Below are positions 1 through 55,936 of a stretch of DNA of 55,936 nucleotides, one piece after another. The notes under the pieces were generated by a model that worked only from the letters and a program-made list of their open reading frames with translations, searched no databases and was not told the DNA's origin. Position 1 is the stretch's first letter. Each line of letters opens with the position of its first letter. Source of the stretch: Clostridia bacterium (GTDB lineage: Bacteria; Bacillota; Clostridia; Christensenellales; Borkfalkiaceae); NCBI GenBank assembly GCA_017507005.1, contig JAFWBT010000011.1, forward strand, positions 1 through 55,936, written 5' to 3'. The position numbers and the translations under genes are program-made.

Positions 1-45
1 AAAATTTAAAAATATTTTGAATAACAAAAAACGGAGGTTTTTGCT

Positions 46-3000
46 ATGAACAAGAAGAAAGCGTTATTAGCAGTTGGCTGTATTTTGACGACAGCCTTAA
101 CGTGCGGCACGATGGCAGCTTGCGGTAAAGGCAAGAAAGAAGCCAAAGAGTACACGCTTGACATGCAGGGCGTTTACGCCTATGCGCAGGAACAGGGCTA
201 TACGGGCACGTATGAAGAACTGATCGCAGCCGTAAAAGGTGAAAAAGGCGATAAGGGCGACAAAGGTGACACGGGTGCTCAAGGTCAGCAAGGTATCCAA
301 GGTACGGGTATCGCGTCTATTGAAAAGACGGCAACGGAAGGTCTTGTAGATACGTATACGATCACGTATACGGACGGCACGACGACGACGTTTGCTATCA
401 ACAACGGCGAAGCAGGCGTTGGCATTGCGAGCTTTGATAAGGCTCCCGTAGAGGGCAACGAATTGGCTACCGAGTATACGATTACGTATACGGACGGCAC
501 GACGGAATCCTTCATCGTCACGGACGGTGCTAAGGGTGACAGAGGCGTTGGTATCAAGAGCATCACGGAAAAAGAACGCGCAGAAGACGATTCTTACGTA
601 ATCTACACGATCACGTACACGAACAACGACACGTTCGATTTCACGGTAGAAAACGGCTCGATTGGTAAAGACGGTAAAGACGGCGTTTCTATTCAATCGG
701 TTACGCCCAGAGTAGGCGCGGACGCAGACGGCAATCCTTGCACGATTTTGACGATTGCGCTTTCCAACGAAACGAGCTATGAAATCAGTATCCCCAACGG
801 CACGAAAGGCGACAAGGGTGATAAGGGTGACAACGGCGTAGGCGTGCAGACGGCTACGATTGCTACCAACGGCGACCTCGTATTCACGCTCACCGAAGGC
901 GAACCCATCGTTGCAGGTAACATTCTCGACCTTATGAACAGTCAGGAAGAAATGCACACGGTAAAATTCGGCTTCTATTTTGGTGACGACGAAGTTTACG
1001 ACGAAGACGCATACGCAACGGTAACCGTTCGCGACGGCGGTAAAGTGGTAGATCCACTCTTCGGCGAAAACAAAGCTGCAATCCAGGATATGATTGAAAC
1101 GGATGCAGACGGCTACGAAGCAGACGGCTGGTATTACCTTTACAACGACGAGCTTGTTAAATGGTCTTTCTTCGGCTACACCGTAACGGAAGATATGAGC
1201 TTGTTCTACGTAGAAGACGTTGCAAAGCCCGTTTCCTACAACCTTACGTATGCAGGTCTTGAAGGCGCAACCGTATACGGCAACCTTCCCACAACCTATG
1301 CAAAGGGTTCGACGCTTCCCAGCATCGCAGCGTACAAGCTGACGACGGAAACGGAAGAAGTGGCAGGTGAAGACGGCACGACGTCGCAGGTAGAAAAGAA
1401 ATACGTTTCCGTATTCGCAGGCTGGACGGACGCAGAAGGCAAAGACGTTAATTATCTTTCCATCGGCGACGCTACGTTGACGGCGAAGTGGAGAACGGTT
1501 GAATACGGCCATTCGGACGTTGCAAACCTTACGGCTACGGCTGCATATAACGGCACGGAAACCAACGTAATCATTTCGGGTGACGAAGTTACGACGTATA
1601 AGGGTTCGTTCTATAACAACGCGACGGTAAAGAGCATTTATGTCATCGCTCCCAACCTTGCGTCGATTACCAACTCGAACGTATTCAAGCAGATGAAGGC
1701 TTGTGAAAACGTAGTAATCGTATCCAACGAATTGACGGCTGGTAAGAGCCAGATGTTCCAAGATTCGCAGCTCTTGAAGAACGTTGCAATCGAATGTCCT
1801 AAGATGACGAAACTCGAAAGCTACACATTCCGTAGATGCTATGCTCTTGAAACGGTGAAATTGCCTGCAACCTGTACGGTATGGGGCAGCAGCGTTTTCG
1901 ACGGCGTTAAGACGTTTGACGTTGTAGAAAACTTTGGTTGGGAATACCTCAACACGTTGACGGCTATCGGTAGCAGCTCGTTCAGAGAAAACGAAACGTT
2001 TACCGAAATCCGTATCGACGGTCAGCATTTCGCATCCCTTGAAAAATACGACGGTATGTTCCAGAACAACCCTAACGTTGAATCGATTTATTTTGAAACG
2101 TTCGCAACGAGCGTAAGCGGTTCGTTTAACTCGGTGAACTCGGAAAAGATTCAGAGTGTTTACGTAAACGCTCCTTTGGCAACGTCTTTCACCGTATCGT
2201 TGAACAACACCAAGACGAATAATATATATGTATACGCGCCTATGGCAACGAGCATCGGTTCGAGCGACCTTAGCGGTACGACGGTAGAAACGATTATCGT
2301 AACGAACAACGTAACGGCATTGCCTCAGGCAGGCGCTGCTGTATACGTAGTGGGCAACCTCACCGAAACGGGCGCTCTTGCAAGCAGCTCCAACGCGAAG
2401 AAAGTGGTAATCGACGTTCCTACGATTACGGCTATCACGAACAACGCGTTCAACAATGCAAAACAGTTGACCACGGTACAGATTGCATCCGGCAACTTGA
2501 AGCAGATTGGTACTAGCGCATTTGGTAACTGTACCGAACTTCGCGCAATTATCCTTCCCGAAGCTGCAGAAGGTACGCAGTATTACACCTCGTACAGCAG
2601 CTGGAACGATACATATAATTATACTGGTATTGAAAACATCTTCTCGAACACGAAGAAACTGGAATACCTTTCCAACTTCGCAGCGTTTGAAGAAATGTTC
2701 AAAAACATCTCGGCTTACTACAATACCTTCGCGTATGACGCACCCGTATTCGCAGTTGATTCGACGGGCTACGCATATTGCGGCAACACGTTGTATAAGG
2801 CAACGGTAGGCGGCGACGTTGTAATCCCTGCAAACGTAACGACGATTGCAAACAAAGCAATGAACGGCACGGAAATCACGTCCTTGGCATTTGCAGAAGG
2901 CAGCCAGATTACGAAGATTGGCGAAAGCGTATTTAGCGAATGCTTATTGCTTACGAAAGTAGATATGACGAACGCGACGGCTCTTGAAAGCATGGGCGCT

Positions 3001-4386
3001 AGCGTATTTGCAGACTGCGTATTGCTGAAAGACGTAACGTTGTCGACGAGTGAAAAATTCACCACGATTCCTCAGTATGCGTTCAGTGGTAACAAATACG
3101 TTCACGGTATTGAAAGCATTACGATTCCTGCAAACATCACGACGATGAACGACTCTGTATTCACGAGTTCCAACTTGAAGGAAATCACGTTTGCAGAGGG
3201 GATGAAGTTTGCTGCAGAAGAAGAAAGTCTTGGTTCGTACGTATTCCAGAAAACGGCTCTCGTAGACGCAACGGCTGTTCTGAACGCGCTTGCTACTGCA
3301 GGTGTGACGATGCTTCCTTGGGGTACGTTTATGGATTGCGCATCGTTGGTATCCGCAACGATTCCCGCTTCGTTTGTAGAACTTGACGACCGTGTATTCA
3401 GCGATTGTGCTAACTTCACGACGCTTACGTTTGCAGAAGGTTCGCAGATGGTAACGCTCGCTGACAATATCGTAACGGGTTCGGCGTTGACGTCCTTCCA
3501 TTTGCCTAAGTTGGCTACTTCGTTGCCTAGATTTGCAGGTATGACGACGTTGACGAGCGTTACGTTTGAAGAAGGTAGCGTAGTAACAGAAATCGGCAGC
3601 CTTGACAGCACGCAGATTACGAGCATTGATATCCCTGCATCGGTAACGACGATGGGCACGTTCAAAAATTGTACGAAGCTTACGTCTATCGAGATTCCCG
3701 CAGGCGTAACGAGTATTGCGAGCGACGCCTTCAACGGCTGTACGGCTCTTACTACGGTAACGTTCGCAGAAGGTAGCAAGTTGACGAGAATCAATGGCCG
3801 TGCATTCCAGGATTCCGGTATTACGGCAATTGATATTCCTGAAACGGTTAACAACATCGGTAACGATGCGTTCAAGAACTGTAAGAACCTTACGGCTATT
3901 GAAATCCCTACGGCGGTATCTACCTTGGGTGGTACGTTCAACGGCTGTTCGAGCCTTGCATACGTTTCGCTTTCCGCAGGTATGGTTTATAATTCCAACG
4001 CCTTCACGGGTACGGCTCTTACGACGATTAAGCTTGTGAAAGCTCCTAAACACGCGGCTATTTCTAGAAGCGCAACGAGCGCAACGAGCGCGTTCACGGC
4101 TACGACCAGCAAGCATACGCCTTGGTATATTGCAAGCACGACGCATAAAGTAAATATCATTATTGGTGAGGGCATCACGAGCATTGTAAACTACACGTTC
4201 AATGGCTGTCTTGCAGAAAACCTTACGTTCTTCATTGAAGGCGCTACGGCTCCTACGGCAGGCACGTACAACGTTCCTTACACCAACGCAACCCAATACG
4301 TCGGCTTGAACACGACGTGGGAATACGACTCTCTGGGTATGCCCGTTGTAAAGACGGCTGCTCCTGAAGAGGAAGTCGTTGCATAA
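46..4386 (+). CDS. Giant collagen-like / leucine-rich-repeat (BspA-type) surface lipoprotein
   Basis: A 1,446-residue protein, probably anchored in the outer leaflet of the membrane. A good GGAGG site precedes the ATG. The signal peptide ends in a lipobox (MAAC) with Cys26 as the likely lipidated residue. Gly-X-Y collagen-like tracts follow near residues 64-87 and 252-265, separated by about four copies of a short beta unit built on YTITYTDGT and F-nG. Residues ~305-480 resemble Listeria-Bacteroides (InlB B) repeats, with an FAGW motif. The rest, ~490-1400, is a long array of LRR_5 repeats (AF-gC-sLt-I-iP pattern), as in BspA-like adhesins. There is no C-terminal membrane span, so the lipid is the only visible anchor. 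Binding of host or food protein is an inference from the family. Domain calls are firm; the exact function is unknown. Confidence 0.85.
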   Translation: MNKKKALLAVGCILTTALTCGTMAACGKGKKEAKEYTLDMQGVYAYAQEQGYTGTYEELIAAVKGEKGDKGDKGDTGAQGQQGIQGTGIASIEKTATEGLVDTYTITYTDGTTTTFAINNGEAGVGIASFDKAPVEGNELATEYTITYTDGTTESFIVTDGAKGDRGVGIKSITEKERAEDDSYVIYTITYTNNDTFDFTVENGSIGKDGKDGVSIQSVTPRVGADADGNPCTILTIALSNETSYEISIPNGTKGDKGDKGDNGVGVQTATIATNGDLVFTLTEGEPIVAGNILDLMNSQEEMHTVKFGFYFGDDEVYDEDAYATVTVRDGGKVVDPLFGENKAAIQDMIETDADGYEADGWYYLYNDELVKWSFFGYTVTEDMSLFYVEDVAKPVSYNLTYAGLEGATVYGNLPTTYAKGSTLPSIAAYKLTTETEEVAGEDGTTSQVEKKYVSVFAGWTDAEGKDVNYLSIGDATLTAKWRTVEYGHSDVANLTATAAYNGTETNVIISGDEVTTYKGSFYNNATVKSIYVIAPNLASITNSNVFKQMKACENVVIVSNELTAGKSQMFQDSQLLKNVAIECPKMTKLESYTFRRCYALETVKLPATCTVWGSSVFDGVKTFDVVENFGWEYLNTLTAIGSSSFRENETFTEIRIDGQHFASLEKYDGMFQNNPNVESIYFETFATSVSGSFNSVNSEKIQSVYVNAPLATSFTVSLNNTKTNNIYVYAPMATSIGSSDLSGTTVETIIVTNNVTALPQAGAAVYVVGNLTETGALASSSNAKKVVIDVPTITAITNNAFNNAKQLTTVQIASGNLKQIGTSAFGNCTELRAIILPEAAEGTQYYTSYSSWNDTYNYTGIENIFSNTKKLEYLSNFAAFEEMFKNISAYYNTFAYDAPVFAVDSTGYAYCGNTLYKATVGGDVVIPANVTTIANKAMNGTEITSLAFAEGSQITKIGESVFSECLLLTKVDMTNATALESMGASVFADCVLLKDVTLSTSEKFTTIPQYAFSGNKYVHGIESITIPANITTMNDSVFTSSNLKEITFAEGMKFAAEEESLGSYVFQKTALVDATAVLNALATAGVTMLPWGTFMDCASLVSATIPASFVELDDRVFSDCANFTTLTFAEGSQMVTLADNIVTGSALTSFHLPKLATSLPRFAGMTTLTSVTFEEGSVVTEIGSLDSTQITSIDIPASVTTMGTFKNCTKLTSIEIPAGVTSIASDAFNGCTALTTVTFAEGSKLTRINGRAFQDSGITAIDIPETVNNIGNDAFKNCKNLTAIEIPTAVSTLGGTFNGCSSLAYVSLSAGMVYNSNAFTGTALTTIKLVKAPKHAAISRSATSATSAFTATTSKHTPWYIASTTHKVNIIIGEGITSIVNYTFNGCLAENLTFFIEGATAPTAGTYNVPYTNATQYVGLNTTWEYDSLGMPVVKTAAPEEEVVA

Positions 4387-4403
4387 CACAATTAAATAAT
4401 AAA

Positions 4404-4448
4404 AGCGTTAAGTAAACGACGAAATTTCTTTGTCGTTTACTTAATGCT
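4404..4448 (+). terminator. 17-bp stem-loop after the first lipoprotein gene
   Basis: A perfect 17-bp inverted repeat (4404-4420 with 4432-4448) around an 11-base loop lies 18 bases after the stop codon. It lacks a strong U-tract, so it may be a weak terminator or a 3' stabilising hairpin rather than a full intrinsic terminator. Confidence 0.5.
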
Positions 4449-4469
4449 GTAAAGGCGTAATGTTAAAAA

Positions 4470-4516
4470 ACTGAACAGTTAACTACTGAAAAGTTAAGTA
4501 ACTGAACGGTTAAGAA
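4470..4516. repeat. Three tandem ~16-bp direct repeats upstream of the second lipoprotein
   Basis: Three consecutive copies of an imperfect ACTGAAmrGTTAA unit start near 4471, 4485 and 4501, with a period of about 16 bases. They lie 45-90 bases before the next start codon. This spacing suits a regulator binding one face of the helix, but no promoter hexamers could be assigned and no regulator for them is visible. Confidence 0.45.
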
Positions 4517-4560
4517 ATTAAATTTATTAGGATTGAAAAATCAGCAAAGGAGGATAAAAA

Positions 4561-7500
4561 ATGAAGAAAAATATTCTTATTTTTTCCTTAATGACGGCTA
4601 GCATATTGGCAATGACGGGTTTTGCGGCTTGCGATAAAGACAAAAACAAAGGGGATAATTCCAGTGAGATTTCCTCGGGTGTTGAATCGGAATATTCGCA
4701 AGAAGTAGAATCGTCCACGCCCGATACGTCCACGCCCGAATCTTCTTCCGACGCGCCTGTGGTTACGAATACGGCGGTGACGTACGTATTGACGAACGCA
4801 GACGGGGAAGAACTCACGTATACGGCTACGCAAACGAGCGGTAGCGCGCTTACGTACACGGTAGCCGAGGTCGATTATCACGACGTTTGGTACACCGATA
4901 AGACGTATACGACGGAGGTTTCTGTGGCGAGCGGCGATACAATGACTGTTTACACGGAATTCTCGGATATTTATATCGACTGTATTTTCCGTTCGGGCGG
5001 TAAAACGATTGACGCAGAGACGATTGCGCTTCGCGGCGCGAGCGTTACGTTGCCTCAGCCGAACGAAATTGACGGTCACGAATTCCTCGGCTGGCTGTGG
5101 AACGGTGAAAAATACAACGTTGGCGACAGTGTGGCGATTACGTCCTTGCCTGCCGATTATATGGTCACGTTCGTAGCAGACTGGAAAGCAGACGAATTCG
5201 AGGTGACTTACGTTTACCATACGGGCGAAACGAAAACGGTAACGCAAACGTACGGCAGCGCAGTAGAAGAAGTTGCGGCTCGTACGGGTTACAACTTCCT
5301 TGGCTGGTTTGCGGAGGGCATTGAAGAGCCGATTACCGTTCTCACCGCGCAGACGGAGCTTGAGGAAAAGTGGGAAGCGTATTCGTACGCAGTCACGTTC
5401 GAGCTTGGCGGCTATGAGGGCGCAGGCGAATATGAAAACGGTGACTACGATTACGACACGAAGATTGCTCTGCCGCAGCTGGATAAGAAGGGGTATGCCT
5501 TCCTTGGTTGGTATATTTCCGTAGACGGCGCGGAAAGTGCAAAAACGACGTTAGACGCGTACACGGTAGGCTCGGATATCGACGCAACGACGATTGCGTT
5601 GGAGGCAAAATTCGAGGCGAAAACGCGTACGTTCACCGTATATCTTGAAGACGGCGCAACGGCAGAAGTGTCCTTGAAAACGGGCGAAAACCTTGCAGAC
5701 GTGCTCAAAGCGCACGAAACGGACGGTTTCTCCGGTTGGTTCTACGACCAAGCGTATACGAAAGGCGTCGGCGCGAGCGATTTGTTGCCTGCATACGGCG
5801 ATAATGAAACGTTCAGCATCTACGGTTCGTACTATCAAAGATACGATATTACGTTCGTAGTAGACGGCGTTTCATCCGCTCCGCAGGAATGTTTGTTCGG
5901 CGCGGCGATTTCTGATGTTAAGGCAGACCCTGCTGAAAAGACGGGCTACGATTTCCTTGGTTGGTATAATAAGGAAGAGGGCGGTGAGAAAATCACCACC
6001 GTACCCGCAGGCGGCGGTACGCTGTACGCAAGATATGAATTAAAGACGTTTGATATCGTTTACGACGTTGCAGGCGGCAACGGTACGGTAGCAGGCGGTC
6101 AGGAAAAATACGGCACGGAAATCACTTTGGCAACGGGCGAAGGCTTGACAAAGAAGTGTTTCGTGTTCGGTGGCTGGACGGACGGCGAAAAGGTTTACGC
6201 GGCAGGCGAAACGTTGATGCTTACCAGTTCTTTGAATTTGACGGCTATTTGGAATAGCTATGACGTCGTATTAAACCTTACCGACTGGGACGGCACGACG
6301 ATTGTATCGGGCACATTCGATTCGGGCAAACCTTTTGCTCTCCCCGAAGGCTCGGTATGGGAAGACATCATAGAATTTGAAGGCTTTGTGCACGAAGACT
6401 TGTACGGCAACGTATATTATTTGCACGAAGGCGATTTGTTGGAAAAAGACGTAACGGCTACGGCGTATTACGTAAACCGCAGAACGGGCAAAACCTTGAA
6501 TTTCCCGTCCGTGGATTCGTTCGCGTTCTTTGAAAGAGCAAACGGTACGTACTGGATTTCGGGTAGAGACGGCGTATATCACGCAGACGGCGAGTGGCTG
6601 GATGCCGACACGTTCTTCGTGGCAGAGGCGTTCCCGAAAGATATGCACTTCCCTGCAACGTATAAGGGGAGCAGCATTTACGGTTTTGTAAAGACGATGA
6701 TTGATACGGGCTATACTTATCAGAGCCGCGGTGCGTTCTCTATTTATGCGGCCGATAACTATGGCTACGATCCCGCGCCTTATAAGATTACGGGCGAAAT
6801 GTATATCCCTTCCTGCTATCAGGTGATTTCTGAAAACGCTTTGCATTCGCAGTGCGCAACGGTTGTGGAATTCGGTCAGGATTCCCAGATGCTCGTTTGG
6901 GGTAAATATGCAGACGTTGTGCAGGACGCGCAGGTGCTTTACGGGTTCCCGAAGAATTTGAAATACGTATATCAGTCCGCATTGGGTGCTTCTTCGCACC
7001 AGTATAAGTTCTATTACGATGACGGTACGGAAGTAACCAAATTCCCTACGTCTATTACGTACGTCGGCTCTAACGCATTCCAGTACGTTGACATCTTTAC
7101 GGAAGTAGACCTTACGAACGTTACCTATTGTGGCGGTACGGCGTTCGGCTATTGCAATAAGATTGAAAAGGTGACGTTGGGCAGATGGACGGAAGTTCCT
7201 TCCAGATTGTTCTATTATTGTAAAGGCTTGACGAGCGTTACTATCCCCAATTCGATAACGAGAATTGCGGACGGCGCGTTCCAGCAAAGCGGTATTAAAG
7301 AAGTTATCTTTGAAGAAAACAGCCAGTTGGAAACGATTGGATTTATCGCGTTCAACGATACGCCGCTTGAAAGATTTGAAATGCCCGATTCCGTTACGAC
7401 GGTCGGGTCGAGCGCGTTCACGTGGGTGGGCGAATACGACCAAGACAACGGCAGCGAGCTTCGTCATCTCACCCTCTCGAAATCGTTAAAGACGGTTGGC

Positions 7501-8496
7501 CAATACGCGTTTGCAGGTGTAGCTTGCGGCGAACTTGAATTGCCCGAGGGCTTGGAAGAGGTTGGCGATTACGCGTTCTACGGCATACAGAATTGGAAGA
7601 AAGTCCAAATTCCTAGCACGTTGAAAACGATTGGTGAAAAGGCGTTTATGAAGACAGCGGGCTATACCTTCGAGGAAGAGGATAAATATGTCCTCAAAAT
7701 CGGCGCAGGTACGGAATTTATCGACGAATGCGCGTTCCGTAATATTCAAAATATCGTCGGTATCGAATTTACTGAAAATGGCGCGTTGAGAGAACTTGCA
7801 AACTACGTATTTTCCGATTTGCCGAATTTGGCAGGTGCGTCTATCGTATTCCCCGAAGGTTTGGTAGAAATCGGTACGCAGTTGTTTGCGTATATGAAGG
7901 ATAGCGAATATACGATTCCTCTGGACGAAAGCGCTCCTGTAAAATCGGTACATATTCCTTCGACGGTGACGTTCGTAGGCGGCTATGCGTTCGCGTATAA
8001 CAATCAGTTGGATACCATCACGTTTGCTGATAACCAAACGGAAGGCTTCGAGCTTATCCTCGGTTTTGCAATCGTGGCGCATTGTCCTCAGCTGAAATCT
8101 GTCGAATTACCTTGTCAGTTGATGCGTTTGGCAGGCGGTACGATTCTCAGCCCCAGCGGTACGTTCTGGAACTGTCCTAACTTGGAAGAAGTATACTTCC
8201 GCGGCAGAGCGAACGGCAACGACGGCGCGTTGGAAATTTCCAGCGTAACGTTCGTAGGTTGTACGGGCTTGAAGAAGATTACGATGGACCGTAACACGGC
8301 TGCGACGATTATTTTCCCGACGGCAGGCGATAGATTCTGTTATGACGTCAGCGCAACGGATACGATTTTCATGGAAGATTGCAGCAAAGTAATGCTGTGG
8401 GTACGTGAAGATTACCAAGGCTATTACAATGACGCAACCAACTCGTGGGGTTCTCGTCAGCCGACGAAGATTTACCGCGTCCGCGTTATTAAATGA
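4561..8496 (+). CDS. InlB-repeat / leucine-rich-repeat surface lipoprotein
   Basis: A 1,311-residue surface lipoprotein. AAAGGAGG sits just before the ATG, and the signal peptide ends in FAAC with Cys24 as the lipidation site. A Ser/Glu/Pro-rich linker (~30-65) would carry the protein through the wall. Residues ~140-560 hold about six Listeria-Bacteroides (InlB B / Flg_new) repeats, recognised by the recurring GY-FLGWY core. Residues ~750-1270 are LRR_5 repeats. The architecture mirrors the upstream lipoprotein without its collagen-like part. There is no enzymatic motif and no C-terminal anchor. An adhesin or scaffold role is inferred from BspA/internalin relatives. It lies directly upstream of the protease/peptide-transport run and may work with it. 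Confidence 0.83.
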   Translation: MKKNILIFSLMTASILAMTGFAACDKDKNKGDNSSEISSGVESEYSQEVESSTPDTSTPESSSDAPVVTNTAVTYVLTNADGEELTYTATQTSGSALTYTVAEVDYHDVWYTDKTYTTEVSVASGDTMTVYTEFSDIYIDCIFRSGGKTIDAETIALRGASVTLPQPNEIDGHEFLGWLWNGEKYNVGDSVAITSLPADYMVTFVADWKADEFEVTYVYHTGETKTVTQTYGSAVEEVAARTGYNFLGWFAEGIEEPITVLTAQTELEEKWEAYSYAVTFELGGYEGAGEYENGDYDYDTKIALPQLDKKGYAFLGWYISVDGAESAKTTLDAYTVGSDIDATTIALEAKFEAKTRTFTVYLEDGATAEVSLKTGENLADVLKAHETDGFSGWFYDQAYTKGVGASDLLPAYGDNETFSIYGSYYQRYDITFVVDGVSSAPQECLFGAAISDVKADPAEKTGYDFLGWYNKEEGGEKITTVPAGGGTLYARYELKTFDIVYDVAGGNGTVAGGQEKYGTEITLATGEGLTKKCFVFGGWTDGEKVYAAGETLMLTSSLNLTAIWNSYDVVLNLTDWDGTTIVSGTFDSGKPFALPEGSVWEDIIEFEGFVHEDLYGNVYYLHEGDLLEKDVTATAYYVNRRTGKTLNFPSVDSFAFFERANGTYWISGRDGVYHADGEWLDADTFFVAEAFPKDMHFPATYKGSSIYGFVKTMIDTGYTYQSRGAFSIYAADNYGYDPAPYKITGEMYIPSCYQVISENALHSQCATVVEFGQDSQMLVWGKYADVVQDAQVLYGFPKNLKYVYQSALGASSHQYKFYYDDGTEVTKFPTSITYVGSNAFQYVDIFTEVDLTNVTYCGGTAFGYCNKIEKVTLGRWTEVPSRLFYYCKGLTSVTIPNSITRIADGAFQQSGIKEVIFEENSQLETIGFIAFNDTPLERFEMPDSVTTVGSSAFTWVGEYDQDNGSELRHLTLSKSLKTVGQYAFAGVACGELELPEGLEEVGDYAFYGIQNWKKVQIPSTLKTIGEKAFMKTAGYTFEEEDKYVLKIGAGTEFIDECAFRNIQNIVGIEFTENGALRELANYVFSDLPNLAGASIVFPEGLVEIGTQLFAYMKDSEYTIPLDESAPVKSVHIPSTVTFVGGYAFAYNNQLDTITFADNQTEGFELILGFAIVAHCPQLKSVELPCQLMRLAGGTILSPSGTFWNCPNLEEVYFRGRANGNDGALEISSVTFVGCTGLKKITMDRNTAATIIFPTAGDRFCYDVSATDTIFMEDCSKVMLWVREDYQGYYNDATNSWGSRQPTKIYRVRVIK

Positions 8497-8544
8497 GTAG
8501 AATAGAAAAGAGTAATTCAGATTAGAAAAATTTGAACTAACAAA

Positions 8545-8601
8545 AAAGACCTAATTCGCTATGGGCGGAGGGCACGGCTTTCCGCCCACGGCAAGGTCTT
8601 T
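8545..8601 (+). promoter_or_regulatory. Nested stem-loop in the leader of the first protease gene
   Basis: An outer 8-bp stem (AAAGACCT, 8545-8552, with AGGTCTTT, 8594-8601) encloses a perfect 8-bp stem (TGGGCGGA, 8562-8569, with TCCGCCCA, 8581-8588). It lies 26 bases before the start codon. It could be a terminator/attenuator of the preceding gene or a structured 5' leader. It does not match a riboswitch consensus that I recognise. Confidence 0.5.
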
Positions 8602-8627
8602 GCTAAAAATTAAGGAGAATAAAGAAG

Positions 8628-11600
8628 ATGAAAAATCGGAGATTTTTATCTTTATTGTTGGGTTTGTTCATGGCGCAGAGTTTCTTAGCGTCTTGTGCAA
8701 AGCAATCGAACGAGATGGGCGCAAACAGCGCGTCGGACGTACCCCCCAAACAAGATATCACCGAACAGTTACCCGAATCGGAAACTGTCGTGGGTAACGA
8801 CAAGGGGAAATTCCAGACGCCGCAAACGCTTAGCGACAGCTTTTCCAGCTCTCTCACCAACAAGTATTTGAAAGAGATGGAATCGGATAGAATGCAATCG
8901 CTGGGGGTTTCCGCAAACGATTACGTCAACGTTATCGTTTCGCTCAAAGGCGACAGCCTTCTCGATCGGTATTTGAATTCCGAATTTGGCGGTGAAGTAG
9001 CCGAATACGTTCTCACGGACGGTAACGACGAACGTGTGGATATGTTGGCTATGCAAGAATCCGTGAGAAATAGCATTACGAAAATAGACAATAGGGCGGA
9101 ATATTCCTATTCGTACACGTTGGCGCAGAACGGCTTTGCCGCTCGCGTGCGTTACGGTGCGTTGGACGAAATCCGCCAGCTTCCCACCGTAAAGAACGTT
9201 GCTCTGTCCGAGCGTTATTCCGCGCCCGACGGCAACGAAATGCCGCTGTACGCGTCCGCAACGGGCGAAGCGGCTACCGGCGTTAAAAAGGATATGACGG
9301 CGGTAGGGGACGAATATAAAGGCGAAGGTACGTTGATTGCCGTAATGGATACGGCTCTCGACACCACGCACCCTGCTTTCTCGGGCGATTGTATCGATAT
9401 GACTCGCGCGAAGAAAGATTTGGAAAAAATCGACGCGATTTTGGACAGCACCGACGCTTACTATTGGAATTATCACTATAACGCATCTTCCGACACTGCG
9501 TTCTTGGAAGCGGAAAACGTATATGTGAACAATAAAGTGGTATTCGCATATGACTACGGTAACAAAGACGCGAACGTACTTCCGTACGCAGGCTTTGGTA
9601 ACGCGCTCGAACACGGTACGCATACCTCGGGTATCGCCGTAGGTTACGACGAAGCGGCTGGGTTCTCGGGTATCGCGCCCAACGCGCAGCTTGCGTTTAT
9701 GAAAGTGTTCTACGAAGACTACGTAAACGCAACCGTATATTCGGAAGATATTTATATCGCGGCGGCAATCGAAGACTCGATTATGCTCGGCGTTGACGCA
9801 ATCAACATCAGTTTGGGTGCGGCGCGCGGTTTCTCCGTAGATAAAACGTCCGAAAACTACATTTATCAATATTGTCGCTATGCCGACCTTGTCGGTATCA
9901 GTGTGCAGGCGTCCGTAGGTAACAGCTTTACGGCGGCTTTCGACGGCTTGCAGAGCGACTATCCTTCTATGATTATGCCCGATTACGGCGCGGTAAACTC
10001 GCCGGCTACGTTTGATAGCACGCTCGCAATCGGTAGCTATAACGGCACGAACATCGATCAGTATTACGCGCTCGTGAACGAGGGTACAGCGTCGGAATGC
10101 AAGGTGTACTACACCGATCCCGAAACGCAGGTATTCATTGACGAAATCGGTGCAGGTAAATATGATTGGGTATACGTAGAGGGCAACGGTACGTACGAAG
10201 AGATGGCGGCGGCGAAAGTTTCCGGCAAAATCGTGCTCGTACGTATGAACGATACGGTAGACGCCGTACAACAAATGCTCAACGCACAGCGTAACGGCGC
10301 AATCGCAATCTTGTTCGCAGACGCTACGTATTTAATGGTACGCACCGTTTCTTGCAAAATCGTCGATCCTCTGCCGTATGCAGGACTTTCCCTGATTGAC
10401 GCGGAAAAATTATTCACTCTCGGTAGCGGTAGTATCCGTTTCTCCGACGATCAAATCTGCTACAACTTGATGAGTGCTTTCAGCAGCTGGGGTTCGACGA
10501 ATACGTTGAACATCAAGCCCGAAGTCGTTGCGGTGGGCGGTAACGTATATTCCTCCCTCGTATCGGCTAGCATTTACGGTTCGTTGGCAGGCTATTATCC
10601 TTGCGACTACGGCTATCTGTCCGGTTCGTCCATGGCATCGCCCGCAGCGACCGCTTACGTTGCAAAGCTCCGTCAGGCGTTTGCAGAACGCTATCCCGAG
10701 CTGAACAGCAGAGAACTCACCTCGCTCGTATCGCATATCGTTATGAGTACGGCTGACACGCTCTCCGACCTCAACGGCGTGCTGTATTCGCCCCGTTATC
10801 AGGGCGCAGGCGCAATCAATTACGAGGCGGCTTTGACGGCGGACGAATATTTGTCCGTAACGGGCAGCAAAAAGCCCAAGATTGAGCTTGGCGAAGACGA
10901 GAAGAAAACGGGTGTTTACTTCTTGAATTTCAACATCAATAATATCGGCGATGAATCGCAGACGTACGCGCTTGATCTTAGCGTACTCACCGATTCCCTT
11001 TGCGCCGACGGCAAGACGATTTCTTTGGTTTCGCACGAGCTGGAAGGCTACGGCATCGAAGTATCCGTCAGCGGCGGTATTTACAACCGCGCAGAGAGCA
11101 GCATTACGGTAGCGGCAGGCACGAAAGCGTCCGTGGCGCTTCGTTTGACGCTCACCGAAGAAAATAAAGAATATCTCAATCAGTTTATGTACGGCACGTA
11201 CGTAGAAGGCTTCGTACGCGTTGTAGGCGAGGATTTGGAACATTCCGTACCTTTCCTTGCGTTCTACGGCGACTGGGAAGAAGCGCCTTTGATGGATAGC
11301 ACCGTATACGACGACGAAGAAGGCTACATTTTCGAATCGATGATTATCGGTACGTATAACGGCGGTTGGAACAGCGCTGTTCTCGGTGCGTATCCCTACG
11401 TTGTACCCGAAGGGTACGAGCCGATTGGCTACGACGAAAGATTCCTTTCCATCGGTTCGCAGACGGGCGGTTTCTATTCGATTTCGTCCTTGTACGTTGG
11501 TCTTATGCGTCATGCCGACCACGTAGAATTCTACATTATGGACTCGGCAACGGGTGAAATTTACGAATATACCAGCGTAGAACAGCTCGGTAGAGCGAGC

Positions 11601-14600
11601 TATATCGAAAGCGCAGGTCAGATGTATCCCGTTATGCAGGGTTTGAGCTACGGCTCGGGCTTGCCGAACAACACGGAAATCACGATTACGATTCGCGCGG
11701 CGCTCGATAATATGGGCGACACGAAGAACGTTTGCGATACCAATTCGTTCCGTCTTGTGGTAGACAGCGAAATTCCCCGTTTCTATACGGATAGCGTCGG
11801 TGTTTATCAGAAGAACGGCAGAACGTATCTCTCCGTAAACGTAATCGATAACAATATGGTCACCAGTCTTTGGCTGTATACGTACACGCCTGACGGGTAT
11901 CAGCAGGCTATCGGCGCACCTTTGCCCGTATATCCTGACGAATTCAAACCCAAGGAAAAGAATACGCTCGTGTACGATATCACCGATTACGCGGCTGGTT
12001 TCGATTCCAACGTGCTCGGTATCATTATCGAAGACGCGGCAATGAACCGTGCTTCGTACAGCCTTACCGTACACGCAGACTTTGAGAAAGAGGAAGAAGA
12101 GGAAAAGCCCGTCGTTTACGCAACGGAGCTTACCTATAACAAAACGGCGAACGTTGCTTCGAACTACTCCACCGACCTTGGCATTAAGACGATTCCCGCG
12201 AACGCTTCGTATAAGCTTTCCGTAATCCCTACGAAGGGCTACACGGGCAGCGCGGTGATTGACGAAGAACGTCAGCTCGTCATTGCTCGCGATCCTGGTT
12301 ACGTACGTATCCAAATCGAATCGGGCGACATTTGTGTCACCAGCGATTTGTACGTATACGTCAACGACGGCGAGTGGATTTACGAAGTCGTATCTAGAAA
12401 TAACAACTGGATTAAGACGTACGAAGTCGTGGACGGCGACATTAAGACGGAAAACGATAGATCTTTTGAATACGATCCCGAAAACGGTCAAACGACGCAA
12501 TATTATATGGTATCGGCGTACCGTGGCGAAGGCTCGCACGTTGTTATCCCGAAATCGCATACGGATGCAAACGGCGTGGTACACGAAGTCGTATCCATCG
12601 GGCAAGGCGCGTTCTATTACTGCCCGAATATGCTGTCGGTAACGATTCCGAACACGATTCGTGATATCGGTTATAACGCGTTTGCGGAAAACCATAACTT
12701 GGAAGAACTTATATTCGAGGAAAATAGCCAGCTGCGTACGATAAACTCGTTCGCGTTCGCGTACAACTATGCCTTGGATAACGTTCAACTCCCGAAATCT
12801 TTGCAATATATGGATAGCCGCGTATTCGACGATAATACGTCCTTGAAGAACGTAACGGTCGAGGCGCATACGGCGGCAGAAGGCGCAAGCTTGCTCTTTA
12901 TCGGTAGCACGGCGTTCGGCGGCACGCAGGTCGAAGAATTCACCTTCCCCGAAACGCTCGTTAGTATGGGTTCGGCGTTCTCCGGTACGCCGCTTAGAAA
13001 AGTGGTGCTCCCTGAAAGCCTGAATTTTATTGCAAGCCACGGATTTAGTAATTGTACGAACTTAGAAGAAGTCGTTCTTCCCAGCTCGTTGAAGACGATT
13101 AGTATGGATGCGTTTGCATACTGTACGTCCTTGAAGAAAATCAATATGCCCGAATCGTTAGAAACGATTGGCGCAGGCGCGTTCCAGGGCTGTACCTCGC
13201 TCACGAGCGTTGAAATTCCCGATACGGTGACGAAGATTGGCAACGGCGCGTTTGGGAACTGTACGTCGCTCGTCAGCGTCAAGCTCGGTGATGGACTTAA
13301 AACGCTGGATAAGCAGGTATTCTACGGCGCAATTTCGTTGCGTACCGTACACTTCTCGGAAAAAACGAAGATTGAAGAATTCGGTACGGATATTTTCTAT
13401 GGCTGTATCAATTTCGTAGAATTCTCCGTACATCCTTTGAACGATTCGTATATGTCCGACGACGGTATTTTGTATCGTAAGTTAAAGGGTACGAACTACT
13501 ATCAGTTGTACACCGTTCCCATTGCAAAACAAATCACGGAATTCCTTGTACGTCCCGACGTAGGCGAAATTAACGATTTTGCGTTTGCATATCATACGGA
13601 ACTCAAAACGGTGCTCTTCCCCGCAGGCGGCGCGCTGTATTCGATTGGTAATTACGCGTTTGCAGGCTGTGAATCTTTGGAAACGGTAGGCTTGCAAAAC
13701 GCAACGTCCTTGCGTACGCTCGGCGAATATGCGTTTGCATATTGCGTATCCTTGACGGATATCGTAATGCCCGAATCGTTGACAAAGATTCCTGCGTATG
13801 CGTTCTACTATTGCGTATACCTTGAAAGAGTGGGCTTTAGCTCCTCCTTGGCGTCGATTGGAAGCAACGCGTTTGCTTATTGTATCCGTTTCGAGGGTAC
13901 GGACGGCAACGGTGAATTGAAACTTCCTTCGTCCTTGAACACGATTGGCGCGTATGCGTTCGTGATGAATAGACAGCTCAGCAAGGTAGACCTCGGCGAA
14001 TGTAACCTCACCGGTTCGACGAACTATTGGGGCGAATACGCGTTCGCGGAATGTACGAACGTTAAAGAGGTAATTTTGCCTAAGGAAGCAACCCTTTTGT
14101 ATAACTATATCTTTTACGGCTGTACTTCTTTGGAAAAGATAAACTTGGAAGAAACGAAGGTTAACAATATCCGTACGTACGCGTTCGGGCATTGTACCAG
14201 CCTGAAAGATATCCGTCTTCCTTCGACGATTCGTACCATTTACGCGTATGCGTTCGTGAATACGGGTATGGAAACGTTGACGATTCCCGATATGGGCGCC
14301 GACGGACAAATTATGTCCTACGCATTTGCACTCAACACTAAACTCAAAGAGCTGCATTTGCCCGACACTATCTCCGCAATCGATTCGTATACCTTCGCGG
14401 AAACGGCGATTAAGGAAGTATATATTCCCAAGTCGTTAGACCGTAATAGTATTCATCAGAGCGCGTTCTATTTGTGTAGCAAGCTCGAACGTTTTATCGT
14501 TGACGAAGACAACGAAAACTTCGGTGCAACGCCGGAAGGTATGTTGTATTATAAACCTTATCAGGCAACGAACTCTTACGGCGAAGTGGTAGAAATGCCG

Positions 14601-16922
14601 GCGGAATTGTTCTTGTGTCCTTTGAATATGTCGGTAGATACGTTGGTGATTGCACCCGAATTTACGGAAATTCCTGGAAACTTCTTCCAGCTTACGTCCG
14701 GTATTCGTAAGATTGTCGTACCCAACACGGTAACGGCGGTGGGCGCAGGCGCGTTCAGTTATAGCCGTGTGGAAGAGGTCGTATTTGAAGAAGATTCCAC
14801 GATTCAGATGGAAGGCTATTCGCAGACCAACCTTTTCGACGGTTGTGAAGATCTTAAAAAGGTCGTTCTGCCTGACAATCTCAACTGTATCCCTGCACAG
14901 ACCTTCTACGGCTGTATCGCCTTGGAAGAAGTAGCGTTGCCCGAATCGGTAACCGTTATCTACGACGGCGCGTTCTACGGCTGTGAGAGCTTGAAATCGA
15001 TTGACCTTACGAACGTAGAGGGTATCGCAGGCTTGGCGTTTGGCTATTGCTTGTCCCTTGAAGAATTGAAGCTTGGTTCTAACACGAACACGATCAGCTT
15101 TGATTTGAACGTAACGGCGTTTGAGGGTTGCTCGGGCTTGAAGAATATCGAGGTCGATCCTTACAACGAAACGTATAAGAGTATCGACGGCGTCTTGTTC
15201 GACAAGTCTGGCTCCGTTCTGTACGTATATCCTTCGTCGAAAGCGGGTAGCGAATACGCAGTGCCCGTGGGCGTTACGAAGATTGCGGAACAAGCGTTCG
15301 GTATGAACAAGAACCTCGAAAGAGTGGTTCTGCCCGAAACGCTCGCAGTCGTTGGTACGCTGGCGTTCTTCGGAACGGAAAAATTGGATACGTACGTATT
15401 CCTGTCTATGAAAGCGCCCGTGTTGGAAGGTCAGTATAGCAACGCATATGGACAGACGTTATATGCAAACTTCTTGGATATTTCCATTTTCTATTTCGAT
15501 TATCCCTTGTATCTGTATATGAGAGAGGGTGCAACGGGCTACGATTTGTGGCTGTATAGAGAATTCTTCTATGAGTTCAACAACGTAGATTCGCTCGAAA
15601 GCTATATGCCTTCGCCCGAACAGCCGATTCCCGTACCCGACGATAACGCAAACGGCGGCGGTTCGATTGACGATATCGAAGACTATATCGAAAGATACGC
15701 GGCGTATATCGAAGAATTGAAAGTGAACGCAACGGAAGAATTGAGCGGAAAGCTCGACGATTTGACAGACAAGTTCGCTATGGAATACGAAGCGTTCTTC
15801 GACCTGTTCGCAGACGACGATGCAGCGCAGCGTAAATTCTACGATTCGTACGTTGCCGAGGCGGATAAGGTATACGAAATGCATACCGAGCTGTACGCAG
15901 CGCGCTGGTTGAGAATTCACGAAGTTATCAATTTGATTGCAGAGCTCAAAACGGAAAATGAATATAGCGAATCGGCTATCCAATCGCTCGATACGATTGC
16001 ATATTCCGCGCAGTATATTCTCATCCGTTCCAACTCAATTGAAGAAATTGAAACGAACTACGAATATTATAAAAACTTCGCGCTCGGTATTCCTTCGCTT
16101 GATAAAGAAGCGGAATTCGGTGAATATCTGACGCAGCAGAAGGCGGCGTTGACAGCGTCTTACGAGACCTTCCTTGCAGAAAAGAGCGATTTGTACGACG
16201 AAGACGTTTTGGTGGAAATCGAAACGGAATACGAGTTGGTAGCGACGAAAGTAGCGCAGGCAGTATCCACGTTGCTCATCCAAGAAGGTATGGAAAGATG
16301 GGAATATTTCCTTGCAAACGTTGTTACGTCGGCTGACCGTGCGGCGTTTGAAGCAGAAAAGGCTGAAATCCTTGCAGGCTTTGACTCTTATAAGGAAGAA
16401 GACTACGAATATTCGTTGTGGCTGACGATGAAGAGCTATATGGAAGAACAGCTCGCGTTGATTGAAGACATGTACATCATTGAAGACGTTCGTGAAAGAG
16501 CGGAATTCGTACATGAACAGTTACGTATGCAAATCTCCAAGCTCGATTCGAGAAGATCGGCTGCGGTATATGAGCTGGATGCTTATATCGAATATTACAA
16601 TATGTACGCAAACCTGTATGATGCAAACGCGAAAGAGCTTCGTCGTATCGTAGAGGAAGAAATGTCGAATATCGAAGCGGCTGCGACAGTGGAAGAACTG
16701 GCAACGGCGTTCGATACGGCGTTCGACCGCGTATGGAAATATTACGAATACAACCAAAAAGCTTACACCGAATATCGTAACGCGCTCGTTGCGTTCGAGG
16801 CGCTTTCCGAAACGGAACGCAAGGCAGCAATGACCGAGCTGAACGCGATTTCCTATCGCGTCGCTACGAACTATACCAAGATCACGTCGCTCGTTGAAAA
16901 ATATTGCGGCGCAAACGATTGA
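8628..16922 (+). CDS. Giant S8 subtilase lipoprotein with LRR array and helical C-terminus
   Basis: A 2,764-residue cell-surface serine protease. The lipobox is LASC with Cys23. The S8 catalytic triad is intact: Asp241 in AVMDTALD, His329 in EHGTHTSG and Ser668 in SGSSMASP. A protease-associated (PA) insert lies near 520-570 (KIVLVRMND...GAIAILF). Fn3-like beta domains run from ~800 to 1150, an LRR_5 array from ~1298 to 2260, and a Glu-rich helical, probably coiled-coil, region from ~2340 to the end. The layout recalls C5a-peptidase-type cell-envelope proteases with an added BspA-like recognition array. There is no C-terminal anchor. It is the first gene of a tightly packed run that ends in peptide-import genes, so extracellular protein degradation for uptake is the likely role. 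Start chosen by AAGGAG upstream. Confidence 0.88.
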   Translation: MKNRRFLSLLLGLFMAQSFLASCAKQSNEMGANSASDVPPKQDITEQLPESETVVGNDKGKFQTPQTLSDSFSSSLTNKYLKEMESDRMQSLGVSANDYVNVIVSLKGDSLLDRYLNSEFGGEVAEYVLTDGNDERVDMLAMQESVRNSITKIDNRAEYSYSYTLAQNGFAARVRYGALDEIRQLPTVKNVALSERYSAPDGNEMPLYASATGEAATGVKKDMTAVGDEYKGEGTLIAVMDTALDTTHPAFSGDCIDMTRAKKDLEKIDAILDSTDAYYWNYHYNASSDTAFLEAENVYVNNKVVFAYDYGNKDANVLPYAGFGNALEHGTHTSGIAVGYDEAAGFSGIAPNAQLAFMKVFYEDYVNATVYSEDIYIAAAIEDSIMLGVDAINISLGAARGFSVDKTSENYIYQYCRYADLVGISVQASVGNSFTAAFDGLQSDYPSMIMPDYGAVNSPATFDSTLAIGSYNGTNIDQYYALVNEGTASECKVYYTDPETQVFIDEIGAGKYDWVYVEGNGTYEEMAAAKVSGKIVLVRMNDTVDAVQQMLNAQRNGAIAILFADATYLMVRTVSCKIVDPLPYAGLSLIDAEKLFTLGSGSIRFSDDQICYNLMSAFSSWGSTNTLNIKPEVVAVGGNVYSSLVSASIYGSLAGYYPCDYGYLSGSSMASPAATAYVAKLRQAFAERYPELNSRELTSLVSHIVMSTADTLSDLNGVLYSPRYQGAGAINYEAALTADEYLSVTGSKKPKIELGEDEKKTGVYFLNFNINNIGDESQTYALDLSVLTDSLCADGKTISLVSHELEGYGIEVSVSGGIYNRAESSITVAAGTKASVALRLTLTEENKEYLNQFMYGTYVEGFVRVVGEDLEHSVPFLAFYGDWEEAPLMDSTVYDDEEGYIFESMIIGTYNGGWNSAVLGAYPYVVPEGYEPIGYDERFLSIGSQTGGFYSISSLYVGLMRHADHVEFYIMDSATGEIYEYTSVEQLGRASYIESAGQMYPVMQGLSYGSGLPNNTEITITIRAALDNMGDTKNVCDTNSFRLVVDSEIPRFYTDSVGVYQKNGRTYLSVNVIDNNMVTSLWLYTYTPDGYQQAIGAPLPVYPDEFKPKEKNTLVYDITDYAAGFDSNVLGIIIEDAAMNRASYSLTVHADFEKEEEEEKPVVYATELTYNKTANVASNYSTDLGIKTIPANASYKLSVIPTKGYTGSAVIDEERQLVIARDPGYVRIQIESGDICVTSDLYVYVNDGEWIYEVVSRNNNWIKTYEVVDGDIKTENDRSFEYDPENGQTTQYYMVSAYRGEGSHVVIPKSHTDANGVVHEVVSIGQGAFYYCPNMLSVTIPNTIRDIGYNAFAENHNLEELIFEENSQLRTINSFAFAYNYALDNVQLPKSLQYMDSRVFDDNTSLKNVTVEAHTAAEGASLLFIGSTAFGGTQVEEFTFPETLVSMGSAFSGTPLRKVVLPESLNFIASHGFSNCTNLEEVVLPSSLKTISMDAFAYCTSLKKINMPESLETIGAGAFQGCTSLTSVEIPDTVTKIGNGAFGNCTSLVSVKLGDGLKTLDKQVFYGAISLRTVHFSEKTKIEEFGTDIFYGCINFVEFSVHPLNDSYMSDDGILYRKLKGTNYYQLYTVPIAKQITEFLVRPDVGEINDFAFAYHTELKTVLFPAGGALYSIGNYAFAGCESLETVGLQNATSLRTLGEYAFAYCVSLTDIVMPESLTKIPAYAFYYCVYLERVGFSSSLASIGSNAFAYCIRFEGTDGNGELKLPSSLNTIGAYAFVMNRQLSKVDLGECNLTGSTNYWGEYAFAECTNVKEVILPKEATLLYNYIFYGCTSLEKINLEETKVNNIRTYAFGHCTSLKDIRLPSTIRTIYAYAFVNTGMETLTIPDMGADGQIMSYAFALNTKLKELHLPDTISAIDSYTFAETAIKEVYIPKSLDRNSIHQSAFYLCSKLERFIVDEDNENFGATPEGMLYYKPYQATNSYGEVVEMPAELFLCPLNMSVDTLVIAPEFTEIPGNFFQLTSGIRKIVVPNTVTAVGAGAFSYSRVEEVVFEEDSTIQMEGYSQTNLFDGCEDLKKVVLPDNLNCIPAQTFYGCIALEEVALPESVTVIYDGAFYGCESLKSIDLTNVEGIAGLAFGYCLSLEELKLGSNTNTISFDLNVTAFEGCSGLKNIEVDPYNETYKSIDGVLFDKSGSVLYVYPSSKAGSEYAVPVGVTKIAEQAFGMNKNLERVVLPETLAVVGTLAFFGTEKLDTYVFLSMKAPVLEGQYSNAYGQTLYANFLDISIFYFDYPLYLYMREGATGYDLWLYREFFYEFNNVDSLESYMPSPEQPIPVPDDNANGGGSIDDIEDYIERYAAYIEELKVNATEELSGKLDDLTDKFAMEYEAFFDLFADDDAAQRKFYDSYVAEADKVYEMHTELYAARWLRIHEVINLIAELKTENEYSESAIQSLDTIAYSAQYILIRSNSIEEIETNYEYYKNFALGIPSLDKEAEFGEYLTQQKAALTASYETFLAEKSDLYDEDVLVEIETEYELVATKVAQAVSTLLIQEGMERWEYFLANVVTSADRAAFEAEKAEILAGFDSYKEEDYEYSLWLTMKSYMEEQLALIEDMYIIEDVRERAEFVHEQLRMQISKLDSRRSAAVYELDAYIEYYNMYANLYDANAKELRRIVEEEMSNIEAAATVEELATAFDTAFDRVWKYYEYNQKAYTEYRNALVAFEALSETERKAAMTELNAISYRVATNYTKITSLVEKYCGAND

Positions 16923-16939
16923 GGGAGGTATAAATCAGT

Positions 16940-19900
16940 ATGAAGAAGACAGTAAAAAGAATATCCGTGCTTGCTCTCTCGGCGTTTATGGCCGTTTCGA
17001 CGGGGCTTGGCGTATGGCAGAGCAGTGCGGAGCTCACCGCGGCGCAAACGGTGGGAAATACGAACGCTGCTACGAGTAAACCCATTTCTCAAAGGGAATA
17101 CGACGTAGATTTTGAAAAAGCGGAAGGCGTAGACGTTTCCCAGCTTTTCATCGACAATTTCAACCCCGAAGTGGTCAAGACCAACCGTCTTGACCCTACG
17201 GAGGACTACGTAGCCGTAATCAATCTCGGCGGCGGTTCTTTGTCGGAAAAGGCGATTGAGGCGGGCATGAGCGTTGCGGAATATTCCGAAACGTTCGCGG
17301 CAAAAACGGCACGCGCGGCTATTTCCAAGGAAATTGACGCGTTCTTGACCAAGGTAAGCGCAATCGGCGTGGATGCGGAAGTCGTGTATCGTTACGATAC
17401 GTTGACGAAAGGCGTTGCGTTGCGCGCAAAAGGCGGCGATTTTGATAAAATTGCCGACATCAAAGAGGTAGAGAGCGTGGTGCTTTCCGAGCATTACGCC
17501 GCTCCCAAGGTGCTGGAAATTTCCAACGACACCAACGTATACGCAACGGGTATTTATAACACATCCGAAATCGATCCCGCGCTCCGCGGTAACGGTACGG
17601 CAATCGCCGTGCTCGATACGGGTACGGACGTACAACACCCCGCGTTCCAGACGAGTAACTTCTACGCAACGGAATATGCGTTGACGAGAGAGGATATCGA
17701 GTCGAGATTGCAGTATACGCGCGCAGCAGGCTTTGATAAGGAAGCAAGCGTAGAAAACGTATACAAGAGCGAGAAACTTCCTTTCGCGTTTGACTACGCA
17801 GACAAAGATTCTAACGTATATCCTTCCTATTCCTCGCACGGCTTGCACGTTGCAGGTATCATTGCAGGTAACCACACGGAAGTGGACGAAGCAACGGCTA
17901 CGTCCGATCCCGATTTGAAATTTGAATACGACGAGGACAAGGGTACGCACTATTTTGAAGGCGTTGTGCCCGATGCCCAAATCGTAACGATGAAGGTGTT
18001 CACGGACAACGTGGACGACGAAGCGCTTGGCGGTGCGGATACGGAAAATATCCTTGCAGCGCTGGAAGACGCGGTGACGATTGGCGTAGACATCATCAAT
18101 ATGTCGCTTGGTTCGTCGGCAGGGTTCTCCTCGTACGTAGACGAGTATATGGAATCGGTGTACGACGCAATCGAGAACGCAGGTATCAGCCTTGTTTGTG
18201 CGGCAAGTAACGACTATTCGTCGGGCTACGGCGGTGAAAACGGTACCAACCTTACGTCCGATCCCGACTCTGCTACGGTAGGCTCGCCTTCGACTTATCA
18301 CGCGGCTATCTCCGTTGCAAGTATCAACGGTCAGCGCGATCCGTATATGCTCGCGGAAGAAGAAACGATGGTATTCTTCACCGAAGCTACGGACGGTAAC
18401 TCTAATAAAATGGACTTCGTAGGGGACATCTTTACGAAGCTGAAAGCGGACGGCTTGATGCCTGCCGCATCCGAACGTTTTGAAATGCAATACGTCGTAA
18501 TTCCCGGTCTTGGCAGAAGCTATAACTATTCTGCTAATATCCGCAGCAAGTTGCAATCGCAGCCGAGTATTGCACTCGTACAGCGTGGTACGACGACGTT
18601 CGAAGAAAAGATGAAGATTGCGAAAGAAAACGGCGCAGTCGCAATCATGATTTACAACAACGTAGCCGGCAAAATCAGTATGACGATGGGCGCGAAGAAT
18701 AAGTCGGATATTATTCCCAGCTGCTCGATTACGATGGACGTCGGCAACCAAATGGTATCGGCGGCTACCGATTCGGTAGGTACGATTGTTTTGGATAAGA
18801 GCTTCTTGTCCGGTCCTTTCATGAGTGATTTCTCCTCGTGGGGCCCTACGCCTTCGCTCGAACTCAAACCCGAAATCACCGCATACGGCGGCAACGTAAC
18901 GTCGTCGGTTGCAGGTGGCTACGACGTTTACAGCGGTACGAGTATGGCAACGCCGAATATGGCGGGCGCGGTGGCGATTATCCGTCGTCATTTGAAGAAT
19001 TTGTATCCTGAAATGACGCCGCAGGAATTGGCGGCACGCACCTATCAGTTGATGATGAGTACGGCAGGTATCGTCCTTAACGAATACGGCGATCCGTACA
19101 GCCCCAGAAAACAGGGCGCAGGTATCGCGAACATTGAGGCGGCGCTTGCTTCGCAGTCGTATATCACGGTGAAAGACAAAGAAGGGAACGAATCGGCAAA
19201 GAGCAAGATTGAGCTTGGCGACGATCCCGACCGCAAAGGCGTTTACAATTTGCACTTTACGGTGAATAACGCGTCCGAAGAATTTGCTCGTTATCAGGTT
19301 GGCTGGTACGTTATGACGGAAACGGTATCCTCGGACGGCAAGACGGTGGCGGAAAAGAGTAATATCCTCGACGACGCAAACGTAAAAGTATGGATTAACG
19401 GCGAATTGAATACGCGTGGTCAATTTATGGTAATGGGCGGCGAGAGCGTATCGGTAACGATGCGAATTATCCTCTCCGACGCGAATAAAGAATTCCTCAA
19501 TAAATACTTTGAAAACGGTATGTACGTGGAAGGTTTTGCGACGCTCAAACAGATTTCCACGGGCTTGGCAAGCGGTGAAATGCACGATTTGACGTTGCCT
19601 TTCCTCGCGTTCTACGGCGATTGGACGGATGCGCCTATGCTCGATTATTCGTTGTACGAAATCGAAGCGAACAAAGCGGACGACTCTATTCCCGACGACG
19701 AAAAGCACGAAATTAAATTCTTCTCGACGACGCCTTACAGCAAGTACGGCGAGAAGTATATCCTGCCCATGGGTATGTATCTTTACAACTTGCCCGACGG
19801 CGCAGATCCCATCTACGCAACGGAAGATAAGGCTTCGCTGTCTATCTATCACGAAGCAACGCACGAAACGGCGTACGAATTCTATGCAGTATACGCGGGC

Positions 19901-22900
19901 TTGATGCGTGGTATGGCGGTATGTAACGTACAAATCGTCAACGAATACACGGGCGAAGTGGTATGGCAGGAAGTAAAGACGAACGTGGCGAAGGGCTACG
20001 CAAACGGCGGTTCGGCTCGTCCTGGGTTCATTGAAGTCGAGTTCAATCCTTATGAATTGAATTTGCCCAACAACACGAAATATCGTTTCTCGATGGAAGG
20101 CTATCTTGATTACGGTGACGGCACGCAAGGCAATAGCAATTCCTTCACGTTCACCTTTAAGACGGACTATGAAAGACCTACGCTCGTTGGTGTAAAACTG
20201 CGTTACGAAGAGTATATGGACGCAAACGAAGAAATTCAGACGCGTATCTATCTCGACGCGACGACGTTCGATAACAACTACGCGCAAGCAATGCTTCTTT
20301 GCTACGTAGACGCAACGAACACGGTGCAGTTGCTTACCGATTATATCACGCCGATTTATTCGGATAGAGCAGGTCAAACGGTGACCACCTCTATTGAGAT
20401 TACCGATTATTACGAAGATTATTTTGAAAAGCTGTATCTTCAGGTAGAAGACTACGCGATGAACTACGAAATTTACCAGCTGTCGTTGGACGAAGCGATT
20501 GCTTTCCCCGAACGTCTTGCGTTTGAAGAAAGCGAACTGCATCTCAACCTCAACGGCTCGGCAAAGCCCGATGTAATCGTAACCCCTGAAAAGACGCAGC
20601 GTTACGACCTCGTTTGGACGTCCAACAACGAAAACGTTGCCGTTGTAAAAGACGGTGAAATTTACGCAGTAGGCGTAGGGGAAACGTACGTTACCGTATA
20701 CGCTACGCGTTCGGACGTACTGTTAAAGCCCAGCGCGCGTATCAGGGTAATCGTAACGGACGACGTGGTGGAAACGCCCAAATATAAGGGTTTGAAATTC
20801 GATCTTATCGAAGATAAGAAAGAAACGGTGATCGATCCCACCAACAGAACGGTGGAAGTTCACCCCAACGAATATATTCCTTTCAAAATCGTCACCGATC
20901 CTTGGTATATGCCCGATATGAAGGTGGTGTGGAAGAGCTCCAACCCCTACATTGCAACCGTTGATGAAAACGGTATGGTACATACTCTTCGTGAAGGCTC
21001 GTGTACGATTAGCGCACAGCAGGTAAACGAAGACGGAACGCTCGGGTTCTTCTCGGCGAACTCCTATCTCGCGGTAGGTCCTGAATTCGTTATTAACAGC
21101 TATATTTTGGAAGAATATCACGGCGTAGGCGGCGACGTCGTTGTACCCGAAGAACTCAACTTCATGTATATTGATGAAGAGTGCTTTATGGACAACAAGA
21201 CGATTACGAGCTTCGTCGTTCCCGAAGACGTAATGGAGATTTGGGAAAAGGCGTTCTACGGCTGTACCGCGCTCGAATACGTGAAATTCCCTAAGAGCTT
21301 GACGCTCGTAGACGATTCGGCGTTTGAAGGCTGTACGTCGCTCGAAACGGTAGATTTGACCGATTCGCTCTCCATCATCTTCGCGCACCGTACCTTCTAC
21401 GGCTGTACGTCGCTGAAAGAAATCGTCAACGACGAACGTCTGACGGCGGTGTGGAACTATACGTTTGCTAACTGTTCCGCACTCGAAAGCTTGAATATTT
21501 CCAACCTCGTACAGGTAGGTAAATATGCGTTCTCCGGCTGTACGTCGCTGAAAGACCTTACGATGTCCCGTTATACGGTGATTGGCGAAGGTATGTTCTA
21601 CGGCTGTTCGAGCCTGAAAGAAGTGACCGTACCTGCTGAATATATCGGCAAGGATGCGTTCTACGCTTGTAGCAGTCTTGAAAAAGTCGTCTTGAACGGC
21701 AACACGATTGTCGGTGAGAGCGCGTTTAGAGGCTGTGTTGCGCTCAAACATCTGTATATGCCCGGTAGAATATACGAAATCCGCGAACGCGCGTTTGAAG
21801 GCTGTACGTCGATGCGTATCCTCGTATTGCCCGATTGCGAAGTGGAAGTAGGCAAAAACGCGTTCTTCCAGTGCAGCACGTTGGCTACGGTGGGTATCCG
21901 TGACAATACGCTGTTGAACTTCGGTGAGGCGTTCCGTGAATGCGGCGCTTTGAAGACGGTGGGCTATGCAACGCTCAGCTACTCGGAAGAAAGCGGCTAT
22001 GCAAACGTATTTGATGCGGACAAGAAAGAAACGAACAACTATTCGATTGAAAACAATATCGTTTACAATCGTGACAAAACTTCGCTTGTATTTGCTCCTA
22101 CGCTGGTAACCGAGGCAAACGTTCCCGCAACGGTAACGAAGATTGCGCCCGGCGCGTTCTACGGCAAGAGCAAGCTCACGTCCGTGACGTTGCCCGACGG
22201 CTTGAAAGAGATTGGCGATTACGCGTTCTCGTACACGGGTATCACGTCGCTGACAATCCCCGCGAGCGTAGAAAAAATCGGGGTAGGCGCGTTCTCCTAT
22301 TGCTTTACTTTGAAAGAAGTCATCTTCGAGGACGGCAGCGCGATTAAAGAAATTCCCGAAGGCTGCTTCAACAGCACGTATGCGCTCAAAGAAGTAGCGT
22401 TGCCCGTATCGGTAGAAACGATTGGCGCGTATGCGTTCGGCGCAGGCGCACTCTCGTCCTTCTACGCACAGGGCGGCGAAGCGGAAAAGGGCGTATTCAA
22501 CGGCGAAGGCTTGGCGGTGAAGAACATGGGCGAAGGCGCGTTCAGCGCTTGTAGCTTCGTGACCGTCGTACTTCCTACGACGCTCGAATCGCTGGGCACG
22601 AGCGCATTCTCGCTCAACCCGTTGTTGGAAGAAGTAACCTTCCGGTCCAACGTAACGATGGGGGACGCAGTGTTCTTCGATTCGACGAATTTGGAAACGG
22701 TGGTATTCCACGACGAAATGACGTCGATTGGTAATTACACCTTCGCGTCTACGGCAGGACAGCACTCCCTTAAATACGTAACGATTCCTACGCAGCTTAC
22801 GGAAGTTGGCGCGTACACCTTCTCCAACTGTTTCGTTCTGGAAGAACTGACGTTGCCTACGGGCGTTACGAAAGTTGGCGAATATGCGTTCTACGGCTGT

Positions 22901-24445
22901 ACGAAGCTGGGCGATATCTATCTTTCCAACGTAGAAACGATTGGCGATTACGCGTTCACGAACACGGCGGCGTTCAAGGCAGTGGATTTGGCTTCGGCAA
23001 AATCGATTGGTATGTACGCGTTCTATCAGAGTGGTATTGAGGAAGCGAACGTTCCCGTTGTGGAAATGATTGCAGAAGGCGGTCTTGCGTACACCCGTTT
23101 GGAATGGTTGGATTTGCCCGCTTGCCTTGATACGCTTGGCTCTGGTGCGTTCCATTACAACTTCTATCTCGATGGTATCCGTATCGAAGAAAACGACAAA
23201 TACTTTATCGATCCGTTGACGCAGGACGGCTACGGCGTATTGTATTCCTACCGCCTGAACGGCAAGTATCAGGTGGAGGCATATCCCGGCGGCAACCCGT
23301 TGAGAGCGTACACCATTCTCGAAGGCACGCAGCGTGTCGGTGAAATGGCGTTTACGGGCGCGAATACGTTGTATTCGATTTACTGCCCGAACTCGCTGGA
23401 AACGATTGCGGATAAGGCGTTCTACGATTGCGGCGCTATGGATTACAACTTCCTCAGCGTAAACGCTCCCAACTTGGAAGCGAGATATATCGAAGGGGAT
23501 TTGTATGAACCCGATTCATGGATGTACGAAGTATTCGCAAGAAACGGTTCGTATGCAGATGAACGTTTCTATGCAAACTTCTACTATTATGCAATGTTCC
23601 TCTATTATGGCTATTATCCTTACGGAACGACCTACGGTTTGATGCTCACCTATCCCGTGAACGGCGTAGGCTACGACGAATTCATTTGGTCGTGCTTCTT
23701 CCAGGATATTTACTACACGGACGAAACGATTGACGAAACGACGATGGCGGCGGTGGAAGCCGTAGCGGCTCTGCCCTCAATTGAAGAAATCAACGGATTG
23801 GTCAGCGCATCCGATCAGGTAGCGGCAGCAATCCGCGCGCAGGAAATCACCGATCTTTTGAAAGCGGCTCGTGAATTGTACTCGAATATCGTCAGCGAAA
23901 CGCAGATTGGTTTCTTTGAAGGTAACTATGACGGCGTAAACTACTTGCAAGAACTGACGAGAAAAGAAATGGCAATGCGTCCCGTGAAAGATCATTTCGG
24001 CATCATCACTTCGGTAATATCTATCACCCTCATCACCACGCCTGACAAGATGTCGTACGTGGAGGGTGAAAAGATTGATACGACGGGTATGGTCGTACAG
24101 GCAACGTTTGACGACGGTACGAAGCAAATCGTAGAAGACTATACGTTGTCCACGTACGAAGCAACGCTCACGGGTGGTAGAATCACGGTATTCTACGGCG
24201 GTCAGACGACGTCTTTCCGTGTCAGCGTCAGCCCGAAAGAATACGATGATCCTGTTGACCCCGACAGCTCGTCTTCTGATTCCTCGTCGGATAGCGAATC
24301 GACGTTGGATAGCGGCTCGACGGGTAAGAAGAAAGGATGTGGCGGCGGCTGTAAATCGGTCGTTGGCGGCGAAGTAGCCCTCGTGGGTATCGGCTTTGCC
24401 GTATGGATGCTCAGCAAAAAGAAAAAGGATGGAGATGAAGAATGA
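16940..24445 (+). CDS. Giant S8 subtilase with LRR, Big domains and Cys-containing C-terminal tail
   Basis: A 2,501-residue secreted protease starting 17 bases after the previous stop, with GGGAGG upstream. It has a classical signal peptide without a lipobox, then a propeptide-like region (~60-190). The S8 triad is intact: Asp226 (AVLDTGTD), His300 (SSHGLHVAG) and Ser668 (SGTSMATP). A PA insert (~535-600) and Fn3-like domains follow. A Big_2-like Ig domain (~1200-1270) precedes a long LRR_5 array (~1390-2150), and a Big_3/4-like domain (KMSYVEGEKIDTTGM) lies near 2360-2430. The C-terminus is a Ser/Asp linker, then KKKGCGGGC, a ~17-residue hydrophobic span and a Lys-rich tail. This replaces the lipid anchor of its upstream paralogue and resembles a sorting signal. 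Its stop overlaps the next start by 4 bases. Confidence 0.88.
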   Translation: MKKTVKRISVLALSAFMAVSTGLGVWQSSAELTAAQTVGNTNAATSKPISQREYDVDFEKAEGVDVSQLFIDNFNPEVVKTNRLDPTEDYVAVINLGGGSLSEKAIEAGMSVAEYSETFAAKTARAAISKEIDAFLTKVSAIGVDAEVVYRYDTLTKGVALRAKGGDFDKIADIKEVESVVLSEHYAAPKVLEISNDTNVYATGIYNTSEIDPALRGNGTAIAVLDTGTDVQHPAFQTSNFYATEYALTREDIESRLQYTRAAGFDKEASVENVYKSEKLPFAFDYADKDSNVYPSYSSHGLHVAGIIAGNHTEVDEATATSDPDLKFEYDEDKGTHYFEGVVPDAQIVTMKVFTDNVDDEALGGADTENILAALEDAVTIGVDIINMSLGSSAGFSSYVDEYMESVYDAIENAGISLVCAASNDYSSGYGGENGTNLTSDPDSATVGSPSTYHAAISVASINGQRDPYMLAEEETMVFFTEATDGNSNKMDFVGDIFTKLKADGLMPAASERFEMQYVVIPGLGRSYNYSANIRSKLQSQPSIALVQRGTTTFEEKMKIAKENGAVAIMIYNNVAGKISMTMGAKNKSDIIPSCSITMDVGNQMVSAATDSVGTIVLDKSFLSGPFMSDFSSWGPTPSLELKPEITAYGGNVTSSVAGGYDVYSGTSMATPNMAGAVAIIRRHLKNLYPEMTPQELAARTYQLMMSTAGIVLNEYGDPYSPRKQGAGIANIEAALASQSYITVKDKEGNESAKSKIELGDDPDRKGVYNLHFTVNNASEEFARYQVGWYVMTETVSSDGKTVAEKSNILDDANVKVWINGELNTRGQFMVMGGESVSVTMRIILSDANKEFLNKYFENGMYVEGFATLKQISTGLASGEMHDLTLPFLAFYGDWTDAPMLDYSLYEIEANKADDSIPDDEKHEIKFFSTTPYSKYGEKYILPMGMYLYNLPDGADPIYATEDKASLSIYHEATHETAYEFYAVYAGLMRGMAVCNVQIVNEYTGEVVWQEVKTNVAKGYANGGSARPGFIEVEFNPYELNLPNNTKYRFSMEGYLDYGDGTQGNSNSFTFTFKTDYERPTLVGVKLRYEEYMDANEEIQTRIYLDATTFDNNYAQAMLLCYVDATNTVQLLTDYITPIYSDRAGQTVTTSIEITDYYEDYFEKLYLQVEDYAMNYEIYQLSLDEAIAFPERLAFEESELHLNLNGSAKPDVIVTPEKTQRYDLVWTSNNENVAVVKDGEIYAVGVGETYVTVYATRSDVLLKPSARIRVIVTDDVVETPKYKGLKFDLIEDKKETVIDPTNRTVEVHPNEYIPFKIVTDPWYMPDMKVVWKSSNPYIATVDENGMVHTLREGSCTISAQQVNEDGTLGFFSANSYLAVGPEFVINSYILEEYHGVGGDVVVPEELNFMYIDEECFMDNKTITSFVVPEDVMEIWEKAFYGCTALEYVKFPKSLTLVDDSAFEGCTSLETVDLTDSLSIIFAHRTFYGCTSLKEIVNDERLTAVWNYTFANCSALESLNISNLVQVGKYAFSGCTSLKDLTMSRYTVIGEGMFYGCSSLKEVTVPAEYIGKDAFYACSSLEKVVLNGNTIVGESAFRGCVALKHLYMPGRIYEIRERAFEGCTSMRILVLPDCEVEVGKNAFFQCSTLATVGIRDNTLLNFGEAFRECGALKTVGYATLSYSEESGYANVFDADKKETNNYSIENNIVYNRDKTSLVFAPTLVTEANVPATVTKIAPGAFYGKSKLTSVTLPDGLKEIGDYAFSYTGITSLTIPASVEKIGVGAFSYCFTLKEVIFEDGSAIKEIPEGCFNSTYALKEVALPVSVETIGAYAFGAGALSSFYAQGGEAEKGVFNGEGLAVKNMGEGAFSACSFVTVVLPTTLESLGTSAFSLNPLLEEVTFRSNVTMGDAVFFDSTNLETVVFHDEMTSIGNYTFASTAGQHSLKYVTIPTQLTEVGAYTFSNCFVLEELTLPTGVTKVGEYAFYGCTKLGDIYLSNVETIGDYAFTNTAAFKAVDLASAKSIGMYAFYQSGIEEANVPVVEMIAEGGLAYTRLEWLDLPACLDTLGSGAFHYNFYLDGIRIEENDKYFIDPLTQDGYGVLYSYRLNGKYQVEAYPGGNPLRAYTILEGTQRVGEMAFTGANTLYSIYCPNSLETIADKAFYDCGAMDYNFLSVNAPNLEARYIEGDLYEPDSWMYEVFARNGSYADERFYANFYYYAMFLYYGYYPYGTTYGLMLTYPVNGVGYDEFIWSCFFQDIYYTDETIDETTMAAVEAVAALPSIEEINGLVSASDQVAAAIRAQEITDLLKAARELYSNIVSETQIGFFEGNYDGVNYLQELTRKEMAMRPVKDHFGIITSVISITLITTPDKMSYVEGEKIDTTGMVVQATFDDGTKQIVEDYTLSTYEATLTGGRITVFYGGQTTSFRVSVSPKEYDDPVDPDSSSSDSSSDSESTLDSGSTGKKKGCGGGCKSVVGGEVALVGIGFAVWMLSKKKKDGDEE

Positions 24446-25140
24446 GTAAGTTGAAAAAGATCAACGTGATCTTACTCTCTTTAATCACAACGCTCGGCTT
24501 TGGCGCATGCACAACGCCGAGCGGGGAAATCCCTGAAGGATACGACGTTGTCGTTACGTATTATTTTAACGGCGGCGCGATGGAAAAGTATTCGGAAAGG
24601 GAGGATATCACCGTGTATTACAAACCTGGCTCGTATATTGCCGAGCCTGGTGTGACGACGTTAGAGCTGGACGAAGTAAAACGTACAGGCTATTCGTCGG
24701 GCGGTTGGTATTACGCGCAAACGGATGAAAACGGTAACGTCGTACTCGACGAGAACGAAAATCCGATTGCGTCCGACCGAAAATTCGATTTCGTCTCGGA
24801 AACGGTCACGTCGGATATCACGCTCGTGATCAAATGGGAAGGAAAGATCAAGGTAATATTTAATCATTTGTATTCCACGCAGTCGAAAGAATACAGTAAG
24901 GCGTACAAAACGGGTGACGCGTTCAAGCGTCCCGGTCTTGAAACTTCGGCAAAAGGTGGAAAGGTAGAGGGCTATTATTGGTCGTACGACGAGGCGACGG
25001 ATACGTATACGGATGAAATCGTATTCGACGGCTTGACGTTTGACGATCTTAGCGCAAGACTGGGCGAAACGCCTGAAAAGGACGGGGATTATTCGGTACT
25101 GCACGTATACGTAAAACTCGTACCTGAAACAGAAGAATAA
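24442..25140 (+). CDS. Small InlB-repeat lipoprotein
   Basis: A 232-residue lipoprotein whose start overlaps the preceding stop (ATGA), so translation is probably coupled. The signal peptide ends in GFGAC with Cys23 as the lipidation site. Two beta units resemble Listeria-Bacteroides repeats (TGYSSGGWYY and a degenerate second copy). No catalytic motif is visible. It sits between the second giant subtilase and the oligopeptide-binding protein, which suggests an accessory role on the cell surface, for instance in substrate capture. That role is only an inference from position. Confidence 0.75.
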   Translation: MSKLKKINVILLSLITTLGFGACTTPSGEIPEGYDVVVTYYFNGGAMEKYSEREDITVYYKPGSYIAEPGVTTLELDEVKRTGYSSGGWYYAQTDENGNVVLDENENPIASDRKFDFVSETVTSDITLVIKWEGKIKVIFNHLYSTQSKEYSKAYKTGDAFKRPGLETSAKGGKVEGYYWSYDEATDTYTDEIVFDGLTFDDLSARLGETPEKDGDYSVLHVYVKLVPETEE

Positions 25141-25168
25141 ATAAAATGATATAAAGGAGATAAAAAAA

Positions 25169-27580
25169 ATGACAGAAACCAGCAAGAGAAAATCGCTGTT
25201 TGCGAAAATTCTGGCAGTAAGCCTTGCCTTGTCTATGGGCATGATGACGGCTTGCGGCGGCGGTGGTGAAAAAGCGAGCGTTGGCGGCGGGGAATCTCAG
25301 CAACCTAGCTCGGAAACGAGTGTACCTAATGAAGAACAGGGCAAGAAATACGACAATGAAACGACGCCCGTTACCTTCTCGGTAGGCGAACTCGATGGCG
25401 TATTCAACCCCTTCTATTCCACGTCGGCATACGACGGTGAAATCGCAGGTATGACGCAGATTAGTATGCTCAGCTCCGACGCAAACGGCGGCGTGGCTTA
25501 CGGCCGCGAAGAGCCCGTTATGACGTTGGATATGACGCAGACGATGTACGACGAAAACGGTGAAGTAACGGAAGACGGTACGTCCGACGGTACGACGGAA
25601 TACAAATTCCTCATCAAGAACGGTGTTAAAGATAGCAAGGGCTACGACATCACGATTGACGACGTCCTGTTCAATATGTACGTATATCTCGACCCCGTAT
25701 ACAACGGTTCTTCGACGATGTACTCCACGAAAATTCAGGGCTTGACGGCGTATAAGACGGGTAAAGAAGGCAGTAGCGAAGAAGAAGCGGCTGGCCTTAA
25801 CACGACGGCGCTTGCGAACGCGCGTGCAACGATTGTAAATATGGTACTGTATGCAAACGCAACGTATCTGCCCGATCAGTATCAGCATTCGTTCACGACG
25901 GAACAAATCGAAGAATACGAATCGTATATTGAAAAATTGCACGGTTTCTTTGAAGAAATGTTGCCTATGGATTGGAACGGCGCCGCAAACAGCATGGAAA
26001 CGGCGAAGGAAAACTATATCCTCGTTGACGGCGACGAATACCGTGAAAACAAAGTAAATCCCAGAACGTACGAAATTTCGCAGGTATGGGAATATTTCTG
26101 TATCAACCAAGGTCTTTGCCAGTACGTAGAGGTAAACGATAAGGATAAGACGGACGAAGAAACGCCTCGTTATTACGTAATCGTTGACACGGGTATCCAG
26201 AACGATATCGAAGAAGCAACGAAGAACCTTACCGATTCTGAAGCGATTTTGGAAGCAGGCAAGAAAATCTGTTTCGACGCAATGCGAGATGAATACAAGA
26301 CCTATGGTAAAGTGCAGGATTTGTGCTATTACTTCTCCGTAGGTAACGACCTCCTTGAATACCTCCGCGGTATCGAGCTGGAAAAGCTCACCTCGCAGGC
26401 AGACTCCGTCAAGAGCATCAGCGGTATTTCCACGGAAAGCGTGACGACGTTCAACGGCGTTACGTACGCAGAACCCCACGACGTATTGAAGATCGTTATC
26501 AACGGCGTTGACCCTAAGGCTGTTTGGAACTTTGCGTTCACCGTAGCGCCTATGCGTTATTATGCAAGCCAAGAACAGATTGATTTGTTTGACGGTGTTG
26601 AACACTTCGGCGTAGAAAAGAGCTCCACGAAATATCGTGACGATCAGCTTAAAAACGTAGAACGTATGGGTCTGCCCATCGGCGGCGGCGCGTATATGGC
26701 AAGCTCGGCAGACGGTTCGCCTGCAAAGACGAGAACGGATTTCAGATCCAAGAACGTTGTATACTATCAGCGCAACCCTTATTTCTACACGCTTGGTATC
26801 GACTCTCCTACGGCAACGGAAGCAGATTATGCAAAGAGTGAATCGGCAGCAGATACGCCTATCCACAACGCAAAGATTAAATATATCCGTTATCAGGTAG
26901 TTTCTTCTTCCAACGTTATGGGCGCAATGATTGCAGGCGAAATCGATTACAGCGGTGACATCTCGGCTAAACAGCAGACGATTAACCAGCTCAACGAATA
27001 TAGCTATCTCGACTACGCTCGTCAGCCGAACAACGGTTACGGTTATATCGGTCTTAACGCGAAATACGTACAAGATATCGAAGTTCGTCGTTTGATTATG
27101 TACGCTATGGACCGTGAACTTATCACGGACAGCTACTACACGGGCGGCTTGGGCAGCATTATCGAACGTCCTATGACGACCAACTCGTGGGCATATCCCG
27201 AAGGCGCAACGACGTATTACACGCAGGAATGGTTTATCGACCATTACGCAGAAGCGTACGGCATCACGTTGTCGCCTAGCGCAGATACGGCAGTATTCGT
27301 AGAAAACGCATTGAAAGCACTCGGCTACCAGAAATCGGGTGGTATCTATCAGAAGAAACTCTCCGATAACAAGACGACTTCCAAGCTTGAATACACCTTC
27401 ACGATTGCAGGGGAAACGAAAGACCACCCCGCATACGCAGTATTCGCAGCGGCAGCAGAAGATTTGAACAAAGCAGGTATGAAGATTTCCGTTAAGACGG
27501 ACGCGCAGGCTCTTTCCAAGCTCGCAAACGGTTCGCTTTCCGTATGGGCAGCAGCGTGGGGGCAGCGCAATCGACCCTGA
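25169..27580 (+). CDS. oppA: Oligopeptide-binding lipoprotein OppA, N-terminal part (frameshifted)
   Basis: A family 5 extracellular solute-binding protein (SBP_bac_5) feeding the Opp transporter encoded next. AAAGGAGAT precedes the ATG, and Cys29 (MMTAC) is the lipidation site. Family motifs include the N-terminal GELDGVFNPFYS and the later YIGLNAKY...DIEVRRLIMYAMDR. This frame stops after 803 residues because a run of five G (27558-27562) holds one base too many. With four G the protein reads on as AAWGSAIDPDLYQ into the next frame and would total about 922 residues. That is much longer than the usual 500-600, with an extra Tyr/Glu-rich segment near residues 170-420. A sequencing error, a real mutation or recoding are all possible. 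Confidence 0.85.
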   Translation: MTETSKRKSLFAKILAVSLALSMGMMTACGGGGEKASVGGGESQQPSSETSVPNEEQGKKYDNETTPVTFSVGELDGVFNPFYSTSAYDGEIAGMTQISMLSSDANGGVAYGREEPVMTLDMTQTMYDENGEVTEDGTSDGTTEYKFLIKNGVKDSKGYDITIDDVLFNMYVYLDPVYNGSSTMYSTKIQGLTAYKTGKEGSSEEEAAGLNTTALANARATIVNMVLYANATYLPDQYQHSFTTEQIEEYESYIEKLHGFFEEMLPMDWNGAANSMETAKENYILVDGDEYRENKVNPRTYEISQVWEYFCINQGLCQYVEVNDKDKTDEETPRYYVIVDTGIQNDIEEATKNLTDSEAILEAGKKICFDAMRDEYKTYGKVQDLCYYFSVGNDLLEYLRGIELEKLTSQADSVKSISGISTESVTTFNGVTYAEPHDVLKIVINGVDPKAVWNFAFTVAPMRYYASQEQIDLFDGVEHFGVEKSSTKYRDDQLKNVERMGLPIGGGAYMASSADGSPAKTRTDFRSKNVVYYQRNPYFYTLGIDSPTATEADYAKSESAADTPIHNAKIKYIRYQVVSSSNVMGAMIAGEIDYSGDISAKQQTINQLNEYSYLDYARQPNNGYGYIGLNAKYVQDIEVRRLIMYAMDRELITDSYYTGGLGSIIERPMTTNSWAYPEGATTYYTQEWFIDHYAEAYGITLSPSADTAVFVENALKALGYQKSGGIYQKKLSDNKTTSKLEYTFTIAGETKDHPAYAVFAAAAEDLNKAGMKISVKTDAQALSKLANGSLSVWAAAWGQRNRP

Positions 27581-27581
27581 C

Positions 27582-27938
27582 TTGTATCAGGTATATCATA
27601 AGTATTCGCAGGCGACCAGCGTAAACAACTGGGGCTATTCGACGATTCTCGATAGCAACAACAGCACGCTGTACAAGTCGGAACTTTCCATCATTGATAA
27701 ACTCTCGAAGAATATCGACCTCGCGCGCGCAACGCTCGATCAGGACGTTCGTGCAGACATCTATTCGGAAGCGTTGGACGATATTATGGAACTCGCAGTA
27801 GAGCTTCCTACCTACCAGCGTGTAAACCTGTTGGTATACAATTCGTCGAAGATAGATCCTGCGTCCTTGACGGCAAAGAACGAACTTACGGCGTACAGAG
27901 GGCTCATCGAAAAGATTTGGGAACTCGATTTACTCTAA
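27582..27938 (+). pseudogene. oppA: C-terminal fragment of OppA after the frameshift
   Basis: The last ~118 codons of the oligopeptide-binding protein, in the frame left after the extra G at 27558-27562. It carries the usual closing part of SBP_bac_5 proteins (a stretch with ATLDQDVRADIYSEALDDIM, then LPTYQRVNLLVYN). It has no ribosome binding site or credible start codon, and the nominal first codon is TTG inside a continuous coding stretch. It should be read as one gene with 25169-27580. The preserved reading of this tail argues for a sequencing artefact or a very recent mutation. Confidence 0.85.
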
Positions 27939-27952
27939 TGATATAATGATTT

Positions 27953-27980
27953 CGTCGCGGCAAACGTTTTTGCCGCGACG
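27953..27980 (+). terminator. 12-bp stem-loop between oppA and oppB
   Basis: A perfect 12-bp GC-rich inverted repeat (27953-27964 with 27969-27980) with a CGTT loop is followed by A-rich, not U-rich, sequence. Such hairpins between a binding-protein gene and its permease genes usually protect the upstream mRNA or partly stop transcription, giving more binding protein than permease. That role is inferred. Confidence 0.6.
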
Positions 27981-28001
27981 GAAAAAAAGGATGCTTTGTT
28001 T

Positions 28002-29000
28002 ATGGTTAAGTACATAGTAAAAAGACTGTTGATGTGCCTATTGATTTTGTTTGGCGTATCAATTATTATCTATTTCCTTGTACTGCTGATGCCTGCCGAT
28101 TACGTCGATCAGAAGTTTGCTTCGCAGATTGCGCAAGGCGCGATGGATAAAGCGGCTATTCAGGAAATGAAAGAAAAATATGCCCTGGCGGATAAATCCT
28201 TCGGGGGCATTCTCAACGGCTACGTTCGCTGGCTTGGCGGCGTATGCACGGGGGACTTGGGCAGATCGTTCAAATACGATATGCCCGTTACCACCGTTAT
28301 CGTAGAGAACATGGGTATCTCGTTCGGTATCTCGTTCGTAGCGCTCATTTTGCAGTTCGTCATTGCAATTCCTTTGGGGATTAAGGCGGCTTGCAATCAG
28401 TACGGCAAGATTGACTACACCGTTACGGTGTTGACGATGATGGGTATTTCGTTGCCCACATTCTTCTTGGCTGCGCTCCTTGTTCAGGTGTTCTCTATCA
28501 ACCTCGGTTGGTTCCCCGTAAACGGCTTGGTTACGGCAAATTTGCCCGTAGATACCAGCTCGTTTGAAAGATTTTTGGATGAATTGTGGCATTTGGTATT
28601 GCCTATGACGACGCTCGTTATTCTTTCGATTGGCGGTCTTATGCGTCATACGCGTACGAATATGCTGGAAGTGCTCAACGCCGACTATATCCGTACGGCG
28701 CGCGCAAAGGGTTTGTCCGAACGTACCGTCGTGTATAAGCACGCGTTCAAGAACACGATGATTCCCATCGTCACCATGACGGCAGGGATTATCCCCAGCT
28801 TGTTCGGCGGTGCAATGATCACGGAAACGGTGTTCGGTATTCCCGGTATCGGTAAAATGGCGTACGACGCGCTCAAAATTGGGGACGTGCCTTTCGTAAT
28901 GGGCTATAACATGTTCCTTGCAATCTTGACGGTAATCGGCACGCTGTTGTCCGATCTTATGTATATGTTGGTTGACCCTCGTGTCAAGCTGACGAAATAA
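28002..29000 (+). CDS. oppB: Oligopeptide ABC transporter permease OppB
   Basis: A 332-residue inner-membrane permease of the peptide/nickel class (BPD_transp_1). It has an N-terminal membrane span (VKRLLMCLLILFGVSIII), a periplasmic-type loop, and five further spans from about residue 100. The EAA-type cytoplasmic motif that contacts the ATPases is present (ADYIRTARAKGLSE). I chose the ATG at 28002 because the protein then begins MVKYIVKRLL like its family. A TTG six bases upstream is closer to the AAGG at 27987-27990 and is a possible alternative. It pairs with OppC, whose start is 12 bases after its stop. Confidence 0.92.
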   Translation: MVKYIVKRLLMCLLILFGVSIIIYFLVLLMPADYVDQKFASQIAQGAMDKAAIQEMKEKYALADKSFGGILNGYVRWLGGVCTGDLGRSFKYDMPVTTVIVENMGISFGISFVALILQFVIAIPLGIKAACNQYGKIDYTVTVLTMMGISLPTFFLAALLVQVFSINLGWFPVNGLVTANLPVDTSSFERFLDELWHLVLPMTTLVILSIGGLMRHTRTNMLEVLNADYIRTARAKGLSERTVVYKHAFKNTMIPIVTMTAGIIPSLFGGAMITETVFGIPGIGKMAYDALKIGDVPFVMGYNMFLAILTVIGTLLSDLMYMLVDPRVKLTK

Positions 29001-29012
29001 GGAGGCGGTCTG

Positions 29013-30173
29013 ATGGAAAAAGAAAATGAAATGATCGAAGAGATTGTAAATTCGGCCGCTGAAAACGTAACGGAAACGACGGCGCAGCAGGAAACCGCAA
29101 TGGCAGAGGCTGCTGCACAAACGGTGGAAGAAATGGCAACGGAAGCGGAAGAAAAGGAAGAAAAAGAAGGCTTCCTTTCCGATAATATCCGTGTATTGTC
29201 CCCGGGCAGAATGGTTATGAAACGGTTTTTCCGTTCCAGACTTTCCCTCGTAGGGCTGGTGATTATCGTAGGCTTGTTCCTGTTCTCGTTCGTAGGTCCC
29301 GTATTCTCGAGCTGGGGCGAAAAACAAACGGATACTTCGGGCGGCGCGCCTATCCAGGCAGTCACGGGTATCGAGTTCGTTGATCCCAGCGCAACGGATA
29401 GGGTGATTGAGGCGTATATCGTTACGATTGAAACCCCTGAACTCAACAGAAACCAGACGAAAGCCACGGCAGACCATTGGCTTGGTACGGACGATATGGG
29501 TATGGATATCCTCACCCGTCTGATGTACGGCGGCAGAATTTCGCTGACGCTCGGCTTTATCGTCGTTATTTTGGAAACGATTATCGGTATTATTTTAGGC
29601 GGCCTTGCTGGATATTTCGGCAAATGGGTAGATATGATTGTCATGCGTGTCGTGGATATTCTAAACTGTATCCCATCGCTACCTATTATGCTCATCATCA
29701 GCGTCGTACTCGACTCTCGAGGGGTTGACGGGCGGTATAAGATATACTATATGATGGTCATGATGACGGTGTTGGGCTGGTCGGGTATTGCCCGTCTTGT
29801 CCGCGGTCAAATCCTTATGCTGCGCGAGCAGGAATATATGGTAGCCTCGGAGGCGAGCGGTATTCCCGTATGGCAGCAAATCTTCAAACATCTTGTGCCG
29901 AACATTATGCCACAGCTCATCGTAACGATGACGTTGGGCTTGGGTTCGATTATTCTGACGGAAGCAACGCTCGGGTTCTTAGGGCTTGGCGTAGAATTCC
30001 CCAGCGCATCTTGGGGCACGATGATTGAGGCAGGCGCAAATCCCGACGTTTTGCGTAGCGGCTATTGGAATATGTGGATACCGGCAGGTATCTGTATCGT
30101 TATGGCAGTACTCGGGTTCAACTTTATCGGGGACGGTCTGCGTGACGCGTTCGACCCGAAAATGAAGAGGTGA
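29013..30173 (+). CDS. oppC: Oligopeptide ABC transporter permease OppC
   Basis: A 386-residue second permease of the Opp transporter, with AAGGAGGCGG upstream. The family core begins near residue 60 (SPGRMVMKRFFRSRLSLVGL, OppC_N) and the permease domain near 160, with the LGTDDMGMDILTRLMYG motif and an EAA loop (YMVASEASGIPVWQQIF). An unusual Glu/Ala-rich, strongly acidic extension of about 55 residues precedes the first span and would lie in the cytoplasm. Otherwise the length and motifs are ordinary. It is followed after 3 bases by oppD. Confidence 0.92.
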   Translation: MEKENEMIEEIVNSAAENVTETTAQQETAMAEAAAQTVEEMATEAEEKEEKEGFLSDNIRVLSPGRMVMKRFFRSRLSLVGLVIIVGLFLFSFVGPVFSSWGEKQTDTSGGAPIQAVTGIEFVDPSATDRVIEAYIVTIETPELNRNQTKATADHWLGTDDMGMDILTRLMYGGRISLTLGFIVVILETIIGIILGGLAGYFGKWVDMIVMRVVDILNCIPSLPIMLIISVVLDSRGVDGRYKIYYMMVMMTVLGWSGIARLVRGQILMLREQEYMVASEASGIPVWQQIFKHLVPNIMPQLIVTMTLGLGSIILTEATLGFLGLGVEFPSASWGTMIEAGANPDVLRSGYWNMWIPAGICIVMAVLGFNFIGDGLRDAFDPKMKR

Positions 30174-30176
30174 GCT

Positions 30177-31481
30177 ATGGCGGAAAATAAACACGTACAT
30201 CGCCTTTCGGCGAAAGAATCGCGAGCAATCGCCAAAGAAAACCTCAAAATCACTAAGCAATACGAAAAGCTGAAAAAGCGTAAATACGTTCCCGAAGAGG
30301 AATACCGCGCAGAGATGAAAGATGAGGGGAATATCCTCGAAATTGAAGATTTGCACACCTATTTCTTCACGGACGTAGGCGTTGTAAAAGCGGTAAACAG
30401 CGTTTCGTTCTCTATCCCGCAGGGCGCGACGGTCGGCGTTGTCGGCGAGAGCGGTTGCGGTAAGAGCGTTACCTCGCTGTCCGTTATGGGGCTGGTGCAA
30501 GGCCCGACGGGACAGGTCGTTGGCGGTGAAATCCGTTTCAAGAGCGAGGTGCTGAAAAAGGACGAAAAGGGGAAATATATCCCCATTTACGAACGCGACG
30601 AAAACGGCGAGCTGATTGTAGAATCGGAAACGATTGATAAGAAAACGGGCGAGAAGGTATATCGTTACAAGCAAAAACGTGACGAAACGGGCGGCTTGAT
30701 GTTTGAAAAAGAACCCAAGGTATACAACCTCGTTAAAACACCTCGCAGTGAAATGAGCAAAATCCGCGGCAGGGAAATCGCTATGATTTTCCAAGAGCCC
30801 ATGACGTCGCTCAATCCCGTATTCACCATCGGCGAACAGCTGAACGAAGTGTATTGCTTGCACAACCCCGGCGCAACGACGGAGGATGCGAAAAACCGTA
30901 CGTACGAGATGCTCAATCTCGTTGGGATTATTCCCGATAACGTATACAAGCGTTACCCACACGAATTGTCGGGTGGTATGCGTCAAAGAGTCGTGATTGC
31001 AATGGCTCTGATGTGTAATCCACGCTTGATTATCGGTGACGAACCGACGACGGCGCTGGACGTTACGATTCAGGCGCAAATTTTGGAATTGCTTCGTAAT
31101 ATTAAGACGAAGATTAACGGTTCAATTATGTTAATCACGCACGACCTCGGCGTTATCGCGGAAATGGCAGATTACGTCGTCGTTATGTATGCGGGTAAAG
31201 TAATTGAAACGGGTACGGCAATGGAAATTTTCTGCAATCCCTTGCATCCGTATACGATAGGTTTGCAAAAGAGTAAGCCCGTCGTAAACCAAAATCAAGA
31301 CAGATTGTATAGTATTCCCGGCAACGTACCAAACCCCATCGAAATGCCTACGCATTGCTATTTTAAAGACCGTTGCAATCGGGCTTGCGAAAAATGTAAC
31401 GGGGAATATCCCGGTTACGTACAGGTATCGCCCACGCATAAGGTCGCTTGCTATTTGTACGAGGAGGGCGTAAATGAGTAA
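30177..31481 (+). CDS. oppD: Oligopeptide ABC transporter ATP-binding protein OppD
   Basis: A 434-residue ATPase energising peptide uptake. Walker A is GESGCGKS (~residues 89-96), the Q-loop is MIFQEPMTSLNPV, the signature is LSGGMRQR and Walker B is LIIGDEPTTALD. The C-terminal oligo_HPY part (HPYTIGLQKSKP) and a Cys cluster (CYFKDRCNRACEKC) are present; family members often carry an iron-sulfur site there. It is about 90 residues longer than typical OppD. There is an N-terminal extension of ~45 residues and a charged insert of ~60 between Walker A and the Q-loop (KKDEKGKYIPIYERDENG and beyond). The stop overlaps the next start by 8 bases. Confidence 0.92.
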   Translation: MAENKHVHRLSAKESRAIAKENLKITKQYEKLKKRKYVPEEEYRAEMKDEGNILEIEDLHTYFFTDVGVVKAVNSVSFSIPQGATVGVVGESGCGKSVTSLSVMGLVQGPTGQVVGGEIRFKSEVLKKDEKGKYIPIYERDENGELIVESETIDKKTGEKVYRYKQKRDETGGLMFEKEPKVYNLVKTPRSEMSKIRGREIAMIFQEPMTSLNPVFTIGEQLNEVYCLHNPGATTEDAKNRTYEMLNLVGIIPDNVYKRYPHELSGGMRQRVVIAMALMCNPRLIIGDEPTTALDVTIQAQILELLRNIKTKINGSIMLITHDLGVIAEMADYVVVMYAGKVIETGTAMEIFCNPLHPYTIGLQKSKPVVNQNQDRLYSIPGNVPNPIEMPTHCYFKDRCNRACEKCNGEYPGYVQVSPTHKVACYLYEEGVNE

Positions 31482-32526
31482 CGTAATCGACGAACAGAAA
31501 ACGGACGTATCAGCCGTTACGGAAAACAAGCCTATTCTCGAAGTGCAAGGCTTGAAAAAGTATTTCCCTGTGGAAAAGGACTTTTTCGGTAAACCGACGA
31601 GATTCCTTCGCGCGGTAGACGACGTATCGTTCACACTGCAACGCGGCAGAACGATTGGTATCGTAGGGGAATCGGGTTGCGGTAAAACCACGATGGGCAG
31701 AAGCGTATTAAAGCTGCACGACATTACGGGCGGACGTATTTTCTTCGACGGGACGGATATTACCGATCTTTCCCGCGCGCAGATGCGCCCGTATCGTAAG
31801 CGTATGCAAATTATTTTCCAAGACCCGTATTCTTCCCTTTCGCCGCGTTTGAATATCGGCGAAATTATCGGGGAAGCGGTGAAGGTGCACGGTATCGTGC
31901 CGCCTTCGCAGTATCGTGAATACGTATGCGAAGTAATGCAAAAATGCGGTTTGCAATCGCATTTCTACGATCGTTACCCGCATGAATTTTCGGGTGGTCA
32001 AAGACAGCGTATCTGTATTGCGCGCGCTATCGCGTTGCAGCCGGAGCTGATTATTTGCGACGAACCCGTTTCTGCGCTCGACGTGTCTATTCAGGCGCAG
32101 ATTATCAACCTGTTGAAAGATATGCAAGAAACGATGAACATTGCTTACGTGTTCATTTCGCACGATCTTTCCGTCGTTGAGCATATTTCCGACGACGTAG
32201 GGGTAATGTATTTGGGGAACATGGTGGAGAAAGGCCCGAAAAAGGACATTTTCGCAAACCCTCTGCACCCGTATACGCAGGCGCTGTTTAGCGCAATCCC
32301 GTATCCCGATCCTCGTGTTAAGATGCACCGCCGCGTGCTGACGGGGGACATTCCTAGTCCTTCCAACCCGCCCGCAGGCTGTAAATTCCACACGCGTTGC
32401 GATCGTTGTATGGAGATTTGTAAGACGATACCGCCCGAAACGCGTGAGATTGAGCCAGATCATTTTGTAGCTTGTCATCTCTACGATTCGGAAAATTCCA
32501 ATAACGGGAACGGTCATGAAGAATAA
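31474..32526 (+). CDS. oppF: Oligopeptide ABC transporter ATP-binding protein OppF
   Basis: A 350-residue partner ATPase of OppD, of normal length. Walker A is GESGCGKTT, the Q-loop is IIFQDPYSSLSPR, the signature is FSGGQRQRICIARA and Walker B is LIICDEPVSALD. The C-terminal oligo_HPY region with HPYTQALFSAIP and the Cys-containing CKFHTRCDRCMEIC is complete. The start overlaps oppD by 8 bases and the stop overlaps the following small gene by 11 bases, so the group is translated as a unit. Confidence 0.93.
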   Translation: MSNVIDEQKTDVSAVTENKPILEVQGLKKYFPVEKDFFGKPTRFLRAVDDVSFTLQRGRTIGIVGESGCGKTTMGRSVLKLHDITGGRIFFDGTDITDLSRAQMRPYRKRMQIIFQDPYSSLSPRLNIGEIIGEAVKVHGIVPPSQYREYVCEVMQKCGLQSHFYDRYPHEFSGGQRQRICIARAIALQPELIICDEPVSALDVSIQAQIINLLKDMQETMNIAYVFISHDLSVVEHISDDVGVMYLGNMVEKGPKKDIFANPLHPYTQALFSAIPYPDPRVKMHRRVLTGDIPSPSNPPAGCKFHTRCDRCMEICKTIPPETREIEPDHFVACHLYDSENSNNGNGHEE

Positions 32527-32782
32527 AAAAGAGACAGAGAAAACTAAGCAGGACGAAATCGTTTATATCGACGACAACCGTACGGTGGCGGATATGAACG
32601 TAGAGGGTATGCCCTGGTACGTGAAAGGCGGATACGATAAGAAAAAATCGCCCGATAAGCTCAGCTTTAAGGAAAGATTTGCTCTCGTATTCGGCGCGTA
32701 TCGGGCGTATCTGCCCGTCGTCGCCGTTATCGGCGGCGCGTTCCTGCTGGTATTCCTGTTGTTCCGCGTTATGTGGGGCTAA
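32516..32782 (+). CDS. 88-residue single-span membrane protein, function unknown
   Basis: A short protein with a charged N-terminus, a central DDNRTVADMNVEGMPWY segment and one C-terminal membrane span (YLPVVAVIGGAFLLVFLLF). The start lies inside the end of oppF and the stop lies close to the start of the next protease, so it belongs to the same transcription unit. I do not recognise a named family. The position suggests an accessory membrane subunit of the transporter or protease system, but that is speculation. Confidence 0.7.
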   Translation: MKNKKETEKTKQDEIVYIDDNRTVADMNVEGMPWYVKGGYDKKKSPDKLSFKERFALVFGAYRAYLPVVAVIGGAFLLVFLLFRVMWG

Positions 32783-32799
32783 ATTTGGAGTATTCGTTT

Positions 32800-35700
32800 A
32801 TGAAATTTAAAACTATGAAAAAAATAATGTTGTGGTCGTTGGCGTGTTCGATGCTTGGCAGCGCTCTGTTGAGCGTAGGTAGCGGCGCGGCGGCTACACG
32901 GACGATACAGGCAGAGGAAAAGACGGCAAACGTCGCGGTTTCCTCTGCGTCTTTCACTTTGGACGAACCGACGACGTTGTATCCTGCCACGCAAGAGGGC
33001 AGTTTTTCGGATACGCACGCGGCGTCGCAAGAGAAGTATTTATATTCCCGTATCGGCTTGGAAAAGGACGGCGTGTCCGTTCGTGATATCACCAAAGGCG
33101 CAACGGACAAGCACCGTTCGCGTATCGTCGTTATTGACAGCGGCGTAAATTACGAACACGAAGATTTCTTGGCTGCAGACGGCTCGGTGCGGTTTAGTCC
33201 GCTCAGCTACAACGTTACGATGCGAAAGACGGTGGAGCAGGCAGGGTATAGCATACTTTCCGATAGCGCAATCGTTGACGGACACGGTACGCAGGTGTGC
33301 GGTCCGATTTTTGCCGTGGGCGATAACGGAAAAGGTATTGCAGGGCTTGCCGAGGACGCCGAGCTTATATTCATCAAAGTAACGCCGACGAGTGAGGGCG
33401 GCTACGACGGGAACGAGATTAGTTCGGCGCTCGAATACGCGGCAACGTTAAAAGCAGACGTTGTCAATATGTCTATGGGTAGCTATCTTGCGAGCAATCC
33501 GTACGCGTCGAGTATCCGCAAAATCCGCAACAGCGGCGCGTTGATAGTGGCGGCGGCAGGGAACGTTTCTACGAGTAATACGCATTATCCGTCCGCCGAT
33601 CCTAACGTCATTGCCGTGGGCGCATTTGCAAATATGCTGAATTTGTCCACGCAGGCAACGCAGTATTCGTTGGCAAACTATTCCACGTACGGCGACCATA
33701 ACTTAACGCTTTGCGCGCCCGGTACGTTCTATACGACGAAAATGGACGGCACGTACGGCGCGTCGAACGGCACGTCTATCGCAACGCCTATTGTTTCGTC
33801 GGCAATTGCGTTGTATCGTTCGCTGTATCCCGATTCCACTGTGGACGAAGTGACGGAAGCGTTGATAGCGTCCACGAGCGATCACGGCGATTACGGCAGA
33901 GATTATAAATTCGGCTACGGCGGCTTGAATATTTACGATTTCCTTTTCGGTAAGAAAGGGGAAGTGACGTTCGATTACGGCAACGGCACGAGTGTAAAAC
34001 GCACGGTGGTCGAGGGCAAGCCTTTGCAGGAATATCCTTTCCCTGCGGCAACGGATGCGCCCGAGGGTAAGGAATTTGCAGGCTGGTGGCTGGATAAAGC
34101 AGGCACTTTGCCCATTAAATATTACCAAGACGTATTGCCCATCGGCGCGACGGTGTACGCAAAATGGCAAAAAGTAGGCGCGGACGGCTTGTCGGACGGC
34201 GGCGGTAAAGACGGCGGCGCGTTGGACTATACGATTAACCGTAACGGTAAACTGGTCGTAAAAGGCTATTACGGCAACGGCGAACGCCTGATATTGCCTA
34301 AAAAGCTCGCTGTTTCCGGCGCGGAATACGAAGTGTCGGAAATCGGTGCGCGCGCATTTCAGCGCAACAGCACGCTGAAAAAGATTGTTTTGCCCTCGTC
34401 GGTGACGGCGGTGCGCGAATACGCGTTCTCGAACAGAACGTATGAATATTTCTTCTTGCCGTCGAGCATAACGTCGGTGGAAAATCACGCTTTCCAGAAC
34501 GCGAAAGGCACGTTGTATATGCAAGGCAACGGCAATGGTTTCGTGTCGGGTTGGAATTCGGGCGCGAAGCTCGATATTGCCATGGGCACGCAAGAAGTGA
34601 CGGTGAAAGAGGGTATGGAGCTTGTTCGTTCCAACGGCACGTACACGTTGCTTTCCTATGACGGCAATGCGCGTGAACTGACGCTGACGGCGGAATATCC
34701 TATCGTGGCGATTAAGGCGTCTGCCTTTGAAGGCAATGAAACGCTGGAAAAACTACTTGCGCCCGACGTTGCGAAGATTGAAACGCAGGCGTTCTACGGC
34801 TGTACGGCGTTGACGCAGGTGGAAATACCGCAGGCGGCAAGCCTTGCAGACAAAGCCTTTTACGGTTGTACGGCGTTGACACATATCACCTTGCCTGCGT
34901 CGCTGATGAGCCTTGGCAATTCGGCGTTTGCCGATTGTAGCGAGCTCGTTCGTGTCACGGTGGAAAAGGGCTGTGATTTGACGACGATTGGAGACTACGC
35001 GTTCGAGCGTTGTTCGGCGTTGGAAACAATCGATTTACAAAACGCAACGGCGTTGACGTACGTGGGAACGAACGCGTTTAACGGCGCAGAAAACGTTTTC
35101 ACTGCGTATATTCCCGATTCCGTACAGACGCTCGGCTATAACGCGTTTGGCGGTATGAAACAGCTCACGTCTATCCGTTTGCCGTTCTTGGGCAGAGGGG
35201 TAGAGGAAACGTATACTCACCTTGGTTACGTTTTCGGCGCGAGCAATAAAGAATTACAATCGTCCGTTATTCCCGAAAATCTCACCTACGTTTTCGTTGG
35301 CGGCGACGTTGAAAAAGGCGCGCTGGACGGCGTGACGGGCTTGCAGATTTTTGCAGACGGAAACTGTCCTTCCGCAACGGGTTGCACCGTGTACGAGGGG
35401 GGCATGTACGCGTTTATTCAAATTTACGCAGGGGATATCCTTGCAGGTATGTTGGGTGGCGCGACGGAAGAAACGCTGTCGATTGGCGTTTTGAACGCGG
35501 CGTATCGTATGCCGCAGGGCTATTCGTTTACGGCTTGGGAAACGGGCTTGGATACGACGAAATTGCCTGCAAAAAACGGCGTGACGGCGTGGAAAATCGT
35601 CAATGAAAAGAATACCTATACGGTTAAATTTTACAACGAGAGCGGTTCGCTCATCAGCAGTGAAACGTACGCTTACGGCGAAGAAGTCGTCGTGCCGAGC

Positions 35701-37092
35701 GCACCGGAAAAAAGCTCGAATTCCCGTTACGATTACGTATTCGTCGGTTGGGGCAAACCAGTAACGGTGGCGGTTGCCGACGCGGCGTATAAGGCAACGT
35801 ACGAACAAGTGACAAGGCTGTATACGGTTTCGTTCTATATGGACAACGGCGATTTGATTGCGGAAATGGAATACGCTTACGGCGAAACGCCCGTAGCGCC
35901 CGCCGTGCCAAATCGAGCTATCGACGCGCAGTATTACGATAAATTCGCAGGCTGGAATAAATCGATTGCCACCGTTGCAGGCGACGCGAGCTATACGGCA
36001 AAATTCACCAAAGAATACGTGCAGTACATTGTTCGTTTCGCGTACGAGGACGGTACGGTATTCGCAGAAAACAGCTATCGTTACGGTCAGCAAATCACCG
36101 CGCCCTCGACAGCGCGCGCCACGGACGAGCGTTATCACTACACCTTTACGGGCTGGGATAAGACGTTTGAAACGGTGACGAAAGAAGTTACGTATAAGGC
36201 AAAATACGAAAAGACGCCCGTGGAATACACGGTGAAATTCGTAGACCATAACGGCGGAGTAATCAAAACGGAAACGTTGCATTACGGCGATATGCCTACA
36301 CCGCCCGAAACGCCTGCGCGTAACGATGCGGAAGAGGGCTATCGTTATCTGTTCCTCGGCTGGGGCAGTGACGTCGTTGCGGTGACGGAAAGCGTTACGT
36401 ATACGGCGACGTATAAATTAGTATCCACGAAAATCGTCATCACTTTCCTCAATTATGACGGTACGGTGCTTTCGCAGGCGGAATATATGCCTGGGGCGAC
36501 GGTCGTTGTGCCCGAAAATCCCGAACGTAACGTGTCCAGCAAAGCGTATTATTACGATTTCAAGGGCTGGGATAAGGAAGTGACCACCGCGGAAGAAACG
36601 GTGACGTACACGGCTATGTACGAGCGTACGTATTATGAATTTACCGTGCGTTTCTTGGATTATGACGATACGGTGTTGCTCATTGATACGTCCCTGCGTT
36701 ACGATTCGACGGTGACGCCGCCCGAAGTGCCCGAACGCTACGGCTATGAGTTCGTCGGTTGGGATAAGGAAGTGGTAAAGGTGACGGCTGACGCCACCTA
36801 CAAAGCGGTGTACGAGGAAGTGGAAATGCCCGAATCCTCGGACGATCCTTTCCAATCGAGCGAGCCTTCCGACGGCACGACGGACAGCGAATATTCCTAT
36901 GACGATTACGAGTCTTCGGATATAGAAACGTCGGAAAATTCGTCGGCGAACACCTCGCACGAATCCTCCAAAGACGTCATCTCAAACGCTTCCAAGCCCG
37001 AAAAGAAAGGCTGTGGCAGCAGCTTGGGCTTTGGCGCAATCGGTATGCTTGCGATAGCTTGTGCCGTAGTGTTTAAGAAAAAAGAGGACTAA
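32800..37092 (+). CDS. S8 subtilase with LRR, multiple InlB-type repeats and Cys-containing C-terminal tail
   Basis: A 1,430-residue secreted serine protease. I prefer the ATG at 32800 (GGAG at 32785-32788) over the one at 32773, which would overlap the previous gene and lengthen the signal peptide. The S8 triad is intact: Asp113 (VVIDSGVN), His162 (DGHGTQV) and Ser326 (NGTSIATP). An InlB-type repeat lies near 390-450 and LRR_5 repeats near 480-830. Six or more tandem ~70-residue repeats follow (~930-1350), each ending in GW-k-v-T--vtY-A-Y, a mucin-binding or InlB-like beta unit. The end is a Ser/Asp/Glu linker, KKGCGSS, a hydrophobic span and a Lys/Glu tail, like the 2,501-residue protease upstream. 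It is the last gene of the protease/Opp run. Confidence 0.87.
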   Translation: MKFKTMKKIMLWSLACSMLGSALLSVGSGAAATRTIQAEEKTANVAVSSASFTLDEPTTLYPATQEGSFSDTHAASQEKYLYSRIGLEKDGVSVRDITKGATDKHRSRIVVIDSGVNYEHEDFLAADGSVRFSPLSYNVTMRKTVEQAGYSILSDSAIVDGHGTQVCGPIFAVGDNGKGIAGLAEDAELIFIKVTPTSEGGYDGNEISSALEYAATLKADVVNMSMGSYLASNPYASSIRKIRNSGALIVAAAGNVSTSNTHYPSADPNVIAVGAFANMLNLSTQATQYSLANYSTYGDHNLTLCAPGTFYTTKMDGTYGASNGTSIATPIVSSAIALYRSLYPDSTVDEVTEALIASTSDHGDYGRDYKFGYGGLNIYDFLFGKKGEVTFDYGNGTSVKRTVVEGKPLQEYPFPAATDAPEGKEFAGWWLDKAGTLPIKYYQDVLPIGATVYAKWQKVGADGLSDGGGKDGGALDYTINRNGKLVVKGYYGNGERLILPKKLAVSGAEYEVSEIGARAFQRNSTLKKIVLPSSVTAVREYAFSNRTYEYFFLPSSITSVENHAFQNAKGTLYMQGNGNGFVSGWNSGAKLDIAMGTQEVTVKEGMELVRSNGTYTLLSYDGNARELTLTAEYPIVAIKASAFEGNETLEKLLAPDVAKIETQAFYGCTALTQVEIPQAASLADKAFYGCTALTHITLPASLMSLGNSAFADCSELVRVTVEKGCDLTTIGDYAFERCSALETIDLQNATALTYVGTNAFNGAENVFTAYIPDSVQTLGYNAFGGMKQLTSIRLPFLGRGVEETYTHLGYVFGASNKELQSSVIPENLTYVFVGGDVEKGALDGVTGLQIFADGNCPSATGCTVYEGGMYAFIQIYAGDILAGMLGGATEETLSIGVLNAAYRMPQGYSFTAWETGLDTTKLPAKNGVTAWKIVNEKNTYTVKFYNESGSLISSETYAYGEEVVVPSAPEKSSNSRYDYVFVGWGKPVTVAVADAAYKATYEQVTRLYTVSFYMDNGDLIAEMEYAYGETPVAPAVPNRAIDAQYYDKFAGWNKSIATVAGDASYTAKFTKEYVQYIVRFAYEDGTVFAENSYRYGQQITAPSTARATDERYHYTFTGWDKTFETVTKEVTYKAKYEKTPVEYTVKFVDHNGGVIKTETLHYGDMPTPPETPARNDAEEGYRYLFLGWGSDVVAVTESVTYTATYKLVSTKIVITFLNYDGTVLSQAEYMPGATVVVPENPERNVSSKAYYYDFKGWDKEVTTAEETVTYTAMYERTYYEFTVRFLDYDDTVLLIDTSLRYDSTVTPPEVPERYGYEFVGWDKEVVKVTADATYKAVYEEVEMPESSDDPFQSSEPSDGTTDSEYSYDDYESSDIETSENSSANTSHESSKDVISNASKPEKKGCGSSLGFGAIGMLAIACAVVFKKKED

Positions 37093-37129
37093 TTCCGTAC
37101 GGCAAAGCCGAAAAAAAACAACAAAAAAG

Positions 37130-37162
37130 AACGGGTATCTCTAACGGGATATCCGTTTTTTT
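37130..37162 (+). terminator. Intrinsic terminator of the protease/Opp operon
   Basis: A 9-bp stem (ACGGGTATC, 37131-37139, with GATATCCGT, 37148-37156, one G-U pair) is followed directly by seven T. It is the first complete intrinsic terminator after position 8,601, which supports a single long transcription unit. Confidence 0.8.
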
Positions 37163-37199
37163 GCGCTCTAAACAAAGAGGAAAATTTCTTCAAAAAAAT

Positions 37200-37277
37200 G
37201 TTAGCAAACGCTAACAAAACGCTTGACAAAGGAAAAAATACGTTGTATAATATCCTTGAAAGTTAGCAATGGCTAAC
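37200..37277 (+). promoter_or_regulatory. Consensus promoter P1 flanked by two DtxR-type operators
   Basis: TTGACA (37223-37228) and TATAAT (37246-37251) are 17 bases apart, a perfect sigma-A promoter. Operator O1, GTTAGCAAACGCTAAC (37200-37215), ends just before the -35. Operator O2, GTTAGCAATGGCTAAC (37262-37277), covers the expected start of transcription. The TTAG-N8-CTAA core matches DtxR/IdeR-type iron boxes, and a DtxR-family gene lies 3 kb downstream. Confidence 0.82.
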
Positions 37278-37373
37278 AATAAAAACGCACACACAAATTA
37301 CCTAATTCTTTGGATAGTGGGGAGAGCCGAGCTCCTCGGCTCTCTTCCGCTAAAAGCCGTTAAAAAATTTTAG
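37269..37373 (+). other. Short transcript between iron-regulated promoters: 34-codon frame with a 16-bp hairpin
   Basis: Promoter P1 drives a short region that ends before promoter P2. It contains a 34-codon frame from 37269 (MANNKNAHTNYLIL...) whose ATG lies inside operator O2 and has no ribosome binding site. It also contains a hairpin at 37315-37352 with about 16 base pairs, one bulged T and a GCTCC loop. It could be a small RNA, a leader of feoA or a tiny peptide gene. The structure is clear from the sequence; the function is not. Confidence 0.4.
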
Positions 37374-37402
37374 AAAATTTTGTAAAAAGTGGAATAAAAT
37401 AT

Positions 37403-37456
37403 TTGACAAATACATAGAGGTAGTATATAATTATAACGGAATTAGCAATGGCTAAC
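37403..37456 (+). promoter_or_regulatory. Consensus promoter P2 with DtxR-type operator O3, for feoA
   Basis: TTGACA (37403-37408) and TATAAT (37426-37431) are separated by 17 bases. Operator O3, ATTAGCAATGGCTAAC (37441-37456), covers the transcription start, where a bound repressor would block initiation. It is 26 bases from the feoA start codon. Confidence 0.82.
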
Positions 37457-37481
37457 AACAAAGAGGAAAGAGAGGCGCGAG

Positions 37482-37694
37482 ATGGATTTAAGCGTAGCGG
37501 AGCTTGGAAAAGAGTACGTGATTAAAAGTATCGAAACGGACGACGAAGAATTGAACGCGTTTTTGTTCTCGTTGGGCTGTTACAGCGGTGAAAAAATCAC
37601 GGTGATTTCCCGTCGAAAGGGCGGCTGCACCGTTGCAATTAAGGACGCGAGATATAATATCGACAATCAGCTCGCGGCGGCAATCCTTATCTAA
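37482..37694 (+). CDS. feoA: Ferrous iron transport protein A
   Basis: A 70-residue cytoplasmic FeoA (SH3-like beta barrel) that assists the FeoB iron channel. The sequence has the family pattern: an N-terminal LSVAELGKEYVIKSI, a central FLFSLGCYSGEKITVISRRKGG and the closing LAAAILI. An AGAGAGG site precedes the ATG. It is driven by promoter P2 with its iron-box operator. An AU-rich hairpin and two more operators separate it from feoB, so the two genes may be partly independent. Confidence 0.9.
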   Translation: MDLSVAELGKEYVIKSIETDDEELNAFLFSLGCYSGEKITVISRRKGGCTVAIKDARYNIDNQLAAAILI

Positions 37695-37701
37695 AAATCG
37701 A

Positions 37702-37728
37702 AAAAAATAATCCACGATTATTTTTTTT
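37702..37728 (+). terminator. AT-rich hairpin with T-tract between feoA and feoB
   Basis: A symmetrical stem of about 11 bp (AAAAAATAATC with GATTATTTTTT) around CAC ends in eight T. It would act as an intrinsic terminator after feoA, in both directions, or as a leaky attenuator before feoB. Confidence 0.6.
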
Positions 37729-37736
37729 GTGAAAGT

Positions 37737-37786
37737 GTTAGCGTTGACTAACATTTTATTTTGTCCGATTGTTAGCAATGGCTAAT
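37737..37786 (+). promoter_or_regulatory. Two further DtxR-type operators upstream of feoB
   Basis: Operator O4 is GTTAGCGTTGACTAAC (37737-37752, one mismatch in the palindrome) and O5 is GTTAGCAATGGCTAAT (37771-37786). They repeat the sequence of O1-O3. A TTGACT at 37744-37749 inside O4 could be a -35 element, but I see no good -10 at the right distance. Confidence 0.7.
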
Positions 37787-37844
37787 CGTAGGGAATAACG
37801 AAGAAAAAATTATATTGTCTATAAAGCAGGAGGTGTAATAAAGT

Positions 37845-39842
37845 ATGAGAATTGCACTCACGGGCAATCCGAATAGCGGTAAAACGACGATGTACAACGC
37901 GCTCACGGGCAGAAATGAAAAAGTGGGCAATTGGGCAGGCGTTACCGTTGAGAGAAAAGAACACAAGATTAAAAAGAGCTATTATAGCGGTGAAGAGGAG
38001 CTTATCGCAGTCGATCTTCCCGGCGCGTATTCTATGTCGCCGTTTACGTCGGAAGAGAGCATTACCAGCTCGTACGTAAAAAATGAACAGCCCGACGCGA
38101 TAATCAATATCGTAGACGGTACGAATCTTAGCCGTAGCTTGTTCTTCACGACACAGCTGTTAGAGCTGGGTATTCCCGTCGTCGTAGCCTTGAACAAGGC
38201 AGACGTCAACAAGAAAAAGGAAACGACGATTGACGTGGAATTGCTCGCGCAAAAGCTTGGCTGTAAGGTAGTGGAAACGGTATCCACGGCGGCAGACGGC
38301 TTAAAAGCGCTGGTCGCGGCGGCGGTTGCATTGAAAGGCGGCGAACAAAAAGCGCCGTTCGTGCAAGGAGATATCGATTTGACGGACAAAGCGGTGGTCG
38401 AGGCAGCGGATAGAAAGCGTTTTGAATTTGTCAAGGGCATCGTGGCGCAGGTGGAAAAACGTAAAGTGTACACCAACGAAACGACGTGGCAGGACAAATT
38501 GGACAGCGTGCTGACGAACAAGTGGCTGGGGATTCCCATTTTCGCCGTCGTAATGTTCCTCGTATTCGGCATTTCGCAGGCTTGGTTAGGGCCTTGGATC
38601 GCGGATACGTTCGTAGGCTGGTTAGAGGCAGGTCAAGAGTGGGTAGCAGGCGCGCTGAACAGCGACAGCGTTTGGGCGTCTATCCTCGTAGACGGTATTA
38701 TCGGCGGTGTAATCGCCGTTATCGGGTTCTTGCCCCTCGTTATGGTTATGTATTTCCTCATCGCGCTTCTTGAAGACTGCGGCTATATGGCGCGCGCTTC
38801 GGTGGTGCTTGATCCCATCTTCAAAAAAGTAGGTCTTTCGGGTAAATCGATTATCCCGTTCGTTATCGGTACGGGTTGCGCGATTCCCGGCGTTATGGCT
38901 TGCCGTACGATTCGTAACGAAAGAGAACGCAGAACGACGGCTATGCTCGCGCCCTTTATGCCTTGCGGCGCAAAGCTTCCCGTAATCGCTCTGTTTGCAG
39001 GCGCGTTCTTCGGTGACGCGGCTTGGGTGGGCGTGTCCATGTATTTCATGGGTATCGTGATTATCCTCGGCTGTGCGTTGCTCGTCAACTTGCTCACGGG
39101 GCATAAGAACAGAAAATCTTTCTTTATTATCGAATTGCCTGAATATAAACTTCCCAGCCTTTGGCTTGCTTGTAAATCCATGCTTTCGCGCGGTTGGGCG
39201 TACATAGTAAAAGCGGGTACGATTATTCTCGTATGCAACTTTGCCGTGCACGTAATGCAGACGTTCGATTGGACGTTTTCCGTTGTGGAAAATCCCGCGC
39301 AGTCGATATTGCACGATATCGCAACGCCGTTCGGGTACGTTATCGCGCCTGTTGTAGGCGTATGCGCTTGGCAGCTCGCGGCGGCGGCTGTTACGGGCTT
39401 TATCGCCAAGGAAAACGTCGTGGGTACGTTGGCGGTATGCTTTAATATCACCAACCTCATCAACACCGAAGACCTCGTGATTATGGAAGGGGTAGCAGGC
39501 GGCTCGGTAGCGGCGGTGCTCGGCATCACCAAGGTCGCCGCAGGCGCGTATTTGATGTTCAACCTCTTCACACCGCCCTGCTTTGCGGCAATCGGCGCAA
39601 TGAATTCGGAAATCAAGAGCAGAAAATGGCTGTGGGCAGGCATCGGGTTGCAGTTTGCAGTCGGCTACGTAGTGTCGTTCTTGACGTTCTTCTTCGGCTC
39701 GTTGCTGTTCGGCAATAGCCTCGGCGCGGCTTGGATGCCTATCGTGGGCTGGATTGTGACGCTGGCGATTATCGCGATATTTGCTTGGCTGATTATCAAG
39801 AAAAAGAAAGAATTAAAAGCGGAATACGAATTGAAAGCGTAA
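37845..39842 (+). CDS. feoB: Ferrous iron transporter FeoB
   Basis: A 665-residue Fe(II) transporter of the inner membrane. AGGAGGTG precedes the ATG. The N-terminal GTPase domain has G1 GNPNSGKTT (~residue 6), G3 DLPGAYS and G4 NKAD. A helical domain follows, then two Gate-type membrane blocks with GTGCAIPGVMACRT (~residue 343) and the matching PCGAKLPVIALFAGAFFG. The C-terminal hydrophobic part and KKKKELKAEYELKA tail are complete. Its position after feoA and the iron boxes suggests expression under iron shortage. It is on the short side of the 650-800 range for the family but has all expected motifs. Confidence 0.95.
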   Translation: MRIALTGNPNSGKTTMYNALTGRNEKVGNWAGVTVERKEHKIKKSYYSGEEELIAVDLPGAYSMSPFTSEESITSSYVKNEQPDAIINIVDGTNLSRSLFFTTQLLELGIPVVVALNKADVNKKKETTIDVELLAQKLGCKVVETVSTAADGLKALVAAAVALKGGEQKAPFVQGDIDLTDKAVVEAADRKRFEFVKGIVAQVEKRKVYTNETTWQDKLDSVLTNKWLGIPIFAVVMFLVFGISQAWLGPWIADTFVGWLEAGQEWVAGALNSDSVWASILVDGIIGGVIAVIGFLPLVMVMYFLIALLEDCGYMARASVVLDPIFKKVGLSGKSIIPFVIGTGCAIPGVMACRTIRNERERRTTAMLAPFMPCGAKLPVIALFAGAFFGDAAWVGVSMYFMGIVIILGCALLVNLLTGHKNRKSFFIIELPEYKLPSLWLACKSMLSRGWAYIVKAGTIILVCNFAVHVMQTFDWTFSVVENPAQSILHDIATPFGYVIAPVVGVCAWQLAAAAVTGFIAKENVVGTLAVCFNITNLINTEDLVIMEGVAGGSVAAVLGITKVAAGAYLMFNLFTPPCFAAIGAMNSEIKSRKWLWAGIGLQFAVGYVVSFLTFFFGSLLFGNSLGAAWMPIVGWIVTLAIIAIFAWLIIKKKKELKAEYELKA

Positions 39843-39860
39843 TCGTAAAAGGAGTATAGT

Positions 39861-40073
39861 ATGTTAGGCGAAATTATAGCCATTACAGCGATAGTCTTAA
39901 TTATCGGCGGCGCGACGTGGTACATTATCAAGGCGAAAAAGAGCGGTAGAAAATGTATCGGTTGTCCCGACGGTTGTTCTTGCGGCGTTAAGGACGGCAA
40001 GAAAGCCCCGTGCGAGGGTAAAACTTCGTGTGAGGGCGGAGAGAGCTGTTGTTGTCAACATAAAGAAAACTAA
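39861..40073 (+). CDS. FeoB-associated Cys-rich membrane protein
   Basis: A 70-residue protein with one N-terminal membrane span (IIAITAIVLIIGGATWYII) and a Cys-rich tail (CIGCPDGCSCG...CEGKTSCEGGESCCCQ). This is the layout of the FeoB-associated Cys-rich membrane protein family, often considered a FeoC-like partner of FeoB in Clostridia. It starts 18 bases after feoB, with AAGGAG upstream, and is co-transcribed with it. The Cys cluster may bind metal or an iron-sulfur cluster; this is inferred. Confidence 0.88.
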   Translation: MLGEIIAITAIVLIIGGATWYIIKAKKSGRKCIGCPDGCSCGVKDGKKAPCEGKTSCEGGESCCCQHKEN

Positions 40074-40087
40074 CGAAAAAGAGCGAT

Positions 40088-40122
40088 AAGGAGCGGGCGA
40101 GTACGTCTGCTCCTTTCCTTTT
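40088..40122 (+). terminator. Probable terminator after the feo genes
   Basis: A 7-bp stem AAGGAGC / GCTCCTT (40088-40094 with 40109-40115) with a 14-base loop is followed by a T-rich stretch (TCCTTTT). It is a moderate terminator. Confidence 0.5.
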
Positions 40123-40164
40123 GGGCGCGAAAAGGGGAATTTGTAAAAAAGAGTGCAATTCAGC

Positions 40165-40193
40165 TTTACAAAAGGGAAAAAATGTTTTATAAT
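40165..40193 (+). promoter_or_regulatory. Promoter of the DtxR-family regulator gene
   Basis: TTTACA (40165-40170) and TATAAT (40188-40193) are 17 bases apart, 30 bases before the regulator start. No iron-box palindrome overlaps it, so the regulator itself seems not to be controlled by the same operator. Confidence 0.75.
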
Positions 40194-40222
40194 AACGGTA
40201 ACGATAAGCAAGAGAGGGGAAT

Positions 40223-40591
40223 ATGAAAAAATATCACGAATCGGAAGAAATGTATTTGGAGACGATACTCCTTTTGAAAAAGGAAAAGGCGTGCGTCCAT
40301 TCCATCGATATCGCGAACGAGCTGGAATATTCTCGTCCCAGCGTTTCCCGTGCGGTGGGGCTGTTGCAAAAGAGCGGCTATATCACTATGTCGCCGTCGG
40401 GCGAGATTGCGCTGACGGACGCAGGCTATCAAAAGGCGATGGACATTTACGAACGCCACCGCGTCATTACCGAAGTGTTGGTGAAGCTCGGCGCGCAGGA
40501 AGAAGTAGCAGAAGATAACGCTTGCCGTATCGAGCACGTAATTTCCGACGAATTGATGGAAACGTTAAAGGCGTTCGTGGAAAAGAATTAA
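40223..40591 (+). CDS. DtxR-family iron-dependent transcriptional regulator (two-domain form)
   Basis: A 122-residue metal-dependent repressor. The winged helix occupies residues ~1-70 (IANELEYSRPSVSRAVGLLQ is the recognition region) and the dimer/metal domain is the rest. Met10 (EEMYLE) and Cys101-Glu104-His105 (ACRIEHVIS) match the DtxR/IdeR metal site. Manganese-type MntR proteins instead have Asp and Glu there, which points to Fe(II) sensing. His79 is also kept. The SH3-like third domain of DtxR is absent. It lies directly after the feo genes, and the GTTAGC-N4-GCTAAC boxes upstream of feoA/feoB are its likely targets. A manganese role cannot be excluded by sequence alone. Confidence 0.88.
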   Translation: MKKYHESEEMYLETILLLKKEKACVHSIDIANELEYSRPSVSRAVGLLQKSGYITMSPSGEIALTDAGYQKAMDIYERHRVITEVLVKLGAQEEVAEDNACRIEHVISDELMETLKAFVEKN

Positions 40592-40603
40592 AAAAATCTG
40601 AAA

Positions 40604-40635
40604 GCAGTGTGCAAAAAACCGCACGCTGTTTTTTT
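40604..40635 (+). terminator. Intrinsic terminator after the DtxR-family gene
   Basis: An 8-bp stem CAGTGTGC / GCACGCTG (40605-40612 with 40621-40628, one G-U pair) is followed by seven T. Confidence 0.8.
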
Positions 40636-40742
40636 GTACGTGGGGCGTAGTTTTTTTATCGTGTTTGCGTCTTGTTTGCCTCGTAATATAGAATTTGTAA
40701 AAATGTATGCAAAAAATGCAATAAAAATATTAAAAATCACTA

Positions 40743-40771
40743 TTGATTTTTCTGTTTAGTAGTGCTATAAT
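40743..40771 (+). promoter_or_regulatory. Promoter of the hexuronate operon
   Basis: TTGATT (40743-40748) and TATAAT (40766-40771) are 17 bases apart, 90 bases upstream of uxaC. The leader between has no clear operator or catabolite-repression box that I could recognise. Confidence 0.7.
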
Positions 40772-40861
40772 TATGATAAGAATAAAATGGCGGAATTTGG
40801 GAAAATATACAGTCCGCAAAATAAGAAAAAGCCGACAGCGCCTTTTCGTTAGGAGAATACT

Positions 40862-42250
40862 ATGAGTTATATCAAAGACAACTTTTTATTGACGAACAAA
40901 ACGGCAGAAAAATTATACGTAAACTACGCAAAAGATATGCCGATTTTCGATTATCACTGTCATTTGCCCGAAAAGCAGATTTTGGAAAACAAACAGTTTA
41001 ACGACGTGTTCGAGATTTGGTTGGCAGGCGACCATTACAAATGGCGTTTGATGCGTAATTTCGGCGTGAACGAAGAATACATCACGGGCAATAAAACGAA
41101 CAAGGAAAAATTCTTGGCGTATTGCCGCACGCTGGGTACGGCGTTTGGCAACCCTTTGTATCATTGGTCGCAGATGGAGCTGCGTGACTTTTTTAATTGC
41201 GAGCTGGAAATCAACGAGGCGAACGCAGAGCTTATTTGGGATTGGTGCAACGAATATATCGCGTTGAACAAAATCACGCCGCAGAGCCTTATTGAGAGTG
41301 CGAACGTTTCGCATATCTTCACGACGAACGAGATTTTCGACGATTTGGAAACGTTTAAAAATATCGCGAAAAAAGACTACAAATTCAAGGTAATCCCTGC
41401 GTTCCGAGCGGACAAGATTATGAATGTCGAGGCGGCGCCCTACAAGACCTTTATCGGTAAATTGGAAGCGTTGACGGGCAAGATTGAAAATCTGGACGAT
41501 TTGGAAAAAGCAATCGAACAGCGTTTGAAAGAATTTATCGCCGTAGGCACGAAAGCGAGCGATATTGCCGTGGAAAGGGTATACGCGATTGCAGATAGAG
41601 AAGCGGCGGACGAAGTGTTCAAGGCGGCAATTTCGGGCAAGGGCGTATCCGAAAAGGACGCGGAAACGTTCAAGGGCTATTTCACCTATTTCCTGTTCAA
41701 GCTGTACGGAAAATACGGCATAGCGACGGAATTACACGTAGGGGCTATGCGTAACAACAACGCCGTTATGATGGAAAAGCTCGGCTTGGATACGGGCTAC
41801 GACAGCATTTCGGACGAGAACAGTATCAAGCTGATGTCGCGCTTGTTCGACAGACTCAACAGCGAAGGCGTATTGCCTAAGACGATTGTGTTCAACCTCA
41901 ATCCGAAGATGAATTCGGAAATTATGTCGCTGATTGGCTGTTTCCAGAGCGATGAGGCAAGAGGAAAGATGCAGTACGGTCCCGCTTGGTGGTTCTTGGA
42001 CAACAAAGTGGGTATGGAAAAGCATTTGAAAGACCTGACGGCGACGGGACATATCGCGTCGTTCGTGGGGATGCTCACCGACAGCCGTTCGCTGTTGTCC
42101 TATCCTAGACATCATTATTTCCGCCGTATTTTGTGTAACTATTTAGGCGATATGATCGAAAATGGCGAAATGACCGCCGATTTGGAAGTGGTAGGGCAGG
42201 TCGTTCGTGACGTTTCGTATAACAATTCAATCAATTATTTCGAGGTGTAA
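40862..42250 (+). CDS. uxaC: Uronate (glucuronate/galacturonate) isomerase
   Basis: A 462-residue cytoplasmic enzyme converting D-glucuronate to D-fructuronate and D-galacturonate to D-tagaturonate, the first step in hexuronate use. The length and start (MSYIKDNFLLTN) fit the family. The metal-binding DYHCHLPEKQI motif lies near residue 30, and ELHVGAMRNNN near 291 and GMLTDSRSLLSYPRHHYF near 399 are family signatures. GGAG precedes the ATG. It leads an operon with KDPG aldolase and KDG kinase. The reductase and dehydratase between these steps are not in this window. Confidence 0.93.
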   Translation: MSYIKDNFLLTNKTAEKLYVNYAKDMPIFDYHCHLPEKQILENKQFNDVFEIWLAGDHYKWRLMRNFGVNEEYITGNKTNKEKFLAYCRTLGTAFGNPLYHWSQMELRDFFNCELEINEANAELIWDWCNEYIALNKITPQSLIESANVSHIFTTNEIFDDLETFKNIAKKDYKFKVIPAFRADKIMNVEAAPYKTFIGKLEALTGKIENLDDLEKAIEQRLKEFIAVGTKASDIAVERVYAIADREAADEVFKAAISGKGVSEKDAETFKGYFTYFLFKLYGKYGIATELHVGAMRNNNAVMMEKLGLDTGYDSISDENSIKLMSRLFDRLNSEGVLPKTIVFNLNPKMNSEIMSLIGCFQSDEARGKMQYGPAWWFLDNKVGMEKHLKDLTATGHIASFVGMLTDSRSLLSYPRHHYFRRILCNYLGDMIENGEMTADLEVVGQVVRDVSYNNSINYFEV

Positions 42251-42252
42251 CA

Positions 42253-42807
42253 ATGGAAAAATTTATTCCCGTAGTCGTATTAAAAGAACTTGAAGACACG
42301 ATTCCTACGCTGACGGCGTTGAAGAACAACGGTATCAACTGTGCGGAAATCACGTTCCGTACCGCATGTGCAAAGGACGCAATCGCGCTCGCTGTAAAGG
42401 AATTCCCCGATATGAGCGTAGGTGCAGGCACGGTAATCAACGCCGAGCAGTGCGAGCAGGCGCTCGCGGCAGGCGCGCAGTTTATCGTATCGCCCGGGCT
42501 GTCCGTTGCGGTGGCGAAGATTTGTAACGAACGCGGTATTCCTTACTATCCTGGTTGCGTAACGCCCACCGAGATTATGCAGGCGTTAGAGCTGGGTATC
42601 ACCACGGTTAAATTCTTCCCCGCGAATATTTACGGCGGTTTGAAAGCGCTCAAAGCGTTGTCCGCGCCTTTCCCTCAGGTGACGTTTATCCCTACGGGCG
42701 GCGTAGATAGAAGCAATATTGACGAATTTTTGGCGTTCGATAAAGTGGCGGCTATCGGTGGCTCGTTCTTTGTAAAAGAGGCGTTGGAGAAAGCGAAAAA
42801 CGCATAA
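42253..42807 (+). CDS. eda: 2-dehydro-3-deoxy-phosphogluconate (KDPG) aldolase
   Basis: A 184-residue class I aldolase splitting KDPG into pyruvate and glyceraldehyde 3-phosphate, the last step of hexuronate breakdown. The Schiff-base Lys120 sits in VKFFPANIYGG; AEITFRT and GAGTVINAEQ are further family motifs. It is about 20 residues shorter than E. coli Eda, mainly at the ends, but the core looks complete. It starts 2 bases after uxaC, with an internal GAGGTG as ribosome binding site, so translation is probably coupled. Confidence 0.92.
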   Translation: MEKFIPVVVLKELEDTIPTLTALKNNGINCAEITFRTACAKDAIALAVKEFPDMSVGAGTVINAEQCEQALAAGAQFIVSPGLSVAVAKICNERGIPYYPGCVTPTEIMQALELGITTVKFFPANIYGGLKALKALSAPFPQVTFIPTGGVDRSNIDEFLAFDKVAAIGGSFFVKEALEKAKNA

Positions 42808-42810
42808 AAA

Positions 42811-43776
42811 ATGACGAAAGATAAAGTTTTAGACGAGGTAAAAGGGTATCTATTTATGGTGCTTGGCTGTATCGCGTACGCGATTAGTACTAGCCTGTTT
42901 TTAGAGCCGAATTCTATCGTTGCCGGCGGCGTAACGGGTATAGCGGTGTTGATTAAGCTGCTCAATGAAAACGCGTACGTCGGTATGATTTCGATAGCCA
43001 TCAACCTGCCCATTTTATTGTTGGGCATACGGATGTTGGGTTGGAAATTCGTGATACGTTGTCTTATCACGGTCGCAACGCTGGGCGTTATCACCGACTT
43101 GCTCGCAAGTCTGCCTGTTTTAACGCACGACGGAGTGTTGGCGTCGCTGTACGGCGGCATTTGTCAAGGCGTTGGGATAGGGCTGTTCGTGCGCTATCAA
43201 TTTTCTAGCGGCGGCACGGAATTGCTCGGTAGGCTCATTTCTCGTTTTATTAAGATATTGAGTATTCCCGTTTGCGTGGGGCTGTTGGACGGCGCAATCG
43301 TCATTATCGGCGCGATTATGACGAAAAACCCCGACAATATGCTGCACGCGCTTATCGTTGTGTTCGTCAGCACGAAGGTATCGGAAATGATTCTCGTCGG
43401 TTTGGAAAAATCCAAGTTGTGCATCATCATCACGGACAAGGGCGCGGAATTATCCGAAACACTGCTCAAAAACAGTCCTCGTGGCGTTACGATGCTAAAA
43501 GGCGAGGGCATGTATACGCATAAAGACCATAACGTACTGCTCACTTGCGTGAAAAATCATCAGTTGACGCAACTCAAACGGCTCGTTTACGAGGTGGACG
43601 AACGCGCGTTTATTATCGTCAACGATTCGGTAGAGGTGCGCGGTCAGGGTTTCCAAGCGTTGAGTGAGGGTATGACAGAGCAGGCGCGAAAGGACGTCCA
43701 AAAAGAAGTTCAAAAAGCAATCGCGGCGGCGGATGTTACGGACGAAGTAAAAACAAGTAAAGAAGAGAAAGTATAA
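42811..43776 (+). CDS. YitT-family membrane protein with C-terminal DUF2179 domain
   Basis: A 321-residue membrane protein with five or six hydrophobic spans in residues ~10-190, including the family signature FLEPNSIVAGGVTGIAVLI, and a soluble C-terminal DUF2179 domain (residues ~210-290, with MLKGEGMYTHKDHNVLLTCV). The function of YitT proteins is not settled; transport has been proposed. It starts 3 bases after eda and its stop overlaps the next start by one base. Its place inside a hexuronate operon is unusual and may hint at a substrate-related transport role, which is my inference. Confidence 0.85.
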   Translation: MTKDKVLDEVKGYLFMVLGCIAYAISTSLFLEPNSIVAGGVTGIAVLIKLLNENAYVGMISIAINLPILLLGIRMLGWKFVIRCLITVATLGVITDLLASLPVLTHDGVLASLYGGICQGVGIGLFVRYQFSSGGTELLGRLISRFIKILSIPVCVGLLDGAIVIIGAIMTKNPDNMLHALIVVFVSTKVSEMILVGLEKSKLCIIITDKGAELSETLLKNSPRGVTMLKGEGMYTHKDHNVLLTCVKNHQLTQLKRLVYEVDERAFIIVNDSVEVRGQGFQALSEGMTEQARKDVQKEVQKAIAAADVTDEVKTSKEEKV

Positions 43777-44561
43777 TGGATTTTAAGAACGTTAAATTTG
43801 ATATTATTATTCAAGGCGGTCAGTCGAACGCAGAGGGCACGGGTTACGGCCCTGTTGAAAAGGAGTACGTTCCGTCCGAAAATATCTGGTATTTAAAAGC
43901 GGAAAAGACAGTAGAGATTATCGACGATAATCTGCGTATCACGTATTTGGACGCGCCTTTTCGTATCGAGATAGCCAAGGAACACGGCGAGGCGGAAAAT
44001 CCCATCGGCGATTTCTCGCTCACCTTTGCCAAGGAATACGAAAAAAGCTTGTTAAAAGCGGATAGAAAATTGCTGATTGTTCGTTCGGGTATCGGCGGCG
44101 CAGGCTTTAAAAAAGGGCAATGGGGTATCGGCAAACAGCTGTATACAAAGCTGGTGGAGCTAGTAGACTACGCGTTGTCGCTGAACGCGGAAAACCGTGT
44201 CGTAGGCTTTTTATGGCACCAAGGCGAGCACGACGCGTTTGAAAAGAACGAGCCGTCAACGTTCAAATCGGCACTTTACGCGCAGGTGAACGACGTTCGC
44301 AGACGCTATGGCAATATGCCCTTTATCGCAGGCGATTTCGTCAACGAGTGGAAGAGTAAAAACCTTGCCGATTGTGAGCCGATTATAGAAAAAATCAACG
44401 AAGTGATAAAAGAGAGCGGGAACGGCGCGTTTGTGCAGACGTCCGATTTGTTGTCCAACAATCAAAAAATAGGCAACGGCGACGATATCCATTTCTGCCG
44501 CGAATCTTTACATATTTTAGGCCGTCGGTATTTTACGGCGTATCAAGCATTGTTGAAATGA
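43776..44561 (+). CDS. SASA-domain carbohydrate esterase (sialate O-acetylesterase-like)
   Basis: A 261-residue SGNH-type hydrolase of the SASA family (sialate O-acetylesterase / CE6-like acetylxylan esterase). The nucleophile Ser17 is in GGQSNAEG, the WHQGEHDA block is near residue 148, and the catalytic Asp/His are in DDIHFCRES near 233. There is no signal peptide, so it should act in the cytoplasm, presumably removing acetyl groups from imported oligosaccharides or uronate-containing fragments. It overlaps the YitT-type gene by one base and precedes kdgK. The substrate is inferred only from the operon. Confidence 0.83.
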   Translation: MDFKNVKFDIIIQGGQSNAEGTGYGPVEKEYVPSENIWYLKAEKTVEIIDDNLRITYLDAPFRIEIAKEHGEAENPIGDFSLTFAKEYEKSLLKADRKLLIVRSGIGGAGFKKGQWGIGKQLYTKLVELVDYALSLNAENRVVGFLWHQGEHDAFEKNEPSTFKSALYAQVNDVRRRYGNMPFIAGDFVNEWKSKNLADCEPIIEKINEVIKESGNGAFVQTSDLLSNNQKIGNGDDIHFCRESLHILGRRYFTAYQALLK

Positions 44562-44649
44562 GATGAAAAGCGGTTTTCGCTAGGTAATATGGCGTGAATT
44601 TTGCTCGGTTTTTAAACAAAAAATAATTAAAAAAGAGGTATATAAAACC

Positions 44650-45672
44650 ATGAAAAAAGTAGTTACTTTCGGTGAATTGATGTTACGTCTTGCGCCCGAG
44701 AATTATCTCCGTTTCGTACAGAGTGAAAAATACGAAGCGACGTTTGGCGGCGCGGAAGCGAACGTGGCTGTGTCCTTGGCAAATTACGGCGTGGACGTTG
44801 CGTTCGTTACGAAACTGCCCACGCACGAAATCGGTCAGTCGGCGGTAAATTCCCTGCGTAAATTCGGCGTAGATACGACGAAAATCGTACGTGGCGGCGA
44901 AAGAGTGGGTATTTACTATTGCGAAAAGGGCGCGTCCCAGCGTCCCTCCAAGGTCATTTACGACCGCGCGTATTCGTCTATTGCAATGGCGAAAAAGGGC
45001 GATTTCGATTGGGATAGCATTTTCGAGGGCGTAGAGTGGTTCCATTTCACGGGCATTACGCCGGCACTTTCCGACGACGTTGCGGAAATCTGCGTAGAAG
45101 CTTGTAAAGCGGCAAAGGCGAAGAAGATCACCATTTCTTGCGATTTGAACTTCCGTAAAAAGCTGTGGAGCAAGGAAAAGGCAGGCAAGGTAATGGGCGA
45201 GCTGTGCCAGTATATCGATTACTGTATCGCAAACGAAGAGGACGCGAAAGACGTGTTCGGTATCGAAGCGGATAACACCGATATCTACGGCGGTAAGCTG
45301 GATAGAGAGGGGTATATCTCCGTTGCGAAAAAACTCACCGATCGCTTTGGGTTTAAGGGCGTTGCAATCACCCTGCGTGAGAGCAAGAGCGCGAACGACA
45401 ACGACTGGTCGGGTATGCTGTATACGAACGGCGAAGCGAAATTCTCCAAGAAATACAGTATGCATATTGTAGACCGCGTAGGCGGCGGCGATAGCTTTGG
45501 CGGCGGCTTGATTTATTCGCTGTTGAACGGCTACGACGCGCAGAGTGCTATCGAGTTTGCCGTTGCGGCGAGCTGTTTGAAACACTCTATCGAGGGCGAC
45601 TATAATATGGTATCGGTAGCCGAAGTGCAAAATCTTGCAGGCGGCGACGCGAGCGGCAGAGTGCAGAGATAA
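44650..45672 (+). CDS. kdgK: 2-keto-3-deoxygluconate (KDG) kinase
   Basis: A 340-residue PfkB-family sugar kinase making KDPG from KDG, which feeds the aldolase of the same operon. The N-terminal motif TFGELMLRLAPENYLRFVQ and GGAEANVAVSLA are typical of KdgK. The C-terminal anion hole and catalytic base are in DRVGGGDSFGGG with Asp281. Part of a ribosome binding site (AGAGGT) lies upstream. It is separated from the esterase by 88 bases without a clear promoter, so it is probably the last gene of the operon. A terminator follows. Confidence 0.9.
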   Translation: MKKVVTFGELMLRLAPENYLRFVQSEKYEATFGGAEANVAVSLANYGVDVAFVTKLPTHEIGQSAVNSLRKFGVDTTKIVRGGERVGIYYCEKGASQRPSKVIYDRAYSSIAMAKKGDFDWDSIFEGVEWFHFTGITPALSDDVAEICVEACKAAKAKKITISCDLNFRKKLWSKEKAGKVMGELCQYIDYCIANEEDAKDVFGIEADNTDIYGGKLDREGYISVAKKLTDRFGFKGVAITLRESKSANDNDWSGMLYTNGEAKFSKKYSMHIVDRVGGGDSFGGGLIYSLLNGYDAQSAIEFAVAASCLKHSIEGDYNMVSVAEVQNLAGGDASGRVQR

Positions 45673-45691
45673 AAAATTAAAATAGGATAAA

Positions 45692-45723
45692 AAAACGGGC
45701 GGCTATATTTAGCCGTCCGTTTT
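45692..45723. terminator. Bidirectional terminator between kdgK and the small lipoprotein
   Basis: A 14-bp stem (45692-45705 with 45710-45723, one G-U pair) has a TATT loop, flanking A and T tracts, and works on both strands. A near-identical hairpin lies at 46479-46510. Confidence 0.85.
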
Positions 45724-45738
45724 AATATTGTGTAAGGA

Positions 45739-46131
45739 TTATTTTTTCAAAACAATCGTTGCGCCGTCTTCTTCCATCGTCAACGTGTCTTTCTTCCACG
45801 ATGCTACTTGCGGGTCGTTTTGAATCGTGAGCGTGAGCTCGTCGCCGTTCTGTTCCCACGTGCCTTCTATTTGCATACCCATCGTCGTGAAAATCATTAC
45901 GTTGTCGTCTTTCAGCTCAATCACCATAAAATCTTTCGTGAGCACAATGCCGTTGCCCATATTATCGCCCACTTCATACGTTTCGCTTCCAGAAGTCATA
46001 GAATCGAAATAATACTTACCGACGGGCGAAACGCCGAAAAGTTCTGCGATAAAATCGCACGCGGTAAAACTGAACGCGCTCACAATACAAAGCAGCGCCG
46101 TAACAAGCCAAATTTTTGCCTTTCTTATCAT
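45739..46131 (-). CDS. Small lipocalin-like lipoprotein
   Basis: A 130-residue lipoprotein with a lipobox ending FTAC (Cys25), then a short beta-rich domain beginning SPVGKYYFDS and containing IEGTWEQNGDELTLTI, which suggests a lipocalin-like or DUF5640-like fold. Its function is unknown. It is divergent from the adjacent XRE regulator and its promoter spacer contains one of the two presumed XRE operators. It is a clear paralogue of the larger lipoprotein at 46530-47855, which shares the signal peptide style and the PVGKYY start. Confidence 0.78.
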   Translation of the reverse strand: MIRKAKIWLVTALLCIVSAFSFTACDFIAELFGVSPVGKYYFDSMTSGSETYEVGDNMGNGIVLTKDFMVIELKDDNVMIFTTMGMQIEGTWEQNGDELTLTIQNDPQVASWKKDTLTMEEDGATIVLKK

Positions 46132-46163
46132 AAAAAACCTCCAAATATGAGTTTATTAAAATT

Positions 46164-46218
46164 ATTATAACCTATTTCAGGTTAAAAGTCAATAATCTGA
46201 AACAGGTTAATTTATAAT
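46164..46218. promoter_or_regulatory. Divergent promoters with two 17-bp operators (presumed XRE sites)
   Basis: On the minus strand TTGACT (46187-46192) and TATAAT (46164-46169) are 17 bases apart and drive the lipoprotein. On the plus strand TATAAT (46213-46218), with a weak -35, drives the XRE gene. Two copies of TAAYCT-N5-AGGTTA (46168-46184 and 46193-46209), 25 bases centre to centre, lie in the two promoter spacers. A repressor bound there would shut both genes. Confidence 0.75.
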
Positions 46219-46256
46219 TATTAAAAATTTTTTTAGTTAGAGGACAGAGAGGGGAT

Positions 46257-46472
46257 ATGTATCAAAGGATACGGGATCTTAGAGAAGACCACGATATGAC
46301 GCAAAAGCAGGTGGCGCAGATATTAAAAATGTCTCAAACGGGCTATTCCAAATACGAAACGGGGGAGAACGATATTCCCACGGCGATATTGATACAGCTT
46401 GCAAGGCTGTATAACACAAGCGTAGATTATTTGTTAGGGGAAACGAAAAATCCCAAACGGTATCCAAAATAA
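46257..46472 (+). CDS. XRE-family transcriptional regulator
   Basis: A 71-residue DNA-binding protein consisting of one HTH_3 domain: IRDLREDHDMTQKQVAQILK, then MSQTGYSKYETGENDIP as the recognition part, and LARLYNTSVDYLLGE as the last helix. GAGAGGGG precedes the ATG. It is transcribed away from a small lipoprotein gene, and the shared promoter carries two palindromes that suit autoregulation. What signal it senses is not visible. It could also control the larger lipoprotein behind it, though I find no operator in that promoter. Confidence 0.88.
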   Translation: MYQRIRDLREDHDMTQKQVAQILKMSQTGYSKYETGENDIPTAILIQLARLYNTSVDYLLGETKNPKRYPK

Positions 46473-46478
46473 AACAAA

Positions 46479-46510
46479 AAAACGGGCGGCTACGTTTAGC
46501 CGTCCGTTTT
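46479..46510. terminator. Bidirectional terminator between the XRE gene and the large lipoprotein
   Basis: A 14-bp stem (46479-46492 with 46497-46510) with a CGTT loop serves two convergent genes. Its arms are identical to those of the hairpin at 45692-45723, differing only in the loop. Confidence 0.85.
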
Positions 46511-46529
46511 ATACTATCAACGTATGCGT

Positions 46530-47855
46530 TTAATTTTCTAAGGATTCTTCCAAAGATTCTTCTTCGGGAATATCCAATTCGGAACTGTCGGGTACTTCGT
46601 ACGAGCCGGCAGAATTGCCCTGCCAAACTTCGGAGCTTTCTTCTTCTGTACCAGGGTCAAGCACTTGCGAATCTTCAGGAACGTAGAAAGATACGTACGA
46701 TTCGGAGATTTCTTCTTCCGAAGTCACAAAGTCGGAATCGCTTTCCGAGGATTCGGACGTTGTTTCTTCCGAACGAGCCGCTTCGCTCGATGTGATAAGG
46801 GCGCTTGACGAGTGATGCACGTTAGAGGAGTTGTCATATTCGTCATCGTCGCTCTCGTTGTCCTCATAGGAATATTTAGGATTTTCGGAAAGGTCAACGC
46901 CTTTTTTAAGAGTAATGCTCGCAGTAGGCAACTGTATAATAAGAAGATTGTCGTTAGCCGTTGCTTGAAGGGTAGCGTTTTCTCCAAATATCAAGGAAAT
47001 AGAATTTCCGTCTTTCGACCAGTAGCCTTGCAGGCGGTAGTGCTCGCGGCTTATCTCTTCGTCGTTTTCGTCAACGCGAACGGTCGTTTCGTCAAGAATA
47101 ACGGCGCCTTCTTGCAGCTGGATGATAAAGGTATCTTCCGTAAGAATCGTTTTTACCATTTCGCCGGTGGTGTTATTGCCTACTTCGCTATAAGCATCAC
47201 CGAGGTTGTACGTAATCGTTCCGTCGCTTATGCTCTGCGTATAATACGTGCCGAGAAGGGAGTTTTTGTTGGTGTCCGACGGCTTGGAAGAGGACGTATC
47301 TTTTTTGAAAGTGATATGAAGGTCTTCTCTGCCAAATCGCAAGGAGGAAGGATCATCAAAATCTCCTTCATATCCTTCGCCGTGTTGACGGATATGAAAT
47401 TCATTGTTTTCGTAGGACATTGAACAAGTGACGCCTCCCTTATCGGTGTCAACGATTGTAACCGTGGGGATTACGATTTCACCGTCTTTTTCTTCCCAAG
47501 TGGGCTGTTGTCCCAGTTCTTGGAAATAATTAAAGGTTAGACCATCATACGATATTAAAAACGTGATGGTTCCATCTTCTTCTAATTCAACGACAGCGGT
47601 TGTTTTTTCCAACGTTACGTCATCGTCAAAGGGGAGAATAAGGGCAGGCAGGGTATCGCCTACGTGATAGGTGCCGTTGATTGCTTCTTTGTCCGTGCCC
47701 ATCGAATCGAATTCTATTGAATAAACATAATACTTGCCTACGGGCGATTCTGCGTCAAAAATGAAATCCATAATCATATCGCACGCCGTCATACTGAAAA
47801 TACTGACGAGGAACGTCAATACGGCAAGTAGATAAATTTTTAATTTTTTAGACAT
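46530..47855 (-). CDS. Two-repeat lipocalin-like lipoprotein with acidic tail
   Basis: A 441-residue lipoprotein. The start at 47855 is favoured by GGAGGT eight bases upstream; four extra codons are open before it. The lipobox ends MTAC (Cys25). Two copies of the small lipocalin-like unit follow: one from PVGKYYVYS (~residue 35), the other from LLGTYYTQS (~residue 205). The last ~110 residues are a low-complexity Ser/Glu/Asp tail (TSESSESDSDFVTSEEE), which looks like a wall-spanning spacer but stands at the C-terminus. Its function is unknown. It is a paralogue of the 130-residue lipoprotein nearby, and the two enclose the XRE gene. Confidence 0.8.
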   Translation of the reverse strand: MSKKLKIYLLAVLTFLVSIFSMTACDMIMDFIFDAESPVGKYYVYSIEFDSMGTDKEAINGTYHVGDTLPALILPFDDDVTLEKTTAVVELEEDGTITFLISYDGLTFNYFQELGQQPTWEEKDGEIVIPTVTIVDTDKGGVTCSMSYENNEFHIRQHGEGYEGDFDDPSSLRFGREDLHITFKKDTSSSKPSDTNKNSLLGTYYTQSISDGTITYNLGDAYSEVGNNTTGEMVKTILTEDTFIIQLQEGAVILDETTVRVDENDEEISREHYRLQGYWSKDGNSISLIFGENATLQATANDNLLIIQLPTASITLKKGVDLSENPKYSYEDNESDDDEYDNSSNVHHSSSALITSSEAARSEETTSESSESDSDFVTSEEEISESYVSFYVPEDSQVLDPGTEEESSEVWQGNSAGSYEVPDSSELDIPEEESLEESLEN

Positions 47856-47884
47856 AACTACCTCCAAAAAAAATTGATAGATAT

Positions 47885-47913
47885 ATTATATACCCTTTAA
47901 CAAAATAAGTCAA
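47885..47913 (-). promoter_or_regulatory. Promoter of the larger lipoprotein (minus strand)
   Basis: Read on the minus strand, TTGACT (47908-47913) and TATAAT (47885-47890) are separated by 17 bases, 30 bases before the start codon. Confidence 0.78.
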
Positions 47914-47941
47914 GGGGCGGCGGCTATTTTTTTAATAAAAA

Positions 47942-47977
47942 AAACGCTTTCACACGCATGCGCGCCGAAAAAGCGTT
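47942..47977. terminator. Terminator of the structured RNA
   Basis: Inverted repeat AAACGCTTT / AAAGCGTTT around a GC-rich loop (CACACGCATGCGCGCCG), with T-runs on both sides, so it can stop transcription from either strand. Confidence 0.75.
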
Positions 47978-48186
47978 TTTGCCCTCAAAAGAGGGGAGAG
48001 TATTCAAAAATAATCCGCCTGTGCCGCACCTCGCCGAAAGGTGAACCCGCTAAAAGCAGGTGGGTGCCGTATCTTGACGCCTCGGACTTTCCGATAAATC
48101 AGACCTTGCCTATCGCCACGAATAACCGCTCCCGAATAAATACTGTGGATTCCGCATAAACGACGAACTCCGTACACCGCAGATCT
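47945..48186 (-). ncRNA. ssrS: Structured non-coding RNA, probably 6S RNA
   Basis: A minus-strand gene without any open frame. A perfect promoter (TTGACA at 48216-48221, TATAAT at 48193-48198, spacing 17) predicts a 5' end near 48186. The body of about 190 bases can close on itself: its 5' segment beginning GATCTGCGGTGT pairs partly with GCGGCACAGGCGGATT near 48030-48015. Two small hairpins lie near the 3' side (ACCTGC with GCGGGT, and CACCT with AGGTG). An AAACGCTTT hairpin with a T-run ends it at 47945-47975. The length, long closing stem and isolated promoter fit 6S RNA, which binds sigma-A RNA polymerase. Another RNA family is possible; the name rests on overall shape, not an alignment. 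Confidence 0.55.
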
Positions 48187-48192
48187 TCTTTT

Positions 48193-48221
48193 ATTATACC
48201 TATCTTAATTTTGTTTGTCAA
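48193..48221 (-). promoter_or_regulatory. Consensus promoter of the structured RNA
   Basis: On the minus strand TTGACA (48216-48221) and TATAAT (48193-48198) with a 17-base spacer: the perfect consensus expected of a highly expressed stable RNA. Confidence 0.85.
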
Positions 48222-48323
48222 CGGAAAAGAGGTGGAATTTTTTGCAAGGTAGTGAAAATTCCGCTAAAAGGATACGCCGCAGACGAAAGAGAGAAGAAAT
48301 TTTCATAAACGTGTTTAAAATTC

Positions 48324-48352
48324 TTGCTTTTTTTTGCTAAATATATTAAGAT
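48324..48352 (+). promoter_or_regulatory. Promoter of the aspartyl-tRNA synthetase gene
   Basis: TTGCTT (48324-48329) and TAAGAT (48347-48352) with a 17-base spacer, 40 bases before the start codon. No T-box lies in this short leader. Confidence 0.55.
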
Positions 48353-48392
48353 AATATAAGGAAAAAAATGAAAACAAACGAGGTGTTTTTAT

Positions 48393-49724
48393 ATGGCTAT
48401 TACAGGTGAAATCAAATCGAATACCGTAGCGTATGCTGATTTTGAGAAATACGAAAACGAGATCGTGACGATTAAAGGCACGATTCACAATATCCGTATG
48501 ATGTCCGATTTCGCGTTCGTTATTTTACGTACGGCGCGTGAAACGATTCAATGCGTTTACGCAGAATCCTTCTCCGATTATCGTATGGGCGAGGACGTTA
48601 AGGAAGAATGCGCGGCAAAGATTACGGGTAAAATCGTCGCAGGCGAAACCAAAGACGGCAGCAAACGCTATGAATTGCAGATTCATAATATCGAGCTGTT
48701 GTCCCATCCTGCCGATATTCCGCCCGTCGTTATCACCAAAAAACAGGTAAATTGCGACCTTTCTACCAACCTTGACTATCGTCCCGTTACCCTTCGTAAC
48801 CCGAAAGAACGTGCGATTTTCAAATTGCAGGAAGGTATTCAGCGCGGCTTCCGTGAATTTTTAACGCAGCAGGGTTTCACCGAAATCCACTCTCCGAAAA
48901 TCAATTTCGCAGGGGCAGAGGGCGGCACGAACGTGTTCAAGCTGGATTATTTTGGCAAGCAGGTATACCTTGCACAGTCCCCGCAGCTGTATAAGCAGGC
49001 GCTCGTAGCCGTATACGAAAGAGTGTTCGAGGTTGCGCCCGTATTCCGTGCGGAACATCACGACACCAGCCGTCATTTGAACGAATACATTTCCATGGAC
49101 TTTGAAATGGGCTTTATCGATTCGTTTGAAGATATTATGAATATGGAAACGGGTGTACTCAAATACATCATGAACCTGCTCAAAACGGAATACAAGAACG
49201 AAGTGGACCTTTTGCATATCGATATTCCCGAAATCACGGAAATCCCCGTGCTTAAATTTATGGAAGCGAAAGAAATTCTGATGAAGAAATTCAAATATCA
49301 GCCTACGGATATGAAAGACTTCGATCCCGAAGAAGAACAGCTCCTTGGCAAATATGCGAAGAAACAGTTTAATTCCGATTTCATCTTCATCACCCATTAT
49401 CCTTCTAAAAAGCGTCCTTTCTATACGATGGACGATCCCGAAGATCCCGAATACACCTTGTCGTTCGACCTGCTTTTCAGAGGTCTTGAAATCACGTCGG
49501 GCGGTCAGCGTGTGCACGACTATCAGCAACAGGTAGCGAAGATGGAAAAGCTGGGTATGAACCCCGAAGAATTTGCTACGTATTTAATGTTGCATAAATA
49601 CGGCGCGCCTCCTCACGGTGGGCTTGGCTTGGGCTTGGAAAGATTGACGATGCACTTGCTCGGTGCGAAGAACGTCCGCGAAGCGACGATGTTCCCTCGC
49701 GATATCAACCGCGTTAGCCCTTAA
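48393..49724 (+). CDS. aspS: Aspartate-tRNA ligase, archaeal (AspS2) type
   Basis: A 443-residue class IIb synthetase. The N-terminal OB fold for anticodon binding covers ~20-110 (VTIKGTIHNIRMMSDFAFVI). Motif 2 is FRAEHHDTSRHLNEYISMDFE near residues 217-240, where the DTSRHLNE wording distinguishes AspRS from AsnRS. Motif 3 is HGGLGLGLERLTMHLLG near 405-425, and the end FPRDINRVSP is typical. There is no bacterial GAD insert, so it is the archaeal/eukaryotic-like form of about 430-440 residues, whose members are often non-discriminating and also charge tRNA-Asn for GatCAB amidation. That broader specificity is an inference. Confidence 0.87.
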   Translation: MAITGEIKSNTVAYADFEKYENEIVTIKGTIHNIRMMSDFAFVILRTARETIQCVYAESFSDYRMGEDVKEECAAKITGKIVAGETKDGSKRYELQIHNIELLSHPADIPPVVITKKQVNCDLSTNLDYRPVTLRNPKERAIFKLQEGIQRGFREFLTQQGFTEIHSPKINFAGAEGGTNVFKLDYFGKQVYLAQSPQLYKQALVAVYERVFEVAPVFRAEHHDTSRHLNEYISMDFEMGFIDSFEDIMNMETGVLKYIMNLLKTEYKNEVDLLHIDIPEITEIPVLKFMEAKEILMKKFKYQPTDMKDFDPEEEQLLGKYAKKQFNSDFIFITHYPSKKRPFYTMDDPEDPEYTLSFDLLFRGLEITSGGQRVHDYQQQVAKMEKLGMNPEEFATYLMLHKYGAPPHGGLGLGLERLTMHLLGAKNVREATMFPRDINRVSP

Positions 49725-49768
49725 TTATTCCTTAAAGGGTGAATTTGCAAAGCGTTGGAGGAAATCAT

Positions 49769-50458
49769 ATGTGGAACGGCAAGAAAAAAGCGGTAACGTT
49801 CAGCTTTGACGACGGCGTGACGCAGGATATCCGTTTGGTAGAGATATTGAATAAATACGGCTTAAAGGCTACGTTCAATATCAATTCGGGGCTTTTGGGC
49901 TTGCCGAACAAGCTTGAACGCAATGGGGAAACGGTAAACCACACGAAAATAAAGGCGAGCGAGGTGAAAACGGTATACGCAGGGCACGAGGTTGCCGTGC
50001 ATTCGCTCACGCATCCGACGCTCGTTGGTTTGGACGAAGAAACGATTATCCGTCAAGTGGAGCTGGATAGGATAGAGCTGGAAAAGCTGTGCGGCTATCC
50101 CATCGTCGGTATGGCGTACCCCAACGGTCCGAACGACGATTTTGTTGCGAGTGTTATCGAGAAAAATACACCTATTCGTTATTCCCGTACGGTGACGTCC
50201 ACCTATTCGTTTGCGGTGCAAAAAGAGAATTTGCTCCGTTACAATCCTACGGTGTACTACGTAGAGGATTGCTTGGAAGAAATCGTCGATAAATTCTTGG
50301 CGAGTAAATCGGACGAAGACCAGCTCTTGTATATTTGGGGGCATTCGTACGAAATGGACGCGAAGTATATTTCGTGGGAAAAGTTTGAAGAAATCTGCAA
50401 AAAGCTTTCGGGCAGAGCGGATATCTTCTACGGCACGAATAAAGAAGTTTTGTTGTAA
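49769..50458 (+). CDS. Polysaccharide deacetylase (NodB-type)
   Basis: A 229-residue carbohydrate esterase family 4-like protein. The start at 49769 is chosen because GGAGG lies just upstream; a longer frame from 49739 lacks a site. Motif 1 is TFSFDDG (~residues 10-16), motif 2 is VAVHSLTHPTL with the metal-binding His residues, and MAYPNG is a later conserved block. No signal peptide or membrane span is seen, so the protein should be cytoplasmic or non-classically placed, unlike peptidoglycan deacetylases. The substrate cannot be told; deacetylation of an imported or intracellular sugar is possible. It follows aspS closely and may share its transcript. Confidence 0.83.
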   Translation: MWNGKKKAVTFSFDDGVTQDIRLVEILNKYGLKATFNINSGLLGLPNKLERNGETVNHTKIKASEVKTVYAGHEVAVHSLTHPTLVGLDEETIIRQVELDRIELEKLCGYPIVGMAYPNGPNDDFVASVIEKNTPIRYSRTVTSTYSFAVQKENLLRYNPTVYYVEDCLEEIVDKFLASKSDEDQLLYIWGHSYEMDAKYISWEKFEEICKKLSGRADIFYGTNKEVLL

Positions 50459-50463
50459 AAAAA

Positions 50464-50496
50464 TCAGCCGTCGGGGCATACCCTTGACGGCTTTGA
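50464..50496 (+). terminator. Stem-loop after the deacetylase gene
   Basis: Stem AGCCGTC / GACGGCT extended by GGGG / CCTT pairing, with a short loop, followed by a weak T-rich run. Probably a terminator of moderate strength. Confidence 0.6.
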
Positions 50497-50529
50497 TACT
50501 ATATAGGGAAAGAGTGTGGGGAACGTAAG

Positions 50530-51633
50530 ATGAGCGAGAAAAAGCAAATCGTTATCCAAGAAATACAAGGGCGTATGCCCTTGCTTGCGCCTGCGATAAA
50601 AGAATACCTGACGGCAGGTTTTGAAGCAAGCTACGCCTTGGCGGTGAACGCGAAAAACGACGGCGCGGATATGCAGGTGTCTCGTTTGTATTTTGACGGC
50701 GGTGACGCAGGTGAATATATCGTGCGTTTTTCTACCGACAAAGCCTTTTTGTCCTACGGTGAACGCCGTATAAAGCACGAGAATAAGGCAAAGGGCGTAT
50801 GTCTTGGCACGCTGTTGCCGAATACGACGTACTACGCGCAGGTGTTGTCGGCAGACGGCAACGCTTGTTCGGATATCGTAAAATTCCAAACGGAAGACGT
50901 TATCGTACGTCCGTTGACGCTTGTGGACGACGAGGGGAAAGGACCTCGCAACGCGCGTGATACGGGCGGCTATCTCGTAGCGGGCGGCGGCAGAATGCGC
51001 TATGGGTACGTCTATCGCGGTATGTTCCTTAACAGTTGCCGAAACGACCAGTTTGATTTGACGGAAACCTCGAAAAGAATATTACGGGACGAGTTGGGCG
51101 TGCGTTCGGAAATCGACCTTCGTAGGGCAGGGGTGGACGATTATAATATCGCTGATGCTAAAAAGAAACCGCAGACGACGAACGCGTTGGACGATAGCTT
51201 GCCCTATTATAAATACACGGTGGCTGGATACGACGTGGGGATAGGTGACGCGGAATCGGAAAACAACCTTCGTGAGCTTTTTCGCGTGCTGGCAGACGAG
51301 AGCAATTATCCCGTATACGTACATTGCAATGCAGGCGCAGACAGAACGGGTACGGTGATATTTTTTATCCATATGCTCCTTGGCGTTTCGTACGAGAACG
51401 CAACGCGCGAATACGAGCTGACGTCCTTCTCGCCGCAGGGTAGACGCACGCGCGATTACGTGCAGCAATGCGACGAATATAATACGATTATGTACGGCAA
51501 AATGATAGAACGATTGATGACGTATGCAAAAGAGGGCGAGGATATCCAAACGGCAACCAAACGTTATCTTCTATCCATCGGTGTAAGCGAAGAAGAACTC
51601 GCTTCGATTCGTCAAATTCTTGTGGAAGAATAA
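50530..51633 (+). CDS. Tyrosine/serine phosphatase-like protein (Y_phosphatase3)
   Basis: A 367-residue cytoplasmic phosphatase-like protein. The CX5R active-site loop is HCNAGADRTGT with Cys266 and Arg272, and the family marker RDTGGY lies near residue 145. Residues 1-125 form a separate beta-rich domain that looks like an Fn3 or purple-acid-phosphatase N-terminal domain (GEYIVRFSTDK...TTYYAQVLSADG). There is no secretion signal. Relatives act on phosphotyrosine or phosphoinositides (LipA-type); the substrate here is unknown. The start is the first ATG, with only a weak GGGGAACG upstream. Confidence 0.82.
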   Translation: MSEKKQIVIQEIQGRMPLLAPAIKEYLTAGFEASYALAVNAKNDGADMQVSRLYFDGGDAGEYIVRFSTDKAFLSYGERRIKHENKAKGVCLGTLLPNTTYYAQVLSADGNACSDIVKFQTEDVIVRPLTLVDDEGKGPRNARDTGGYLVAGGGRMRYGYVYRGMFLNSCRNDQFDLTETSKRILRDELGVRSEIDLRRAGVDDYNIADAKKKPQTTNALDDSLPYYKYTVAGYDVGIGDAESENNLRELFRVLADESNYPVYVHCNAGADRTGTVIFFIHMLLGVSYENATREYELTSFSPQGRRTRDYVQQCDEYNTIMYGKMIERLMTYAKEGEDIQTATKRYLLSIGVSEEELASIRQILVEE

Positions 51634-51651
51634 AAAATCGGTTGATTTTGC

Positions 51652-51680
51652 TTTACAAACGCAAAAAAATGCGTTATAAT
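51652..51680 (+). promoter_or_regulatory. Promoter of the T-box/ileS transcript
   Basis: TTTACA (51652-51657) and TATAAT (51675-51680) with a 17-base spacer, ending ~300 bases before the first gene. The long leader holds the T-box. Confidence 0.82.
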
Positions 51681-51687
51681 AATAGAA

Positions 51688-51966
51688 ATTAAATGAAAAA
51701 GCGTTTGAATAAGGACAACGTTTTTACGGTCGGTCGCCGCAAAGAGAAATTCCGTTTTGGTGAAAGGAAGAAGGGGCGCGTAAAAAATATCACCTTATAA
51801 GCTGACCTGACGAAATGCTATACTATATTATATATAGAGGAGTAATATAGCGGAGTAATCGGGTACGGAGTTGCCGTCCGTTATCAAGGGCAGCGAATGA
51901 TGGTTCGTTTTGGTGGTATAAAAAAGCCGTAGTGTTTTTCCAAGACGCTACGGCTGTATTTTTTTA
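51688..51966 (+). promoter_or_regulatory. T-box riboswitch, tRNA-Ile specific
   Basis: A leader that reads the charging state of tRNA-Ile. The specifier loop region (GGTGAAAG ... ATCACC ... AAGCTGACC) offers ATC (51789-51791), an isoleucine codon, in the usual context before a GAGCTG-like box. Stem III follows (AGTAATCGGGTACGGA with TCCGT), and then TGGTGGTA (51911-51918), the T-box sequence that pairs with the tRNA acceptor end. An 11-bp terminator (51925-51935 with 51945-51955) and eight T close it. The downstream ileS agrees with the specifier. Uncharged tRNA-Ile should allow read-through. Confidence 0.85.
51925..51963 (+). terminator. Regulated terminator of the T-box
   Basis: Stem AGCCGTAGTGT / ACGCTACGGCT, loop TTTTCCAAG, then GTA and a T-run. 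It is the off-state structure of the leader; it overlaps the 3' side of the antiterminator. Confidence 0.85.
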
Positions 51967-51978
51967 AAGGGGAAGCAA

Positions 51979-52440
51979 ATGATACATCTATTGTTGAGCG
52001 AAAAAGGTGATTTAACAATTACGCTCACGCTCATAATCGGCGGCGTGATTATGTTGGGCTTGCTTATATATCTTTTTGCTGTCGAAGTGCCCAAGAGTAT
52101 GGCAAAAGAGCGAGTGCGCCGTGAACAGGTGCTGAAAGAATACGAAAAAGAACCCGAATATAAATTCGTTAAGGCGCAAGTATTGTCCAAGGAAAAAGAA
52201 GCCTATTACGTCGGGATTAAATTAAGCAAATTAGTGGAAGAATATTATATCCATTTTCTCACCGAGGACGGGGACGAAATGGGTTTGCGTGTTCGCCAAG
52301 ACGTTTTTGAAAAAATCGAAGAAGGTCAGGAAGGTACGCTCGTTACGGTGAACGGAAATTTCTTTGATTTTGGCGACGGCGTTGACGTGGAAACGTTCGA
52401 CGGCGAGGAAGAACAATCAGAAGAACAGTCGGAAGAATAA
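51979..52440 (+). CDS. DUF2500-like membrane protein in the ileS operon
   Basis: A 153-residue protein with one membrane span (LTLIIGGVIMLGLLIYLFAV, residues ~15-35), a short charged helix (AKERVRREQVLKEYEKE) and a beta domain with YYVGIKLSKLVEEYYIHF and the ending GQEGTLVTVNGNFFDF, which resembles DUF2500/YhhM-type proteins. The tail is Glu/Gln/Ser rich. AAAGGGGAAG precedes the ATG. Its function is unknown. It is the first gene after the tRNA-Ile T-box and stands directly before ileS, so its expression follows isoleucine-tRNA charging. Confidence 0.72.
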   Translation: MIHLLLSEKGDLTITLTLIIGGVIMLGLLIYLFAVEVPKSMAKERVRREQVLKEYEKEPEYKFVKAQVLSKEKEAYYVGIKLSKLVEEYYIHFLTEDGDEMGLRVRQDVFEKIEEGQEGTLVTVNGNFFDFGDGVDVETFDGEEEQSEEQSEE

Positions 52441-52502
52441 TCAGAAGAAATTATCGAAGAATAAAAGTGAAAAAAATAAACCTTTAAACAAGGAGAAAAT
52501 AT

Positions 52503-55500
52503 ATGTCTTTATACAAGAAAGTGGACACGTCTTTAAATTTCGTGGAAAGAGAAAAACAAGTCGTGGAATACTGGAACGAAAAGAAAGTATTTGAAAAGAG
52601 TATGCAGGCGACGGAAGCAGGGGAAGAATTTTCCTTCTACGACGGTCCGCCTACGGCAAACGGTAAGCCGCATATCGGGCATATTTTAACGCGTGTTATG
52701 AAAGATATCGTGCCGCGTTATCAAACGATGAAAGGCAAGCACGTTTTGAGAAAAGCGGGCTGGGATACGCACGGTCTTCCCGTCGAGCTAGAAGTGGAGA
52801 AAAAGCTCGGTATGGAAAATAAAACGGAAATCGAAAACTACGGTATCGAGCCGTTTATTAAAGAGTGCAAACAATCCGTTTGGCAGTATTCTAACGAGTG
52901 GAAGAAAATGTCCGACCGCGTAGGGTACTGGTGCGATATGGACAATCCCTACGTCACCTATCACGACGATTATATCGAATCGGAGTGGTGGGCACTCAAA
53001 GAAATCCACAAGAAAGGCTTGCTGTATAAGGGACATAAAATCGTGCCTTATTGCCCCCGTTGCGGGACGGCGCTTTCCTCGCACGAGGTCGCGCAGGGCT
53101 ATAAGGACGTAAAACAGCTGACGGCGTTCGTAAAATTCAAGGTAAAGAACGCAGAGAATACCTATATTCTCGCTTGGACGACGACACCTTGGACGTTGCC
53201 TTCCAACGTCGCGCTTTGTATGAATCCGGAATTCGACTACGTTATGGTCGAAATGGCAGAGAGCGGCGAAAAATATATCCTTGCCGAGGGCTTGTTAAAG
53301 AGTGTGCTGGGCGAAGAGGGCTATACGGTGCTCTCCACCAAAAAGGGTAAGGATTACGAATACGTGGAATACGAATCGCTGTATCCTTTCGGCAAAGAAA
53401 AATTTAACTATCGCGAAAAATCCCATTACGTTACGTGCGATAATTACGTAACCCTTTCCGACGGTACGGGCGTCGTACACATTGCGCCTGCGTTCGGTGA
53501 GGACGACTATAAAGTGGGCAAGCGTTACAAGCTTCCCGTTGTGCAGCTCATCACGGAGGAGGGGAAATTCCCCGCGGGCTGTGGCGATTTCACGGGCGTT
53601 GGCGCGCAGGCGGCGGATCCGCTTGTCGTGAAAGACCTCAAAACGCGCGGTTTGCTCCTCAAAACGATGGAGTTTATGCACAACTATCCGTTCTGTTGGC
53701 GCTGTGATACGCCGCTCATCTATTACGCAAGATCGAGCTGGTTTATCAAGGTAACGGCAATCAAGGACAGATTGATTGAAACGAACCGTTCGGTAAACTG
53801 GATGCCCGACACGATTAAGGAAGGGCGTATGGGCAACTTCCTTGAAAACGTAATCGACTGGGGCTTGTCCCGTGACCGTTACTGGGGTACGCCCTTGCCC
53901 GTATGGGTATGCGAGGACTGCGGTGAAATCGACGTAATCGGTTCGCGTGCAGAGCTTGTGGAAAAATGCGGCGCGCCCAAGGATATCGAATTGCACCGTC
54001 CGTACTTGGACGACCTCACCTGCAAATGCGGCAAGTGCGGCGGCAAAATGCGCCGTACGCCCGAGGTTATCGACTGCTGGTTCGATTCCGGTTCAATGCC
54101 GTTCGCGCAGTATCATTATCCGTTCGAGAACAAAGAAACGTTTGAAAAGACTTTCCCTGCGGATTTCATTTCCGAGGCGGTCGACCAAACGCGCGGTTGG
54201 TTCTACACCCTGCTCGTAATTTCCACGTTGCTCTTTGACAAAGCGCCGTTTAGAAACTGTATCGTGCTCGGCCACGTCAACGACAAGAACGGTATTAAGA
54301 TGAGTAAGCATAAAGGCAACGTTGTCGATCCTTGGACGGTACTCGATAAGCAGGGTGCCGACGCCGTTCGCTGGTATTTCTACACCTCGTCCGCGCCTTG
54401 GTTGCCGTCGAGATTCTATCCCGAAGCAGTGAGCGAAGCGCAGAGAAAATATATGGGTACGCTGTGGAATACCTACGCGTTCTTCTGCTTGTATGCCGAT
54501 ATCGATAATTACGATCCCTCGAAATACGATTTGAAGACCTGCAAATTGTCCCTTATGGACAAATGGGTGCTTTCCAAGCTGAACACGTTGATTGATACGG
54601 TGGATAAGAAACTCGCCGTATACGACATTACGGACAGCGCGCGTGCTTTGCAGGATTTCTCGGATATTCTGTCCAACTGGTACGTACGCCGTGGCCGCGA
54701 TAGATATTGGGGCAGCGAAATGACGGAGGACAAAGCGGCGGCTTATACGACGTTGTGGCACGTGCTTGTGACGTTTTCAAAACTCACCGCGCCCTACACG
54801 CCGTTTATTGCAGAGGAAATGTATCTCAACCTCGTTCCCGCGTTCTTTAACGACGCGCCCGAATCGGTGCACCTTTGCGAATTTCCGAAATACGACGCGT
54901 CGATGGTGGACGAAGCACTCGAAAAGGGTATGGATACCGTACTCGACGTCGTGAACCTCGGCAGAGCGGCTCGTAACACGGGTAACGTGAAAAACCGTCA
55001 GCCGCTTTCGGAAATGTACGTCGTTACGGCGCGTGCCGATACTCTCGACGAGGGCTTGAAAGCGATTGCTTTGGACGAATTGAACATTAAGGAATACAAA
55101 TCGGCAGAGGACGCAGGCGAATTTATTTCGTACAAACTCAAACCCCAGCTCAAAACGCTCGGTCCTAAGTACGGCAAAAAGCTCGGCGCGATTTCGGCGT
55201 TCTTGGCAAGCTGTGACGCGCAAAAGGTGGTAGAGAGCGTAAGAAACGGCGGTACGTATACGTTGGATACGGATGCGGAAGTCGTTTTGACGGAAGAGGA
55301 TTTGCAAATCTTCACCGAGAGTAAGTCGGGCTTTATCTCCGCGAGCGACAAGGGCGTAACGGTGGCGTTGAATACGACGTTGACGGACGAACTTGTTATG
55401 GAGGGGATTGAGAGAGAACTCGTTTCCAAAGTGCAAGCAATGAGAAAAGAGGCTGATTATCAAATCACCGACCGTATATATATATATTATATAGCGGAAG

Positions 55501-55655
55501 GGAAATCGAAATCGGTGCTCGATCAAGGCGCGTTTGCCGAAGACGTGTTGGCGGTATCCGTGACGGAGGGCGCTGCTGAAAACGCTGACCTCGTAAAAGA
55601 AGTGGATATCAACGGCGAAAAGGTAACGTTGTATCTTGCCAAAGCGTCGAAATAA
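52503..55655 (+). CDS. ileS: Isoleucine-tRNA ligase, long (eukaryote-like, IleRS2) type
   Basis: A 1,050-residue class Ia synthetase. HIGH is at residues 57-60 (PHIGHIL), and the second signature is KMSKHKGN from Lys599, with His in place of the usual final Ser. The CP1 editing domain lies between (TTPWTLPSNVAL, and the GTGVVHIAPAFGEDD block). Zinc-type Cys motifs are seen at CPRCG (~187) and CEDCG/CKCGKCGG (~470-515). The anticodon-binding part begins near 680 (LSNWYVRRGRDRYWG). The length and the motifs resemble the IleRS2 group found in eukaryotes, Chlamydia and many Clostridia, some of which resist mupirocin. AAGGAG precedes the ATG. It is controlled by the upstream tRNA-Ile T-box. Confidence 0.94.
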   Translation: MSLYKKVDTSLNFVEREKQVVEYWNEKKVFEKSMQATEAGEEFSFYDGPPTANGKPHIGHILTRVMKDIVPRYQTMKGKHVLRKAGWDTHGLPVELEVEKKLGMENKTEIENYGIEPFIKECKQSVWQYSNEWKKMSDRVGYWCDMDNPYVTYHDDYIESEWWALKEIHKKGLLYKGHKIVPYCPRCGTALSSHEVAQGYKDVKQLTAFVKFKVKNAENTYILAWTTTPWTLPSNVALCMNPEFDYVMVEMAESGEKYILAEGLLKSVLGEEGYTVLSTKKGKDYEYVEYESLYPFGKEKFNYREKSHYVTCDNYVTLSDGTGVVHIAPAFGEDDYKVGKRYKLPVVQLITEEGKFPAGCGDFTGVGAQAADPLVVKDLKTRGLLLKTMEFMHNYPFCWRCDTPLIYYARSSWFIKVTAIKDRLIETNRSVNWMPDTIKEGRMGNFLENVIDWGLSRDRYWGTPLPVWVCEDCGEIDVIGSRAELVEKCGAPKDIELHRPYLDDLTCKCGKCGGKMRRTPEVIDCWFDSGSMPFAQYHYPFENKETFEKTFPADFISEAVDQTRGWFYTLLVISTLLFDKAPFRNCIVLGHVNDKNGIKMSKHKGNVVDPWTVLDKQGADAVRWYFYTSSAPWLPSRFYPEAVSEAQRKYMGTLWNTYAFFCLYADIDNYDPSKYDLKTCKLSLMDKWVLSKLNTLIDTVDKKLAVYDITDSARALQDFSDILSNWYVRRGRDRYWGSEMTEDKAAAYTTLWHVLVTFSKLTAPYTPFIAEEMYLNLVPAFFNDAPESVHLCEFPKYDASMVDEALEKGMDTVLDVVNLGRAARNTGNVKNRQPLSEMYVVTARADTLDEGLKAIALDELNIKEYKSAEDAGEFISYKLKPQLKTLGPKYGKKLGAISAFLASCDAQKVVESVRNGGTYTLDTDAEVVLTEEDLQIFTESKSGFISASDKGVTVALNTTLTDELVMEGIERELVSKVQAMRKEADYQITDRIYIYYIAEGKSKSVLDQGAFAEDVLAVSVTEGAAENADLVKEVDINGEKVTLYLAKASK

Positions 55656-55715
55656 CACGAAAAATAAAATTTTTCCACTTTTTTCAAATTTTTTCAAAAA
55701 ATAGCGAAAAAATAG

Positions 55716-55767
55716 TTGACAATGAAAAAATAAAGTGGTAAGATAGACAAGCTGTCAACGCGAGAGG
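55716..55767 (+). promoter_or_regulatory. Tandem promoter 1 with leader motif, probably of an rRNA operon
   Basis: TTGACA (55716-55721) and TAAGAT (55739-55744) with a 17-base spacer. The start region carries ACAAGCTGTC-aa-CGCGAGaGG (55747-55767), repeated after the second promoter. A/T-rich runs upstream resemble UP elements. Confidence 0.7.
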
Positions 55768-55846
55768 GTAAAAACCTCGAAAGAAAGCCAAGCAGAAAAA
55801 CTTTTAAAAAAAATTAAAAAAAATTCAAAAAAGTTTAAAAAAATGC

Positions 55847-55899
55847 TTGACAAGGGCGAAAGGTATATGGTATTATATACAAGCTGTCGCCGCGAGTGG
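55847..55899 (+). promoter_or_regulatory. Tandem promoter 2 with the same leader motif
   Basis: TTGACA (55847-55852) and TATTAT (55871-55876) with an 18-base spacer, preceded by long A-tracts. The leader repeats ACAAGCTGTC-gc-CGCGAGtGG (55879-55899), 132 bases after the first copy. Two strong promoters with duplicated leaders suggest a stable-RNA operon starting just beyond the window; the RNA itself is not in view. Confidence 0.65.
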
Positions 55900-55936
55900 C
55901 AGAACTGAGCAGGAGCTCAGGTAACCGAAGATTAAA

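Follow-up and report, generated by a model that had tools for sequence, protein, structure and literature searches.

Our analysis of a 55,936-nucleotide stretch of DNA from a Clostridia bacterium (hereafter the window) supports, at a probability of roughly three in four, a model in which one locus serves as a surface-scavenging operon for protein, predicted to combine anchored proteolysis with peptide import and to work like PrtP plus Opp of lactic acid bacteria (LAB). Predicted S8-LRR proteases (subtilases with leucine-rich repeats), an InlB B-repeat lipoprotein, an AppA-like OppA, OppBCDF and a small membrane protein (smTM) are encoded and inherited together in several families of one uncultured order of Clostridia. 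In the model, the anchored proteases would break extracellular protein down to oligopeptides close to the membrane, OppA would capture long peptides and OppBCDF would import them, while the LRR/InlB proteins may dock substrate or matrix.

Extent and signals of the locus

Gene calls within the window confirmed ten genes at 8628-37092, all on the same strand and spaced by -11 to 63 bases, bearing out a first-pass annotation that had claimed overlaps or gaps under about 65 bases. This spacing is compatible with co-transcription. The ten genes that the annotation placed between these coordinates are present, but its start omits two upstream LRR genes and oppA is not intact: an 803-aa frame ends at a stop at 27580, and the C-terminal part (27582-27938) lies in another frame. 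In relatives L031 and L032, oppA is intact. Because relative G322 has the identical 12-gene order with a different downstream flank, LRR1 and LRR2 are part of the block, and its true start probably lies upstream of 8628, at base 46 or earlier. Of the conserved 12-gene block, LRR1 is the earliest member visible in the window. For S8c, the ATG at 32800 is more likely the start than an upstream GTG, so that S8c does not overlap the preceding gene.

Table 1. Features of the protease-importer block (positions in the window)
Feature	Position	Strand	Description
LRR1	46..4386	+	1446-aa surface protein with BspA-type leucine-rich repeats (LRR_5 E 5e-77); position and order shared with G322
Hairpin without U tract, LRR1/LRR2 gap	4404..4448	+	-27 kcal/mol, z -6.9
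LRR2	4561..8496	+	LRR + InlB B-repeat surface protein, 1311 aa; same place in G322
Hairpin without U tract, gap before S8a	8545..8601	+	-34.4 kcal/mol, z -5.1 (stretch 8530-8627)
S8a	8628..16922	+	giant subtilase, 2764 aa; weak PA, Fn3-like and LRR regions
S8b	16940..24445	+	giant subtilase-LRR protease, 2501 aa; widely conserved opp partner
Lipoprotein	24442..25140	+	InlB B-repeat domain, 232 aa
oppA	25169..27938	+	oversized family-5 binding lipoprotein; frame broken near 27560 in this assembly
Hairpin without U tract, oppA/oppB gap	27950..27983	+	-25.5 kcal/mol, z -4.5; strong
oppB	28002..29000	+	permease
oppC	29013..30173	+	permease
oppD	30177..31481	+	ATPase
oppF	31474..32526	+	ATPase
smTM	32516..32782	+	small membrane protein, 88 aa; one C-terminal hydrophobic segment
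S8c	32800..37092	+	third subtilase; LRR + InlB B-repeats, hydrophobic C-terminus
Intrinsic-terminator-like site at block end	37130..37162	+	37143-37157, then T run

The block ends, as first described, at a terminator-like site with a T run. The accompanying claim that no U-tract terminator precedes it is consistent with our scan, but weakly so, since 14 terminator-like sites were found against 17.1 expected by chance and the scan covered 24300-37900 only, with 8800-24300 outside it. Promoter scans were uninformative, with 7 sites found versus 5.6 expected in 4300-8800 and 20 versus 15.5 in 24300-37900 (8800-24300 again outside). The oppA/oppB gap was structured (z under -2, from single-base shuffles) in 36 of 78 loci, a total that includes gaps of <20 or >400 bases, which were left unfolded, and two pairs of loci with identical gap sequence (L033/L135 and L051/L118). 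This hairpin may keep the binding protein in excess over the permease.

Conservation of the protease-opp pairing

Strong matches to the oversized OppA (about 870 aa) were present in 63 of 297 genomes from the window's order, and 55 of these 63 carry a giant S8 protease on that contig and strand, no more than 14 kb away. The linked genomes span 8 family codes and 18 genus codes, and their commonest gene order is S8-LRR, lipoprotein, oppABCDF, small membrane protein. A conserved neighborhood in relatives, which the first-pass annotation had named as its own test, is thus strongly borne out. The count admits OppA matches down to 338.9 bits and S8 matches down to 453.6 bits (in one linked genome, G117, the S8 match reaches only 458.7 bits), and at most three candidates were scored per genome for each protein, so extra copies may be missed. 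Linkage failed for a second copy (G000:C5), for two genomes without a strong S8 match (G291 and G129) and for six with S8 on another contig (G235, G189, G255, G265, G145 and G234). S8 in G255 and both genes in G145 lie near a contig start; in G234 OppA is split, and one part (344.7 bits) is on the S8 contig. Conversely, 7 of 64 strong S8 matches had no OppA within 25 kb.

Chance adjacency was rejected: for one S8 and a 1.6-Mb genome, a pairing within 15 kb on the same strand is expected in about 1 in 100 genomes, compared to the 55 of 63 observed. We also rejected the idea that general gene order merely keeps the pair together, as the downstream flank genes of 29 loci (36 given) fall into 24 clusters. 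Upstream, the flank genes of 20 loci (36 given) fall into 4 clusters, and these flanks are therefore partly conserved. Linkage throughout the class was not supported. Among 291 sampled genomes, matches of >600 bits to either model occurred only in G000, G041 and G088; G335 reached 597.4 bits with the protease model, and G356, G445 and G510 had weaker matches to both models on different contigs.

We compared 82 stretches, counting the window: 46 (L031-L076) had been retrieved with OppA as the sole query, 23 were chosen for known linkage, and the remainder were own-genus or linkage-miss cases. Across the 40 loci picked for holding all genes, protease and OppA divergence were correlated (r = 0.93), and six loci encode protease and lipoprotein as a single fusion. 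Because of this correlation, the fusions and the linkage in 55 of 63 genomes, the proteases and opp genes form, as far as their sequences tell, one evolutionary unit.

The window's own genus departs from this pattern. In seven of the eight other species examined, the opp operon has no adjacent S8 gene, and a genus-typical opp operon lies on contig C5 (G000:C5), besides the window copy. The window locus is a second, expanded copy of a widely conserved operon, with three proteases and two extra LRR proteins. Neither its second-copy status nor the protease-free importers of its genus had been foreseen. The earlier proposal of one dedicated protease-importer system therefore holds as regards the single evolutionary unit, but this importer type often stands without a protease in the own genus. 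Likewise, the proposed protein counterpart of polysaccharide-utilization loci agrees with a degrader, a binder and an importer that stay linked from lineage to lineage, except in most of the own-genus species examined.

Importer, proteases and alternative readings

The importer has a family-5 binding protein, two BPD permeases and two ATPases with an oligo_HPY tail, which defines an Opp system; PF00496, PF00528 (twice), PF12911, PF00005 (twice) and PF08352 (twice) all exceed their cut-offs. OppB and OppC score best with NCBIfam Opp4B and Opp4C, below the cut-offs (263.3 of 450 and 314.2 of 350 bits); Opp4A gives 65.6 of 650 bits for the 803-aa piece of the broken oppA. By both sequence and fold, OppA best matches nonapeptide-bound AppA of Bacillus subtilis; lactococcal OppA carrying long peptides is a further match. 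In the OppA model, an insert from about residue 193 to about residue 410 is mostly helical. The lipoprotein has 232 aa in the window, L031 and L032 and 354-627 aa in the other listed loci.

Subtilases and Opp take part in Phr-type peptide-signaling circuits elsewhere. A subtilase could similarly mature a secreted pro-peptide for uptake by Opp, in the manner of Bacillus Phr systems, and both the presence of B. subtilis OppA with a PhrE-derived pentapeptide among the structural matches and the small gene smTM inside the operon would suit such a circuit. However, gaps inside the run are at most 63 bases in the window, where only the 131 bases preceding S8a would leave room for a pre-peptide gene. 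Moreover, smTM joins a charged N-terminus bearing the motif D-D-x-R-T-x-A-D-M-N to a membrane segment at its C-terminus, matches nothing in Pfam or NCBIfam at E 0.01, and also lies 3′ of opp genes without an adjoining S8 (9 weak of 48 listed smTM matches were set aside). We consider signaling unlikely.

By sequence, S8b is nearest to C5a-peptidase/cell-envelope proteinases. Columns D97, H171, N295 and S539, corresponding to the catalytic Asp, His and Ser and the oxyanion Asn, are invariant in a 10-row alignment that includes S8a and S8b. All three catalytic motifs are present in 52 of 57 proteins and intact in S8b. In S8b, a PA domain (PF02225, E 8.6e-12) is nested within the S8 match; S8a shows it weakly, at 23.1 bits and so just short of the 23.9 cut-off, and the domain search reported none in S8c. 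A C-terminal hydrophobic segment occurs in 47 of 55 uncut S8 proteins. S8b, at 1.82, falls just below the threshold of 1.9, and S8a (0.49) lacks the segment and has a lipobox-like N-terminus, as judged by eye. Loose LPxTG-like motifs in the last 60 residues were found in 3 of 57 proteins, S8a and S8b not among them (S8c was outside the set). Neither S8b (236.8 bits) nor S8a (192.2) approaches the 1400-bit cut-off of NF040553, the SGO_0316 family serine peptidases. S8c occurs at its position, 3′ of smTM, only in the window, L031 and L032.

The nearest solved relatives of the S8 protease, C5a peptidase and chemokine protease C, raise the possibility that these enzymes, along with the LRR/InlB proteins, target proteins of the host or of competitors in adhesion or defense, with import as a by-product. 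Several outward proteins indeed diverge fast between the window and L032 (LRR2 52.5% and S8c 56.6%, versus OppB 93.1%). We judge this reading quite unlikely, as the protease is physically coupled to one particular importer and co-diverges with its binding protein, and LAB cell-wall proteinases, of the same family by sequence, serve nutrition according to PMC2827410. An importer of metal chelates, opines or oligosaccharides, beside a protease that matures or sheds the locus's own surface proteins, is highly improbable given the peptide-bound matches of OppA and since metal or sugar cargo offers no reason for a protease partner.

The predicted pairing of a cell-envelope-proteinase-like protease with an AppA-like binding protein is consistent with digestion of protein and import of peptides. 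Our literature search (mainly open-access articles, without bioRxiv) found no earlier description of such a locus and no genetic unit for protein comparable to carbohydrate loci. At little better than even odds, we propose a unitary protein-utilization locus, previously undescribed as far as searched, made up of an LRR-armed giant cell-envelope proteinase, a docking lipoprotein (sometimes protease-fused as a two-helix membrane protein), an oversized OppA with a helical insert, OppBCDF and an accessory membrane protein. It would date back to the ancestor of a large share of an uncultured order of gut Clostridia, and in the window's lineage a second version, with 12 genes and three proteases, would have spread to different genomic sites. 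Carbohydrate loci are a standard predictor of gut bacterial diet; if our model is true, a conserved protease-importer operon would let protein feeding be predicted for uncultured Clostridia from their genomes. How surface proteolysis is linked to peptide uptake could be studied directly on three candidates: the fused lipoprotein, the insert in OppA and smTM.

Comparison with known systems

In LAB, the surface subtilase PrtP (lactocepin) cuts protein outside the cell and Opp takes up the oligopeptides, as we predict from sequence for this locus, and protease family and binding-protein fold match those of the window. Here, in contrast, the proteases bear LRR arrays of the BspA type and mostly end in a hydrophobic segment rather than an LPXTG signal, OppA has about 870 rather than about 540 aa, and the importer comes with a small membrane protein. 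In L. lactis SK11, prtP/prtM and oppABCDF2 with pepO2/pepF2 are on different plasmids (PMC2827410), whereas here protease, lipoprotein and importer make up one locus.

The streptococcal C5a peptidase, chemokine protease C and SGO_0316 family has an architecture in common with S8 over about 700-780 residues. LRR arrays are added here, the NCBIfam cut-off is far off, and we know of no opp partner for those enzymes. B. subtilis AppA and Opp4, the best-matching binding protein and the top-scoring permease family, differ in lacking the OppA insert and in cut-offs that the window's permeases do not reach. Polysaccharide-utilization loci of Bacteroidota combine a surface degrader, binding lipoproteins and a dedicated importer in one locus. 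The locus described here has this logic in common with them, but with a Gram-positive ABC importer, no SusCD, and a protease in place of the glycosidase.

Linkage of protease and importer genes

We searched 297 genomes of the window's order with profiles for OppA (built from 13 rows) and the protease region (10 rows). At scores over 600 bits, the OppA profile hit 64 copies in 63 genomes. The first-pass annotation had named a conserved neighbourhood as one check on a joint protease-importer system, and this neighbourhood was found: for 55 of the 64 copies, a protease match lay within 14 kb on the same contig and strand (50 upstream, 5 downstream of OppA). These pairs span 8 family and 18 genus codes. 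An independent set came from the named genome collection, where only OppA had served as the query; a protease gene was present on the fetched stretch in 34 of its 47 loci, and several of the others are cut by contig ends. The usual gene order starts with S8-LRR (~2500 aa) and the lipoprotein, continues with oppABCDF, and ends with the small membrane protein. Among 291 genomes sampled across the class, no match to either profile exceeded 600 bits beyond the window's family.

Comparison of protease and OppA distance matrices over 40 loci gave a correlation of 0.93, to which shared species history contributes; none of 2000 permutations reached this value. The pairing is at least as tight as those within the importer (OppA-OppB, 0.87; OppB-OppD, 0.81). 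In both trees (58 loci; 54 proteases), the window run forms one clade with loci L031 and L032.

Exceptions occur in the window's own genus. Seven of eight other species with a fetched opp stretch (G291, G021, G011, G004, G022, G023, and G016) have no S8 gene upstream there, their lipoprotein-oppABCDF genes being complete or cut by a contig end; G007 does carry an upstream S8 gene. The genus-typical opp copy on contig C5 of the window's genome likewise lacks an upstream S8 gene. The window locus, with three proteases, is a second opp locus of this genome, and its OppA is 41% identical to the C5 copy. In the trees, the C5 copy groups with genome G041, as does a solitary protease on contig C9, which is apparently a former partner of the C5 operon. 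In genome G321, the second opp copy still has a protease gene in front of it, spread over two reading frames, which may be the orthologue of the C9 protease. The genus-typical copy at L150 adjoins genes resembling hisA/hisF/hisH of histidine biosynthesis (by eye); similar gene lengths suggest the same kind of neighbours at L128 and L130.

Content and extent of the block

All ten genes of the proposed run lie on one strand, spaced by -11 to 63 bases, and the claimed terminator is present. Pfam revealed subtilase domains in three of the ten, LRR_5 repeats in S8a, S8b, and S8c, a PA domain in S8b (weak in S8a), and, on the importer genes, domains of a family-5 binding protein and of paired permeases and ATPases (two each). 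The frame of oppA is broken in the window assembly and intact in two relatives; either the assembly is wrong here or this copy has recently decayed. For S8c, position 32800 is the more plausible start. The oppA/oppB gap contains a strong hairpin without a U tract.

The proposed start at 8628 did not hold, as the block also includes LRR1 and LRR2. Genome G322 (loci L147, L032, and L148) has the order LRR1, LRR2, S8a, S8b, lipoprotein, oppABCDF, small membrane protein, S8c, and the L031 contig, which begins inside S8a (by eye), continues in the same order. Downstream flanks differ among all three genomes compared, with ferrous-iron genes in the window and other genes in G322 and G321. Base 1 of the window contig lies just before LRR1, leaving the upstream edge out of view. 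Together, the shared order, differing downstream neighbours, and contig start indicate that the unit is 46-37092 or longer.

Beyond the block, palindrome GTTAGCnnnnGCTAAC occurs six times in the window at up to two mismatches (1.99 expected; 2 of the shuffles reached 6). Since its copies surround two promoters and a FeoA-like ORF, with feoB and a DtxR-type repressor gene in the neighbourhood, they are a likely iron-dependent operator.

Features with coordinates or lengths (window positions unless stated)
Feature	Position	Strand	Remark
Hairpin before LRR2	4404-4448		very stable, no U tract
Hairpin before S8a	8545-8601		very stable, no U tract
oppA	25169-27938	+	frame broken near 27560
Small membrane protein	32516-32782	+	uncharacterised ~85-aa family, DDGRTIADMN-like motif; also L035, L041, L054, L076, L121, L149
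Terminator-like site	37143-37157		with T run
GTTAGCnnnnGCTAAC	37200-37786		five copies, 0 or 1 mismatch
Sigma-70-type promoters	37223; 37403		perfect
FeoA-like ORF	37482-37694		presumed identity
6S RNA	48008-48188	-	above Rfam gathering score
Solitary giant subtilase-LRR (L129)	contig C9, 9908 onward		same genome as window
Fused protease-lipoprotein			L043, L044, L047, L049, L062, L071; 2759-3017 aa, two internal membrane segments

Protein divergence and fusion

Most importer subunits are conserved between the window and L032 (OppB 93.1%, OppD 85.5%, OppF 82.9%, OppC 81.4%, and OppA 77.8% identity), while the other proteins vary: S8b 77.5%, S8a 70.1% (cut in L032 by the fetched stretch), lipoprotein 65.9%, LRR1 61.7%, small membrane protein 60.2%, S8c 56.6%, and LRR2 52.5%. 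The variable LRR proteins and S8c would fit a surface adapting to changing targets; for the small membrane protein, variability requires no such explanation. Of 39 matches to the latter's family, 33 lie beside this opp branch.

Six of 57 examined proteases are fused to the lipoprotein, their C-terminal parts matching its profile with E values of 5e-45 to 2e-98. By eye, a charged stretch and then another membrane segment come after the membrane segment of the protease, and five of the six fusions have lost the lipoprotein-position cysteine. We read this layout as a predicted topology with the protease outside, two membrane passages, and the lipoprotein domain outside. Fusion is a strong sign that protease and lipoprotein function jointly.

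Predicted function and known systems

At the sequence level, our comparisons establish the architecture, intact catalytic motifs, linkage, co-divergence, and fusion. We infer that protein is digested at the surface, followed by oligopeptide capture and import. Matches to named NCBIfam families fell below the curated cut-offs, giving no membership, and our literature search found no description of such a protease-opp locus. The closest known logic is that of PrtP plus Opp of lactic acid bacteria, and a locus of the window type may work like it. In strain SK11, the PrtP and Opp parts lie on different plasmids (PMC2827410).
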